Below, piece by piece: positions 1 to 64,000 of a stretch of 64,000 nt of DNA (position 1 is its first letter; each line of letters starts with the position of its first letter). The position numbers were made by a program, and so were the translations under genes. The notes under the pieces are model-generated. The model was not told the DNA's origin. It saw only the letters and a program-made list of their open reading frames with translations, and made no database searches. The stretch is from Desulfobulbaceae bacterium (GTDB lineage Bacteria; Desulfobacterota; Desulfobulbia; Desulfobulbales; Desulfurivibrionaceae): positions 108,840 to 172,839 of the forward strand of contig SJBG01000003.1 of the NCBI GenBank assembly GCA_004332195.1. The letters run 5' to 3'.

Positions 1-341
1 CTGACGGCCCCAAACAATCCGGCGGTGGCCAAGGCGTCGTCTTTTTTAATTCCCGGTAGTCGAGCGAGGGTCTGAGAACCAAAAAAAACAATTCCCATGC
101 CGATAATTACACAAGCAAGAGCCGGAAGTACCATTAACACCAACTCTGCCTCCCGGATGGCAAGGCCCGCGCTCAGGCCAATCTTCATCAAGAGCATAAA
201 CACACAGAATTGATAAATCGAATCTGGAACTCGGAATTTGCTTCCCGCGGCAGCCAGCGCCGCCCCGGCAAACAAGAAACCCAAGACCGGCGAGGTTAAC
301 TGCCTGATAACCCTCTCTAAAAGTTCAAGTAAAAACTCCAT
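1..341 (-). CDS. SbtA-like sodium-dependent bicarbonate transporter family permease, N-terminal part (runs off window edge)
   Basis: Manual minus-strand translation from ATG at 341: MEFLLELLERVIRQLTSPVLGFLFAGAALAAAGSKFRIPDSIYQFCVFMLLMKIGLSAGLAIREAELVLMVLPALACVIIGMGIVFFGSQTLARLPGIKKDDALATAGLFGAV; resembles the SbtA N-terminus (LQSPTLGFL, IPDAVYKFIVFMLLMKVGLSGG, DAIATGGLFGAVS). Absent from ORF track because partial. Confidence 0.75.
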   Translation of the reverse strand, partial: MEFLLELLERVIRQLTSPVLGFLFAGAALAAAGSKFRVPDSIYQFCVFMLLMKIGLSAGLAIREAELVLMVLPALACVIIGMGIVFFGSQTLARLPGIKKDDALATAGLFGAV

Positions 342-715
342 CTGATCCTCCTTTTTCTATCGTTTTTGTTTTGATTCTACGCCTATTATCGCCCGACAAC
401 TATGGCGCCCGGTAATTGATCGATGTGAACCTTACTAAGCACGGTAAAGCAGTTCAAGTGATTTTCTGAACTTTGTTGGAAGCAAACAAGCCGTCCTAAG
501 TTTAGCGATGATTTTATCTGGATTTTTGGGTTTGTTTTTGGGTTTGTTTTTGAGTAGGATAACGGACTTATGCAACCTAAAAACAAACCCAAAAACATTG
601 TCTGGCTCGGCCTGATTGGAATATCCGTTAACAATACCGCGATGTTCAGGCGCAAACGAGCGTTTTTGTTCGAACGTGAGTCGTGCTGAAAAATAAAAAG
701 CGGAAGGAGAAAAAT

Positions 716-1417
716 ATGCGACAGGTTATCGTCTTAGCCACCCGCAATCAGGGGAAGGTCAAGGAGCTGCAAGAAATGCTGGCGGATTTTCCGGTAGATA
801 TTCGTTCGCTGACCGATTTCGGACCACTGCCCGAAGTGATGGAGGACGGACTAACCTTTGATGACAATGCCTATAAAAAGGCCCTTTTCACCGCCAAAGC
901 CCTGGGGCTGCCAGCCTTGGCCGATGATTCCGGGCTGATGGTGGAAACCCTGGGTGGCGCTCCGGGGGTTCATTCGGCCCGTTATGCCGCGGATGCGGGG
1001 GTTGGGGAAGTGGGCGATGATAGCGCCAATATCGCTAGACTGCTTAAAGAAATGACGGGCGAAAGTAATCGCCGGGCCGCCTTTGTCTGTGTCTTGTCTT
1101 TGGCCGTGCCCTCTGGCCCGGCCCTGACCTATGAGGGACGCTGCCAAGGGGAGATCACCCATAAACCCAGGGGCAACCAGGGTTTTGGTTACGACCCGGT
1201 GATGTTTTACCCGCCGCTGGGCAAAACTTTTGCCGAGATGGATTCAGTGGAAAAAAACCTGGTCAGTCATCGGGGGGTGGCGATAACCCAACTCCGGGAG
1301 GAGTTTGCCAAAGTTCTCAAATGGTTGGAACAGCGCCTGGTCGAAGACAAAAATCCCAAACCCGACCACCGGGACTTTGCCCATAATGACTGGTCAAAAG
1401 AGGTGATGATTAAATGA
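716..1417 (+). CDS. rdgB: XTP/dITP diphosphatase (RdgB/HAM1 family)
   Basis: VLATRNQGKVKELQEML, ADDSGLMVETLGGAPGVHSARYA, GFGYDPVMFYPPLGKTFAEM, SHRG motifs; ATG at 716 after GGAG-like RBS. Confidence 0.93.
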   Translation: MRQVIVLATRNQGKVKELQEMLADFPVDIRSLTDFGPLPEVMEDGLTFDDNAYKKALFTAKALGLPALADDSGLMVETLGGAPGVHSARYAADAGVGEVGDDSANIARLLKEMTGESNRRAAFVCVLSLAVPSGPALTYEGRCQGEITHKPRGNQGFGYDPVMFYPPLGKTFAEMDSVEKNLVSHRGVAITQLREEFAKVLKWLEQRLVEDKNPKPDHRDFAHNDWSKEVMIK

Positions 1418-3162
1418 TCACCCTGCTTGACTACGGGGCGGGCAATGTCCGCAGTATCCGTAACGCTATTTGCAAATCGGGCTTTGAGGTTCGGGAGGTG
1501 ATTAAACCAGCCGATATCCTCCGGGCCGAAAAACTAATTTTTCCCGGGGTGGGCAACTTTGGCCGTGCGATGGCAAACTTGCGTCGTCTGGGTTTTCTCG
1601 AACCACTACGGGAATACCTGGCGGCCAACCGCCCCTATCTTGGCATTTGCCTGGGACTACAGGCCCTTTTTGAGGGTAGTGAGGAATCACCGGGAGTGGC
1701 GGGGCTGGGTCTGATCAAGGGCCGGATCGAACGCTTCCGGGCGCCGGGGCTGAGTGTGCCCCAGATTGGCTGGAATGGGATTGCCATCCGTAAACCGTCG
1801 ACCCTTTTTGCCGGTTATCAAGGAGAAAAACTTTATTTTGTCCATTCTTACCGGGCTACGGCTACGGCGGCCAACCGCGATTGGGTGTTGGGCGAAACCA
1901 CTTACGGTTCCGATTTTATCAGCGCCGTGCAAAATGGCGCGGTGGTGGCCTGTCAGTTCCATCCGGAAAAAAGCGGCCAGGCCGGGCTGGCGATTATGGG
2001 TAATTTTTTAAGGACCGAGGGGGGTGCGCCGGTGGCCGTCAGACCGAAATTGGCGGTCCCGCCGGTTTCGGTTGCCGCCAGGACGATGAGATTGGGTGCG
2101 TCGGTGATCTCCAGGCCGGAATCGGCAGTTCAGGCCGCCGTTGTCGAACCGGTTGCCTCCGGGCCTCTTGCGATTATTGCGGTTGGCAACGAAACCGGCT
2201 TTCCCCCCGCCCAAACCCGACTGGCCAAGCGCGTCATTGCTTGCCTTGATGTTCGCAGCAACGACCAGGGTGATCTGGTGGTGACCAAGGGCGACCAATA
2301 CGAGGTCCGGGAGCGCGGGGGGGCGGTTCGTAACCTGGGCAAACCGGTGGAACTGGCCGCCCGCTATTTCCGGGAAGGGGCCGATGAGATTGTCTTTCTC
2401 AACATCACCGCCTTTCGCGATTGCCCCTTGGATGATCAACCGATGCTGGAGGTTTTGGAACGGGCCTCAGAGCAGGTCTTTGTGCCCCTGACTATCGGGG
2501 GGGGGATTCGCGAATTTACCGATTCCGCCGGGCGCAGCTATTCGGCCCTTGATGTCGCCGCTCGCTATTTCCGGGCCGGAGCCGATAAAATTTCCATTGG
2601 CAGCGACGCGGTGGCGGCGGTGGAGCATTACCTCATCTCCGGCCGCAAAAAGGACGGCAGCAGCTCCATCGAACAAATCGCTGGTATCTACGGCAATCAG
2701 GCGGTGGTGATTTCCATCGATCCTCGCCGGGTTTATGTCAAAAGCCCGGATGATGTCCGCCACCGGGTAATTCCCACCGCTTTTCCCGGGCCAAGCGGAG
2801 AACAGTACTGCTGGTATCAGTGTACGATCAACGGAGGGCGCGCAGGTCGTGATCTGGATGCCGTCACCTTGGCTCAGGTCGGTGAAGAGCTGGGCGCCGG
2901 AGAAATTCTGCTTAACTGTATAGATCGGGACGGCACCAACGTCGGTTTCGACCTGGAGTTGATCAAAATGGTCAAGGAGGCCGTAACCATTCCGGTGATC
3001 GCCTCCAGTGGCGCTGGATGCCCCGAGCATTTCGCCGAAGTTTTTGCCGTCTCTGGAACTGAAGCCGCCCTGGGCGCCGGCATTTTTCACCGCCGGGAGG
3101 TGGAGATATCCACGGTTAAGAAATATCTCCGCACACACGGAACTGAAATCCGCGACGGATAA
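1414..3162 (+). CDS. hisHF: Bifunctional imidazole glycerol phosphate synthase, HisH glutaminase fused to HisF cyclase
   Basis: N-terminal GATase (DYGAGN, PGVGNFGRAM, GICLGLQALFEGS, CQFHPEKSG) followed by a linker and HisF (RLAKRVIACLDV, PLTIGGGIRE, ADKISIGSDAV, DRDGTNVGFDLELIK, VIASSGAG) in one 582-aa ORF; overlaps rdgB stop (ATGA). Confidence 0.93.
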   Translation: MITLLDYGAGNVRSIRNAICKSGFEVREVIKPADILRAEKLIFPGVGNFGRAMANLRRLGFLEPLREYLAANRPYLGICLGLQALFEGSEESPGVAGLGLIKGRIERFRAPGLSVPQIGWNGIAIRKPSTLFAGYQGEKLYFVHSYRATATAANRDWVLGETTYGSDFISAVQNGAVVACQFHPEKSGQAGLAIMGNFLRTEGGAPVAVRPKLAVPPVSVAARTMRLGASVISRPESAVQAAVVEPVASGPLAIIAVGNETGFPPAQTRLAKRVIACLDVRSNDQGDLVVTKGDQYEVRERGGAVRNLGKPVELAARYFREGADEIVFLNITAFRDCPLDDQPMLEVLERASEQVFVPLTIGGGIREFTDSAGRSYSALDVAARYFRAGADKISIGSDAVAAVEHYLISGRKKDGSSSIEQIAGIYGNQAVVISIDPRRVYVKSPDDVRHRVIPTAFPGPSGEQYCWYQCTINGGRAGRDLDAVTLAQVGEELGAGEILLNCIDRDGTNVGFDLELIKMVKEAVTIPVIASSGAGCPEHFAEVFAVSGTEAALGAGIFHRREVEISTVKKYLRTHGTEIRDG

Positions 3163-3167
3163 AGGGC

Positions 3168-3250
3168 CCCGCAGGCATATGGTTGATATTCCGAGGATAA
3201 TTTTTTGAGCATAACGCACAAATCGGGCGAAAGAGCAATTTTTCAAGGTG
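3168..3250 (+). repeat. MITE-like repeat family 1, copy A (truncated at one end)
   Basis: GCAGGCATATGGTTGATATTCCGAGGATAATTTTTTGAGCATAACGCACAAATCGGGCGAAAGAGCAATTTTTCAAGGTG shared with copies B-F. Confidence 0.9.
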
Positions 3251-3479
3251 GGCCTGCAAGTAGTTACGGTGATCCTTGCAGCGCCCTTTAAAGTGACCGC
3301 CGCCGCGATTTAGAAAAATTTTGACAATTCGGCAATTTTGAGTTAAGAAACCCCGTTGATGGTAAAGATGATTTAGTGGGTATCGATTGACGCGCAGCCC
3401 AGGACGTTTAATCAGGATGTCTAATTCCAGGCGGTCAATATTTAACTCCAGACGATCGATGAAAGGGTGGTGAAAGTTA

Positions 3480-3674
3480 ATGATCGAGGTTGAAGTCAGA
3501 GGTGACGTTGAACACGCTCTCCGGATTCTCAAGAAGAAGCTCCAGCTTGACGGGATGAAGAAGGAGATGAAAAGACGAGAATTTTATGAAAAACCCAGCG
3601 CCAAACGTCGGCGTAAAACGGCGGAATCGCATCGTAAGCAGCGCAAGCTGATGTTCAGAAAGGAGCGGGATTAA
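3480..3674 (+). CDS. rpsU: 30S ribosomal protein bS21
   Basis: 64-aa basic protein MIEVEVRGDVEHALRILKKKLQLDGMKKEMKRREFYEKPSAKRRRKTAESHRKQRKLMFRKERD. Confidence 0.9.
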   Translation: MIEVEVRGDVEHALRILKKKLQLDGMKKEMKRREFYEKPSAKRRRKTAESHRKQRKLMFRKERD

Positions 3675-3701
3675 GTTCTCCGTGTTAAGGGCCTGATTGT
3701 C

Positions 3702-4922
3702 GTGTCTGCTTTTCGCTATCCACGCCCCGGCGATCAGGTTCGCGGTAAACGCCCCCGTGATCCGATCTTCAATCTGGTTGCCGGGGCTTTTCCTTTTGTT
3801 ACCCCCTTGCTGGATTTCTTCCTGCAGTATCTGGCCGCTGAACGCCGCCTGGCAACCAACACTCTGGATGCCTACCAGACCGACCTGCTCTCTTTTTTTG
3901 CCTTTCTTGTCCGCAGTTCTTCAAGTTCTGCCCGTAAATCACGGGCTGGACCAGCATCCAAAATCCCCGATATCCCCCAAATTTCCAAAATTCCTGAAGT
4001 CCCCAATGCCCCCAAGGTCTTCAATGTTCCCGGTGTCCACGACGTCCAGAATGTCCACGACGTCCAGAATGTCCACGTGGACACCGGGAACACCTTGGAC
4101 ATTGTGGACACCGGGGACATCGATACCAGCAACATCAGCAACATCAACAATATCAACGACATCGGGCCCGAACATCTGCGGGCCTACCTTGCCGCATCTC
4201 ACCGCGAGGGCATCAGTTCGCGTAGCACTGCCCGTCGAATCTCAACGTTGCGCGCATTTTTCCGTTTTCTTGAAGGCGAGCAATTGCTCAAGCACAACCC
4301 TGCCGCCTTGCTCGATCTGCCCAAGCCCGGTCATGCCCTGCCCAAGGTTTTAAGTGTTGCCGAAGTCGAGCTGCTGCTAACCCCACCAGCCCACCAGGGT
4401 CGCCAGGGCCAACAAGCCCCCCTGGCCCTGCGCAATCATGCGATGCTGCACCTGCTTTACGCCACGGGAATGCGGGTTTCTGAGCTGGTCAAACTGCCGG
4501 TGGCTGCGGTTAACCAGGCCGGTCATTTGCGAATATTAGGCAAAGGAACCAAAGAGCGTCTGGTACCCTTTGGTGAGGCTGCTCGCCAGACCATGGCCCT
4601 CTACATCACGCAGAGCCGCCCCCGGCTGCTCAAGCGGCGACGCAGCGATTTTCTCTTTGTCACCAGCCGGGGCACCGCCATGACCCGTCTACGTTTCTGG
4701 CAGATCGTTCGGGCTTCAGCCCAGAGTTGCGGCATCAAACAAGAGATCAGCCCCCATGTTCTGCGTCACTCCTTTGCCACCCATCTGCTGGAACACGGGG
4801 CCGACCTGCGATCCGTCCAACTCATGCTGGGCCATACCGATATTGCCACCACCCAGATCTACACTCATGTCGATGGCGCCCGCCTCAAAATGGTGCACCG
4901 CAAATTTCATCCCCGTGGTTGA
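3702..4922 (+). CDS. Tyrosine recombinase XerC/XerD with a long low-complexity insert in the N-terminal core-binding domain
   Basis: Catalytic motifs ATGMRVSEL, GKGTKERLVPF, HVLRHSFATHLLEHGADLRSVQLMLGHTDIATTQIYTHV; GTG start. Confidence 0.9.
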   Translation: MSAFRYPRPGDQVRGKRPRDPIFNLVAGAFPFVTPLLDFFLQYLAAERRLATNTLDAYQTDLLSFFAFLVRSSSSSARKSRAGPASKIPDIPQISKIPEVPNAPKVFNVPGVHDVQNVHDVQNVHVDTGNTLDIVDTGDIDTSNISNINNINDIGPEHLRAYLAASHREGISSRSTARRISTLRAFFRFLEGEQLLKHNPAALLDLPKPGHALPKVLSVAEVELLLTPPAHQGRQGQQAPLALRNHAMLHLLYATGMRVSELVKLPVAAVNQAGHLRILGKGTKERLVPFGEAARQTMALYITQSRPRLLKRRRSDFLFVTSRGTAMTRLRFWQIVRASAQSCGIKQEISPHVLRHSFATHLLEHGADLRSVQLMLGHTDIATTQIYTHVDGARLKMVHRKFHPRG

Positions 4923-4971
4923 TTATCAGCGCTTAATTGCAAAATCAAAGGTGAGCCGGTAGAGTGGCGTT

Positions 4972-7644
4972 ATGGACCTGATCACCACCCATATCAACGC
5001 CGATTTCGATGCTTTGGCCTCGATGGTGGCGGCCAAAAAGCTCTACCCCGAGGCCGTGCTGGCCTTTGCCGGGGCCCAGGAAAAAAATCTGCGCGATTTT
5101 TTCAGCCAGTCAGTGGATTTTCTTTATAACTTTCAGCGGCTCAAGAACATTCCTTTCGCCAAAATCAGGCGACTGATTCTGGTGGATAACCGTCAACCCG
5201 CCCGTCTGGGTCCCGTTGTTGCGTGCCTGGATAATCCCGGCCTGGAAATCCATATTTACGATCACCATCCCGCTGCTCCCGGCGATTTACGGGGCAAGGT
5301 TGAGCATATCCGACCATTGGGGGCCACCGTCAGCATCTTGGTCGATCTGCTTAAGTGCCGCAAGCTGGTGATCAGCCCGGAAGAGGCCACCTTGATGGCC
5401 ATGGGGCTTTACGAAGATACCGGCTCTTTTCACTTCGACACCACCACCCCTGAGGACCTGCAAGCCGCCGCCTGGCTGCTGGCCAACGGAGCTAATCTCC
5501 ATGCCGTCACCCAGTTTATCGCGCAAGAACTGACCAGCGCCGAGGTTACCCTGCTGGGCGAACTGATCCGTTCCGCCACCACCTACACCATCCAGGGGGT
5601 GGATATCACCATCGCCAAGCTGGGAATTGACAACTATTTCGACGGCTTTGCCGTGGTGGTCCGCCGCTTCATGGTGATGGAAAACCTTAATAATCTTTTT
5701 GCCCTGGCCCGGATGGGCCCGCGCACCTACCTCATCGCCCGCAGCCGAATTCCCGAGATCAACGCCGGCCAGGTGGCCCAACAATTCGGGGGCGGGGGCC
5801 ACGCCTCGGCCGCCTCGGCCACGATCAAGGAGCTAACCCTATTTGAGGCCGAGGAAAAACTCCTTCAAGTGCTTCATCAGCAGGTCCGGCCCCTGCGCCG
5901 GGCCGGCAAATTGATGAGCGCGCCCGTGATCAGCGCCCGACCCGAAATCAGCATCCGCCAGGCCGATGAACTGCTCAGTCGTTACAATATCACGGTGCTG
6001 CCGCTGGTGGACGAACAGCGGCGGGTTGTCGGCCTGATCTCCCGGCGGGTGACGGGCAAGGCCATTCAGTTGGGTCTTGAAGCCCAACCGGTCAGCGACT
6101 ACATGAGCACCGATTTTGCCACCCTGACCACTATGGCTGACCTGGGCGCGATTCAGGAGTTAATTATCGAGCATCGCCAAAGAATTATCCCGGTGGTGGA
6201 TGAGGGTGAGGGCGAGCTGCTGGGGGTGATCACTCGCACCGATCTTTTGAATCTGCTGGTCAACGACCCTTCCCGTTTGCCGCGCAATCTCCATGACGAA
6301 CAACTGCCTTCCAGCGAACGGCAGCGCAATCTGCAAAACCTGATGGTGGAACGGTTGGGCCGCAGAATTATGGTCCTGCTCCGCATTATCGGCGAGGTGG
6401 CCCAAGCCCGTAATTATCAAGCATTTGTGGTGGGAGGTTTGGTCCGTGACCTGCTTTTGCATGAGAGGAATCTTGATATCGACGTGGTTATCGAGGGTGA
6501 CGGGGTCCTGTTTGCCAAGGATCTGGCCGTCCGCCTCGACGGTCAAGCCCGGATTCATCGCAAATTCAAAACCGCGATGGTCAAATTGCCCGACGGATTC
6601 AAGGTGGATGTGGCCACCGCTCGCCTGGAGTATTACGATTACCCTGCGGCCATGCCCACCATCGAGCTTTCATCCCTTAAGCTCGATCTTTATCGCCGTG
6701 ATTTTACGATCAATGCCATGGCCATCCACCTCAACCCCGAAACCTTTGGCACCCTGGTGGATTTCTTTAACAGTCAAAATGATCTTAAAGACAAAAAAAT
6801 CCAGGTATTGCACAATCTGAGCTTTGTTGAAGACCCCACCCGGATCTTGCGCGCCATCCGTTTCGAGCAGCGGATGGGTTTTGCCATCGGTCTCCATACC
6901 GAACGCTTGCTCAAGAGTGCGGTGCGGATGAATTTCTTTGACCGTTTTTGTGGTTATCGCTTTTTTGAGGAATTAAAGCTGATATTAAGCGAGAGAAACC
7001 CCCTGCCCGCCATTCATCGCCTGGCCGCCCTCGGGCTCCTACCTTTTATCGATCCCCGACTGCGCTTAGAGTCGCGGCTGGCTGAAATTCTCCACGATGC
7101 CCAAGCCGCCCTGGCCTGGTACCGGTTACTTTATCTGGATCGGCCCTGTTATTGCTGGCTGGTATATCTCCTGGCCCTGACCACTAACCTCAAAGCTGAG
7201 GAATTGCAAACCTTTTGCGCCCGTTTTGCATTGCCGGCTCGGATGCAAGAGATGTTGCTTCGAGAAAAAAGAGTGGCTCAGCAAGCGGCCAGGGCCCTGC
7301 GCCGGCATGTCCCGACCAGCAACAGCGGGATTTATCACCTGCTCTCCGGCCTGGGCCCTGAGGGGCTGCTTTACCTGTTGACGATTACCCGAAAAGAGGT
7401 GGCCAAAAAATCGATTTCTTTATACGTCACCGACTTGAGTTTGATTCGGCCTTTGATCAGCGGCCATGATCTTAAAACCGCGGGGTATCAGCCGGGGCCG
7501 CTCTTTCGGAAGATTTTCGACCAGGTGCTTGATGCCCGCTTAGATGGCCTGGTAAAAACCCGGGAGGAGGAGCTGGCTTTGGTCCGCCAACATTTTCCCT
7601 GCATCCGGAATCGCCACGGAACCGTCAGCGGAACCCTCAACTGA
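4972..7644 (+). CDS. DHH phosphoesterase - CBS pair - tRNA nucleotidyltransferase (A-adding/CCA-type) fusion
   Basis: DHH motif (YDHHPA), GGGGHASAAS, two CBS domains, then AFVVGGLVRDLLL, DIDVVIEGDG, RRDFTINAMAI, EDPTRILRAIRF. Confidence 0.92.
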   Translation: MDLITTHINADFDALASMVAAKKLYPEAVLAFAGAQEKNLRDFFSQSVDFLYNFQRLKNIPFAKIRRLILVDNRQPARLGPVVACLDNPGLEIHIYDHHPAAPGDLRGKVEHIRPLGATVSILVDLLKCRKLVISPEEATLMAMGLYEDTGSFHFDTTTPEDLQAAAWLLANGANLHAVTQFIAQELTSAEVTLLGELIRSATTYTIQGVDITIAKLGIDNYFDGFAVVVRRFMVMENLNNLFALARMGPRTYLIARSRIPEINAGQVAQQFGGGGHASAASATIKELTLFEAEEKLLQVLHQQVRPLRRAGKLMSAPVISARPEISIRQADELLSRYNITVLPLVDEQRRVVGLISRRVTGKAIQLGLEAQPVSDYMSTDFATLTTMADLGAIQELIIEHRQRIIPVVDEGEGELLGVITRTDLLNLLVNDPSRLPRNLHDEQLPSSERQRNLQNLMVERLGRRIMVLLRIIGEVAQARNYQAFVVGGLVRDLLLHERNLDIDVVIEGDGVLFAKDLAVRLDGQARIHRKFKTAMVKLPDGFKVDVATARLEYYDYPAAMPTIELSSLKLDLYRRDFTINAMAIHLNPETFGTLVDFFNSQNDLKDKKIQVLHNLSFVEDPTRILRAIRFEQRMGFAIGLHTERLLKSAVRMNFFDRFCGYRFFEELKLILSERNPLPAIHRLAALGLLPFIDPRLRLESRLAEILHDAQAALAWYRLLYLDRPCYCWLVYLLALTTNLKAEELQTFCARFALPARMQEMLLREKRVAQQAARALRRHVPTSNSGIYHLLSGLGPEGLLYLLTITRKEVAKKSISLYVTDLSLIRPLISGHDLKTAGYQPGPLFRKIFDQVLDARLDGLVKTREEELALVRQHFPCIRNRHGTVSGTLN

Positions 7645-9745
7645 CGGCGACCAGTTTTTGTTGAACTTCACGGGGCACCGGGGCGTATTCACGGAAAGAG
7701 CGCGTAAAGCTCCCCCGGCCTTGAGTTATGGATTTGAGGGCGGTGCTGTATCTGTCTTGTTCGGCTAAGGGGGTGATGGCCTTGATCACCTGATACCGGC
7801 CTTTGGATGCCATGCCACTGATCATTGAACGACGGCTTTGAAGGTCGCTCATCACATCACCCATCACGTCTTCCGGCACCATGATTTTAAGGTCGTAGAG
7901 CGGTTCCAGGATTTGGGGGTTGGCCTCGCGGAAGGCCTCCTTGAAAGCTTGGGCCCCGGCAATTTTGAAGGAAATGTCGTTGGAGTCAACGGCATGCATC
8001 TTGCCGTCAAAAACCATCACCTGGACATCGCGGACGTAAGATCCGGTCATGGGGCCTTCCTGCATTTTTTCCATTATCCCTTTAAGAATCGAGGGTAGGA
8101 ATTTGGTATCCACCACCCCACCGACAATGCAGTTATAGAAAACCAGCTTGCCGCCCCAGGGCAGCTCGATTTCCTCCCGGCTTCGCACCGTGAGATCGGT
8201 GGGGTTGCCCATCCCCTCCTCGTAGGGTTCAATCCGCAGGTGAACTTCGGCAAACTGGCCTGAGCCACCGGACTGTTTCTTGTGCCGGTAGCTGGCCGTG
8301 GCCGCCTTTCTGATCGTCTCCCGGTAGGGAATCCGGGGGGAGATGAAATCGACCTTGATCCCGCAAATATTTTCCAGCCGCCACTTAACCAGGTTCAGGT
8401 GTAATTCGCCCTGGCCCCAGAGCATCAACTGCTTGATCTCCGCAGAAAATTCCGACCGAATGGTCTGGTCTTCGGCCTGGATGTCTCGCAGGACCTCGCT
8501 CAATTTTTCGTCGTGCTGCTGGTCGCAAGCAACCACCGCAGTGTTGATCCGGGGCGCGGGAAAATCAATGGCTTTTAAGGTGACGGGAAAATCATCGCGG
8601 CGCAGGGTATGATTGGTCCAGGCGCTCTTCATCTTCAGGGTGGCTCCGAGGTCGCCGGCCACCAGCTTGGTTACCGGCTGGCGGTTTTTGCCGGACATAA
8701 TAAAAAGCTGATTGAGCCGCTCGCGGTCTTTGGTGCCGCTATTGATCAGCTCCATCCCCTCACTGATTTCGCCGGAACAAACTTTGAAAAAGGTGATTTT
8801 GCCCAGATATGGTTCTACTAAGGTCTTGAAGACAAAAATTACCGGCGGGCCGGATGACTCGCAGGACAACAACGGGCCTTCGACAGTTTTTTCCGGGGGC
8901 ATTTCGATGGCCGAGGGCGCAACATTGTCGATGAAGCCCATCAACCGGCCACTACCCATGTTGCGCTTGGCTGATAGGCAAAAAATCGGGTAAAGATCAC
9001 GGCTGAGCATCCCGATTTTAAGGCCCTGGCGCATTTCATCCTCATCAAGACTGCCTTTTTCAAAGTAAAGCTCCATCAGCTTTTCATCGTTTTCCGCCGC
9101 CTTTTCCACCAACTGGTTGTGTAAATCGTCGGCCCGCTCGCGCTCTGATTCCGGAATTTCCAGTTTTTTCGGCTTGCCGCCCTCGGCCGGAAATTTGTAC
9201 ATGACCATTTTCAGCAGATCGATGATGCAATCAAAATTTTCCCCTTGATTCAGCGGGTACTGCATGATAACGGTCGCCGAGCCGAAGTTTTCCTGAATGG
9301 CGCTTACCGCGCTGAAGTAGTCTGATTTGGGGTGATCCAGTTGGTTAACGGCAAATATCGTCGGGGTTGAGTAACGCTCAAGATAGTCCCAGTTCTGTTC
9401 GGTGCCCACCTCCACCCCGTATTGGGCATTGACCAGCATTACTGCGGTATCCGCCACCCGCAGGGCGGAAATGGTTTCACCGACAAAGTCGTCCAGTCCC
9501 GGGGTGTCGATAATGTTGATCTTGTAATTCCGCCAATCGGTGTGCAGCAGGGTGGCGTAAACCGAGTTGCCCCGTTGGCGCTCAATGGGTTGGTAGTCGG
9601 AGATGGTGTTCTGATCCTCAACCGTGCCCCGTCGCTGAGACAGTCCGGCCTCAAAAACCATGGTTTCAGCCAGGGTGGTTTTGCCGGATTTGACGCTGCC
9701 AAGCAAAACGATGTTTTTGATAAACTTGTCATCATAAAGCTTCAT
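7637..9745 (-). CDS. Elongation factor G-like GTPase
   Basis: G1 GSVKSGKTTL, DTPGLDDF, NQLDHPKSD, EF-G domain IV/V signatures (SGGSGQFAEVHLRIEP, PEDVMGDVMSDLQSRRSMISGM); GGAGGT upstream of ATG at 9745. Confidence 0.88.
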   Translation of the reverse strand: MKLYDDKFIKNIVLLGSVKSGKTTLAETMVFEAGLSQRRGTVEDQNTISDYQPIERQRGNSVYATLLHTDWRNYKINIIDTPGLDDFVGETISALRVADTAVMLVNAQYGVEVGTEQNWDYLERYSTPTIFAVNQLDHPKSDYFSAVSAIQENFGSATVIMQYPLNQGENFDCIIDLLKMVMYKFPAEGGKPKKLEIPESERERADDLHNQLVEKAAENDEKLMELYFEKGSLDEDEMRQGLKIGMLSRDLYPIFCLSAKRNMGSGRLMGFIDNVAPSAIEMPPEKTVEGPLLSCESSGPPVIFVFKTLVEPYLGKITFFKVCSGEISEGMELINSGTKDRERLNQLFIMSGKNRQPVTKLVAGDLGATLKMKSAWTNHTLRRDDFPVTLKAIDFPAPRINTAVVACDQQHDEKLSEVLRDIQAEDQTIRSEFSAEIKQLMLWGQGELHLNLVKWRLENICGIKVDFISPRIPYRETIRKAATASYRHKKQSGGSGQFAEVHLRIEPYEEGMGNPTDLTVRSREEIELPWGGKLVFYNCIVGGVVDTKFLPSILKGIMEKMQEGPMTGSYVRDVQVMVFDGKMHAVDSNDISFKIAGAQAFKEAFREANPQILEPLYDLKIMVPEDVMGDVMSDLQSRRSMISGMASKGRYQVIKAITPLAEQDRYSTALKSITQGRGSFTRSFREYAPVPREVQQKLVAVS

Positions 9746-10006
9746 AAGACACCTCCACTGGTGTAGGTTGGCGATCGGATGGTTTAACTGCAACCCGGAT
9801 TTTGCAAATGAGACCAAACAAGGCGCGGGATTAACCGCGCTATGTTAATTGCGCTATTGACCGGCCCAACTCAGTCCTATACCATCTACCCTTAACAATG
9901 CCGATTTGGCAAGATGCTTTGGGGACAGCAGAAGACGGGGACAGGGGATATAGCACCTTCATCAAATTCCTGATTCCCGTAATAAGGCAAAATTGTGGAG
10001 ACTAAA

Positions 10007-11011
10007 ATGACCGAGAAAAAATTTCGCGCCCTGTGGGTGGAAGAAGATAAAAGCGGCGTTTTTCGACGATGGGTAGCGAAACGCCTTGTTACCGAGCTGC
10101 CCGACCACGAGGTGTTGGTCCGGGTTCTCTATTCATCACTCAATTATAAAGACGCCCTTTCTGCGACCGGCAACCGGGGGGTGACCCGCCGTTATCCGCA
10201 TACGCCGGGGATTGATGCCGCCGGAGTTGTAGTTGAAAGTTCAGTTGCCGATTTCCGTCCGGGAGCGGAGGTGGTGGTTTCCGGTTATGACTTGGGAATG
10301 AATACATCCGGGGGCCTGGGGCAATATATCCGGGTGCCGGCGGCCTGGGTGATGCCGCGACCGGCGGCCTTGAGCCTGCGCCAATGCATGATGTACGGCA
10401 CTGCGGGATTCACCGCTGCCCAATGTGTAGCCCGGCTGGTGGATTTTCCGATCCGCCCGGAAGACGGCAAAATTCTGGTAACCGGAGCCACCGGCGGTGT
10501 GGGAATGATTGCCCTGGCCATCCTGGGGCAACTTGGTTACCGGGTTTGCGCCGTTACCGGCAAGAGCGAACAGACGGCCCGGTTGATTGAGCTTGGCGCG
10601 GAAACGGTGTTGAGTCGGGCCGCGGCCACCGACAATAGCGGTCGGATGCTGTTGAAGGGCAAATGGGCCGGGGTGGTGGACGCGGTTGGTGGCCTGATCC
10701 TGTCCACTGCCATTAAATCCTGCCGTTACGGGGCCATGGTGACCTGCTGTGGCAATGCCGCCTCCGCGGATTTGCCGTTGAGCGTTTACCCTTTTATTTT
10801 ACGGGGGGTTACCCTAGCCGGGATCGACAGCGCCGAAACTCCCATGTCCCGGCGTCGGGCCCTCTGGCAACGGCTGGCTGGCTCCTGGCAGGCACCCAAC
10901 CTGGAAGGCATGGTCAGCGAAATTTCCCTTGACGAGGTGGCCGCCAAAATCGAGGATATCATCCAGGGCCGTCACCTGGGCCGAACCCTGGTTAATCTCG
11001 ACGGGGATTAA
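10007..11011 (+). CDS. YhdH/YhfP (AcuI-type) medium-chain quinone oxidoreductase
   Basis: FRALWVEE, SSLNYKDALSATG, PHTPGIDAAGVV, VTGATGGVGMIALAIL. Confidence 0.88.
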   Translation: MTEKKFRALWVEEDKSGVFRRWVAKRLVTELPDHEVLVRVLYSSLNYKDALSATGNRGVTRRYPHTPGIDAAGVVVESSVADFRPGAEVVVSGYDLGMNTSGGLGQYIRVPAAWVMPRPAALSLRQCMMYGTAGFTAAQCVARLVDFPIRPEDGKILVTGATGGVGMIALAILGQLGYRVCAVTGKSEQTARLIELGAETVLSRAAATDNSGRMLLKGKWAGVVDAVGGLILSTAIKSCRYGAMVTCCGNAASADLPLSVYPFILRGVTLAGIDSAETPMSRRRALWQRLAGSWQAPNLEGMVSEISLDEVAAKIEDIIQGRHLGRTLVNLDGD

Positions 11012-11242
11012 TTTGTTGTAATCTCATACGGTTGGATGCTGATTGTCGCTAAAAATTCACCCTGAGCCTCAGCAGTAGGTTGTGACTGGTTGTTTTGGTT
11101 GTGGCTGCCACCAAAAACTAAGATCCAATCGGAAGGCGAAGCCTGATTTTGACAGAAGCCTGATTTTGCGTTGCAAAGGTGGCCGGAAAGGATTATTGCC
11201 AGGGGCATGGCTTGGGACAATGAGGGGTAAGACAAAAAACGA

Positions 11243-12421
11243 GTGGCGGTGATGACGCTGGGCTGCAAGGTCAACCAGTTTGAATCCGCGGCCTTCATCT
11301 CGGAACTGGTCGGGCATCGGGGGGTGGAAATTGTTCCTTTTTCCGCCCCCGCTGAGGTTTATCTGATCAATACCTGTGCGGTAACCGCCAAAGCCGGGGC
11401 CCAGTGTCGACAACTGATCCGTCGGGCGGCCAAAAATCCTGAAGCCCGTCTAGTGATAACCGGTTGTTACGCCCAGATCGCCCCTCAGGAAATTCTTGAG
11501 CTTGGCAATCGGCCAATTTCGATTGTTGGCAATGGTTTTAAGGATAAGGTAGTGAAGGCGGTTATGGCCTCCCGGGCCTGCCTCTCGACCCGGGATCTTG
11601 GCGATATGGCCGTCTGCCGCCAGGTTGTCCCGCTCACCGTTAGTCGTTTTGGGCGGCGAACCCGGGCAATCCTCAAGGTCCAGGACGGTTGCAGCCGGGG
11701 TTGTTCCTGCTGCATAGTGCCCATCAGCCGAGGGCCAAGCCGCAGCGTTTTGCCAAAACAGGTTTTGGCCCAAGCAGCGATTTTTGCCCGGATCGGCCAC
11801 CGGGAGTTGGTGATTACCGGCATTCACTTGGGTCACTACGGTCTTGACCTGACTCCGGTTATTTCCTTGCCGGGGCTGCTCAAACAATTGCTGGCCCGCC
11901 GTTTTCCCCTGCGTTACCAGATTAGTTCGCTGGAACCCACCGAGGTCGATGATGAGTTGCTGGAGCTGTTGGCTGCGGAAGAGGGCTTGCAGCCTCATCT
12001 GCACATTCCCCTGCAAAGTGGCGATGATCGTATTTTAAGGGCGATGAATCGCCCCTGCCGGGCCGGGGATTTTGCCGCGACCATTGAGTGCTGCGCGGCA
12101 AGGGCGCCGGATATGGCTATCGGGGTTGATGTTATGGCCGGATTTCCCGGTGAGGATACAAAGGCTTTTAATAATACCTGTCAACTGTTGGTTGAGCTGC
12201 CGATCAGCTATCTCCATGTTTTTCCCCACTCTCGGCGGGCCGGGACCAGGGCTGCCACCTTGCCCGCTCAGGTGTCGGATTGGATCAGGAAGCAGCGAAC
12301 GGCCATTCTGCGCGCACTGGATCAACAAAAACGGCGGGAGTTTTACCGGCGACATCGAAATAAGTCCAACTCTTTAGCGGAGACAGCAGATGCGGGGGGA
12401 AATAATCGCCATCGGGGATGA
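11243..12421 (+). CDS. MtaB-like tRNA (t6A37) methylthiotransferase, radical SAM
   Basis: TLGCKVNQFESA, VQDGCSRGCSCCIVPISRG, GIHLGHYG, LHIPLQSGDDRILRAMNR, GFPGE. Confidence 0.85.
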   Translation: MAVMTLGCKVNQFESAAFISELVGHRGVEIVPFSAPAEVYLINTCAVTAKAGAQCRQLIRRAAKNPEARLVITGCYAQIAPQEILELGNRPISIVGNGFKDKVVKAVMASRACLSTRDLGDMAVCRQVVPLTVSRFGRRTRAILKVQDGCSRGCSCCIVPISRGPSRSVLPKQVLAQAAIFARIGHRELVITGIHLGHYGLDLTPVISLPGLLKQLLARRFPLRYQISSLEPTEVDDELLELLAAEEGLQPHLHIPLQSGDDRILRAMNRPCRAGDFAATIECCAARAPDMAIGVDVMAGFPGEDTKAFNNTCQLLVELPISYLHVFPHSRRAGTRAATLPAQVSDWIRKQRTAILRALDQQKRREFYRRHRNKSNSLAETADAGGNNRHRG

Positions 12422-13646
12422 GTTGACCTCAGGCCGAATTATCAACTCCACCAGTTGTTTCGCCGCCGCCAAGCTATTTGCGGCGGGCTGCGAGCTTAGG
12501 ATTTTGTCTACCATCGGCGATGATCCGGCTCTGATCATCGCCACCCTGCGTCAGGCCCTTGCCCGTTCCGGTTTCATTATTGTTACCGGCGGCCTGGGGG
12601 CCACTAGCGATGATTTGACCAATGAGGCGGTGTGCCGGGCCCTGGGGCGAACCCTGGTGTTTTATCCGGAAGTTTTGCGCAAAATTCAAGCCAACAGTCA
12701 CCATCTCTCTGCTCAGGCCCGAACTGCTCTGGAAAAACTGGCCTGGCTGCCCAACGGGGCTCACGCCTTGCACAGCGAGGCCCGCAGCACCGGATACTTT
12801 CTGGTGGATCAGGGAAAGCCGGCGTTTTTCCTGCCCGGCGTGCCCCACGAAATGCGGGCGCTGCTGGTGGACGCGGTATTGCCGCGCCTGGCGGTCTGGG
12901 AAAATCAACCGCCGCTACAAATTCGCCAGCGACTTTATCGGGTCAGCGGTTTAAACGAGGATGAAATCAACCGCCGCCTGGCCGAGTTGGAACACTGTGA
13001 CTTACGGGTTAGGATCGGCTATTATCCCGTTTATCCTGAAGTTCAGGTCAGCTTGACGATCAGGGCCGCTGCCGCCGTTACCGCCACCGAAGCCGACGCG
13101 CTGCTGGATCGTTTTGATGCCGAAATCAAACATCTGCTCGGTCGCAATATTTACGGCTTGGCGGAGGACAGCCTGGAAGAGGTGGTGGGTGGTCTTTGCC
13201 GGGATCGGGGACTGAGCCTGGCGGTGGCTGAATCCTGTTCCGGCGGTCTGATCGCCGCCGCCATCACCAGGGTTCCTGGTTCTTCCGTTTATTTTCGCGC
13301 CGCGGTGGTGGCCTACCACAATGAACTGAAGGAAAGCCTGCTTAAAGTCAAGTCGGCCACACTGGCTACTCATGGGGCGGTGAGCGCCGCCGTGGCCCGG
13401 GAGATGGCGATTGGCGCTCGCCGGATCAGCGGGGCTGATCTGGCCCTGTCCGCCACCGGAATTGCCGGGCCTGGCGGGGGTAGCAGCGAAAAACCGGTGG
13501 GCACGGTTTTTATCGGCCTATCCGCCAGAGCAAAAACGCTTGCCGAACCCTGTTTTTTTACCGGCAATCGGCAGCAGATTCAAGCGAGTACCGCCCATCG
13601 GGCCCTGGATCTGCTGCGTCGTTTTTTGTTAGCGGATCAGGATTAA
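12390..13646 (+). CDS. cinA: CinA family protein (MoaB-like domain plus nicotinamide-nucleotide amidohydrolase domain)
   Basis: GDELTSGRIINS, TGGLGATSDDLT, FLPGVPHEM, AVAESCSGGLIAAAIT, SATGIAGPGGGSSEKPVGTVFIGL. Confidence 0.92.
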   Translation: MRGEIIAIGDELTSGRIINSTSCFAAAKLFAAGCELRILSTIGDDPALIIATLRQALARSGFIIVTGGLGATSDDLTNEAVCRALGRTLVFYPEVLRKIQANSHHLSAQARTALEKLAWLPNGAHALHSEARSTGYFLVDQGKPAFFLPGVPHEMRALLVDAVLPRLAVWENQPPLQIRQRLYRVSGLNEDEINRRLAELEHCDLRVRIGYYPVYPEVQVSLTIRAAAAVTATEADALLDRFDAEIKHLLGRNIYGLAEDSLEEVVGGLCRDRGLSLAVAESCSGGLIAAAITRVPGSSVYFRAAVVAYHNELKESLLKVKSATLATHGAVSAAVAREMAIGARRISGADLALSATGIAGPGGGSSEKPVGTVFIGLSARAKTLAEPCFFTGNRQQIQASTAHRALDLLRRFLLADQD

Positions 13647-13663
13647 TGGTTTAAAAACGCAAG

Positions 13664-13804
13664 GATACTTTGAAAAATTAGCTATTTTGTTCGAGATCAA
13701 GGCACGTAAAAAAAAATTACCGCGGGCATATGGTTGATATTCCGAGGATAATTTTTTGAGCATAACGCAGAAATCGGGCGAAAGAGCAATTTTTCAAGGT
13801 GGCC
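13664..13804 (+). repeat. MITE-like repeat family 1, copy B (full length)
   Basis: TTTGAAAAATTAGCTATTTTGTTCGAG...GGGCGAAAGAGCAATTTTTCAAGGTGGCC with shared core. Confidence 0.9.
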
Positions 13805-13861
13805 TCAATGTAATGATGAGCAGATGACCGCGGCAGTGGATTAAAGCAAAGGAGAAAAATC

Positions 13862-14941
13862 ATGGCAATTACGACAACAGACAGTAAAGGCAAAACGCTT
13901 GACTCAGCCATTTTTCAAATTCAGAAGAACTTTGGCAAGGGCGCAATCATGCGCCTGGGCGCTGATGAGCGGGTGGCGGTGGCGGCCATTTCCACCGGGA
14001 TTTTGAGCCTGGATATCGCCTCGGGCATTGGCGGCATCCCCTGTGGCCGAGTCACCGAAATTTACGGACCGGAATCCTCCGGTAAAACTACCCTGGCCCT
14101 GCAGATCATCGCCTCGGCCCAGCGCCGGGGAGGAGTCGCCGCCTTTATTGACGCCGAACATGCCCTGGACGTAACCTACGCCGAACGGCTGGGAGTCAAT
14201 GTTGACGATTTGCTGATCAGTCAGCCCGATTATGGCGAACAGGCCCTGGAAATTGCCGATATTTTGATTCGCAGCGGGGCCGTTGACGTCATTGTCATCG
14301 ATTCGGTGGCGGCCCTGACTCCCAAAGCGGAGATCGACGGTAGTATCGGCGACGCCCACGTGGGTCTTCAGGCCCGACTGATGTCGCAGGCCATGCGTAA
14401 ACTGGCCGGCATTCTCCAGCGAACCAACACCGCCATTGTCTTTATTAATCAGATTCGGATGAAAATCGGGGTCATGTTCGGCAGCCCTGAGACTACCTCC
14501 GGCGGCAATGCCCTTAAATTCTACAGCTCCATGCGGATCGATATCCGGCGAATGGCGGCGATCAAGGATGGCGAGGAGATCATCGGTAACCGGGTCAAGG
14601 CTAAACTGGTCAAAAACAAGGTGGCCCCGCCTTTTAAAACCGCCGAGTTTGATATTATTTTCGGGGAAGGCACATCACGGGAAGGCGATATTCTTGATCT
14701 GGCGGTTGAACAAAATATCGTGGACAAGAGTGGGGCCTGGTACGCCTATAATGGTGAACGTATCGGCCAGGGCCGGGAAAACTCAAAAAACTACCTCAAG
14801 GAAAATTCCCAGTTGGCCCATGACATCGAACGTAAGGTCCGGTTGGGTTTTGGGCTGAGGATGCCCGGCGAGGTCGAAGAAAAGGCGGGGGCCGAGGGCA
14901 ACGGAACAAAGGGAACGAGCAAAAGGGAAAAAGCGGAATAG
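13862..14941 (+). CDS. recA: Recombinase RecA
   Basis: [46 protein letters not shown]. Confidence 0.98.
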
Positions 14942-15045
14942 CAAACTGCGTGAATCTCTCGTCCCAGGCTCAATCAGGGCCTGAACGGAAAGTGCCGGGA
15001 CCAAATCAGGCGCTAGCTACAACATTGGCCAAGAGACAATCCGAT

Positions 15046-17808
15046 ATGAACGGCAGCGAAATCCGAGAAAAATTTTTAAGTTACTTTGTCGCAAAAGAGC
15101 ACACTCTGGTGCCAAGCGCGGCCCTGGTCCCCCATGATGATCCCACCCTTCTTTTCACCAACGCCGGGATGGTGCAGTTTAAGAAGGTTTTCACCGGTGA
15201 GGAGCGGCGTGATTACCCTAGAGCGGTAAGCTGTCAGCGCTGCGTTCGGGCTGGAGGTAAGCATAACGATCTGGATAACGTTGGTTATACCGCCCGGCAT
15301 CACACCTTTTTTGAAATGCTCGGCAACTTTTCTTTCGGCGATTATTCCAAGGATGAGGCGATTAGACTGGCCTGGGACTTTTTGACCAGGGAAATCGGCC
15401 TGTCTCCGACCAATCTCTGGGTGTCGGTTTTTGAAGACGATGACGAGGCCTACCAGATCTGGGAAAAAATCGCAGATCTGCCGCCAGGGCACATTGTGCG
15501 ACGGGGAGAGCAAGACAACTTTTGGGCCATGGGAGATACCGGCCCTTGTGGGCCTTGTTCGGAAATTCATGTCGATCAAGGGAGGCAAGGGAGGCAAGGG
15601 AGGCAAGGGGGACAGGGGGCAGGGGACAGGGGGCAGGAGGGGCAAGGTGGACAGAGTAGACAGGGTGGCCGGCTGAGTGAATCGAGGGGGTTGAATGAGC
15701 AGGGGGCGGTTATTGCCTGCGATAATCCAAGTTGCGGGGTGGGTTGTGACTGCGACCGTTTTCTTGAAATCTGGAACCTGGTTTTTATGCAGTACGATCG
15801 GGATGCCTCCGGCCGTCTCACCCCGCTGCCCAGGCCCAGCATTGACACCGGGATGGGTCTGGAGCGGATTGCCGCAGTAGCCCAGGGTAAGCATAACAAT
15901 TACCACTCCGACCTTTTTCAGCCGATTATCAGCCGTATCTGTGAACTGGCAGGGGTTAGTTACGGAGAAAACTCCCGCAATGGCACGGCCCTGCGAGTGA
16001 TCGCCGATCATGCCCGGGCCACCACTTTTCTGGTGGCTGACGGGGTTTTGCCGACCAACGAAGGGCGGGGCTATGTGCTGCGTCGGATCATGCGCCGAGC
16101 CGTGCGCTTTGGTCGATCGCTGGGCTTAAAAGACCCTTTCTTGGGGGCGGTTTGCGCGACCGTGGTTGCGACCATGGAGGAAGCCTGGCCGCACTTAACG
16201 GCAAATCGAGAGCTGTTGGCCAAAGTGGTGTGCCACGAGGAAGAACGTTTCCTCGCGACTCTGGATAAGGGCCTGAATATGTTGGCCGAGGAAATAGCCC
16301 GGCTTCGGCAGACTGGAGAAAAAACCATTGCCGGCTCCTTTATTTTTAAGCTCTACGACACTTATGGCTTTCCGGTGGACATTGCCAAGGACGTGGCTCA
16401 GGAAGAGGGTTTACGCGCCGATGAGCAAGGTTTTGTTGTCGCCATGGCTCGGCAGCGCGAGCAGTCGCGCAAATCCTGGAAGGGCGGGGGATCGAGCGAA
16501 CTCGGCCCCGGTTTGCGATCTTTGCAAAGTGAGGGGGTGCAAACGGAATTTGTCGGCTACGCTACCCGGCGCCACCATGCCACCCTGTTGGCCTTGCTTG
16601 GTGCGACAGGTAACCAACTGGCAGTGGCCGAAGCCGGAGCCCTGGTTAGCCTGATTTGCGATCAAACCCCATTTTACGCCGAATCCGGTGGTCAGGTGGG
16701 CGACGAAGGTGAAATCCTGGGACCCCAGGGCCGGGCCCGAGTATTCAATACCGTCAAGATCGGGGATAGCTTGATTCTCCACCAGGCTGAGATCAGCCGG
16801 GGGACGCTGCGGCCCGGCGAGGAGGTGCGGTTGGCGGTGGCCGATAATCGGCGCCGCCATATTGCCATTCATCACACCGCTACCCATCTGTTGCACGGTG
16901 CCCTGCGCCGGGTGCTGGGTGAACATGTCAAACAGGCGGGCTCTTTAGTCGAAGCGCGGCGACTGCGTTTCGATTTTACTCATTTTTCCCCCCTAACCCG
17001 TGAGGAAATTCGAACGGTGGAAGATTTGGTCAACGAAGAAATTCGGGCCAACACCCGACTTGAGGTGGCCACGCTTCAACGCGAAGAAGCCCTGCAAAGC
17101 GGAGCCGCCGCCCTTTTTGGGGAAAAATATGGGGAGATGGTGCGGGTGGTGACGGTTGGAGTTTTCAGCAAGGAACTCTGCGGCGGCACGCACGTGGGGG
17201 CCACCGGCGAGATTGGTTTGTGCAAAATAATTGCCGAAAGCGGGATTGCCGCCGCCACCCGCCGCATCGAGGCTTGCTGTGGGGGCGTTGCTCTGGTCCG
17301 AACTCAGGCCCTGGAAGATGAGCTGTATGACCTGGCCGTAAAGCTAAAAACTTCGCCGACGGAACTGGCCGGCCGGATTGACAAGCTGCTGATGCGGCAA
17401 AAGGAGCTGGAGCGCCGGACCGCAGGATTGATGGCCGAGGCGGCCCGTTTCGATCCTAAAGAGGTGCTTAAGAGCGCGACCGAGGTCGATGGCGTTAAAG
17501 TGGTGGCCCGTTGTCTCCCGGTCGATTCCGTTAAAACCCTGCGCGTGGCCGGTGATCGTCTACGGGATCAAATGGGTAGCGGCATTGTGGTCCTGATTGC
17601 CGAATTGGATGGCAAGGTCAGCTTGTTGGCTATGGTCAGCAAGGACCTCACCGGCCGTTACCGAGCCGGGGAGATCGTTAAGCGGGTGGCCGAACTGGTG
17701 GGCGGCCATGGTGGGGGGCGTCCAGATATGGCCCAGGCTGGTGGCAATCAACCGGCAAAAATCCCGGCAGCCCTGACGGCAGTGCCTGGCATTGTGGCCA
17801 CGATGTAG
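15046..17808 (+). CDS. alaS: Alanyl-tRNA synthetase with a Gly/Gln/Arg-rich insert
   Basis: FTNAGMVQFKKVF, NVGYTARHHTFFEMLGNFSFGDY, GDTGPCGPCSEI, GVGCDCDRFLEIWNLVFMQYDRD, HHTATHLLHGALR. Confidence 0.96.
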   Translation: MNGSEIREKFLSYFVAKEHTLVPSAALVPHDDPTLLFTNAGMVQFKKVFTGEERRDYPRAVSCQRCVRAGGKHNDLDNVGYTARHHTFFEMLGNFSFGDYSKDEAIRLAWDFLTREIGLSPTNLWVSVFEDDDEAYQIWEKIADLPPGHIVRRGEQDNFWAMGDTGPCGPCSEIHVDQGRQGRQGRQGGQGAGDRGQEGQGGQSRQGGRLSESRGLNEQGAVIACDNPSCGVGCDCDRFLEIWNLVFMQYDRDASGRLTPLPRPSIDTGMGLERIAAVAQGKHNNYHSDLFQPIISRICELAGVSYGENSRNGTALRVIADHARATTFLVADGVLPTNEGRGYVLRRIMRRAVRFGRSLGLKDPFLGAVCATVVATMEEAWPHLTANRELLAKVVCHEEERFLATLDKGLNMLAEEIARLRQTGEKTIAGSFIFKLYDTYGFPVDIAKDVAQEEGLRADEQGFVVAMARQREQSRKSWKGGGSSELGPGLRSLQSEGVQTEFVGYATRRHHATLLALLGATGNQLAVAEAGALVSLICDQTPFYAESGGQVGDEGEILGPQGRARVFNTVKIGDSLILHQAEISRGTLRPGEEVRLAVADNRRRHIAIHHTATHLLHGALRRVLGEHVKQAGSLVEARRLRFDFTHFSPLTREEIRTVEDLVNEEIRANTRLEVATLQREEALQSGAAALFGEKYGEMVRVVTVGVFSKELCGGTHVGATGEIGLCKIIAESGIAAATRRIEACCGGVALVRTQALEDELYDLAVKLKTSPTELAGRIDKLLMRQKELERRTAGLMAEAARFDPKEVLKSATEVDGVKVVARCLPVDSVKTLRVAGDRLRDQMGSGIVVLIAELDGKVSLLAMVSKDLTGRYRAGEIVKRVAELVGGHGGGRPDMAQAGGNQPAKIPAALTAVPGIVATM

Positions 17809-17870
17809 GGTCATAAGGCTTGTCTCAGCTTGTTAGGCGTAGCGCTTTTCGCTTAATCACAAATAAATAA

Positions 17871-17899
17871 TTGACATGGGTTTTTGAATAGATTAAAAC
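17871..17899 (+). promoter_or_regulatory. Possible sigma70-type promoter upstream of atp operon
   Basis: TTGACA at 17871-17876 followed after ~17 nt by TAAAAC (weak -10); position only, no experimental support. Confidence 0.3.
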
Positions 17900-18031
17900 A
17901 CCAGATTTATAAGTGAATGACTATTCATTTTTAAAATCGGACCTGTTGCCCTTCGGGCAAAGGGGTTAGGTGTTGCTCACAATTTTAAAAAGCAAAACTT
18001 TATTTTTCCGAACTAGAGAGGAGCCAGCCAG

Positions 18032-18457
18032 ATGATCACCATCGACATGACCATGCTGCTGCACATTATTAACATCTTGTTGTTAGCCGTTATCCTCAAT
18101 ATTGTCCTTTATCGCCCCATTCTCAACATTCTTGACCAACGCCGGGAAAAGATTTCCACTCTTAACCGTGATATTGAGAGTTTTGAAAAAAACCGCCAGG
18201 CCCGCCTGGATGAATTTGAACACAAGCTTCAGGCGGCTCGTAATCAGGCCAAGAACGAGTTTGAGGCCCTGCGTAGCGCGACCCAGACCGCAAGCAATAA
18301 AAGACTGGCCGCGCAGCGTAGTGAGGTGGAGGCGGCCAAAGAGGCCCAGTTCAAGGAAATCGAAAGTCAGCTCACCGTTGCCCGCGGGGAGCTGCGTGGG
18401 CAGACAAGCGCCTTTGCGGCGGCGATGGCGGGTAAAGTTTTGGGGAGGGCCCTTTAA
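18032..18457 (+). CDS. ATP synthase subunit b' (AtpF')
   Basis: N-terminal TM helix then long charged helix; first gene before atpF-H-A-G-D-C. Confidence 0.85.
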   Translation: MITIDMTMLLHIINILLLAVILNIVLYRPILNILDQRREKISTLNRDIESFEKNRQARLDEFEHKLQAARNQAKNEFEALRSATQTASNKRLAAQRSEVEAAKEAQFKEIESQLTVARGELRGQTSAFAAAMAGKVLGRAL

Positions 18458-18458
18458 A

Positions 18459-19034
18459 GTGCGATACCTTAAAGCTAAGCACGGCGTTGGCCTTTTGGTC
18501 GCGCTGCTGATTTTGACTACTGCTGTCGGGGCCCAGGCGGGGGAAATAACATCCGCAAAACTGTGGAATCTTTTCTATCGGGCGTTAAATTTCGCCGCCT
18601 TGATGTTTATCTTGATTTATTTTCTCAAGAAGCCGGTGGGTAATTTTTTCGGCAATCGTCGGGCCACGATCCGGGCTGAACTGGAGGATTTAGAGGGTAA
18701 ACGGGTGGAAGTTGAGCAGTCCTACAAGGAAAACGAGCGCAAAATGGTCTCACTTGAGATCTCGGTCCAGGAAATTGTCGCCGAGGCGGTCCGCCAGGGC
18801 GAGATCGAGCGTGAACGGATACTGGCTGAGGCCGAGCAGTCGGTGGCCAACATGAAACGTCAAGCTCAGTTGGCGATCCAGCATGAGCTGGCCACCGTCA
18901 GGGCTGAACTCAAAGCGGAAATCGCCGAACAATCCGCTCGGCAGGCCGAGGAATTGGTGCGAAAAAATCTGCGGCCGGCCGATGAAGCTCGAATGATTGC
19001 CGCCGCTCTGGCGCGGGTAGGAGGGATCCAGTGA
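18459..19034 (+). CDS. atpF: ATP synthase subunit b
   Basis: MRYLKAKHGVGLLVALLILTTAVGAQAGEITSAKLWNLFYRALNFAALMFILIYFLKKPVGNFF; GTG at 18459 in the frame of ORF 18102..19034. Confidence 0.85.
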   Translation: MRYLKAKHGVGLLVALLILTTAVGAQAGEITSAKLWNLFYRALNFAALMFILIYFLKKPVGNFFGNRRATIRAELEDLEGKRVEVEQSYKENERKMVSLEISVQEIVAEAVRQGEIERERILAEAEQSVANMKRQAQLAIQHELATVRAELKAEIAEQSARQAEELVRKNLRPADEARMIAAALARVGGIQ

Positions 19035-19576
19035 AAAATACGGTACTGGCCAAACGCTACGCCAAGGCCCTTTTTGCCGTAGGTCAGGAAGATGGCGCTT
19101 TTGTTGCTTACGCCGAAGTGTTAAATCAGATGGCCGGGCTCTTTACCGATCTGCCCGAGGTTAAAGACGCTCTGATCAGCCCGCTCTATCCCGAGGATGT
19201 TCGCCTTAAGGTTATGGAGAGCTTGGTCAGGGCCCTGGGTGCTCCCCAGGTGATGGTTAATTTTGGCAAGTTGTTGATGGAAAAAAAACGGGCGATAATT
19301 CTACCCGAAATTGCCGGGGCTTATCAGGCCATGGTAGATCAGGAGCACAATCTGGTTCGGGGAACAGTGGTTTCAGTCACCGAGTTGGCGCCGGAGTTGA
19401 ACGAAAAAGTTAAAGCCGCATTGGAAAAGGTAACCGGCAAAAGGGTCGAGTTGACCAACCGAATCGACCCCGCAATTATCGGCGGGATGGTGGTACGGGT
19501 GGGTGATCTGGTGCTCGACGGCAGCATTCGGTCGCAACTTGTGGAGCTAAAGGAATCGATCAAGGGGAGAGAGTAA
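19031..19576 (+). CDS. atpH: ATP synthase subunit delta
   Basis: AKRYAKALF, IDPAIIGGMVVRVGDLVLDGSIRSQL; ATGA overlap with atpF. Confidence 0.93.
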   Translation: MKNTVLAKRYAKALFAVGQEDGAFVAYAEVLNQMAGLFTDLPEVKDALISPLYPEDVRLKVMESLVRALGAPQVMVNFGKLLMEKKRAIILPEIAGAYQAMVDQEHNLVRGTVVSVTELAPELNEKVKAALEKVTGKRVELTNRIDPAIIGGMVVRVGDLVLDGSIRSQLVELKESIKGRE

Positions 19577-19579
19577 ACG

Positions 19580-21103
19580 ATGCAGATCAAAGTCGAAGAA
19601 ATCAGCCAAATTATCAAGAGCCAGATTCAGGAATACGAAGCCAAGGTTGACCTTAGCGAGACCGGGACCGTGCTTTCAGTGGGCGATGGCATTGCCCGGG
19701 TTTACGGGGTGGAAAACTGTATGGCCATGGAGTTGCTGGAGTTTCCCGGCGGCATTATGGGAGTGGCCCTAAACCTGGAACAGGACAACGTCGGTTGCGC
19801 GATCTTTGGTGATGTTCGGCAGATCAGGGAAGGGGATATTGTTAAACGTACCGGTCGCATCGCTGAGGTTCCCGTCGGGCCGGAGATGCTGGGTCGGGTG
19901 GTTGACGGGGTTGGCAATCCCATCGACGGTCAGGGGCCGATCACTGCCAAGGAAACCCGTAAGATCGAGGTTATTGCCCCTGGCGTTATTGCTCGAAAAT
20001 CGGTGCATGAACCTTGCTACACCGGCGCCAAGGCGGTGGATGCCATGACCCCGGTGGGACGCGGTCAGCGCGAGCTGATCATCGGTGATCGTCAGGTCGG
20101 CAAAACCGCCCTCTGTATTGATGCTATCATTGCCCAAAAGGATACCGATGTTTATTGCATTTATGTGGCCATCGGTCAGAAAAAATCTTCCGTTGCTTTG
20201 GCGGTCGAGACCTTGCGTAAGCATGGCGCTATGGAATATACTACTGTGGTTGCCGCCTGTGCCTCCGACCCGGCCCCGATGCAGTACATTTCCGCTTTTG
20301 CCGGAACCTCCATGGGTGAATATTTTCGGGACAGCGGCAAGCACGCCCTGATTATTTACGATGACCTTTCCAAACAAGCCACCGCTTATCGCGAACTTTC
20401 CCTGCTGTTGCGGCGGCCGCCGGGGCGTGAAGCCTTCCCGGGCGACATTTTTTTTAACCACGCTCGCCTGTTGGAACGCTCCGCCAAACTCTCCGATGAG
20501 CTGGGGGGTGGTTCGCTCACGGCTTTGCCGATTATCGAAACTCAGGCCGGCGACGTTTCCGCCTATATTCCCACCAATGTCATCTCGATTACCGATGGTC
20601 AGGTGTACCTTGTACCCAGCCTGTTTTTCGCCGGGGTGCGACCGGCCATCAACGTTGGCCTTTCGGTATCCCGGGTTGGGGGGGCGGCTCAGGTTAAGGC
20701 GATGAAGCAGGTTGCCGGCACCTTGCGTCTCGATTTGGCCCAGTATCGTGAATTGGCGGCTTTTGTCGGATTTGGTTCCGATCTTGATGCTGCCACTCAA
20801 GCGCAACTTACCCGGGGGGCCCGCCTGGTGGAAATCCTCAAGCAGCCTCAGTATCAACCGCTGCCCATGGAGAAGCAGGTTTGCATTATCTTCGCCGGCA
20901 CCAAGGGTTATCTTGATACGTTGCCCCTTGAAATGGTGGCTGAGTATGAAACGCAGCTTTACGAATATATCGAAAAGAACGCCCCCGACGTTTTTGATGA
21001 CCTCAGGAGCAAACAGGCCATTGATGACGATCTTGAGACCAAACTGGGCAGAGTCTTGGACACCTTTGGGAAATCCTTCAAGGCCGCCAGAGGCCTGAAA
21101 TAA
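19580..21103 (+). CDS. atpA: ATP synthase subunit alpha
   Basis: [46 protein letters not shown]. Confidence 0.98.
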
Positions 21104-21121
21104 AAGCTGGGAGGGGCTTTT

Positions 21122-21982
21122 ATGCCTAGCCTGAAAGATATAAAAAACAAAATCGGCGGAGTTACCAAGACCGCCCAGATCACCAGGGCCATGAATATGG
21201 TGGCGGCCGCCAAGTTACGCGGGGCGCAGAGCAAGATGGAAGCCTTCAGACCTTATGCCGAGCAGTTCCATGCCGCCATGGCCAAGCTTTCCACCGGCAC
21301 CGACGATAATCTCTTTCCTTTGATGGAAGTACGCGAAGTCGCAACGGTGGAGTTGGTGGTGGTCACCTCCGATCGCGGACTTTGTGGCAGCTTTAATGCC
21401 AATATTCTGAAAATGGCCCAAAAGACCAAGGTCGAACTGGAAAGCGTCGGCAAAAAGGTCAGCGTGGTTTGCGTAGGCAGGAAGGCCTGTAATTATTTTC
21501 GCAAAACTGGTTTGATGCGCAAGGGCTACGTTGACATCATGGGCACTTTTCAGATGTTCAATGCCCGGAGCATTGCCCAGGACTGCGCCGCCAACTTTCT
21601 GATTGGCGAGGCTGATGAAGTTAAGATCATCTACGGTCGTTTCCACAGTCTGGGTGTTCAGCGTCCTGAAGTCATCACCCTGCTGCCGATCAAGCCGGGG
21701 GCAAGCGATGAAACTGTTCAGGGCGCTTATATTTACGAACCCTCGCAGGAAGAGATTATGGGGGTGTTGTTGCCCATGTTCGTCAACGTCATGGTTTATC
21801 GTGCCATGCTTGAGGTCAGCGCCAGCGAGCACGCGGCTCGGATGACCGCTATGGATAACGCCACCAAGGCCTGTAAAGATATTGTCAACAACCTGACCCT
21901 GATTTACAACAAAACCCGTCAGGCCGGAATCACCGCTGATCTTATGGACATTGTCGGTGGGGCCGAGGCCTTGAAAGGGTGA
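21122..21982 (+). CDS. atpG: ATP synthase subunit gamma
   Basis: MPSLKDIKNKI, TKAMNMVAAAKL-like start, DRGLCGSFNANI, AMDNATKACKDIVNNLTLIYNKTRQAGIT. Confidence 0.96.
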   Translation: MPSLKDIKNKIGGVTKTAQITRAMNMVAAAKLRGAQSKMEAFRPYAEQFHAAMAKLSTGTDDNLFPLMEVREVATVELVVVTSDRGLCGSFNANILKMAQKTKVELESVGKKVSVVCVGRKACNYFRKTGLMRKGYVDIMGTFQMFNARSIAQDCAANFLIGEADEVKIIYGRFHSLGVQRPEVITLLPIKPGASDETVQGAYIYEPSQEEIMGVLLPMFVNVMVYRAMLEVSASEHAARMTAMDNATKACKDIVNNLTLIYNKTRQAGITADLMDIVGGAEALKG

Positions 21983-22032
21983 CCGGGGAAATCTTTGGTT
22001 CCACTTGAAATTATTGAACTCTTACGTTTTAG

Positions 22033-23460
<1,428 letters not shown>

Positions 23461-23530
23461 GCTTATCTGGCTCCTGACCCCCTTTGTCCGTGGGACAATT
23501 ATGTTATAAATTGACACGAGGCTAGCGACA

Positions 23531-23953
23531 ATGGCAGCACTAATCCAGCTTGATGTGGTTACTCCCAAAGGGGCCATAGTCAGCGAACAGGTTGAGATGG
23601 TCACCGCGCCGGGCTATACCGGGGTTTTCGGAGTGCTGGCCAACCATGCCCCGCTTTTAGGGACGATCAAGGTTGGCACCTTGGTTTATAAAAAAGACGG
23701 CCAAGATGAGATGATGATGATCAGCGGCGGGTTCTGCGAGGTCTCCAACAATAAAATAACCTTTTTGGTGGAAAGTGCCGAACGGGGGGCCAAGATTGAT
23801 GCCGATCGCGCTCTACGGGCCAAAGAGCGAGCTGAAAAGAGGTTGGCTAAGGTTGTGGTCCAAAAGGAGAAAGTCGATCGAGCCAGGGCGGATGCGGCTC
23901 TTCAACGGGCTTTGGCCCGGTTGAAGGCCGCCGGTCAGCGTCAGGCCTCCTAG
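23531..23953 (+). CDS. atpC: ATP synthase subunit epsilon
   Basis: LDVVTPKGAIVSEQVEMVTAPGYTGVFGVLANHAPLLG. Confidence 0.94.
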   Translation: MAALIQLDVVTPKGAIVSEQVEMVTAPGYTGVFGVLANHAPLLGTIKVGTLVYKKDGQDEMMMISGGFCEVSNNKITFLVESAERGAKIDADRALRAKERAEKRLAKVVVQKEKVDRARADAALQRALARLKAAGQRQAS

Positions 23954-24122
23954 GTCAGGCCAGACCCGAGCATATCTTTAGAACTGCTCGCCTTTAGCGG
24001 ATACGGGGTTCCACCATCAACGGGATTTCAGGAATAGCGAAGGTGATCCTGCTGAAAATTTAATGGCCGTTTGGTCCTAAGCGTGGGTCGCAGAGTCTTT
24101 GTCGTGGGGAAATATTTTGGTG

Positions 24123-24160
24123 GCCGCCTTTCGAGGTTTTCCCTCGGGCGGCTTCTTTTA
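24123..24160 (+). terminator. Rho-independent terminator downstream of atp operon
   Basis: GCCGCC-ttt-CGAGG TTTTC CCTCG-GGCGGC followed by TTCTTTTA. Confidence 0.65.
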
Positions 24161-24161
24161 T

Positions 24162-24335
24162 GGCTATCTTGAAAAATTAGCTATTTTGTTCGAGTTTACG
24201 GCACGTAAAAAAAATGGTTGACCGATGCCGGTCAACAATGGAACTTATTACCGCAGGCATATGGTTGATATTCCGAGGATAATTTTTTGAGCATAACGCA
24301 GAAATCGGGCGAAAGAGCAATTTTTCAAGGTGGCC
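24162..24335 (+). repeat. MITE-like repeat family 1, copy C (full length with an internal hairpin insertion)
   Basis: Same ends/core as copy B plus ~33 extra nt containing GTTGACCG-atgc-CGGTCAAC. Confidence 0.9.
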
Positions 24336-24450
24336 TTATGATTTAGTCCATGACCAGGACTGTTGCGGGGTAAACCGGTTCAGTCCGGGAGGTTGCATCG
24401 CTGGTAGTGGATCAGGCTAAAAGCAGCGCAGCATTAGCAAGGGAAAACAG

Positions 24451-25848
24451 ATGAGGGCAAAGGAGCGGATGACGATCATGCGGCAGCAGCCGCGGGAATT
24501 ATCGGTGTCTGAGCGAATCAACAATTTTGATGAAGTGGTCTTTGGTTACGACGATAAAACTGCCCGGCTTGAGGCCGAGCGCTGTCTGCAGTGCAAAAAG
24601 CCCAAATGCCGAGATGCTTGCCCCATTCACAACGACATCCCCGGTTTTATCCGCCTGCTGCGCGAAGGCAAGATTGAGGAGGCTTACTGGCTGGATCGCC
24701 AAACCAATACCCTGCCTGCCGTCTGCTCCCGGGTTTGTCCTCATGAATTTCAGTGCGAGGGTAGTTGTCTGGTGGGCCAGGCGAGCCAATCGGGTCAGCC
24801 AGTGGCCATCGGGATGTTGGAGCGTTACCTGGTTGACTGGATGGTGGCCAACGGTAAAAATCTCCTGCAATCCTGCGCTTTACCCAACGGGCGGAAGGTG
24901 GCCATTGTCGGCTCCGGTCCCGCCGGGATGTCGGTAGCCTACTACCTGGTCAAGCAAGGCTACGACTGTACCATCTTTGAAAGCCTGTCTATCAGCGGCG
25001 GGATGCTCGCGGTGGGGATTCCCGCCTATCGCTTGCCCCGGGCGGTTATCGCCGCCGAGTTTACGGCTTTGAGCAACTGCGGGGTTCAGGTGTTATCCGG
25101 GGTGACCATCGGCCGGGATAAGTCTTTGCGTGAGCTTAAAGACCAAGGTTTTGAGGCGGTTTTTCTGGGCCCCGGGGCTCATGTCAGCCGTAGACTCGGG
25201 GTAGAAGGCGAGGAATTGGCCGGGATTATTCACGGGGTCGATTACCTGCGGCGGGTCAACCTTGGTGAGCCGGTCAACTTAGGCCCTAACGTGGTGGTGG
25301 TGGGCGGTGGCAATGTCGCCATCGACTGTGCCCGTACGGCCCTGCGCACCGGCTCCGATCAGGTCTTTATTCTTTACCGGCGGGGCCGAGCGGAGATGCC
25401 GGCCCCTAAGGCCGAGATTCATCATCTGGAAGAGGAAGGGGTGCGGATTGAAACCCTGGCCGCGCCGGTTAGGGTGCATGGCGCAAATGGCCGATTGAGT
25501 CAAATCGAGTGCATTCGCATGAAGCTTGGCGCTTGCGACGACTCTGGTCGTTGTCGGCCGGAGCCTATTGAGGGCAGCAATTTCATGATCAAAGTCGATG
25601 CCGTGATTCCGGCCATCAGTCAGGACGTAGATGTCACCGCAGGCTGCGGCTTGGACCTGGCCTTGAGCCGCTTCCGAACCTTCGAGGTTGATGAAATCAC
25701 GATGCAAACTTCGGTTCCTTGGGTTTTCGCCGCCGGAGACGCGGTGCTTGGCCCCCAGACCGTGGCCAAGGCGATCTTTCAGGCCAAGGAGGCCGCCGAA
25801 TCAATTCACCGCTTGCTTCAGGGTCTTGATCTTAAGGAAGGACGCTAA
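24451..25848 (+). CDS. NADPH-dependent glutamate synthase small-subunit-type oxidoreductase (GltD/homotetrameric GltA family)
   Basis: Cys-rich N-terminus (CLQCKKPKCRDACPIHNDIPGFI, VCPHEFQCEGSC), VGSGPAGMSVAYYL, VVVGGGNVAIDCARTALR, FAAGDAVLGPQTVAKAIF. Confidence 0.88.
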   Translation: MRAKERMTIMRQQPRELSVSERINNFDEVVFGYDDKTARLEAERCLQCKKPKCRDACPIHNDIPGFIRLLREGKIEEAYWLDRQTNTLPAVCSRVCPHEFQCEGSCLVGQASQSGQPVAIGMLERYLVDWMVANGKNLLQSCALPNGRKVAIVGSGPAGMSVAYYLVKQGYDCTIFESLSISGGMLAVGIPAYRLPRAVIAAEFTALSNCGVQVLSGVTIGRDKSLRELKDQGFEAVFLGPGAHVSRRLGVEGEELAGIIHGVDYLRRVNLGEPVNLGPNVVVVGGGNVAIDCARTALRTGSDQVFILYRRGRAEMPAPKAEIHHLEEEGVRIETLAAPVRVHGANGRLSQIECIRMKLGACDDSGRCRPEPIEGSNFMIKVDAVIPAISQDVDVTAGCGLDLALSRFRTFEVDEITMQTSVPWVFAAGDAVLGPQTVAKAIFQAKEAAESIHRLLQGLDLKEGR

Positions 25849-25997
25849 AGGCGCACTCAAAGTAAAAGACAGTATGGTTGCCGGTTAAGGCAAAAAGTTC
25901 ACCGGCGCCTCAACCTCGTTCACTTGGGCCATCGAAGCATAGTTTGCTATTCGAGACGGTCAAAATGAACGAGGCTGAGTGAGGTGCTGGTGAACTT

Positions 25998-27303
25998 TTA
26001 CAGTTTTTTTAATTCGTAGAGCAGTTGCAAGGCCGCAAAAGGGGTCAACTGATCGGGCTGGATTGCTTCCAGGTGGCGGCGCAGAGGATCCTCGGCGCCA
26101 AATAACATCAGTTGGCTGGGTTTGCCCTCTGGCGAGGGCTGCCCTTGGTCGGTTTTTGCGCGAGCTTCCGCGATCCGAGGCTGACCATGGCGATTATATT
26201 CGTTTTGTTCGATATTATGCAACAACTCCTTAGCCCGAGCAACCACTCTAGGTGGCACTCCGGCCAAGGCCGTCACCTGGATGCCGTAGCTGCGGTTGAC
26301 CCCGCCGGGCAACAGCTTGTGGAGAAAAACGATGGTGTCGTTCCACTCCCGCACCGCGATGTGGAAATTATGGATGCGGGGCTGGGTGGCGGCCAGTTCG
26401 GTCAATTCATGGTAATGGGTGGCGAAAAGGGTTTTGATGCCCCGGCCGTCTTTGTTGACCAAGGCCTCGGCCACGGCCCAGGCGATGGCCAGGCCGTCGA
26501 AGGTCGAGGTTCCCCGGCCGATTTCATCCAAAATCACCAGGCTTTGGGGCGTGGCGTTGTTGAGGATGTTGGCGGTTTCGTTCATCTCCACCATAGCAGC
26601 AGTGGGGGAAGTGAAGCTGCAAAGCGGCCGAGTCGGCAGCGGGATTGGCGCCGGCATTGGCACAGGAACGGGGACGGACACCGGCGCCGGGGTTGGGAGC
26701 GGAGTTGGTGTGGGGCATCGCTTGCCCCTGGTTGGCGGTTGGCTTTTGCGGTTTGGTGGTTGACTCAGGCGCCAACAGAATTTCAGCAGGACTCATCCGA
26801 CTCAACTCGTCGAGCAGTTCAATCTCCTGGCTAAATTCCCCAACCATAAATTCGCCGGTAGAAAGATCTACCAGGCTTAAGCCCCAAAGCTGATCCCGAT
26901 GACAAACAGCGGCTAGAAAACGATTCTCCTGGTCGTCCAGCAACTGATCATCCACCGCCAGACCGGGGCTGACCACTCGCACCACCTCGCGGTGAACCAG
27001 CCCCTTGCTCGGGGCGGGATCTCCCATCTGTTCGCAGATTGCCATCCGTCGGCCCGCTTTGATCAGTTTGGCCAGATAAGTTGATGATGAGTGGCAGGGG
27101 ACCCCGCACATGGAAATTTTTCCCGCATCCCCCTTGTTGTCTCTTGCGGTCAGCGTAATTCCTAAAATCCGGGCGGCTTCAACGGCATCTTCGAAAAACA
27201 ACTCGTAAAAATCACCCATCCGGTAGAACAGGAGAGTGTCTGGATATTGACCATTGATCTCCAAATATTGTTGGATCATGGGGGTGATTTTTATTTTGGT
27301 CAT
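25998..27303 (-). pseudogene. mutS: MutS, internally deleted and frameshifted (N-terminal mismatch-binding part plus C-terminal ATPase part)
   Basis: N part: TPMIQQYLEINGQYPDTLLFYRMGDFYELFFEDA...[12 protein letters not shown] (ORF 26524..27327); C part in another frame: [45 protein letters not shown]...[12 protein letters not shown] (ORF 25998..26681). Core, lever, clamp and Walker A are absent; a TP/AP/VP dipeptide tract lies at the junction. Confidence 0.85.
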
Positions 27304-27458
27304 GGTGGATCGCTTCCCGGTTGTCATTGGGGCCGGGACTGTGGCGGAACCGCAGCGGAACCGCAGGGCCTCATCAGGGCATTACTCGCTCAATAAATTT
27401 CTGTTTTCGGACGAGTTTGGGTTGTCGTCTGAAGTGGCCCGGTTAGTTTTTGGGCGAA

Positions 27459-28469
27459 TCAGCTCTTGTTTCGAATCTTGTCATCGAGGTTGATTGTCGG
27501 TTCCCGGTTGGCCGGGTACTCTGCCTCTTCTGCTTCTTCCGCCTCTTCCTCGTCTATCGCGTCCAGCGGGTCCTCAAGGTTGAAAACCATGTCGTCGCCC
27601 AGGTCGGGGAGTACCCATTCATTCAAGCGTGGCAAGATTGAGGTCGAATCTGGCGCTAACGGTTCCGATCCGGTTGTCAATTTCGCTTTTTGGGTGGAAT
27701 CGGGATCAAGCCCCTCTCGATAGCCAGATGTAGTCTCCGGCATCTCGGAAACTGGCGACGCCTCCTGCTCGGCGACCGGCAGCCTTAAACCTTCTGATAG
27801 TTCCATGGACTGGTTGCGTTCCGCAAACTTCGTTGCCGGTGACGTCGGGGTTTGGTCAGTGGCGGCGGTGGTGGCTAAAGTCGTCCCGCCAAGTCCGACA
27901 AAGGATCCGACTTGCGATGACTGGCTGATGGGCGTGGGTTGGTCTTGGTCCAGCTCCAGTTTGGCCAGGTAAGATGCCAGCAGTTGGCGGACATCTTGGC
28001 GAACCAGATTTGTCATCTCTTTGAGTCGGTCAACCTGTTGCTCGAGATCGGCAATCTCGCGGCCAGTGCTTTCTTCTATTTCCCGGGCTTCAGCCTGGAC
28101 CTTGGCGCGTATTTCCCTGGCTTCTTTTTGAGCCTTAACCCGTATTTCCCCGGCCTCTTTTTGGGCCTTAACCCGTACTTCCTGGGCCTCGGCCTGAGCC
28201 TCGGTCAGTGCTTCTCGGGCCTTTTCCTTCATTTCCTGGGCGATGGTCTGAGCCGAGAGAATGGCGTTCATGGCAACCTTTTCCTGTCGCTGGCTTTTCT
28301 CGACCATTTGTTCCGCAAGCTCAAGTTTTTCATGCAACATCCGGTTCTCTTCGTTTAAAGCCTGAACCACGGTGGCGATCTGTTCCAGAAAATCATCAAC
28401 TTCATCCACGTCGAAACCCCGAAAACGAACATGAAACTGCTGGCTCTTAATGTTTTGCGCGGTAAGCAT
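27459..28469 (-). CDS. DivIVA-domain coiled-coil protein
   Basis: MLTAQNIKSQQFHVRFRGFDVDEVDDFLEQIATVVQALNEEN, then coiled coil with ~11-aa repeats (VKAQKEAGEIR). Confidence 0.88.
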   Translation of the reverse strand: MLTAQNIKSQQFHVRFRGFDVDEVDDFLEQIATVVQALNEENRMLHEKLELAEQMVEKSQRQEKVAMNAILSAQTIAQEMKEKAREALTEAQAEAQEVRVKAQKEAGEIRVKAQKEAREIRAKVQAEAREIEESTGREIADLEQQVDRLKEMTNLVRQDVRQLLASYLAKLELDQDQPTPISQSSQVGSFVGLGGTTLATTAATDQTPTSPATKFAERNQSMELSEGLRLPVAEQEASPVSEMPETTSGYREGLDPDSTQKAKLTTGSEPLAPDSTSILPRLNEWVLPDLGDDMVFNLEDPLDAIDEEEAEEAEEAEYPANREPTINLDDKIRNKS

Positions 28470-28509
28470 GACGTTTCTCTCCTTGTTGACTGGTTGGTTT
28501 TGCTTTTGG

Positions 28510-28806
28510 CTAGACAAGGGCCTGGGAGACTTGTTGTAAGGTTGGAACCAGAAAGCTCTGAAGAAAGATGATGCCCAGAATCAAAATAATTGGGGAAAAA
28601 TCAAAACCGCCAACCGTCGGCAGGTAGCGACGAATAACGCGCAATGGCGGTTCGGTGATCTCGTACAGAAAGCGAACAATGGGGTTGTGCTGGTCGGCAC
28701 CGACCCAAGAAATAATTACTCGACCCAGAATCACCCAGATGTAAATACTTAGGACCATGCTGATCACGTCCGCCAAGGTATTGATAAAATTACTCAAAAC
28801 GAACAT
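28510..28806 (-). CDS. YggT family membrane protein
   Basis: ILGRVIISWVGADQHNPIVRFLYEITEPPLRVIRRYLPTVGGFDFSPIILILGI. Confidence 0.88.
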   Translation of the reverse strand: MFVLSNFINTLADVISMVLSIYIWVILGRVIISWVGADQHNPIVRFLYEITEPPLRVIRRYLPTVGGFDFSPIILILGIIFLQSFLVPTLQQVSQALV

Positions 28807-28914
28807 AAAATCAACCTCCTATTATTGATGGTTTCGTACAAGGCTCCAAAAATGATTTTTTTGTATCGTAAATTATTTAGTATGCGAAATAGCTTTGGGA
28901 GATTGGAATTTTTC

Positions 28915-29235
28915 TTACGAGGCCATCATTGTCTTTGCCCCGTATTTTTGTTCCCACTTGGTGTCATTGGTAAGAAAAAAGACGATGGCTTCGATAAACG
29001 CCAACAAAGAGGGGATGAAAGTCCAGGCCAAAAGCAGATAAAAAACGCCCCACCATTGCCCCAAGTAGAAACGATGGATACCAAATCCTCCCAAAAATAG
29101 GGCCAGCAGGCCCGCCACGATTTTGTTTTTTCCCCGCTCGCCGTGGGCCCGCAACGCCCTGCAATGGGGGCAAGAGTGCGCACTTTCGTGAACCTCCCTG
29201 TCGCAAGCGCGACACAACACCATTCCTATCATCAT
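28915..29235 (-). CDS. TM2 domain protein with N-terminal zinc ribbon
   Basis: CRACDREVHESAHSCPHC then GLLALFLGGFGIHRFYLGQWWGVFYLLLAWTFIPSLLAFIEAIVF. Confidence 0.82.
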   Translation of the reverse strand: MMIGMVLCRACDREVHESAHSCPHCRALRAHGERGKNKIVAGLLALFLGGFGIHRFYLGQWWGVFYLLLAWTFIPSLLAFIEAIVFFLTNDTKWEQKYGAKTMMAS

Positions 29236-29284
29236 CTTCTTTCCCCTGGGGTGAGACCCTCCGCGGTTTCGATTTTTTACTTTA

Positions 29285-29427
29285 GGTCACCTTGAAAAAT
29301 TGCTCTTTCGCCCGATTTCTGCGTTATGCTCAAAAAATTATCCTCGGAATATCAACCAGATGCCTGTGGTAATTTTTTTTTGCAGGCCTTGAGCTCGAAC
29401 AAAATAGCTAATTTTTCAAGATAGCCT
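29285..29427 (-). repeat. MITE-like repeat family 1, copy D (full length, reverse orientation)
   Basis: GGTCACCTTGAAAAATTGCTCTTTCGCCCGATTTCTGCG...AACAAAATAGCTAATTTTTCAAGATAGCC. Confidence 0.9.
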
Positions 29428-29499
29428 TTAGCCAAAGAGCGTGATCAGCCGCCGTTTAAAGAGGAAGCCGAAAAACAATGGTTGACGTTGCTCATCTTC

Positions 29500-31026
29500 T
29501 CATTTTTGGGCTTTGATCCGGGGAAAAAGGTTTTCCCCCAAATTGACCTTGCTCCCCGGCGCTAATCTCCCCCAGTGGCGCTGGGCCGTCAAACCCTCAT
29601 CCAGGCTGAACCCTAAGGCGGCGGCCATCTTTGCTGATGCCTCAGGCATGATTGGCCCCATGGCGCCGGCAATACAGCGCAGAGTTTCCAGCAGGGTGTT
29701 GAGTACCGTGGCCAAACGTTGGGCCTGAGTCGGATCCTTGGCCAACTCCCAGGGGGCGTTGGCGACGATGTAGCGGTTGGCTCGACCGATAAGCTCCCAG
29801 ACGGTCTCTAAGGCTTGGCGAAAGGCCCAGGCCCGCATTTTGTCTCGGTAATCAGCCAGCATTGCCAAGCTGGCGAGGACCAGTTCCTGGTCCTCGCCAC
29901 GTAGTGATCCAGGGGTCGGCACCTGGCCGTTGGCGAAGTTTTTCACCATGGTCAGGCTGCGGCTGAAAAGATTGCCAAGGTCGTTGGCCAAATCAAAGTT
30001 ATGCCGGGTGCGCATGGCCTCAGCGGAATAGGAAGCATCCAGGCCAAATGACATCTCCCGCAAGAGAAAGTAGCGAACCGAATCAACCCCGAAATCGGCC
30101 ACCAGCTCTTCAGGCCGAATTACGTTGCCGATGCTCTTGGACATCTTGGTTTCGTCGACGTTCCAGTAACCATGGACATGCAAACGACGATACGGGGTCA
30201 GCCCCATGGCCTTGAGCATGATCGGCCAGAAGATGGCATGGGGCTTTAAAATATCTTTGGCGATCAGATGTTCAGCTCCGGCCCAGCGTTGAACAAAGTC
30301 CCGGTTACTAGGATAGTCGATCCCGCTGATATAGTTAATCAGGGCGTCGAACCAGACGTAGGTAACAAAGTTTTGATCAAAGGGCAGGGGGATGCCCCAG
30401 TCCAGGCGGCTGATCGGCCGAGAGATGCAAAGATCGGCCAGGGGATCACGCAAAAACGAGATGATTTCGTTGCGGTAGCGCGTGGGGGTGATGAAGTCCG
30501 GGTTGGCTTTGATGTGATCGAGGAGCCATTGTTGATAACGGCCCATCCGGAAAAAGTAATTCTGCTCGGCCACCTTTTCCGGGTGGGTGAGATGGTCGGG
30601 GCATTTATTGTTGCTCAGCTCTTTTTCAGTGAGAAAACGTTCGCAGCCCTGGCAGTATAGCCCCTCGTAATCACTGAAATAGATATCCCCCTGCTCATAA
30701 ATTTTTTGCAGGATTCCTTGGACCACCGTGATATGAGCCGGATCGGTGGTGCGAACGAAATTGTCTGGTTCCACCAGCAATAAGGACCAGGCGGATCGAA
30801 ACTTGGCGCTAACCTCATCGACATAGTCGCGGGGCGCAACTCCTGCGGCAGCGGCCGCCTGGACGATTTTATCACCGTGTTCGTCAGTGCCGGTCTGGAG
30901 GAAAACCGCACGGCCATCAACGCGCGCGAAGCGGCGTACGGTGTCGGCTACCACTGCCGTATAGGCGTGACCGAGATGGGGGGGGGCGTTAACGTAAAAG
31001 ATCGGGGTGGTGAGATAAAGCGTCAT
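29500..31026 (-). CDS. metG: Methionyl-tRNA synthetase
   Basis: TTPIFYVNAPPHLGHAYTAVVADT, FLQTGTDEHGDKIVQAA, HVHGYWNVDETKMSKSIGNVI. Confidence 0.96.
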   Translation of the reverse strand: MTLYLTTPIFYVNAPPHLGHAYTAVVADTVRRFARVDGRAVFLQTGTDEHGDKIVQAAAAAGVAPRDYVDEVSAKFRSAWSLLLVEPDNFVRTTDPAHITVVQGILQKIYEQGDIYFSDYEGLYCQGCERFLTEKELSNNKCPDHLTHPEKVAEQNYFFRMGRYQQWLLDHIKANPDFITPTRYRNEIISFLRDPLADLCISRPISRLDWGIPLPFDQNFVTYVWFDALINYISGIDYPSNRDFVQRWAGAEHLIAKDILKPHAIFWPIMLKAMGLTPYRRLHVHGYWNVDETKMSKSIGNVIRPEELVADFGVDSVRYFLLREMSFGLDASYSAEAMRTRHNFDLANDLGNLFSRSLTMVKNFANGQVPTPGSLRGEDQELVLASLAMLADYRDKMRAWAFRQALETVWELIGRANRYIVANAPWELAKDPTQAQRLATVLNTLLETLRCIAGAMGPIMPEASAKMAAALGFSLDEGLTAQRHWGRLAPGSKVNLGENLFPRIKAQK

Positions 31027-32078
31027 GATTTGATGCGATCCAAGGTTTTCTTTTCTCTTTCCCGCGTCGTCTGGGTTTTGCCGCGGCTCTTGTCCGGCTC
31101 ACAACGTTGCCACTCGTGGCGCTGCCATGTAATGACCTGTTCGGGGTCGTCGGGGGTGTTAACCTCGAGAGTTTCCTCCAGGATGTTGACTTTTAACACC
31201 TTAAAATCCCGACCGTCCAAGGTGACGATCTTACCCGGCTTGGGCATTTGTCGTCGCAGTTGTTGGTAGGTTGAAAACTCGTAGGTCAGGCAACAAAGCA
31301 GGCGGTTGCAGACCCCGGATATTTTGGCGGGATTGAGCGCCAGGCCCTGCTCCTTGGCCATTTTAATGGAAACCGGGGCGAAGTTGCGGATAAAGGAGTT
31401 GCAGCACAACTCCCGACCGCAACAGCCGATACCTCCGAGCATTTTGGTTTCATGGCGGACCCCCACTTGGCGGATCTCTATGCGGGTGCGAAATTTCTGG
31501 ACCATATCTTTGACCAGTTCGCGAAAATCCACCCGATTTTCGGCGGTAAAATAGAAAATAATTTTGCTGCCGTTAAAAAAACGTTCGACCTTGATCAGCT
31601 TCATCGGCAGGTCGTGTTTAGCGATGAGTTGTCGGCCGCTGAGGAAGTCTTCCCGTTCCCTGATTTGCAGATTCCGATATTTTGCCAGTTCTTCGCGCTC
31701 AGCTCGGCGAAACACCAAAGGGATGCCGGTTTTTGCATGGACGGAATCCCTGCCGCCCCCGGTGGATGTTCCTTGTTGTCTGCCCATGGGCCGCTTACCC
31801 ATGGACCGATAGCTACAGGATTGCTTGCCATTGGACGGATCGCCGCTGGATTGCTTGCCCACGAACCCGCAAGGGTGAAATCCGTTCACCACCAGAGCTG
31901 GTTCTAAGCCGTGGTCGGTCTGAACCATAACAAGTTCATCCTGCCTGAGGTCGTCAATCCGGCTTTGGGCCGTGCGAGGTTGATCGTCCGGGCGAAAACG
32001 AATGAGGGCGCAGGTGGGTAGTGATCCACGCTCGTCAGCCTGATCGTTTTTATTTTTATCATCGTTGTCGTTTATCAT
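31023..32078 (-). CDS. PSP1 C-terminal domain protein (RicT/YaaT family) with N-terminal repeat insert
   Basis: IIFYFTAENRVDFRELVKDMVQKFRTRIEIRQVGVRHETKMLGGIGCCGRELCCNSFI, NPAKISGVCNRLLCCLTYE. Confidence 0.9.
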   Translation of the reverse strand: MINDNDDKNKNDQADERGSLPTCALIRFRPDDQPRTAQSRIDDLRQDELVMVQTDHGLEPALVVNGFHPCGFVGKQSSGDPSNGKQSCSYRSMGKRPMGRQQGTSTGGGRDSVHAKTGIPLVFRRAEREELAKYRNLQIREREDFLSGRQLIAKHDLPMKLIKVERFFNGSKIIFYFTAENRVDFRELVKDMVQKFRTRIEIRQVGVRHETKMLGGIGCCGRELCCNSFIRNFAPVSIKMAKEQGLALNPAKISGVCNRLLCCLTYEFSTYQQLRRQMPKPGKIVTLDGRDFKVLKVNILEETLEVNTPDDPEQVITWQRHEWQRCEPDKSRGKTQTTREREKKTLDRIKS

Positions 32079-32096
32079 AAGGCGGCTAGGATACCA

Positions 32097-33194
32097 TTAA
32101 AAAAGATCAAAGAAAAGCACTTCACAGATCAGAGTTCGGTTGCAGTTGCGCTTAAGCTGAGACTTGGCCCGGCGCAACTGTTCTTCGCGGTGTTGGCTGA
32201 ACGTATCTGGATCGTCCCGAAGGTTCCAGCGATCTTTAGCGTGGGCCAACAGTGGAGCCAGATCTTGGTTGATCAAGGGGCGGGGGGGAAATCGGTGGTC
32301 GGCCGCTTTTTGATGATCGTGCGCGGCGGAATACACCGTCAGATCATGAAAAAAAGAACTCAATAAATCGAGAAAATCATCCAAGTATTTTTCCAGTTTG
32401 GCGCACTTTTCGGCCAGGCGCAGGACTTCTACTGTCGCGGCCGGCGCCTCTTGCGTATAGGTCAGCAACATGATCAGGACCTCTCGGCGCAAGTTAAGCA
32501 GGTTTTTCTGCCGCAGTATTCGGGCCCGACTCAGGCTGCCTTCGGCTACGGCGGCCAGGGTGGTGGCTTCGGCTTGGTCTATTTTCTCCTGTAGTACCAG
32601 GATATTAGCTAAATGGGTAACGCTTAGGGGAAAAAATGGAATTACCTGGCAACGGGAAACAATGGTCGGCAGAATTCCGCCGGCCTCATCGCCGGTGAGG
32701 ATAAAAATAGTGCTAGGCGGCGGTTCTTCCAGGACTTTGAGTAAGCTGTTGGCGGCTTCTCGCCGCATGGTGTGCACTTCAGCCAGCAGGACTACCCGGT
32801 TGCCGGCCTCTAACGGAGGAAAGACCAGAGCTTTTTTGATTTCGCGGATTTGCTCAATTTTAATTGCTGCCCCCTCTGGCAAAATTTCCATGAAATCCGG
32901 GTGGTTGCCAGAAGCGAATTTACGACACGATGGGCAAGCGCCACAGGCCTCAAGTAAATCTGGCCTTGGCAAAATCGGCTTGGTCGAGGCCGCGGGCTTG
33001 CGGTCAGGGGTGGTGAAAAGCTGGTGAGACCGACAGTTGAGGGTCGCGGCCAAGGCCTGGGCGGCGGTTTTTTTGCCGATCCCGGCTGGTCCTCGGAAGA
33101 GATAGGCGTGGGCCAGCTTGCCGCTGCCGATGGCCCGGCGCAGCATTTCCTTGGCCTGATCCTGTTCGATGAGCGCGGAAAAAGCGACAGCCAT
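32097..33194 (-). CDS. holB: DNA polymerase III delta' subunit
   Basis: HAYLFRGPAGIGKKTAAQALA, CGACPSCRKFASGNHPDF, NSLLKVLEEPPPSTIFIL, RCQVIPFFPL. Confidence 0.87.
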   Translation of the reverse strand: MAVAFSALIEQDQAKEMLRRAIGSGKLAHAYLFRGPAGIGKKTAAQALAATLNCRSHQLFTTPDRKPAASTKPILPRPDLLEACGACPSCRKFASGNHPDFMEILPEGAAIKIEQIREIKKALVFPPLEAGNRVVLLAEVHTMRREAANSLLKVLEEPPPSTIFILTGDEAGGILPTIVSRCQVIPFFPLSVTHLANILVLQEKIDQAEATTLAAVAEGSLSRARILRQKNLLNLRREVLIMLLTYTQEAPAATVEVLRLAEKCAKLEKYLDDFLDLLSSFFHDLTVYSAAHDHQKAADHRFPPRPLINQDLAPLLAHAKDRWNLRDDPDTFSQHREEQLRRAKSQLKRNCNRTLICEVLFFDLF

Positions 33195-33203
33195 GGCGGT
33201 GAC

Positions 33204-34478
33204 TTAACCCCACAGCCCTTTTTGCCGAGGAGTTAAATCTTCCTCGCTTGTGGCGATGGCGTCGCGTTTTTTTTGACTAACCGACTTGGTGGCGATGGCG
33301 GCGCTCTTTTCTTGACTGACTTGGTTTGCAGCGACGGAGTCACTATTTTTTTGATTGATCGGCAGCGACAGGGATGATTCCTGGGCTTGCGTCGCCTTTG
33401 CTGAAGTTTGCGTCGTTTCTGCTGGAGCTTGAATCGTCCTTATTGGGGCCGGCGCGGTGACCAGAGGCTTTGGTTGGGCGGCGAGAGGGACAACAGGTTG
33501 GGCCTCGGCGGAATTGTGGCCCCGAAAATAGAGAAAACGCTCCAGGTGGCGTTGATATTCACTCCACTGGTAGCCTGGTTGCTCGGTTTGACGGCTGAGT
33601 TTGGCGAAATAATTAACCTTGGCATCGAGATCATCGAGCAAGTGGAGGATAAATGCCTCCTGAATCATCGGCAGGGTTGGGGATCCGAACTCGTGGCGAC
33701 CGTGATGACTTAAAATCAGGTGCTGGAGACGCTCCAGTAATTCCGGGGGGAACTCGGGGATCACTGTCGCTTTTTCCCGGATCGCCTCCGCTCCGATCAC
33801 CAGGTGGCCCACCAGGCGGCCCCGACTACTGTAACCAAAAGGGTAGCTCTCATAGGTAAGCTCTTCGATTTTACCCAAGTCATGCAGCAGGGCCCCGGCC
33901 AGCAGCAGATCGCGATCGATGGCGGGATAGAGAGTGCTGATAACCGCCGCCAGTCTGGCGACCGCCACCGTATGTTCCAATAGGCCCCCGAGATAGGCGT
34001 GATGCATGGTTTTAGCCGCCGGCGCGGTGGTGAATTGCGCCAAAATTCCGGAGGAGTCTTGAAAAATACTGCTCAGCAAGCGGCGCAGATGATGATTTTT
34101 GATCCCGGCAATCAGGGCATGCAGTTCACGCTTAAGCTCCTGGTGATTGACCTCGCCGCTGGGCATAAAGTCGGCCAGGTCAACTTCGTTGGCGTTTACT
34201 GCCGTCACTCGGTTGATCCGCAGTTGGGGGGTGTCGCGGTAACGCTCCCCCTGTCCGCTGATCTGGATAAAACAACCAGGCTGGCAGTAAGGGGCCAAGG
34301 TTTCAGCATTATCCCAAACCGGGCCCCCGATCTCCCCGCTTTTGTCCAATACGGTCAGCCGTAAAAAGAGTTTTTTGGTTTTGGTTTCTCCATGGCTCAA
34401 TTCCTTGACCAGAAAAACCCCCTCCACCGCGTCACCTTCTTTGATCTGGTTGATGAAGATTCCTTTGTTGAGCGTCAT
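33204..34478 (-). CDS. OB-fold plus HD domain 3'-5' exoribonuclease (YhaM family) with repeat-rich C-terminal tail
   Basis: KELSHGETKTKKLFLRLTVLDKSGEIGGPVWDNAE; HHAYLGGLLEHTVAVARLA, LLAGALLHDLGKIEELTY, LILSHHGRHEFGSPTLPMIQEAFILHLLDDLDAKVN. Confidence 0.9.
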   Translation of the reverse strand: MTLNKGIFINQIKEGDAVEGVFLVKELSHGETKTKKLFLRLTVLDKSGEIGGPVWDNAETLAPYCQPGCFIQISGQGERYRDTPQLRINRVTAVNANEVDLADFMPSGEVNHQELKRELHALIAGIKNHHLRRLLSSIFQDSSGILAQFTTAPAAKTMHHAYLGGLLEHTVAVARLAAVISTLYPAIDRDLLLAGALLHDLGKIEELTYESYPFGYSSRGRLVGHLVIGAEAIREKATVIPEFPPELLERLQHLILSHHGRHEFGSPTLPMIQEAFILHLLDDLDAKVNYFAKLSRQTEQPGYQWSEYQRHLERFLYFRGHNSAEAQPVVPLAAQPKPLVTAPAPIRTIQAPAETTQTSAKATQAQESSLSLPINQKNSDSVAANQVSQEKSAAIATKSVSQKKRDAIATSEEDLTPRQKGLWG

Positions 34479-34549
34479 AATTTTTACTGCCCTCAAATTA
34501 AGATGGAAGCCCTCGTCAAAAGAAGGACAGCTTCAGCTTCGTTCACCTT

Positions 34550-37500
34550 TTAAAAATCCAAGGTTTGTTGCCAGCTCTTTTTAAGATCAACAAGTCGTTC
34601 AGCTAAGATCGTCGCGCCGCTGAGCCCACTGATCTGCAGGACCGGTTCTGCGGTGACCACGCCAATCCGGCGACAAACGGTCCCGGCCATGAGTAGTTCA
34701 AAGGCGGCGGCATCGGCCGGGGCAACAGTGGCCAGCAGGCGGCTCTGGCTTTCGGAGAAGAGCAACAGGTCATTGCGGGCTAGGTCTTTAGTCGCGACCA
34801 GCCTCAGGTCAAGGTTTAGCCCTAGGTTGCCGGCAAAAGCGGTTTCCGCTGCCGCCACCCCTAAACCGCCATCGGAAAGATCGTGACAGGAGGCCACCAA
34901 CCCTTGCCCCATGGCCCGGTGAAGCGCGCGGTAGCGATTAAGGGCGCTTGTGGCATCGACCTTTGGCACCGTGATGCCGATCCCGTGATGCCTGGCGGCG
35001 TACTCCGAGCCTCCCAGTTCGTTGGAAGTCAGGCCCAGCAGGTACACCAGATCGCCGGTCTTTTTGACGTCCATGGTCACCGCCTTGTTGACATCCTCGA
35101 TTTTGGCCACCACCGAAAAGAGCAGGGTGGGGGGGATGGAGATTTTAACCTTGCCCGCCATATAATCGTTTTTCATCGAGTCCTTGCCGGAAATGCAGGG
35201 GACGCCAAAGGCCAGAGCGTAGGCGGCCAGGGCCTGATTGGCGCGCACCAGTTGGGCCAACTTGTAAGGCCCGTCCGGGTTTTTATCCGACAGAATCGGG
35301 TCGCACCAGCAGAAGTTATCAATACCAGCCATGTGATCGAGCCCGGCCCCGCAAGCCACCGCATTGCGGACGGCCTCATCCATGGCACAGGCGACCATAT
35401 GATAAGTGTCGATGTCGGAATAGCGGGGGCATAAGCCGTGGGCAATAACCAGCCCCTCATGAGAATCGAGCAAGGGGCGGATCACCGCCGCGTCCGATGG
35501 CCCGTCGTTTTCGGCCCCGGTTAGGGGCTTGACCACGCTGCCGCCCTGGACTTCGTGATCGTATTGACGGACCACGTATTCCTTGCTGCAGATATTGAGC
35601 CGGGCCAAGAGCGCGTGCAGTTCGACCCCAAGGTCAGGGTTTTCCGGCAACTGCAATTCGGGGTGAAGCGGCGGAGTCCAACGGGCGGTCATCTGCATGG
35701 GCGGCAGGCCTTGATGAACGAAATCCATCTTCAGGCACGACACGACTTTACCTTGGTAAAGGACATGAAACAGGCCGGAGTCGGTGAAGCTCCCCAGTAC
35801 CGTGGCCTCTACCTCCATTTGGGCGCAGAGTTTAAGGAATCGTTCGAGTTTGGCCGGTGGCACTGCCAGGGTCATCCGCTCTTGAGCCTCGGAAATCATG
35901 ATCTCCCAGGGTTGCAGGCCGGCGTACTTTAATGGCGCCCGATCAAGGTGAAGTTCAAAGCCGCCGGTATCCTGGGCCATTTCGCCCACCGAGGAGGAAA
36001 GTCCTCCGGCTCCGTTGTCGGTGATACAGTTGTATAGCCCGAGATCGCGGGCCTTGAGCAGACAGTCAAACATCTTTTTTTGGGTGATGGGATCGCCGAT
36101 CTGGACCGCGGTGGCGGGCGAGCCTTCGTGCAGCTCCTCAGAGGAAAAGGTGGCCCCGTGGATGCCGTCTTTGCCGATCCGTCCGCCGACCATCACAATC
36201 AGATCACCGATTCGGGCCTGCTTGTCCTGGGATGGTTGACCACCCACCAGGGCGGGCATAAAGCCCACGGTGCCGCAAAAGACCAGGGGTTTGCCGGCAA
36301 AACGCTGGTCAAAAACCAAAGAGCCGTTAACCGTGGGAACCCCGCTTTTGTTGCCGCCGTGCTCAACCCCCAGGCGCACCCCTTCAAAAATCCGCTTGGG
36401 GTGCAGTAGGCGGGCGGGCAGGGGTTTATCGTAAAAGGGTGAGGCAAAGCAAAAGACGTTGGTGTTGGCAATCAACTTAGCCCCCATCCCGGTGCCGAAA
36501 GGGTCGCGATTGACCCCGACAATTCCGGTCAAGGCCCCGCCGTACGGGTCCAAGGCCGAAGGACTGTTGTGCGTTTCCACCTTGAAAACCACGTTCCAGT
36601 CCTGATTAAAGCGGATTACCCCGGCGTTGTCCTTGAAAACCGATAGACACCAGTCCCGATCCCCCATGCGTTGGCGAATTTCAGCGGTGGGCTGTTTGAT
36701 AAAGGTGTCAAAGAGGCTGTGAAACACGGTTCTTTCACCGCTGAGGGTGTCCTCGTAGTGAATATCGCCGCCAAAGATCTTGTGCTTGCAATGTTCAGAC
36801 CAGCTTTGGGCCAGCACTTCCAGTTCGACATCGGTGATCTTGGCCCCCAGACCAAACTTTCGGCGGACTTTAAGGGTTGCAGGGTCGGCCAGATGGTCGC
36901 GAATGATCTTCATTTCATCGAGGTGCAAGGCCAACACCCCGTCCCGGCTGATCCGCAGCAACTCCTGATCGGCGACATCGAGGTCGATCTCTGCAACTCG
37001 CCAAGGCTCGCCACCCGTCACTTTGGGGGCAAAGGCGGTTACCCCGCCTTGAGTGGTGAATTCCTCGCGATTGAGGATAGTGAAACGTTCGATCAATTCG
37101 TTGGCCAACAGTTTGGTGGCAATGGTTGCGGCGGTCGTCTGGTTGAGCTTGCCGGCCAGAAGGTACTGGACAGAGGTGTAAACCGCCTCGCTCCCGGCCA
37201 GTTTGCGACCAAGCAGCATTTCCAGGGCACCAGCCGCGGTACGTCCTTCATTGTCGGTAACCCCCGGGCGAAAACCTACTTCGATACACCAGTCAAAAGC
37301 GATGCCCTGGCGCAAGGCCAGAGCAACACCCTGAGAGTCCACGGGGGGGTGGCAATGAGGGGGAACGTTTAGAGGGTGCGGATCAGAAAGTGGATCCGGT
37401 GGGTTTGGTGGATTTGGTGGGTCTGGTGAATCCAGTGAACTTGGTGGACCTGGTGGGGCTGGCGGAGTCTTTGGGGCTTTTGCCGCCCAGGCGGCGTTTG

Positions 37501-37741
37501 GAGCAGCCGCGATAGTCAGGGCAAACTCATGAGTAACCGGATCACAATAGAGATCGGCGGCGACAGCCGTTAATTGTGAGGGAGAAATATCGGCTTCGAC
37601 GGTGAAGACCTTGATAGTTCGGACCTTATCCACCGCCAGGTGAAGATCGGCGAAAATCCGTTTGCCGATCTTTTCGCCAAAAGAGTCGTTGATTCGGGTT
37701 TTCAGGCCAACCTCAATCCGGGCAAGCATACGGGGGCTCAT
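34550..37741 (-). CDS. purL: Phosphoribosylformylglycinamidine synthase, long form with PurS-like N-terminus
   Basis: AQSWSEHCKHKIF, FKVETHNSPSALDPYGGALTGIVGVNRDPFGTGMGAKLI, MVGGRIGKDGIHGATFSS, DNGAGGLSSSVGEM, SGKDSMKNDY. Confidence 0.94.
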   Translation of the reverse strand: MSPRMLARIEVGLKTRINDSFGEKIGKRIFADLHLAVDKVRTIKVFTVEADISPSQLTAVAADLYCDPVTHEFALTIAAAPNAAWAAKAPKTPPAPPGPPSSLDSPDPPNPPNPPDPLSDPHPLNVPPHCHPPVDSQGVALALRQGIAFDWCIEVGFRPGVTDNEGRTAAGALEMLLGRKLAGSEAVYTSVQYLLAGKLNQTTAATIATKLLANELIERFTILNREEFTTQGGVTAFAPKVTGGEPWRVAEIDLDVADQELLRISRDGVLALHLDEMKIIRDHLADPATLKVRRKFGLGAKITDVELEVLAQSWSEHCKHKIFGGDIHYEDTLSGERTVFHSLFDTFIKQPTAEIRQRMGDRDWCLSVFKDNAGVIRFNQDWNVVFKVETHNSPSALDPYGGALTGIVGVNRDPFGTGMGAKLIANTNVFCFASPFYDKPLPARLLHPKRIFEGVRLGVEHGGNKSGVPTVNGSLVFDQRFAGKPLVFCGTVGFMPALVGGQPSQDKQARIGDLIVMVGGRIGKDGIHGATFSSEELHEGSPATAVQIGDPITQKKMFDCLLKARDLGLYNCITDNGAGGLSSSVGEMAQDTGGFELHLDRAPLKYAGLQPWEIMISEAQERMTLAVPPAKLERFLKLCAQMEVEATVLGSFTDSGLFHVLYQGKVVSCLKMDFVHQGLPPMQMTARWTPPLHPELQLPENPDLGVELHALLARLNICSKEYVVRQYDHEVQGGSVVKPLTGAENDGPSDAAVIRPLLDSHEGLVIAHGLCPRYSDIDTYHMVACAMDEAVRNAVACGAGLDHMAGIDNFCWCDPILSDKNPDGPYKLAQLVRANQALAAYALAFGVPCISGKDSMKNDYMAGKVKISIPPTLLFSVVAKIEDVNKAVTMDVKKTGDLVYLLGLTSNELGGSEYAARHHGIGITVPKVDATSALNRYRALHRAMGQGLVASCHDLSDGGLGVAAAETAFAGNLGLNLDLRLVATKDLARNDLLLFSESQSRLLATVAPADAAAFELLMAGTVCRRIGVVTAEPVLQISGLSGATILAERLVDLKKSWQQTLDF

Positions 37742-37901
37742 TTAGGTTTTTTCTGTTTGGTAATGCCCTTTTCTAGTACAAATCCACATCAAACGTCAAA
37801 GAGCCGCAGTTCTAATGGTTGTTGACTAAATCTTATGGATGTGGTCGTGCTCAAGCATCGAAAACACCTTGTCACGTAACGCAGGAGTGGTATAGGTATA
37901 T

Positions 37902-38042
37902 GGCCACCTTGAAAAATTGCTCTTTCGCCCGATTTCTGCGTTATGCTCAAAAAATTATCCTCGGAATATCAACCATATGCCTGTGGTAATTTTTTTTTAC
38001 GTGCCATAAACTCGAACAAAATAGCTAATTTTTCAAGATAGC
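37902..38042 (-). repeat. MITE-like repeat family 1, copy E (full length, reverse orientation)
   Basis: GGCCACCTTGAAAAATTGCTCTTTCGCCCG...CTCGAACAAAATAGCTAATTTTTCAAGATAGC. Confidence 0.9.
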
Positions 38043-38199
38043 TTTTAAGTTTCATGAAGATCGTCTCAAGACCTCCATGTTGAATTTTCTCGAGAACCAT
38101 AACATATTCAACATGATAAGTTAAATGTAAATTTATTGCTGAGTGAGCCCTAAGCGTTTGGGAAACTCGGATAGACCCCCATCTTCCTCGGATGAAACG

Positions 38200-38718
38200 A
38201 TGTTTGGAATAGGTTTAGCCGAATTATTGGTGATCTTGGCTGTGGCCCTGATCGTGGTGGGGCCGGATAAGTTGCCGGGATTTGCCAGATCCCTGGCTCG
38301 CGGGGCGCTGGAGCTAAAGAAGGCTGTGACCGAGTTGCAGGAAAAGGTCGATGATGAAGTCGGCGATCAGGAAAACTGGCAACGCGACTTGCTCGATCAG
38401 CCGCCCCAATCAGCCGCAGAAGAGCCGAATTTGTTGATGCCGGTCTATCCTTTGGCAATCGATAATACCTCCGAGAAGGACCAAAACGAAGAGCAAATCT
38501 CCGCCGGGACGACAGGCGGTGAGCAGGTTGACGAGGCCAAAGCACACCCCTTGGTCAACGACTCCGTCGAATCCTTTGATCCCGCTGAGCCTAATGCTAC
38601 GAAGTCTGCCGAGCCCGTTGAGCACAATGCCGCGCAACCTGCGCAACCCGTTGAGCCCGGCACTGCGGAGCCGGTTGAAATCACTTCGTCGTCAGCCCCC
38701 AAGAATGCCGAATCATGA
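38200..38718 (+). CDS. Sec-independent translocase TatA/TatB family protein
   Basis: [43 protein letters not shown] then acidic/EP-rich tail. Confidence 0.88.
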
Positions 38719-39440
38719 GTACCCTGCCAGCCTGTTTTTCCGGCCACCTGCAGGAGCTGCGACGTCGGATGCTGACGATTATCGCCACCATCGTGTTGCT
38801 GGCCGCGGTGGTGTATTGGTTTATCGAGGAACTGGTCAGCTATCTTTCCTTGCCCCTGATTCGCGTCGATCCGGAATTGGGCCATCTGGTCTATACCTCT
38901 CTGCCCGAGGTTTTGATCAGTTATCTCAAGCTATCTCTACTGGGCGGCGCTACTTTGGCCCTGCCGGTGGTGGTTTATCAAGTCTGGAGATATGTTGCTC
39001 CGGGACTGCACCGTTGGGAAAAAATAATGGCTCTGCAGGTGGCGGCCTGGGGCTTTCTGCTTTTTGTCGGAGGGGCACTTTTTGCTTACTTCGTAGTTGT
39101 GCCCGAATTGCTCCGGTTTCTCCTCTGGTTTGCGGGTGAGCAGATTAATCCCCACCTTAAATTGAGCGCCTACCTGAACTTTGTGGTCCGCAGCGTCTTT
39201 GCCTTTGGGTTGGCTTTTGAGTTGCCTTTTCTGATGGTCATGGCCACGCGGTTGAGGTTGGTGGCCCCGGACTATTTTGTTCGTTACCGCGCTTATTCCT
39301 ATCTTGGGGTGGTTCTGGTTGTATTGCTGGCGATGGCCGGGGACCCGGTGGCCACCTTTATGCTGGCCGTACCCCTTTTTCTGCTCTATGAAACCGGAAT
39401 TATCATCGGCAAGATTTTCCCCCCAACCATCCAGGATTGA
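38715..39440 (+). CDS. tatC: TatC (first copy)
   Basis: [85 protein letters not shown]. Confidence 0.93.
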
Positions 39441-39550
39441 TTTTTCGGCAGGGGTGGCGGGGGCGAAGGTAGCGAAGACGGCTGGCGGGGGCGGCCGTCT
39501 CCCGACTACTTTTACGGGCAACCGGGTAAAAGTACCGGTTATAGGCCGGA

Positions 39551-40570
39551 CTACACGGGAGCAATTTCCTGTTTGAGCAGGCAGCAAGAGATGCGATGAA
39601 GGGGGAATCCCTGATCGTCGTAGACAATATTACCGGGTTGGAGTAGCTTGTTTATGACGCAGCCTTCAGAGATGTTGAGGGAAAAAAGTTGCTTTTCGGT
39701 AATCGCTTGGTTGGTAACCAGGCGACCTGAGTCGATCTGCCAAGCGTTGAGGGGGAAATCTTCGCAGAGTGGACAAAGATAGACTCGACCGTTGGGAAAG
39801 ATGAAATAATTTTCCGCTTGCCGACCAGCACACTGGAAGGGCTCGTCCGCTCCCAGATAAACCTTGGGGTAGATGACCTGGATCCCACGCGCCGCTGCTT
39901 CGGCGGCCACTGCCGGGACAACTTTCAGCCACTGCTCTGGGGTTAGTTGCAGGGAATTGGCCATGGTTTGGGCCGATTTGCCACGAATACCGATGACTTG
40001 CATAAAAAATCGTTGACAGCCTATCTTTTCGAGCAAGGCCGGCATTCGTGGCAGATGGTCGATATTTAGTTGGCTGACGGTATAGATCAGGCTGACCTCA
40101 AAACCTTTAGCCACCGCTTGTTGCAGATTGGTGGTGCAAACGTTGAAAACTCCTTTCCCGCGGATGGCGTCGTTGACGGCGGGATCCGGGCCGTCTAAAC
40201 TGAAACTCAAGACCGCCTCATAAGGCTGAAGCTTAGTCAGCAGGTCATGATAAAGAAAGCCGTTGGTGTCGATGGTTACGCCGCAGTAGCCAAGCTCTCG
40301 GGCGTAGCGGACTCCGTGAACCAGATCTGGATGCAGCGAGGGTTCGCCGCCAAGAAAGATAATATTACTCTCTTTTTCCGGGGCGGCGAAAAGCCGCAGC
40401 CACTCCTCCATGGTGGCCCGCGAGACCATAGAGGAGCCGTGCTGCTCCGGGTTGATGTAGCAATGGCGGCAGCGCAGGTTGCAGGCGGTGAGCAGGTGGA
40501 AAAAAATGTTACGCTCGTCGGGTTTGAAAAACAAAGTCCGGGCTCGATTGTGGTTGGCGGTCATCATCAT
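39551..40570 (-). CDS. Radical SAM/SPASM-type protein
   Basis: FFHLLTACNLRCRHCYINPEQ (CxxxCxxC), FLGGEPSLHPDLV, C-terminal cysteines CAGRQAENYFIFPNGRVYLCPLCEDFPLNAW. Confidence 0.87.
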   Translation of the reverse strand: MMMTANHNRARTLFFKPDERNIFFHLLTACNLRCRHCYINPEQHGSSMVSRATMEEWLRLFAAPEKESNIIFLGGEPSLHPDLVHGVRYARELGYCGVTIDTNGFLYHDLLTKLQPYEAVLSFSLDGPDPAVNDAIRGKGVFNVCTTNLQQAVAKGFEVSLIYTVSQLNIDHLPRMPALLEKIGCQRFFMQVIGIRGKSAQTMANSLQLTPEQWLKVVPAVAAEAAARGIQVIYPKVYLGADEPFQCAGRQAENYFIFPNGRVYLCPLCEDFPLNAWQIDSGRLVTNQAITEKQLFSLNISEGCVINKLLQPGNIVYDDQGFPLHRISCCLLKQEIAPV

Positions 40571-40750
40571 GGTCGCAACATAGTCCGCCCCAGATCTTCC
40601 CGCAAGTCGGCAAGAGGACAAAAGAACAAGAAAATACCTTAGGCTAATTGCTACCCGCTAACAGCTAGCAGCTTTTTCAAATTAAATATCCAGCTTTGTT
40701 GTTCTGAAAAAAAATTGCAAAAACAGAAAGAAAAAACAGAAAGGAGTGTG

Positions 40751-41038
40751 ATGAACGAAGAAAATCAAGTAATGCCTTACCAAGAAGCCCTCAAAATTGT
40801 CGGGGCGGTGATGGAGGAAGAACATATTAAAGAGCCGGGAAGACGAATTCTGACCGTATACGATGGCCAAAACCGGGAATTATGTTGGTTTGACGCCGAG
40901 GAAATAATGAACGAACTGAGCCAGCAGGAAGGTGGTTTACCCAAAAAAGCCGAGGAGATTAAAGTTAAGGCGGTGGACTTGGTGCTTCATCAAATTCCGG
41001 TTTGGGCGGTGAAAAATTGCAAAATCGACCAAAGTTAA
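40751..41038 (+). CDS. Small hypothetical protein
   Basis: MNEENQVMPYQEALKIVGAVMEEEHIKEPGRRILTVYDGQNRELCWFDAEEIMNELSQQ...; AAAGGAG upstream of ATG. Confidence 0.6.
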   Translation: MNEENQVMPYQEALKIVGAVMEEEHIKEPGRRILTVYDGQNRELCWFDAEEIMNELSQQEGGLPKKAEEIKVKAVDLVLHQIPVWAVKNCKIDQS

Positions 41039-41853
41039 CAAATGCCAACGGGCATAGGGGGGATAGCTTCGCCGCCGAGTAGATAGCCTCCATCCATGCG
41101 CAGTGTGGCTCCGGTCATGTAAGTGGCCTCGCTCAGCAGAAATAGCAGGGTCCGCACCACCTCCGCCAACTCACCGCTGCGTCCCAGCAGGATGTGATCG
41201 TGTAACTCCCGACGCTGGCTCTCGCTCAATAAGCCCCAACCCCGAGTCTCCTCGGCGTGGCGGGTTTTAATCAGGCCCAGCATCAGTTCGTTGACCCGGA
41301 CTGTCGGCGCTCCTTCCCGAGCCCAGGTGGCGGTAAGGGTCGATATCGCCCGAGCGGCGGCGGCATAGGCATCGTTAAAGATCAGGCCGACTGGCCCACT
41401 GCGACCAGTAAGGGCGGCAATTGATGAGACCACCACCACTGCTGCCGGCTCACCGTGGTTTTTGAGCAAGGGTAGCGCCCGGCGCATTACCCACCACTTG
41501 GCCTTTAGGGTCGTGGCAATTTCAAGGTCCCATTGTTCTTCGGTGTAAGGGCCGTGCACCACCGGCATCCCGCCCCGCTCCAGGCTATTGACCAATATCT
41601 CTAAAGATGCGAACTGCTTGCTGATTTTGTCAAAAAAACGATCAACCTCAGCGCAGTTACGCAGGTCGGCATTGATCACCAGGTGATTTGGTCCCAACCG
41701 GTCTAGCTCGTGGCCCAGGGAAGTTGTGTCCTTTGGCCAGTCCCAGGTCCCGGCCACCACCGTGGCCCCGCGACGGGCCAGTTCCAGGGCCACCGCCCGC
41801 CCGATTCCTCGGTTGGCCCCCAGTACCAATGCCTTTTTCCCCTTGATTTCCAT
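41035..41853 (-). CDS. Short-chain dehydrogenase/reductase (FabG-like)
   Basis: GKKALVLGANRGIGRAVALELARRGATVVAGT, VVVSSIAALTG, NDAYAAAARAISTLTATWARE, FLLSEATYMTGATLRMDGGYLLGGE. Confidence 0.87.
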   Translation of the reverse strand: MEIKGKKALVLGANRGIGRAVALELARRGATVVAGTWDWPKDTTSLGHELDRLGPNHLVINADLRNCAEVDRFFDKISKQFASLEILVNSLERGGMPVVHGPYTEEQWDLEIATTLKAKWWVMRRALPLLKNHGEPAAVVVVSSIAALTGRSGPVGLIFNDAYAAAARAISTLTATWAREGAPTVRVNELMLGLIKTRHAEETRGWGLLSESQRRELHDHILLGRSGELAEVVRTLLFLLSEATYMTGATLRMDGGYLLGGEAIPPMPVGIC

Positions 41854-42027
41854 GGATGTCCACTCTTGTCCGCCTTGGCGGGTATCCGAATTTTGCTAAA
41901 TTTAATCGCCCTGGTGAACTGGTACTTGTTGCCGATTGCTCTACGGGTCAAGGGGTCAGGGGTCAAGGGCCAGAGGCTATTCACAATTAGAGAGCAAAAC
42001 TTTTTTTCTCCGAGACATGAACAGTTA

Positions 42028-43755
42028 TTAGCGCCCGGCCCAGCGGATGATCAACTGCTTGCCGGGGTGAATAAGGTCGTCATCCAACTGGTTCCATTTG
42101 CGGAGCATGGTGGGAGTAGTCTGGAATTCGTTGGCGATGGACCAAAGAGTATCGCCACTGCGGACTTGATGATAGGTAGCCGTAAACCGAGGTTGGTTGA
42201 CGGTCGGTTCTCTTTTTGGGGCCGCTGTCTTAATGGTGCGATCGTGTGTCGGTCTTGATGTTTGGGGAGCCAGGAAAAGAGCCAACTGTTGTCCGGCTTT
42301 GACTCGATTAGGATCGGTGATGTCGTTCCAGGCGGCGAGGTTGATGGCACTTACTCCGTAGCGCTGGGCAATTAGTCCGAGAGATTCTCCCGGCTGAATG
42401 GTGTGCAGAATCAGCCCGCGACCCCCGCCGCCTGGCAGCCCGAAGCCCGTTCTTAATTCAGCATTTTCAGGCAGTAGCCTGAAAGCGGTTTTCTGCGTCG
42501 GGATTCGCAGTCGCTGGCCGGTCGCCAGTGGCCCCGAGCTCAGATTGTTGGCTTTGAGTAAAGCGCTTTTACTGAGCTGGTTGTTTCTGCTGATCTGGGT
42601 CAGGGTTTCGCCTCGTCGAACCAGGTGAGTTTTATACTCAGTCTGGGCTACGATCCGAACCCTTGGCAGGTTGGTGGCTACCAGTTGCTTCGTGCCCCTG
42701 GGTAGTCTCAGGGTGTAGGTGGCTTGATCCGGTGGGGTGACCAGACGAAGCAGTTGCCGGTTAAGGTTGTGTAACTCCCCAAGATTGATGCCTCCGGCCA
42801 GGGCTACAGCCTCCAGAAAGGTCCAGCGGGGGACCTCAATGGTTTCGTAACGCAGCGGTTCAGCGTATGTTATATCAGTGAAACCGAAGGCTTTCGGGTC
42901 GCGAGCGATGATGATGGCGGCGATCAATTTAGGGACGTAATCTCTGGTTTCTCGAGCGAGATGGTCATGTCGGGAAATTTTCCAGAAATCGTTGCTATCA
43001 AAGCGCCGGATGGCCCCCCGGAGGCGACCGCCCCCGGCGTTATAGGCAGCCGTGGCTAGATGCCAGCAACCGAACTCGCTGTAGAGACCGCCTAAAAAGG
43101 CGGTGGCGGCCTGAGTGGCCTTGACCGGGTTTAGCCGTTCATCAACGTAATCGTTAATCACCAGACCGTACTGGCGGGCAGTGGGGGCCATGAATTGCCA
43201 AGGGCCAACGGCTCGGGCCGGAGAGACAGCGGTGATGGTGAAACCGCTTTCAATCATTGGCAGAAATGCCAGATCCTCGGGGAGTCCGGCCTCCCGTAGG
43301 TGCTTGCGGATCATTGGCACATAGCGGCCGGACCGGGCCAACCATCGGTCAAAGGTGGGGCGAAGGTCGCCCTGGAAGTGATCCAGAAAAAACTGAACGC
43401 GCTGGTTGATAATTAGGGGGAAGTCGGAGGTGGCGGGGGTAATTTTGGGCGGTGGTCTACCGAATGGCCGCCAATTTTTCCAAGTCTGGAATCGGGTAAG
43501 TTCTTCTTCCATAAATCGAGTTGTCCTTGTCGGAGTAAACCCCAGGGTTTCGTTCTCAGTTGGTTCGTTGTCGACTTGGGCTGGTGGTTGCTTACCCGCA
43601 GGGCGGATTTCCTCGGGCCGAGGTTCACTGGCAAACGGAACGGTGATCGGAGCGCAGGCCCAGACCCCAACGGTCAAAATGACGCCAAGCAGACCTGTCA
43701 GATAACGAACAACGAGGGCAGGAGCAGGGACTAAAGAAAGCATTGGTGTTCTCAT
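42028..43755 (-). CDS. MltD-like lytic transglycosylase with three LysM domains
   Basis: EAGLPEDLAFLPMIESGFTITAVSPARAVGPWQFMAPTARQYGL, ATAAYNAGGGRLRGAI; LysM units THLVRRGETLTQIS, HTIQPGESLGLIA, HQVRSGDTLWSIA. Confidence 0.92.
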   Translation of the reverse strand: MRTPMLSLVPAPALVVRYLTGLLGVILTVGVWACAPITVPFASEPRPEEIRPAGKQPPAQVDNEPTENETLGFTPTRTTRFMEEELTRFQTWKNWRPFGRPPPKITPATSDFPLIINQRVQFFLDHFQGDLRPTFDRWLARSGRYVPMIRKHLREAGLPEDLAFLPMIESGFTITAVSPARAVGPWQFMAPTARQYGLVINDYVDERLNPVKATQAATAFLGGLYSEFGCWHLATAAYNAGGGRLRGAIRRFDSNDFWKISRHDHLARETRDYVPKLIAAIIIARDPKAFGFTDITYAEPLRYETIEVPRWTFLEAVALAGGINLGELHNLNRQLLRLVTPPDQATYTLRLPRGTKQLVATNLPRVRIVAQTEYKTHLVRRGETLTQISRNNQLSKSALLKANNLSSGPLATGQRLRIPTQKTAFRLLPENAELRTGFGLPGGGGRGLILHTIQPGESLGLIAQRYGVSAINLAAWNDITDPNRVKAGQQLALFLAPQTSRPTHDRTIKTAAPKREPTVNQPRFTATYHQVRSGDTLWSIANEFQTTPTMLRKWNQLDDDLIHPGKQLIIRWAGR

Positions 43756-43803
43756 GTCTTTCTCCCGTGAAGGATGTTGCGAAAAAATGGCCGTAACTGC
43801 TTA

Positions 43804-43888
43804 TGGCCACCTTGAAAAATTGCTCTTTCGCCCGATTTCTGCGTTATGCTCAAAAAATTATCCTCGGAATATCAACCATATGCCTGTC
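43804..43888 (-). repeat. MITE-like repeat family 1, copy F (truncated)
   Basis: GGCCACCTTGAAAAATTGCTC...GGAATATCAACCATATGCCTGT then diverges. Confidence 0.9.
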
Positions 43889-44406
43889 TAAGTGCTCATG
43901 GAGACGTATGTCCAAATTTTAGCGAAAAATTATATTTGACAAAATTAGGGCAGGAATCTTGCCTTCCTATCCCAAATTTTCTTAAAAAAATGGCAAAATT
44001 ACATCCGATCCGGAGACCTCTGTATAGTCGAGTTTCCGGATGGAAACTAATTAGGCCGAAACCAACGAAACAAATTTTCAGGACAAAACAGCGGCATATC
44101 GAGTAGAATACGCAGTGCCCGGCAACACCCTTCCGTGGGGCTTCTTGGGCGAAACGTGACGAACGCCGCGCAGAATGGTGACTCGCCGATTCAGTATAAA
44201 AATTATACTCCTAATACTTGACCTGCGGGCTATATGCAAGCAGATATTGTCGGCATCGCGGCAAAACTGAGGTTTCGGTCAATAGGGCATTATATTCTTA
44301 TTTATGGCCACCTTTATGTTTATGGCGCATATGCCATGCCAATGGTTTAAAATATATTGCGCGAATTAGGCGACGGCGCGGGTTGTAAGGAGTTGGCGGA
44401 TTAAAT

Positions 44407-47400
44407 ATGTTAAAAACTTTTTTTTATATCATCTCTGCTGCGTTGTTGTTGGTTAGTGGGGCAGTAGCTGCCTATGCCTGGTTGGTGGTTGTTAACCCTG
44501 GCGAATCAATTTCCCGAGAGAATATCGAGCGGATTCTGGCCATTGAAAGCCCGGTTTATTACCGTGATGGGGTCAGGATGATAGGGGTTTTCTTTGAACA
44601 AGCTCACCGTCGCGATGTGCCGTTTGCGCAAATTCCCACCTACTTTGTGCATGCCATCGTGGCCGCTGAAGACCACAATTTTTTTGATCATTTTGGGGTC
44701 GATTTCCGCGGAGTGACTCGGGCCGCGCTGGCCAATATTCGGGCCGGACGAGTGGTGCAGGGTGGCAGCACCATCACCCAGCAGACGGCCAAAAACCTCT
44801 TTGATCGCCGGGGGCGTTCTCTGGCCTCAAAGATCAGGGAGTTGGTCTACGCTTTGCGGTTAGAGTACCATTATGAAAAGCACGAAATTTTGGAGTTTTA
44901 CGTTAATCAATTTTTTGTCAGTGGCAACGGTCGAGGCTTGGGCATGGCGGCCCGCTATTTTTTTGACAAACCGGCGACCGAACTTAGTCTCTTAGAGAGT
45001 GCTTTCATTGCCGGCAGCGTCAGGGGACCTAACAATTACAATCCCTTCATCAGCAGAACCGAGGAAGGAGCAGCGCTAGCTCGAGAACGAATCCGTCAGC
45101 GAACCGACCATGTGCTCAGGCAAATGTACCGCTTAAATTTTATCGACGAGGCTCAGTTGCTGGCCAACTTAAAGCAAGAGGTTCCTTTCCGGCGGGGGCA
45201 GATGCGTTTTGCGCCCAACACTATCCTTGATTTAGTGCGCGAGGGCTTGGCCGCACCGGAAGTGGAAAGGGCCCTGAGTCTTTACGGAATTGATAACGTG
45301 GCGACTTCAGGGATCAGGATTATCACCTCGGTGGATGGCGATCTCCAGGATCAAGCTCTGTTTGCTTTGCGCAAGGAGTTGTCTCGTCTCGATATCAGGC
45401 TGCAAGGTTACAACCACCGAGCCATGCAGGCTATTTACGCCGACTTGCCCGCCGAGCGTCATGTCGTCTTACGACCGGGTGATTTTACCCTCGCGCAGGT
45501 TAAGGCGATTTCGACCGGCGCCGATGCCGATGCTGGGGGGGAACGGGTAACGGTTACGCCGGTATGGGGCCCCGGAGGGTCGGCGGTTGGTCGGGTCCTT
45601 GCACCCGAGGCCATAATTGACCGGCCGGGCTTGTTTAACTTGCTTCAACCCTTGGCTCAGTATCGCGGACAGGCCTGGTCAGTGCCTGATGGCGCTGGTC
45701 TTAATCGGCTGATGACTGAGCTGCAGATAAATGACCTGGTTTATGTCAGTGTCCGGGAAATTGCGCCGACCGGGGAGCTGTTGCTTGACCTGGAAAAATA
45801 TCCCGAGCTGCAGGGTGGGGTCTTGGCCCTACAGGGCGGGGCCATCCGGGCGATGGTCGGCGGGATGGATAACCGTCACTTTAATCGAGCAATCACGGCG
45901 CGCCGCCCCATGGGCTCGGCGATGAAAACTTTGCTTTATGCGGCGGCCCTGCAACTGGGCTGGAACAGCGCCGACTCGCTGGATAACCGACGGCAGGTGT
46001 TTATCTATCAGGGTATGGCTTTTTTCCCGCGACCTTTTGGTGAAATCGAACATGACTGGGTGTCTTTGAGTTGGGCCGGGGTTAACTCCGAAAACCTGGC
46101 CAGCATCTGGTTGCTTTATCACCTCACAGACCAGTTGCCTCCGGCTCGGTTTGTTGAGTTGGTGGAGGGACTCGGTCTTGGTCGCGGCCCTGAGGAATCC
46201 TTAGCCGAGTACACTCGGAGGATCAGGGATCATTTGGGAGTGGTAGTGGACCGCAACGTTTTGAACCGCACGGCCTTTGAACGGGCCGTCGCTTTGGTGA
46301 AGCCGGACTTGCTTTTTGCCGGCCTAACCGAAGAGTATGAATTACTTACACGTTTACATCACGGCGCCGATTTTGTCCGTTTCAAGCAGGAGACATCGGC
46401 GGTGGCCCTCCGGGAGCGCCGGGAGCGGCTCACGATACTGAATCACAATTATCTGCGGTACTTGGCGTTGCGCGATAGTCTGCGGGCCCTGGCCAACGGG
46501 GTCCCGGATTTCGCCGAATCCCGACTTGGCCGACTTTATCGGACCAATGATGGCTCTGCCTATATCTACTCGAGAGAGGGTATTAAGCCCGATCGCTCAC
46601 TGATAACCCCGGCTAAACTGCGAAATTTATTGCCGAAAGATGAGGCGGATCGTGCATATTTTTGGAGTCAGGTGTGGCTGGAGGGTGATTTTCGGGTAGC
46701 CACCGTTGATCTGCTGGAGGAGGCCGTTGAGGCTGAGTTTAGCCGATTAGTCGCTCTGCCGCCTTACACCCCGGAGGTTCTCTATCAGACTCGTGATTTT
46801 CGGGTGTTGGTCGCGCTGCATTACCTGGTGCGTTTAAGCCGGGCCTTGGGGGTGGAAAGTCATTTGGATCCGGTGCTTTCTTTCCCCTTTGGTTCCAACG
46901 TTATCACCTTGTTGGAGTTGGCCAGGGTTTACGAGGCGATGCGCGACGGTCAGCTTCACCTCAAAGGAGCTGAAGTGGATGCCGGTGGACTCGCCATTAT
47001 TGAGCGAATTGAGAGCCGAACCGGGAAGTTGATTTACGCCGCTAGTCGGAACAGTCAGCGGATTTTCACGCCGCAAGTAGCGTTGTCAATCAGTGACATT
47101 CTTTTTAATGCCATGGAGCATGGCACCGGACGATCGGCCCACGACCGGGTGCGCCTCCACGACAATGACCCAAGTCGGCAGAAATTGCTAAACGCGATGG
47201 GACTTCGGGTCCCGCTTTTTGGCAAGACTGGGACTGCCAACCGTTTTATCAATGCCGCCTTTGTCGGTCATCTACCGGGACCGGCCAATTCCCGGGCTTT
47301 TTCTCTGAACTCAGGTTACACCGTAGCGGCCTACGTCGGTTTTGATGATAACCGGCCGATGGTGCGCGGATCCACCCAGATCACGGGTGGCAGTGGCGCT

Positions 47401-47703
47401 CTGCCGATCTGGGCCCGTCTGGCGACGGCTGTTTATGCTCAGGGGGATCATGCCGCCGCCCTTGATCTTGATGATCTGGCCTTCGGCGGTGCCCGGCGGG
47501 TTCCGATAGCTCATCCTGCCTTGGGTCAGGTGCAGATTCCCATTGAAGGTGGCAAGGGAGGCGTGGTAAGCACAACGGCGGTTATGCAAAAAAAACCAGA
47601 GTCGACGGCCCGAATTATGACCTTTGGTCGATTCTTGACCAACGGTGATTTCGAGCCGGATCGTTTTTTTCAACCTTATTGGCAAGAAGGAGAGAGTAAC
47701 TGA
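44407..47703 (+). CDS. Class A penicillin-binding protein (GT51 glycosyltransferase + transpeptidase)
   Basis: AAEDHNFFDHFGVDFRGVTRAALANI, QGGSTITQQTAKNLF, SxxK in RRPMGSAMKTLLY, FGKTGTANRFINAAFVG. Confidence 0.92.
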   Translation: MLKTFFYIISAALLLVSGAVAAYAWLVVVNPGESISRENIERILAIESPVYYRDGVRMIGVFFEQAHRRDVPFAQIPTYFVHAIVAAEDHNFFDHFGVDFRGVTRAALANIRAGRVVQGGSTITQQTAKNLFDRRGRSLASKIRELVYALRLEYHYEKHEILEFYVNQFFVSGNGRGLGMAARYFFDKPATELSLLESAFIAGSVRGPNNYNPFISRTEEGAALARERIRQRTDHVLRQMYRLNFIDEAQLLANLKQEVPFRRGQMRFAPNTILDLVREGLAAPEVERALSLYGIDNVATSGIRIITSVDGDLQDQALFALRKELSRLDIRLQGYNHRAMQAIYADLPAERHVVLRPGDFTLAQVKAISTGADADAGGERVTVTPVWGPGGSAVGRVLAPEAIIDRPGLFNLLQPLAQYRGQAWSVPDGAGLNRLMTELQINDLVYVSVREIAPTGELLLDLEKYPELQGGVLALQGGAIRAMVGGMDNRHFNRAITARRPMGSAMKTLLYAAALQLGWNSADSLDNRRQVFIYQGMAFFPRPFGEIEHDWVSLSWAGVNSENLASIWLLYHLTDQLPPARFVELVEGLGLGRGPEESLAEYTRRIRDHLGVVVDRNVLNRTAFERAVALVKPDLLFAGLTEEYELLTRLHHGADFVRFKQETSAVALRERRERLTILNHNYLRYLALRDSLRALANGVPDFAESRLGRLYRTNDGSAYIYSREGIKPDRSLITPAKLRNLLPKDEADRAYFWSQVWLEGDFRVATVDLLEEAVEAEFSRLVALPPYTPEVLYQTRDFRVLVALHYLVRLSRALGVESHLDPVLSFPFGSNVITLLELARVYEAMRDGQLHLKGAEVDAGGLAIIERIESRTGKLIYAASRNSQRIFTPQVALSISDILFNAMEHGTGRSAHDRVRLHDNDPSRQKLLNAMGLRVPLFGKTGTANRFINAAFVGHLPGPANSRAFSLNSGYTVAAYVGFDDNRPMVRGSTQITGGSGALPIWARLATAVYAQGDHAAALDLDDLAFGGARRVPIAHPALGQVQIPIEGGKGGVVSTTAVMQKKPESTARIMTFGRFLTNGDFEPDRFFQPYWQEGESN

Positions 47704-49526
47704 TGACTGTCTGTCGTCATCTTAAATGCTTTTTGTTGCTTATCGCCCTTTCAGGTTCGGGATTTCTGTTGGTTGGTTGTGGCGGTTTGGCCCCACCCTC
47801 CCCCCGGCCGCTGGTGATACCGCCGCCACCAGCGCCAGCACCAGTCCCGTCGGTGGCGCCGATGTCGCCTGAGCAGGCCCCGGCGCCGGAAATCCCGGTG
47901 CCGGATCCCCCCCCGCAAGTAGCCGACTCAGTTGCCGTCGCACCGGTCATGGTCCAACTGGTTGCGCCCCAACTGGCCGAGGAAATTGTCCGTTACGCCA
48001 TTAGCGAGGAGCAGAAGGTGAGTCGGCGACTTGCCTATCATCAGCAAAAAGGCGAGGCGTGGAGGAAATTGGACCTCCAGTTGACCGACCTGGTGCCGTT
48101 TCAGTTGCGGCCGGTTCAGTGGGATGCCTGCCTGGGACAACTGGAAACCTTGATTGCCGACCACCATCGGACTGGGGAGTTGCTCCGCTCTCTGCAGTTT
48201 GGTGATTTTTCTCTTTGGGCTCAGGCCGCCTCGGCCTTGATCTCGGCTCAACGTGCCGATTTGGACTTTGTCAATGCCAACTGCCAGGCAACGTACGATT
48301 TAGTCGCGTTAACCGTTGCGGCTCGCTTAGATAGTTTTGAGGCCACTGTCGCTGAACAGTTGGCGGCAGTGGCTCTGCATCATGCCCGGGAGGGCCGGGC
48401 GACAGAGGCGATCGAGAGCTTGAGTCGTTTGCGCGCGCTCGATCCGGCAAGAAAGCCCGCAGCCGCTTGGCTTCGCCAGTTAAGCGTTGCTCTGGTGCGA
48501 GCCGGGGCCAAAGAGCAAGCTCTGCATTTGTTGGCTGAGCACGGGGCGGCAGATGCCGCGCCGGGAGATCCTGGTGGCCTGGGTCGATTGCAGGCCGATC
48601 TTTTACTGATCTCCGGCAATCGGGCAGAGGCCTTGAACCGTTATGAAGCCTTGGATTTGCGTTATGCCGCCATGGCCTCGGAGCGGGAATGGGTGACCGC
48701 GCAGTTGCGCCTGTTGCGGGGAGACGGGGCGACTGATCGTGAGGAGTTGGAGCTTTTTCTGGCCATCATGCGGGATGTTATACTCTTTGACGGCCAGTCG
48801 ATGCCACCGCGCCTGAACGAACACCTTCGCCGCCTGGAAAACCTTGATCCCCTTGGGATGTTGACTTATAGGGCCAGAGCTATGGTTGCGGAGGTGGCTG
48901 ACCAGGCGGAGCAATGGTTGCGGCAGCAGGTGGCCGAGGTCACGGGCTTGCTGGCTCAAAATCAACTTGCGGAAGCCCTTGCTCGCCTTGAGGTTATTTT
49001 GCTTAAGCCTTTGGCTCCGGCCCAGGTTGAGAAAATCCAAGCCCTGCAGGTAACGGTTGAAGGCAAACAGCGGGAGGAAAAAGAGCGGCGGCGCCAGCAG
49101 CAACGACAGGATCTGGCTTTACAGTGGGAGGAGGCCAACCGGCTGTTAGGTCTGCGTAATTTTGCCGAGGCGATAACGATTTTTTCCCATCTGCTGGCCA
49201 CTGAGTATGGGGAAAAAGCTCGCAGCCGCATAGAAGATGCCACCTTTGAGATCGTCACCGAGATACGCCGGGAGGCGGCTCTGCTGATGTCTCGCGCCCG
49301 GAGCAGCTTGGATCATGGCCGGGCTCGGGAACTGGCCGCCGAATCCTGGCGGCTGTTGCGGCAGATTATTGTTCAGTATCCCGACAGCGGCATCGTGCCG
49401 CGGGTGCGGGATAATTTGCGGTCGGTGGAAGCTTTTCTGGAAAGCCTGGAGCCGGGGCTGGTGGAATATCTTCACCAGGAAAGCTCCGGGGTACCAGAAA
49501 ATCCGGAAAAACTGCCGGCAAATTAA
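47703..49526 (+). CDS. Putative lipoprotein with Pro-rich N-terminus and helical repeat body
   Basis: LLLIALSGSGFLLVGCGGLAPPSPRPLVIPPPPAPAPVPSVAP; start overlaps PBP stop (TGATG). Confidence 0.7.
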   Translation: MTVCRHLKCFLLLIALSGSGFLLVGCGGLAPPSPRPLVIPPPPAPAPVPSVAPMSPEQAPAPEIPVPDPPPQVADSVAVAPVMVQLVAPQLAEEIVRYAISEEQKVSRRLAYHQQKGEAWRKLDLQLTDLVPFQLRPVQWDACLGQLETLIADHHRTGELLRSLQFGDFSLWAQAASALISAQRADLDFVNANCQATYDLVALTVAARLDSFEATVAEQLAAVALHHAREGRATEAIESLSRLRALDPARKPAAAWLRQLSVALVRAGAKEQALHLLAEHGAADAAPGDPGGLGRLQADLLLISGNRAEALNRYEALDLRYAAMASEREWVTAQLRLLRGDGATDREELELFLAIMRDVILFDGQSMPPRLNEHLRRLENLDPLGMLTYRARAMVAEVADQAEQWLRQQVAEVTGLLAQNQLAEALARLEVILLKPLAPAQVEKIQALQVTVEGKQREEKERRRQQQRQDLALQWEEANRLLGLRNFAEAITIFSHLLATEYGEKARSRIEDATFEIVTEIRREAALLMSRARSSLDHGRARELAAESWRLLRQIIVQYPDSGIVPRVRDNLRSVEAFLESLEPGLVEYLHQESSGVPENPEKLPAN

Positions 49527-49544
49527 AAAGAGTCGGGAGCAGCA

Positions 49545-51857
49545 ATGCTAGAGGATAAAAACGGAATATCCAGCATCCTCGATACTATGGCCTTGAAAAT
49601 TCTCATAGTCGAACCGGGGGATCTCTCGGTGGTCGGAGAATTGCTGGGGTCAGTTGAAGAGTTGTTGGTATTCGGGGGCGAGACTGAGCAACAGCGATGG
49701 CTGCACGGCATGGCCGTGGCCTTTAAGGCTGTCATGGATGGAATGATCATGGGTGAGTTGGCCGACTCAGCCGAAAACTACGAATTACTGAGTAAGGCCG
49801 TTATCCAGATGCAGGAGGTTGTGCGCACCGGCGCGAACCTGGATCCGACAATAATTTCCACCTTTGTTAAGCATATTAATGAGACTGGCTATCCCTTGAC
49901 CGTGTCAACCTTGCTTGGCGCCGTGGAGCGGGAGGGAACCTCGCCCGGAGTCTCAAGTGAAGAAAAACCAGGTGAACCGGGGCCTGATGAGCTGGCCCCG
50001 GCGCTGGCGAGTACCGGCAACCCCGAGGATAGCCCAGGGGGCAGCTCAGGGGGCGGCAGCTCAGGGGTTCCCGATTTTCTCCAGGACAGGGAACTGCTGG
50101 GTGGTTTTATCGATGAGGCCTCCGAGCACCTGGCAAGTATTGAAGTCAACATCCTCGAGTTGGAACAGAACCCCGGCAATCCCGATATTATCAACAATAT
50201 CTTTCGTCCTTTTCACACCGTTAAAGGGGTTTCCGGCTTTCTTAATCTCACGACCATCAATAATCTGGCCCATGCCACCGAGAACCTGCTCGACGATGTT
50301 CGTAGTGGCAAGCGGTCCATGGATTCCGGCGTCATTGATCTGGTTTTAGTCGTTGGTGATACCCTTAGGGAGATGGTTGAAAATATCAGGGATGTGCTGG
50401 AGATCGGACCGGAGCGCTATCGGGAGTTTGATATCTCGGCTCAAGTCGCCCAGCTTCAGGCTTTGCGGGCAACAGGGGAATCGCTTGGCTCCTTGACTCC
50501 GGTGGCGATGACCGAAGAGAGCATCGGGGAAAACACCGAACGGAACATGCAGGATGACGAGCCGCCCAAGTCTTTAGCCGATCGCGCTATCGCGTCTGAA
50601 GTTGCGGCGACTTCGCCATCCTCAACTTCGATGGCCGTGGCTAAGGGAACCCCGTTGCCGCCCGTTGCCGACCAACAAACGGTTGCCAGAAAAACAATAG
50701 AGGCCTCGATCAAAGTCGATGTGGGAAAACTCGATGCTTTGATCAACGCGATGGGGGAGTTGGTGATCATGCAGGCGTTGGTGCGCCAAAATCCGTTGGT
50801 GGTAAAAATGGCCGACCCCAAGCTGGCTAAGGACTTTTCCCAGCTTCGCAGAATTATTTCTGACCTGCAGCACACCGTTATGTCCATGCGGATGGTGCCG
50901 ATCAAGCAGACCTTCGATAAGATGATGCGCCTGGCTCGTGATCTTTCCAAAAAAACCGGCAAGAAAGTGGATCTGGTCATGGAAGGTGCGGAAACTGAGA
51001 TCGACCGTAATATGGTCGATTCCATTTATGATCCATTGGTTCATATGGTGCGTAATTCGGTGGATCACGGGATTGGGACCCCGGAAGAGCGAACCAAGCG
51101 CGGCAAGCCCCCCACTGGGGTCATCCATTTGCGGGCCTATCAAAAAGGCGGCGGCATGGTGATCGAAATTGCGGATGACGGCGAGGGGTTGAATACCGTC
51201 AAAATCCGGGAGAAGGCGGCAACCCGAGGTCTGATCAGGCCGGGCGATAGCCTTCCTGATTTCCAACTCAACAACCTGATATTTATGCCCGGTTTTTCCA
51301 CCGCAGATCAGGTTAGCGATGTTTCCGGTCGTGGGGTGGGGATGGATGTGGTCAAAAAGGCGGTGGAGAAACTCCGCGGTCAGGTGGAGGTGCACAGCCA
51401 GCCAGGGGCAGGCTGTCTTTTTGTGATTTACCTACCTCTGACCCTGGCGATTATCGACGGGATCATTGTTCGGGTCGGCAGCGAGCGTTATATTATTCCC
51501 ACCACCGCCATCTGGAAATCACTAAAGCCGGAACCTAAGAGCTACAACACCGTGCATGGTCGGGGGGAATCCTTACTGATCCGTGGTTCTTTGGTGCCGA
51601 TTGTGCGCCTTTACCGGCTTTTTGATGTTGAGCCCACCTTCACCGACCCCTGTGAGGCTATTATGGTGATGGTGGAAAGCGAAGGTCGGCGTTGCGCTTT
51701 GATGGTTGATGAATTGTTGGGCAAAGAGGAGGTGGTGATCAAAAATCTCGGCGGGATGTTGGCGGTGCCAGGGGTGGCTGGCGGCACTATCCTTGGTGAT
51801 GGCCGGGTGGGTTTAATTCTCGACCTGGCCGGAATCATCTCGTCCGTGGCGGAGTAA
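49545..51857 (+). CDS. cheA: Chemotaxis histidine kinase CheA
   Basis: HPt-like FRPFHTVKGVSGFLNL, DPLVHMVRNSVDHGIGTPEER, ISDDGEGL-like ADDGEGLNT, FMPGFSTADQVSDVSGRGVGMDVVKKAVEKLRG. Confidence 0.95.
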   Translation: MLEDKNGISSILDTMALKILIVEPGDLSVVGELLGSVEELLVFGGETEQQRWLHGMAVAFKAVMDGMIMGELADSAENYELLSKAVIQMQEVVRTGANLDPTIISTFVKHINETGYPLTVSTLLGAVEREGTSPGVSSEEKPGEPGPDELAPALASTGNPEDSPGGSSGGGSSGVPDFLQDRELLGGFIDEASEHLASIEVNILELEQNPGNPDIINNIFRPFHTVKGVSGFLNLTTINNLAHATENLLDDVRSGKRSMDSGVIDLVLVVGDTLREMVENIRDVLEIGPERYREFDISAQVAQLQALRATGESLGSLTPVAMTEESIGENTERNMQDDEPPKSLADRAIASEVAATSPSSTSMAVAKGTPLPPVADQQTVARKTIEASIKVDVGKLDALINAMGELVIMQALVRQNPLVVKMADPKLAKDFSQLRRIISDLQHTVMSMRMVPIKQTFDKMMRLARDLSKKTGKKVDLVMEGAETEIDRNMVDSIYDPLVHMVRNSVDHGIGTPEERTKRGKPPTGVIHLRAYQKGGGMVIEIADDGEGLNTVKIREKAATRGLIRPGDSLPDFQLNNLIFMPGFSTADQVSDVSGRGVGMDVVKKAVEKLRGQVEVHSQPGAGCLFVIYLPLTLAIIDGIIVRVGSERYIIPTTAIWKSLKPEPKSYNTVHGRGESLLIRGSLVPIVRLYRLFDVEPTFTDPCEAIMVMVESEGRRCALMVDELLGKEEVVIKNLGGMLAVPGVAGGTILGDGRVGLILDLAGIISSVAE

Positions 51858-51858
51858 C

Positions 51859-52012
51859 CGCAACTATTTAGGCGGGACCACCAAATTGACCCAACCATGT
51901 CCCGTAACTATGCAGGAGTGCTCCATATTGGTTAATTTGGGACTTCGAAGCATACTTGTGCCATTTGAGAAGGCCAAAATTGGACAAGGTGGGGCGCTCC
52001 TGAACAGTTACG
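51859..52012 (+). repeat. 154-bp inverted-terminus repeat family 2, copy 1
   Basis: CGCAACTATTTAGGCGGG...CAGTTACG aligns without gaps to reverse complement of 53491..53644. Confidence 0.88.
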
Positions 52013-52086
52013 AGTAACCGAGTAATTGGTGAGCATTCGGATGGGTGCTAAAAAAGTTGGGTGCAGGACGGCGCCAAGGAGGAAAA

Positions 52087-52599
52087 ATGACAGCGCAGCA
52101 GGAAACAGTGGAAATGGGGCTGGACGGTAATGAGCGGGGAGCGTCGAGCTTGGCTGGTAAATATCTAACCTTTTCTCTTGGGGCCGAGGAGTACGGAGTT
52201 GGCATCCTCAAGGTTCGGGAAATTATCGGGGTGATGGAAATTACCGCCGTACCCCATACCCCACCTTATATTCGCGGGGTTATCAACCTGCGTGGCCGAG
52301 TAATTCCGGTTCTTGATCTGCGTTTGAAATTCAACATGGAAACCAAGGAATACGATGAACGTACCTGTATCATCGTGGTGGAGGTCCAGGTTCACAGCGG
52401 TATGGCTCAGGTGGGGATGGTAGTGGATTCGGTTTCCGAGGTGGTTTCTATTGCCGCAGAAGAAATCGAACTGCCACCCTCGATAGGTTTGTCCCTGGAG
52501 ATGGTAAATATTCTTGGTATGGCCAAAATCAAGGAGGCGGTAAAGATATTGCTCGATGTTGATCGGGTGGTGGGCAAAGGAGTTGTTGCCGCGGTTTGA
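52087..52599 (+). CDS. cheW: Chemotaxis coupling protein CheW
   Basis: KYLTFSLGAEEYGVGILKVREIIGVMEITAVPHTPPYIRGVINLRGRVIPVLDLRLKF; AAGGAGGAAAAATG. Confidence 0.95.
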   Translation: MTAQQETVEMGLDGNERGASSLAGKYLTFSLGAEEYGVGILKVREIIGVMEITAVPHTPPYIRGVINLRGRVIPVLDLRLKFNMETKEYDERTCIIVVEVQVHSGMAQVGMVVDSVSEVVSIAAEEIELPPSIGLSLEMVNILGMAKIKEAVKILLDVDRVVGKGVVAAV

Positions 52600-52635
52600 G
52601 GAGATCCAGGATGATTGTTTTAGGCTGTAGACTGT

Positions 52636-53490
52636 ATGACCGTTAATAACGGTGATATCGGGGTGTTGCGTAAGGCCCAGCTCTCTGAGCCGCTTTTTCA
52701 GAAATTCAGCGCGATGGTTTATCAGAAGGCGGGAATTTATCTCAAGGCGGAAAAAAAAGAATTGCTCAATTCCCGTTTGGGTAAGCGTTTACGCGCCCTT
52801 GGAATCGACAGCTTCGCTGATTACTACGATTATGTGATTCATGATACCAGCGGGGAGGAGTTGGTGTGCATGTTGGATGTCGTGTCCACCAACTTCACCA
52901 GCTTCTTCCGAGAAAACGACCATTTTGTTTTTTTGGTCGATCACGTCTTGCCTGCATTGACCAATAGGGTCGGCGGGAAAGAGCTGACGTTTTGGTCGGC
53001 GGCCGCATCATCCGGTGAAGAGCCTTATACCATGGCGTTGATTAGCGAGGATTTTTTCGAGAACAAGGTCGGTTGGAGTTACCGGATTCTGGCTACCGAT
53101 ATTTCCACCCGGGTGCTGGCTTACGCCAACCGTGGCATTTATCCCTTGGACCGGGTGGCCAAGATCCCCAATCATTATCTGAAAAAGTATTTTCAGCAGG
53201 GGGTCGGCCAGGCGATCGGGTATGTCCGCATCAAAAGGTCCCTGCGGCGCCGCATCGTCTTTGAACGTTTTAATTTAATGCACGATTTTCCTTGGAAAAG
53301 GGCTTTAGACATAATTTTTTGCCGTAATGTAATGATTTATTTTAATCGGGAAACGCAACAGAAACTGGTTAACAAATTTTATCAGACCTTGGCGCCGGGA
53401 GGCTACCTGTTTACCGGTCAAACGGAAAGTGTTTCCGGTTTAAAACATGATTTCATACAGGTTGCTTCCGCAGTCTACCAGAAGAAATGA
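52636..53490 (+). CDS. cheR: Chemotaxis methyltransferase CheR
   Basis: TNFTSFFRENDHF, FWSAAASSGEEPYTMAL, DIIFCRNVMIYFNRETQQKLV, GGYLFTGQTESV. Confidence 0.95.
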   Translation: MTVNNGDIGVLRKAQLSEPLFQKFSAMVYQKAGIYLKAEKKELLNSRLGKRLRALGIDSFADYYDYVIHDTSGEELVCMLDVVSTNFTSFFRENDHFVFLVDHVLPALTNRVGGKELTFWSAAASSGEEPYTMALISEDFFENKVGWSYRILATDISTRVLAYANRGIYPLDRVAKIPNHYLKKYFQQGVGQAIGYVRIKRSLRRRIVFERFNLMHDFPWKRALDIIFCRNVMIYFNRETQQKLVNKFYQTLAPGGYLFTGQTESVSGLKHDFIQVASAVYQKK

Positions 53491-53644
53491 CGTAACTATG
53501 CAGGAGTACTTCTGCTTAGCTCATTTTGGCCTTCCCGAATAGCACAAGCATGCTTCGAAATCCCAAGTGAACCAAGCTGGAGTACTCCTGCGTAGTTACG
53601 GGACATGGTTAGGCCAAATTGGTAGCCCCACCTAAATAGTTACG
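53491..53644 (-). repeat. 154-bp inverted-terminus repeat family 2, copy 2 (opposite orientation)
   Basis: CGTAACTATGCAGGAGTAC...GTACTCCTGCGTAGTTACG...CCTAAATAGTTACG; starts directly after the cheR stop codon. Confidence 0.88.
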
Positions 53645-53802
53645 AAATGGCCATGATTGGGTTGAGTCCGCTTAACTCTTAACCCTTGTTTTTGCTCAGA
53701 CCGTTGGGTCGAAAGTCTTCTGGGGGATGCAGCTGCACTCGCAGTTGTTGGAATTGTCGGAGGGGTGGAAAGGATATTTCCGACGGAAAGGATGCAGACT
53801 TT

Positions 53803-54282
53803 ATGAAAATTGTGGTTGGGATATCGGATATGAAGGTGAGCAACAATCCCGATGATACGTTGATTACTTATGCTTTGGGTTCATGTATCGGGGTGGCGAT
53901 CTGGGATCCGGTGACCAAGGTGGCCGGAATGCTCCATTACATGCTGCCGGACTCTGCTCTGAGTCAGGAAAAGGCGCAAGCCAGACCATTTATGTTTGCC
54001 GATACCGGCATCCCCCTTCTTTTTAAGGAAACCTATAAGTATGGGGCGGTCAAAAGCCGACTGATCATTAAAGTGGCGGGGGGGGGCCAGATCATGGACA
54101 GTCCAGATATTTTCAATATTGGCAAACGTAATCACACCGTGCTGCGCAAGATATTCTGGAAAAATAAGATCATGGTTGCCAAAGAAGATGTGGGAGGCTC
54201 CAGTAATCGAACCATCAGCATCGCGGTGGAGAGCGGCTTAACGATCCTGAAGACTCCCGGCCGAGGGGAGTTCGCATTATGA
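53803..54282 (+). CDS. cheD: Chemoreceptor glutamine deamidase CheD
   Basis: VVGISDMKVSNNPDDTLITYALGSCIGVAIWDP, AGMLHYMLPDS. Confidence 0.93.
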   Translation: MKIVVGISDMKVSNNPDDTLITYALGSCIGVAIWDPVTKVAGMLHYMLPDSALSQEKAQARPFMFADTGIPLLFKETYKYGAVKSRLIIKVAGGGQIMDSPDIFNIGKRNHTVLRKIFWKNKIMVAKEDVGGSSNRTISIAVESGLTILKTPGRGEFAL

Positions 54283-55124
54283 GCAGAATGGAAGAAATTC
54301 TTAATCTGGCCAAGTCGGTGCCGCCCTTTCCCAAAGTGGCTCGCCGGGTCATGGAGCTACTGAGGGATCCCCGAACCGATGCTAGGAGCCTAGCTGAGGT
54401 TATTCAGTATGATCAGGTTATTACCGCCAACGTTCTTAAAATTTGTAACGCCCCTTATTTCGGCCTGGCGCGCAAAGTTTCCTCACTCAGAGAGGCCTTG
54501 GTGGTGCTTGGTCATGAAGAGCTGAAGGACATCATTATTGCCAGCAGCAGCGCCAAATTTTATCAGGGGGAAGTGGGCGCCGGTTATGCTCTGGAGCAGG
54601 GAGATATGTGGAAACATTCGGTGGCGTCGGGTATTTTAGCCAAGCTTTTGGTGCATAAAATCAAAGACGTTGATGCCGCGACCGCCTTTACTGCAGGGCT
54701 GCTTCATGATATCGGTAAACGTTTTTTGAGTAATTTCGTGGCTGATGATTTTGAGCGGATTATGGACAAGGTGCTTAAAGAAAAACGTTCCTTTGTCGAA
54801 GCGGAGAAGGAGTTTTTGGGGGTCAATCATGCTGAATTGGGTGGGGTTATCCTTAAGCGTTGGGGGTTTCCCACCGACATTCAACAGGCAGTTTTACATC
54901 ATCATGATCCCGGGGCAATGGGGCGGGAGCCGCTGACCGCCTTGGTCGCCTTGAGCAACACCCTAGTGATCTCCATGGGCATTGGCGTGGGAGCTGACGG
55001 TCTGGCCACCAAGATGCGAGGTGAAGGCTTGGCTCGTTTCGGCATTACTCGGGCCCACCTTGATTTGTGTATGGCCGATTTGTTTGTGGAGCTGGAGGAG
55101 GTCGGGGAACTCCTTCAACTTTGA
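54279..55124 (+). CDS. HDOD domain protein
   Basis: LAKSVPPFPKVARRVMELLRDPRTDARSLAEVIQYDQVITANVLKICNAPYFGLARKVSSLREALVVLG. Confidence 0.92.
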   Translation: MSRMEEILNLAKSVPPFPKVARRVMELLRDPRTDARSLAEVIQYDQVITANVLKICNAPYFGLARKVSSLREALVVLGHEELKDIIIASSSAKFYQGEVGAGYALEQGDMWKHSVASGILAKLLVHKIKDVDAATAFTAGLLHDIGKRFLSNFVADDFERIMDKVLKEKRSFVEAEKEFLGVNHAELGGVILKRWGFPTDIQQAVLHHHDPGAMGREPLTALVALSNTLVISMGIGVGADGLATKMRGEGLARFGITRAHLDLCMADLFVELEEVGELLQL

Positions 55125-55240
55125 GCCCTAAGGATCAAGTACAATTGTGGGCAACTCTGTCTCTGATTTTGGGCGTGTGCGGGGGCTGGGTGGCCGCCCA
55201 ACGCCGTCGGAATCCGGCGGAACTAAACAGCCAAAAGTAA
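55121..55240 (+). CDS. Putative 39-aa single-TM small protein (TTG start overlapping HDOD stop)
   Basis: Manual translation (first codon TTG): LSPKDQVQLWATLSLILGVCGGWVAAQRRRNPAELNSQK*; below ORF-track length cutoff. Confidence 0.4.
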   Translation: MSPKDQVQLWATLSLILGVCGGWVAAQRRRNPAELNSQK

Positions 55241-55252
55241 AAGGGGTTTACC

Positions 55253-55699
55253 ATGGCATTTAATATTCTGGTGGTGGATGACTCTGCAACCATGCGGATG
55301 GTGATCAAAAAAACGGTGGAGATATCCGGGGTGCCGGTCGGCCATTTTTTTGAGGCTGCCCACGGTAAGGAAGCGCTGGAAATTCTGGATAACAACTGGA
55401 TCGACGTGCTTTTGTCCGATATTAACATGCCGGTGATGAACGGAATAGAGTTGCTGGCAGAGATAAAAAATGATGAAAACTTAAAGCGTATTCCGGTGAT
55501 TTTTATCACCACTGTGGCCAGTGATGCCCGGATGGAGGAAGCCCGGCGGATGGGGGTGGCGGGCTATGTGACCAAACCGTTTCAACCGGAGGTCATCAGG
55601 GGCGTTCTTTATAAAGTGTTGGAAGATGCCTACCAACAGAAGGTAGAAGTTCCGACCCAATCGGTGGCTCAGGAAAAAGACGACGACTTGGATTTTTAG
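55253..55699 (+). CDS. CheY-like response regulator
   Basis: ILVVDDSATMRMVIKKTVE, LLSDINMPVMNGIELL, VTKPFQPEVI. Confidence 0.93.
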   Translation: MAFNILVVDDSATMRMVIKKTVEISGVPVGHFFEAAHGKEALEILDNNWIDVLLSDINMPVMNGIELLAEIKNDENLKRIPVIFITTVASDARMEEARRMGVAGYVTKPFQPEVIRGVLYKVLEDAYQQKVEVPTQSVAQEKDDDLDF

Positions 55700-55760
55700 C
55701 CGGCCAAGCACGTTGCTAACAGATAATCGCCGTTGAAATCAATTTTGCAGAGGACATCAC

Positions 55761-56231
55761 ATGGATGATCAATTCAGGTCCTTGGTTTATCGTGCTTGCA
55801 GCGCGGTCTTCGAGACGATGTTTTTCCTCTTCCCTGAGCCCATCGACGAGATTCCGGGGGCGGGGCGGCGGGGGGCCTTCGCTCCTAATGGCGCCCACAT
55901 TCGGGCCAGCATCACCTGTCATGGATCTTCATCGGGGAGCTTCAAGTTTTTTATCCCCAGGCTTTTGGCCGTCCATATCACGACAAACTTTCTTGGGGTC
56001 AGCGAGCAAGACATCAACGAAGAGCAAATTTTGGACACGGCTAAGGAAACCGTCAACATGGTGGTGGGGAGTCTGCTGGGCAAGATTGATCCGACCGGGG
56101 CTACCAAGCTGCAAATTCCCGAAGCGACGATGTTGGACAATTTTTCCGTGACTGAAGTGCTTAAAGAGAAGGGGCTTTTTCTCTTCAATACCGATTTCGG
56201 TCCACTTTGCTTGGTTTATACGCAACAATAG
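55761..56231 (+). CDS. CheX-like chemotaxis phosphatase family protein
   Basis: CSAVFETMFFLFPEP, EEQILDTAKETVNMVVGSLLGKID (E-x2-N-like signature). Confidence 0.7.
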   Translation: MDDQFRSLVYRACSAVFETMFFLFPEPIDEIPGAGRRGAFAPNGAHIRASITCHGSSSGSFKFFIPRLLAVHITTNFLGVSEQDINEEQILDTAKETVNMVVGSLLGKIDPTGATKLQIPEATMLDNFSVTEVLKEKGLFLFNTDFGPLCLVYTQQ

Positions 56232-56422
56232 GTTAGGCAGCGCCTGAACGGAGAGTGGTAAACCAGGGCTTGATAAGGGTTTTGGCCTATTATTCATAGC
56301 GAATATTTTTAAAAAAGTTGTCATCTGTCAATTGTCAATTGTTAGCGGTTAGTTAGTGATTAGCTCAAGATGTTTTCTTGTTTGACTTTTTGAGCTAATG
56401 GCTAAAAGCTTGATTGCTGTAA

Positions 56423-57475
<1,053 letters not shown>

Positions 57476-57652
57476 GCAAAAAAAACGATGAATTAAGGGG
57501 AATGTTTAAATTTTTTCTTGATTTTTGTCGATCGCTTTCCTATAGCTATCCGAAGAGGGCTATAGCCTGGAAGATGTTCCTTTAAGGGGTGTTCTATCGG
57601 CAGTTAGTAAGGGGGTTGCCGCGGATGTTCAAATAAAAAAAGGAGAAATCAG

Positions 57653-58720
57653 ATGCGTATTGCCGGGGCCATACAAGTTTTGATTGTTCTCTGTCTGGTT
57701 TTGACTTGGTCCAGCCAGCAAGTTCAGGCCGGATCAGCTTTAACCAGCATCCATAAAGTCACTCCGGAATCGCCAGTCCATGCCGGTTCCCGCTCCTTGA
57801 TTTTGCTGCGACCCACCGATGTCGATCTGATCAAGCGCAAACCGGGTCGTGTTGCTGATACCCGCGTCGCCGCCGGACAAGCGGCCTTGCTGGAACGGCG
57901 AATTTCCGCCCGAACCGCGGTGGTGGTTGATGCCCGCACCGGTCGGATGCTCTTTGCCCTGAGTCCCGACGTGCCTCGGCAACCGGCCAGCACCATTAAG
58001 GTGATCACCGGCATGATCGCCATAAACTCCCTGCGGGACTCCCAGATGGTCCGCGCCAGCTACCGGGCGGCAGGAATGCCCCGTTCCAAAATTCATCTAC
58101 AACCGGGCCGCTCTTACCGGGCCGGTGATTTGATCAACGCCACCCTGCTCAGATCGGCCAATGACGCCGCCGTTGCCTTGGCCGAAGAAGTTGCCGGCAG
58201 TGAGAAGGCTTTCGCCCGTCTGATGACCAGCAAAGTTCGATCTTTAGGCGCTGGCAACACGGTTCTGCGAAATGCCAGTGGCCTGACCGCTGTCGGTCAG
58301 CAGTCCACCGCCCGCGATTTGGCTCTGATTTTTCACCGGGCCATGCAGAACCAGGAATTCGCCCAACGCGTCGGCAGCGCTTCCGTGGGCACGGCTTTGG
58401 GCCAGACTCTGCGGGCCACTAATCGGGCCCTGTGGCAGATTGACGGCGCTAAGGGCGGCAAAACCGGCTTTACCCGGGCGGCCCAGCAGACCTATGTCGG
58501 TAAATTCAGACGTGGAAACTTTGAATTGGTGATTGCCTTGATGGGAAGTAACACCATGTGGGACGATATCGACCACCTGGTGGAGTTCGGTTTCAGTCAA
58601 CTGCGCAGCGGTAAAAAGTTGGCTGATGCTCGAGTTGACCCGGATTTTACCCGAAGGGACTCGGCAGATGATGCGGTGGAGATGATCGTTCTTAGCAATG
58701 TCGCTAAAACCAGCCTATAG
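57653..58720 (+). CDS. D-alanyl-D-alanine carboxypeptidase (PBP5/6 family)
   Basis: PASTIKVITGMIAI (SxxK), LLRSANDAAVALAEEVAGSE, GAKGGKTGFTRAAQQTYVG. Confidence 0.92.
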   Translation: MRIAGAIQVLIVLCLVLTWSSQQVQAGSALTSIHKVTPESPVHAGSRSLILLRPTDVDLIKRKPGRVADTRVAAGQAALLERRISARTAVVVDARTGRMLFALSPDVPRQPASTIKVITGMIAINSLRDSQMVRASYRAAGMPRSKIHLQPGRSYRAGDLINATLLRSANDAAVALAEEVAGSEKAFARLMTSKVRSLGAGNTVLRNASGLTAVGQQSTARDLALIFHRAMQNQEFAQRVGSASVGTALGQTLRATNRALWQIDGAKGGKTGFTRAAQQTYVGKFRRGNFELVIALMGSNTMWDDIDHLVEFGFSQLRSGKKLADARVDPDFTRRDSADDAVEMIVLSNVAKTSL

Positions 58721-59050
58721 GTCATCTCGCCCGCGGCCATTCTGTCCGAGACCCGGGGCCCTTAGTTCTGGTTATGTGGTGGCGGGAGTGGGGCCGGAGA
58801 GCGAGTCCGGTGAGAACTTGCCCGCCGATCTTTGGGATGTGCGGGCCGATTATCGACGGGATTGTGCCGGGACTCGTGTATACTCCCCGGATCCTGATCT
58901 CTTTAGTCCTGACCCCTCGGGCATGGTCAGGCCGCGTCCCATTTTCTTGGAACGGCTGCCACCGGTTCGCATCCACAGGATCACTCCGCTCTGGCAACTA
59001 CGGCCCCCGCTAGTGAAATGGTGCCAAAGGAAAACCTGAAGGAAAACCGG

Positions 59051-59799
59051 ATGAGCCAGTCAGAAACATTTCAAAAACAGGCCCTGACCGAACATCTCAC
59101 CGATTTGCGGCGAGCCTTGTTGCGCTCCCTGATGGCAGTTGGGGCCTGCTTTGTTTTGACCTACAGCTTCAGCCAACCCTTGGGGCAGTGGTTTGTCGCC
59201 CCCATCTTTGCGGTGTTGCCGCCGGATAGTACGTTGATTTTCATCTCGTACCAGGAAGGGTTTTTTTTTATCTGAAGGTCGCCTTCACTGCCGCCATCCT
59301 GCTGGCCTCGCCGGTGATCTTTTGGCAGTTTTGGAGCTTTATCGCCCCCGGTTTATATAAGCACGAACAGAAAATCGTGTTGCCTTTCACTGCCGTCTCA
59401 GTCATTTGCTTTCTGGGAGGGGCCGTTTTTGCCTACTACGTGGTTTTTCCCGTTACTTTCTATTTTCTGGTGGGATATGCCCATGAATATCTGGCCATCA
59501 TGCCCGGAGTCAGTGAATATTTTGGACTTTCCCTGCGATTATTAATCGCTTTTGGCCTGATTTTCGAACTGCCGGTTTTGATGGTCATGTTGGCCCGCCT
59601 GGGGGTGGTGGATGCCTCCTTTTTGGCCAAAAATCGTCATTACGCCATCCTGCTGGCCTTTGTCATCGCCGCGATGCTAACCCCCACCACCGACCCCATC
59701 AACCAGTTGCTGATGGTGTTTCCACTGATCATCCTCTATGAGATAAGTATAATCTTGGTCAAGGTTTTTGGTCGCCGCCTAGATAGTGTTCAGCAGTGA
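59051..59799 (+). pseudogene. tatC: TatC (second copy), single-nucleotide frameshift at a T9 tract
   Basis: LTEHLTDLRRALLRSLMAVGACFVLTY...FISYQEGFFFI* then YLKVAFTAAILLASPVIFWQFWSFIAPGLYKHEQKI... in the next frame; one extra T at 59261-59269 joins them. Confidence 0.9.
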
Positions 59800-59803
59800 A
59801 TCG

Positions 59804-60373
59804 CTACGGGCGGAGGACATCTTCCGCCCGATTAAGTAATTCCTGTGCGGCCCGGCGGTGCTTGAATTTTTTGTGGATGGCGGCTGCGGTGCGTAAACTT
59901 GCGGCCGCCTGGTCTTTTTTCCCGGTAGCCAAATAGACTTCGGTCATTTTTTCCAGGATTTCCACGGCTCCGGCTGGATTGTTATAATCGTGATAAGCCG
60001 CCAGCAACTCAAGCCCATGTTGCAACACCTCCTCGTGTTTGTTTAAGGCCATATAAGTGTAGAATAGCTGTTTAAGCAGATAAGTGGCGCTGAGATCGTC
60101 CTTAGCTTGCTGACAAATGGCCAAGGCCCGTTGCAGGGGGGGCAGGGCCTTATAGTGTTCATTGCGCTGCAGACAGATTTCGGCCAGTTTGGTTGCCGCC
60201 CGAGCAATGGCCGCGTCATCTCCCTCTTGCTCAAATCCGATCAAGGCATTGTGAAAGGAAAGGGTGGCCTGGGCGAAATTTTTATTTTTGAACTGTTCCA
60301 AGCCCTCATCGTAATCCTGCTGGGATGGACTTTTGACGAGTTCCGGGGCCAAGACTGGTTCTTTGCTGTTCAT
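59804..60373 (-). CDS. TPR-repeat protein
   Basis: DEGLEQFKNKNFAQATLSFHNALIGFEQEGDDAAIARAATKLAEICLQRNEHYKALPPLQRALAIC. Confidence 0.8.
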   Translation of the reverse strand: MNSKEPVLAPELVKSPSQQDYDEGLEQFKNKNFAQATLSFHNALIGFEQEGDDAAIARAATKLAEICLQRNEHYKALPPLQRALAICQQAKDDLSATYLLKQLFYTYMALNKHEEVLQHGLELLAAYHDYNNPAGAVEILEKMTEVYLATGKKDQAAASLRTAAAIHKKFKHRRAAQELLNRAEDVLRP

Positions 60374-61500
60374 AATTTTCTTCCTTCCTGGTTAAGTGCT
60401 TGCATGGCCAAGCGGCCGATGGTGGTGGTTTGAGGGCGGCCCTCTTCATAAATGACCACCGGGGTTTGTTCCTGGCTCAAAGCTTCAAGCCGACTGCGCA
60501 CCTCGCTGGCGCCGGCGCGGCCTAGCAGACGGATGGTCATCGCTCGGACCAAGGGGTCGGGGTCGTTTAAGAGGTTGAACAGCTTGTAGAACTTGGTGGC
60601 CCGGACCAAGTCCGGGCGGCGGGCCGCCACGGTGCCCAGACCCCAAAGCACCAGATGCCTGGTGCTGACATGATTGATGTAGCGCAGCAGGTGTCGGGTG
60701 AACGCCCCGTAAATATTTGGGCGGGCGGCGATGATCGAACCTATGGTTTCCACTAAGCCCCAGTTGGTGGCGGCCGAGTCGCTGCAGGCCTCAAAGAGTC
60801 GGTGCAGCAGGTCGCTGATCAGGCCGGGTTGGCGCGTGGCTACTCGGGCCGAGACCTGGCCGATAATATGGGCGATCCACCAGCGCTCGTCGTTGTCCGG
60901 GGTGTAAAGCAGGCGCTGCAAAAAACGCAGGGTTTTACTATCGTCCAAGCTCAGGTCAACCAGGGCGTCAATATCCCCACACCGGGCCAGTTGTTGGACC
61001 TGATTTTTGTTAGCCCGCAGGCGGTAACGTTTGGGGTCGCGCTCAGGTTCCACGGGGGGCAGGAGGTCAAACTCCCCCCTCTCTTTTTCTCCCTCTCCCA
61101 TTTCACTGGTTTGGGGGCGGCGAAGTTGGGCTATTTCTTTAATCTCCCGCTGGAGACGGACAAAATAAAGCACCCCGCGAACGAAGCGGCCATCGAGATG
61201 GCGCTGACCGAGAACCTGATGGGTGATTTCATCGTAGCATTCGATCCGCGCGGTGAGATAATCTTGGTCGGGCAGCAGTTCCCATGCCAGATCCCAATCG
61301 TCGTTACAGGCATAGACCAAGGCCTCGATCAAGGCCGAACCGATATTGTGGCCGGTGGCATCGCAAGCATAAACTGCCGTGCAATTACAAGTGCCGACGT
61401 TGAATTCCCCGAGCTTGCGGAGAACCTGGGCTCGTGGCTGATCGACTTTATCCCCGCAAAAAGGGCAAAGCGGCGCAACCTTGACTTGTCGGCCTTTCAT
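60370..61500 (-). CDS. HEAT-repeat-like protein with N-terminal Cys-rich domain (DVU0298-like)
   Basis: CPFCGDKV...GTCNCTAVYACDATGHNIGSALIEALVYACNDDWDLAWELLP; helical repeats after residue ~170. Confidence 0.65.
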   Translation of the reverse strand: MKGRQVKVAPLCPFCGDKVDQPRAQVLRKLGEFNVGTCNCTAVYACDATGHNIGSALIEALVYACNDDWDLAWELLPDQDYLTARIECYDEITHQVLGQRHLDGRFVRGVLYFVRLQREIKEIAQLRRPQTSEMGEGEKERGEFDLLPPVEPERDPKRYRLRANKNQVQQLARCGDIDALVDLSLDDSKTLRFLQRLLYTPDNDERWWIAHIIGQVSARVATRQPGLISDLLHRLFEACSDSAATNWGLVETIGSIIAARPNIYGAFTRHLLRYINHVSTRHLVLWGLGTVAARRPDLVRATKFYKLFNLLNDPDPLVRAMTIRLLGRAGASEVRSRLEALSQEQTPVVIYEEGRPQTTTIGRLAMQALNQEGRKL

Positions 61501-62135
61501 AAGCTCAGGGCGTGGTCAATGGCCTGGAGAAAGCGGGGGTCCACCGAGTAATTAAGCTCTTGGGCCGTGGTCAGCGCTTTTTTAGCCTCCGGGTATTGCT
61601 CCTGATAATAGAGGGTCACCGCCAGGTTGTTGTAGGCCATGCCAAACGTTGGATCAATCTTGATTGCCTCCCTGGCCGCCTTGGCCGCCAGCTCGAAATC
61701 TCCGGCCATGATTTGACAGGAAGCTATGTTGACCCAAGCGTTGATCATCTTGGGGTCATAGCGGATCGCCTGCTCGTAAGCGGCAATAGCCGGCGCTGGA
61801 TCGCCCAATCGTTGTTTGATCAGACCGATGTTGTTGTGGGCCTGAGCCATCTCCGGTCGTATGCGCAAAGCGTTTTGGTTGGCTTTCAGGGCTTGGTCCA
61901 GAGTTCCCTGCTCAAAGTAAATGGCGCCCAGGTTGATATAGGCCTCCACGGCTTGATCATCCAGCTCCAGGCATTTTTCAAGGGCGCGGACGGCATCATC
62001 CGTGCGTCCCGCCTTGCGATACACCAAGGCCAGATGATGATGAGCGGGAACATTGTTTGGCATTTCGGCGCACTTTTTCTCTAGCTCGCTGATGATCTTG
62101 GTCAATTCCTCTTGCTTCGCAGTTTGTTTGGGCAT
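61497..62135 (-). CDS. TPR-repeat protein
   Basis: NNVPAHHHLALVYRKAGRTDDAVRALEKCLELDDQAVEAYINLGAIYFEQGTLDQALKANQNALRIRPEMAQAHNNIGLI. Confidence 0.88.
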   Translation of the reverse strand: MPKQTAKQEELTKIISELEKKCAEMPNNVPAHHHLALVYRKAGRTDDAVRALEKCLELDDQAVEAYINLGAIYFEQGTLDQALKANQNALRIRPEMAQAHNNIGLIKQRLGDPAPAIAAYEQAIRYDPKMINAWVNIASCQIMAGDFELAAKAAREAIKIDPTFGMAYNNLAVTLYYQEQYPEAKKALTTAQELNYSVDPRFLQAIDHALSL

Positions 62136-62220
62136 TTTATTCCTTCTAGTTTGAGGTGGACCCCATTGATTGGACAGTTTTGGGGCTGATTTAAGGTGGA
62201 AAACGCGAAGCCCGAGTCTG

Positions 62221-62262
62221 CCTTTACCTCCTCGGAGCCCCCTGGCTCCGAGGAGGTAAAGG
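62221..62262. repeat. Perfect 19-bp hairpin
   Basis: CCTTTACCTCCTCGGAGCC-CCCT-GGCTCCGAGGAGGTAAAGG. Confidence 0.95.
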
Positions 62263-62350
62263 TGAAAAAGGGCGTTCTTCATGGCTCTGGTGCCATTATT
62301 ACGTTACGCCGACAGCCATCTGTCGAACAGTGTGTAGCACATGATGCGGC

Positions 62351-62378
62351 AAATAGGTATTGTCGACAACACCTATTT
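62351..62378. repeat. 28-bp near-perfect palindrome centred on GTCGAC
   Basis: AAATAGGTATTGTCGACAACACCTATTT. Confidence 0.95.
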
Positions 62379-62394
62379 GGGTGACCCGCTCCGG

Positions 62395-62784
62395 TCATTT
62401 CATCGCCTCTTTCATCACCTTGAACACACCGGTGTTGTCCATCCGCCCGGAGACCCTTTCAGCACCAGGACCAGTGGCCATGATCGGCACGTCAACAGCG
62501 GTGTGGTCCCCGCTGGTCCAGACACCCTGGCGATAAAGTAGCTGGTTAACAGCAGCCATTGAATCCGCTGTTAGCGTGGCTTCTAATGCGGCAAGAAGCT
62601 CTCTGGTGGTTAACGTCATTCCCCGTTCCTTGCGGTCGAGATCGATATCTCTGGCGGGAATTTCACCGATTGCAGGAAATTCACCACGCGGCCATTCCAG
62701 TGCCATGCCGCTGCAATCGTGGTCTGAGGTTACAATCACCAGAGTGTTAGGGTTTTCCCTCTGAAAGTCAAGGGCGACCTTTAC
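62395..62784 (-). pseudogene. Alkaline phosphatase (PhoA family) C-terminal fragment, 5' end missing at IS boundary
   Basis: VKVALDFQRENPNTLVIVTSDHDCSGMALEWPRGEF...TSGDHTAVDVPIMATGPGAERVSGRMDNTGVFKVMKEAMK. Confidence 0.85.
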
Positions 62785-62797
62785 TATATGCGAACCA

Positions 62798-63307
62798 TTA
62801 AATAAGTTGACATAATTTGTGCTTGTTTTTCCCCTTTCTGGTTTCAAAGTGAGTTTGTATTGTTTGCCAACATTCGTCATCGGACTGAAAGCGTCTTGTA
62901 TGGGTTGCCTGACGTCGCAATTCATGCCACTCCCATTCCGTGGGATTAAGTTCCGGAGAATAAGGCGGAAAGAAGTTTAACTCGATAGTCTCCTGCTGGG
63001 ACAGATACTCTTTGACAAGTTTCGCCTTATGCCATTTAGCATTATCGACGTATAATGAGATTCGCGAATAACTATGGTAACTTTCCTTTATCAAGTCCAT
63101 GATCGATATGAAGCTTTCAGCATTTCCTTTGGGGATTCTTTGAACGATGGCATCCATGGTGTTGATATCAACTATGCCGCACAGGTTAACGCGCTCCCGT
63201 GTACTGTCCGAAGGCAACAGGGGTTGGCATCCCCTGGGCGCCCATTGGGCGGCAATAGTCGGATCCAATTGAATGCCCGCTTCGTCTGAAAAAAAGAATC
63301 GCTTCAT
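62798..63307 (-). CDS. IS630 family transposase, DDE domain
   Basis: FFSDEAGIQLDPTIAAQWAPRGCQP, SLYVDNAKWHKAKLVKEYL, NFFPPYSPELNPTEWEWHELRR. Confidence 0.92.
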   Translation of the reverse strand: MKRFFFSDEAGIQLDPTIAAQWAPRGCQPLLPSDSTRERVNLCGIVDINTMDAIVQRIPKGNAESFISIMDLIKESYHSYSRISLYVDNAKWHKAKLVKEYLSQQETIELNFFPPYSPELNPTEWEWHELRRQATHTRRFQSDDECWQTIQTHFETRKGKNKHKLCQLI

Positions 63308-63837
63308 CAGGTTGCTGATTTTGGAGTTTTTCTTAAAGCCTCGACAAATGCCTCCTGTTTTTCAGGGTCTGCTTTGCTATACTTTTTACGTCCTCTCTGA
63401 AGGGAGAAATCAATGCTATGAATCCAATTATTGACTTGACTACGCCCTATATCGATATCATGTTTCTCCTTAATGTACGTTCTGACCAGAGGACCATCCC
63501 AACGGGATTGACTATATCCCTGACTCGTCGGCGGTTGCAGCAAGATTTCCTTCAGATTCTTAGATATTTCCGGCGTCAAACTGCTGGGGCGACCGGAACG
63601 CTTTTCTTCCTCTACTCCCTTTATGCCCTTCTCGTTCACCCGCTTTACAAGATCATAAATGCCTTGGCGAGACAAATTATGCCGACGACTCAACTGATCA
63701 ATCGGTGCCTTGTCGATCACCCCCTGCAAAACGGCGATCCTCAACCCCATGCGAATCAGCCCTCTCCCAGACACAAAATCATCCAACTCTTCACTTGTTA
63801 CTTCAGGATGTGTAACCATAAGCTTTGTTTTTCTCAT
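63307..63837 (-). CDS. IS630 family transposase, helix-turn-helix N-terminal ORF
   Basis: LRIAVLQGVIDKAPIDQLSRRHNLSRQGIYDLVKRVNEKGIKGVEEEKRSGRPSSLTPEISKNLKEILLQPP; stop overlaps DDE ORF start (TGATG). Confidence 0.9.
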   Translation of the reverse strand: MRKTKLMVTHPEVTSEELDDFVSGRGLIRMGLRIAVLQGVIDKAPIDQLSRRHNLSRQGIYDLVKRVNEKGIKGVEEEKRSGRPSSLTPEISKNLKEILLQPPTSQGYSQSRWDGPLVRTYIKEKHDIDIGRSQVNNWIHSIDFSLQRGRKKYSKADPEKQEAFVEALRKTPKSAT

Positions 63838-64000
63838 ATCTATTCCACCTCCTTGTCTCAGGTGGAAACCTGATAACAGAAAAAGGCTCTGTTGTAAAGT
63901 TAATTATTGGCTCGCATATATGACCGTGCTTCGTCCGCCCTACGGCCTGATATAAGGTTTTGACAATAAACCCGGATGTCAGCCGGTCGCTCATAGCCCA

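Follow-up and report, generated by a model that had tools for sequence, protein, structure and literature searches.

Short tandem arrays and in-frame enzyme inserts in a small Desulfurivibrio genome with mutS and mutL pseudogenes

Results and Discussion

The locus and its genome

The window analysed, a stretch of 64,000 nucleotides (G000:C15:108840-172839), derives from G000, a genome of the sulfur-metabolising genus Desulfurivibrio comprising 1,659,679 bp in 21 contigs and carrying a completeness rating of 100%. At 1.66 Mb it has about half the usual size, the well-assembled genomes of the same genus reaching 2.8-3.1 Mb. Among these same-genus relatives are G002, assembled as a single contig of 3,097,763 bp, and G003. 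A literature search for the habitat or host of the organism retrieved nothing specific. Genes were taken as mechanically called open reading frames (ORFs), with coding support drawn from homology to the limited number of relatives compared, and the following features are central to the analysis.

3702..4922, plus strand: XerD/XerC-type tyrosine recombinase, ORF intact (TIGR02225, 341.8 bits, above the cut-off; PF02899 split in two stretches)
3969..4142, plus strand: 9-nt-period insert in XerD (DIPQISKIPEVPN...HDVQNVHDVQNV...), about 58 aa over G003 (alignment, shuffles)
4025..4041, plus strand: left arm, TGTTCCCGGTGTCCACG, of a perfect 17-nt inverted repeat within the XerD insert
4076..4092, plus strand: right arm, CGTGGACACCGGGAACA, of the same perfect 17-nt inverted repeat
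14950..17808, plus strand: AlaS, ORF intact (TIGR00344, 926.9 bits)
15586..15708, plus strand: AlaS insert with a 9-nt, then 14/7-nt period (QGRQGRQGGQG...), 41 aa (alignment)
25998..26681, minus strand: mutS pseudogene, 3' part in a different frame, domain V from position 61, without Walker A (PF00488 61-188; L073 MutS segment compared)
26524..27327, minus strand: 5' part of the mutS pseudogene, keeping domain I and the first portion of domain II before the frame is lost (PF01624; PF05188 positions 2-58)
26600..26775, minus strand: low-complexity sequence of 6-nt period (XP dipeptides) spanning the deletion junction of mutS (1/500 shuffles reach its value)
28108..28190, minus strand: 33-nt array in a DivIVA-domain protein
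31023..32078, minus strand: RicT/YaaT-family protein (NF041131)
31755..31870, minus strand: 15/30-nt-period segment in the RicT linker (shuffles, alignment)
33385..33431, minus strand: 21-nt array close to the C-terminus of a YhaM-like HD exoribonuclease
34550..37741, minus strand: PurL with an N-terminal PurS-like part, ORF intact (TIGR01736, 505.3 bits, slightly below the cut-off of 525.75)
37325..37513, minus strand: PurL insert with a 9/18-nt period (PPAPPGPPSS...PPNPPNPPDP), 63 aa (alignment, shuffles)

Elsewhere in the window, CheA-, CheW-, CheR-, CheD- and CheB-like chemotaxis genes (49545-57475, recognised by eye) are retained despite the small genome, which speaks against a simple obligate endosymbiont. 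At 1414-3162 on the plus strand a HisH-HisF fusion forms one ORF of 582 aa (HisH 2-200, HisF 270-580), a domain order familiar from eukaryotic HIS7-type enzymes. An IS630-like transposase, in two adjoining ORFs (an HTH part and a DDE_3 part), lies at the window edge (62798-63837, minus strand).

Repetitive inserts in conserved enzymes

The original prediction placed in-frame segments of mainly 9-nt period within three otherwise canonical enzymes, XerC/D, AlaS and PurL. For AlaS and PurL this is upheld both by shuffling and by the insert borders in alignments. The best lag is 9 nt in AlaS (15576-15699, z 5.4) and 18 nt, twice nine, in PurL (37335-37490, z 5.3), values reached by none of 500 Markov and none of 500 codon-order shuffles. 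The AlaS insert comprises 41 extra residues (about 213-253) following HVDQG, and the PurL insert 63 residues (about 77-139) in a protein sharing 80-83% identity with its orthologues in G002, G003 and G004. Neither is an ordinary conserved linker among the relatives compared, as AlaS residues 213-249 have a counterpart in 0 of 37 relatives searched (a few with partial matches only) and the PurL insert is missing from all seven orthologues aligned. The proposed placement in tolerant loops finds support for AlaS, where an AlphaFold2 model with a mean pLDDT of 77.7 and a mostly confident remaining fold shows residues 213-254 as a disordered loop (block means mostly 23-37).

The segment in the recombinase (3909-4161) also has a best lag of 9 nt (z 11.3; 0/500 Markov and 0/500 codon-order shuffles), with alignment borders at residues ~90-147, and its periodicity and borders thus stand, the best-scoring family being XerD (TIGR02225). 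Its novelty stands only in part. The enlarged loop, which sits in the N-terminal SAM-like domain, is long in G001 too, reaches a lesser length in G002 and G003, and is minimal in G004 and beyond the genus, so that a long variable loop already occurs in the genus and the insert amounts to about 58 aa beyond G003. In the predicted structure, a model of low confidence, the insert is unstructured. The inverted repeat within it folds well when the DNA is single-stranded (z -4.9); it requires more than simple slippage, and for at least one insert it points to template switching by fold-back.

Less remains of two further segments noted earlier, a 15-nt/5-aa insert in RicT and a 6-nt dipeptide sequence in mutS. 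Both were hand-picked and both have values that 1-2 of 500 shuffles reach (lag 15, z 3.8 in RicT; lag 6, z 3.8 in mutS), and are therefore marginal. The RicT segment retains a weak period, but the linker is similarly long in G001-G003, where it is non-repetitive and unrelated in sequence. The mutS sequence does lie at the junction of a large deletion; however, it belongs to a deletion pseudogene and not to a canonical enzyme with an insert. By alignment, a comparable linker occurs at the same position in relatives for RicT and partly for XerD, but not for AlaS and PurL. The 33-nt array of the DivIVA-domain protein belongs to the genome-wide load described below, though it may be an ordinary coiled-coil repeat. 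Outside any long ORF, at 523-597, a tandem array of TTTTTGGGTTTG stands opposite its own inverted copy with 19-nt arms in a hairpin-like arrangement.

Genome-wide load of short tandem arrays

Tandem-repeat density was compared between G000, 0.56 Mb of G002, 0.40 Mb of G003 and 1.05 Mb of other contigs, mostly from Desulfobacterota. G000 was scanned piece by piece, with borders mostly 20 kb apart and the pieces left unjoined, genes spanning a border being lost. Short-period arrays with a score of at least 60 number 85 per Mb in G000, 28.6 in G002, 10.0 in G003 and 10.5 in the other contigs, as against 0.6 in shuffled G000 (a figure that includes all periods). For units of 10-20 nt the densities are 49.4, 5.4, 7.5 and 5.7 per Mb, respectively. 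The surplus arrays of G002 mostly have units of 21-24 nt rather than 10-20 nt, and a genus-wide trait was accordingly rejected within the same-genus DNA compared, that of G002 and G003. Exact arrays peak at 12 nt (34.9 per Mb in G000 versus 7.1, 5.0 and 2.9 in the comparison sets, the lag-12 counts containing some 6-nt arrays), while those with units of 1-5 nt show no excess in G000 over the comparison DNA. The load also extends to proteins. Among orthologues of at least 60% identity, inserts of at least 10 aa number 27 in G000 versus 6 in G002, and 26 in G000 versus 8 in G003, and self-similar inserts of this length are found 7 to 0 in both comparisons.

The arrays are spread over 19 of the 21 contigs, and the 141 short-period arrays have 136 distinct units, which rules out one mobile sequence. 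The sole recurring unit, the 17-nt tandem unit ACGATTATAGAACATCT, occurs in six copies (L033:97-130, L041:97-130, L048:97-130, L135:14600-14633, L166:5661-5694 and L176:12891-12924). Three of these are equidistant from contig starts, and the unit is probably a piece of some multicopy element at which the assembly breaks. Inverted-repeat arms of at least 14 nt occur in 5 of 262 array neighbourhoods (1.9%) versus 0.33% of random windows, and XerD is the one conserved enzyme whose insert has them. With so mild an enrichment, hairpins or palindromes were rejected as a general driver, XerD being a special case. As a separate observation, A/T runs of exactly 8 reach 207.9 per Mb in G000 versus 124.7 expected, a rise seen in none of the three comparison sets, whereas runs of at least 9 are under expectation in G000.

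A strong filter by reading frame is apparent. Among arrays with a score of at least 50, the unit is divisible by three in 28 of 30 located in genes with homology on both sides, as compared to 23 of 60 located outside, that is, without an overlapping ORF of 150 aa (Fisher p 3e-7; 123 arrays were left unclassified). Unit sizes of the 60 noncoding arrays centre on 10-17 nt with no relation to three. Faster protein evolution was rejected, as four proteins show at most a slight rise in substitution rate in G000. Together, the frame filter and the near-normal rates show that purifying selection still acts.

The view that the inserts reflect a process and not one mobile sequence is hence supported genome-wide by the diversity of units, the several-fold excess, the spread over contigs, the frame filter and the surplus of inserts. 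The precedent named for it, the Rickettsia palindromic elements, are likewise found in-frame within conserved genes but constitute one mobile sequence family, and the difference then drawn holds, as the G000 inserts have neither a common sequence nor a general palindrome. Ehrlichia ruminantium offers a likeness in overall load, its genome being also small and, throughout, unusually rich in tandem repeats of many different units. The genome of Collins et al. (2005) is said to hold many length-variable tandem repeats with longer, largely intergenic units; the G000 units are short, many lie in conserved enzymes, and they occur together with mutS and mutL loss. The heptanucleotide repeats of Nostoc and Xanthomonas, for which polymerase slippage is the thought origin, resemble the G000 arrays in units exceeding those of classic microsatellites, but represent one G-rich, mainly intergenic motif family (PMC4692102), while the G000 arrays nearly all differ in unit and many are found in genes.

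Mismatch-repair and other repair genes

As judged from sequence, both mutS and mutL are pseudogenes in G000 and intact in same-genus relatives. The MutS_V domain gives a single match in G000 (positions 61-188 only, Walker A missing), while MutS frames of relatives with a match have 876-912 codons, with the exception of 750 in the incomplete G008; no match was obtained in G004 and G005, both incomplete genomes. The mutL gene of G000 is distributed over three frames, the frame changing near residue 192 and again near 262-274, and lacks the part matching residues 383-683 of the G003 MutL ORF, an array being located in the broken part. In G001-G004 the MutL frames have 617-785 codons. The broken mutL, like the genome-wide extent of the arrays and the inverted repeat in XerD, did not figure in the original prediction. 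Four other repair genes, recJ, polA, xseA and one dnaQ, are present and match all or nearly all of their models; a second, weak DnaQ-like match appeared in some relatives and not in G000. Loss of PolA, which could account for flap-type duplications, was rejected, as PolA is matched at model positions 1-885 in an open frame, and so was loss of RecJ, ExoVII or proofreading, as the genes are present.

Origin of the arrays

The reading considered probable is that this Desulfurivibrio lineage gathers short tandem duplications throughout its genome and that loss of mismatch repair (MMR) is the likeliest permissive cause. The duplications, with units of about 6-24 nt (outside genes typically 10-17 nt), would arise by slipped-strand misalignment in replication, and some would expand to imperfect arrays. 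In noncoding DNA every unit length would survive, in genes nearly only multiples of three, and the surviving genic duplications would sit in loops or termini tolerating added residues, giving in-frame low-complexity inserts in enzymes which presumably still work. That slipped-strand duplication with a filter by frame and loop accounts for the pattern is well supported, slippage being read from the anatomy of the arrays.

The role of MMR is supported by correlation. Loss of MMR mainly destabilises units of 1-4 nt, and that these show no excess in G000 counts against such a role. In E. coli, MMR limits slippage between imperfect repeats, so that with mutS and mutL lost, diverged units should be able to slip on. 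With reference to Lovett and Feschenko 1996, PMC7063769 lists mutations in mutS, mutL, mutH and dam as raising RecA-independent repeat recombination, and both PMC7063769 and PMC4907049 cite E. coli work tying MMR to the stability of diverged repeats; the G000 arrays are likewise imperfect. The E. coli system shares with G000 imperfect repeats and MMR, and predicts more slippage without mutS or mutL, but concerns laboratory constructs and deletions, whereas the case of G000 is natural, genome-wide and one of short-unit growth. Lovett and Feschenko reportedly followed how deletions form between long, diverged repeats, and not how 10-17-nt units grow. As the comparison includes one MMR-less genome, MMR loss as a cause is inseparable from the effects of a reduced genome and of relaxed selection.

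Relaxed selection in a shrinking genome is a possible, though not a favoured, explanation: duplications would arise at a normal rate, a small effective population would keep slightly harmful ones, and the loss of mutS and mutL would be another symptom. The genome size (1.66 versus 2.8-3.1 Mb), the GC content (54% versus 61% over the first 160 kb of G002) and the multi-frame matches (6-7% in G000 versus ~3.5% when the comparison is reversed) agree with this, but a frame filter of this strength and substitution rates close to normal do not, and noncoding DNA too carries many arrays (60, counted in G000 alone). On a par with it, and as tentative, is the loss or alteration of another replication or repair factor, such as SbcCD, ligase, a single-stranded DNA exonuclease or a translesion polymerase. 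The unit spectrum of 10-17 nt without a 1-5-nt excess is unlike the classic MMR-null signature, and the perfect XerD inverted repeat hints at fold-back template switching; against this, polA, recJ, xseA and dnaQ, the four genes covered besides mutS and mutL, are present. Ordinary genus-wide variable linkers under functional selection are very unlikely, since, although RicT linkers and XerD loops of unrelated sequence are long in G001-G003 also, this reading is refuted for AlaS and PurL among the relatives compared and the excess reaches noncoding DNA. An assembly artefact or sequencing error is least probable of all, as the draft consists of 21 contigs but its arrays are imperfect, occur in nearly all contigs and respect the frame only within genes, and short-read assembly collapses repeats more often than it creates them.

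Returning to slippage under MMR loss, a bolder and rather doubtful extension is that a mutational class of its own, the tandem duplication of ~10-17 nt, comes to light where MutS and MutL are naturally lost and grows into new segments in essential enzymes, such as those here bearing 40-60 extra residues grown from repeats. If true, lineages without MMR would continually supply new low-complexity protein sequence. Should MMR loss be the cause, other natural mutS/mutL-null bacteria would be predicted to carry more 10-20-nt tandem arrays, frame-filtered inside genes, and this genome would constitute a natural long-term experiment on the role of MMR beyond base errors and microsatellite slippage.
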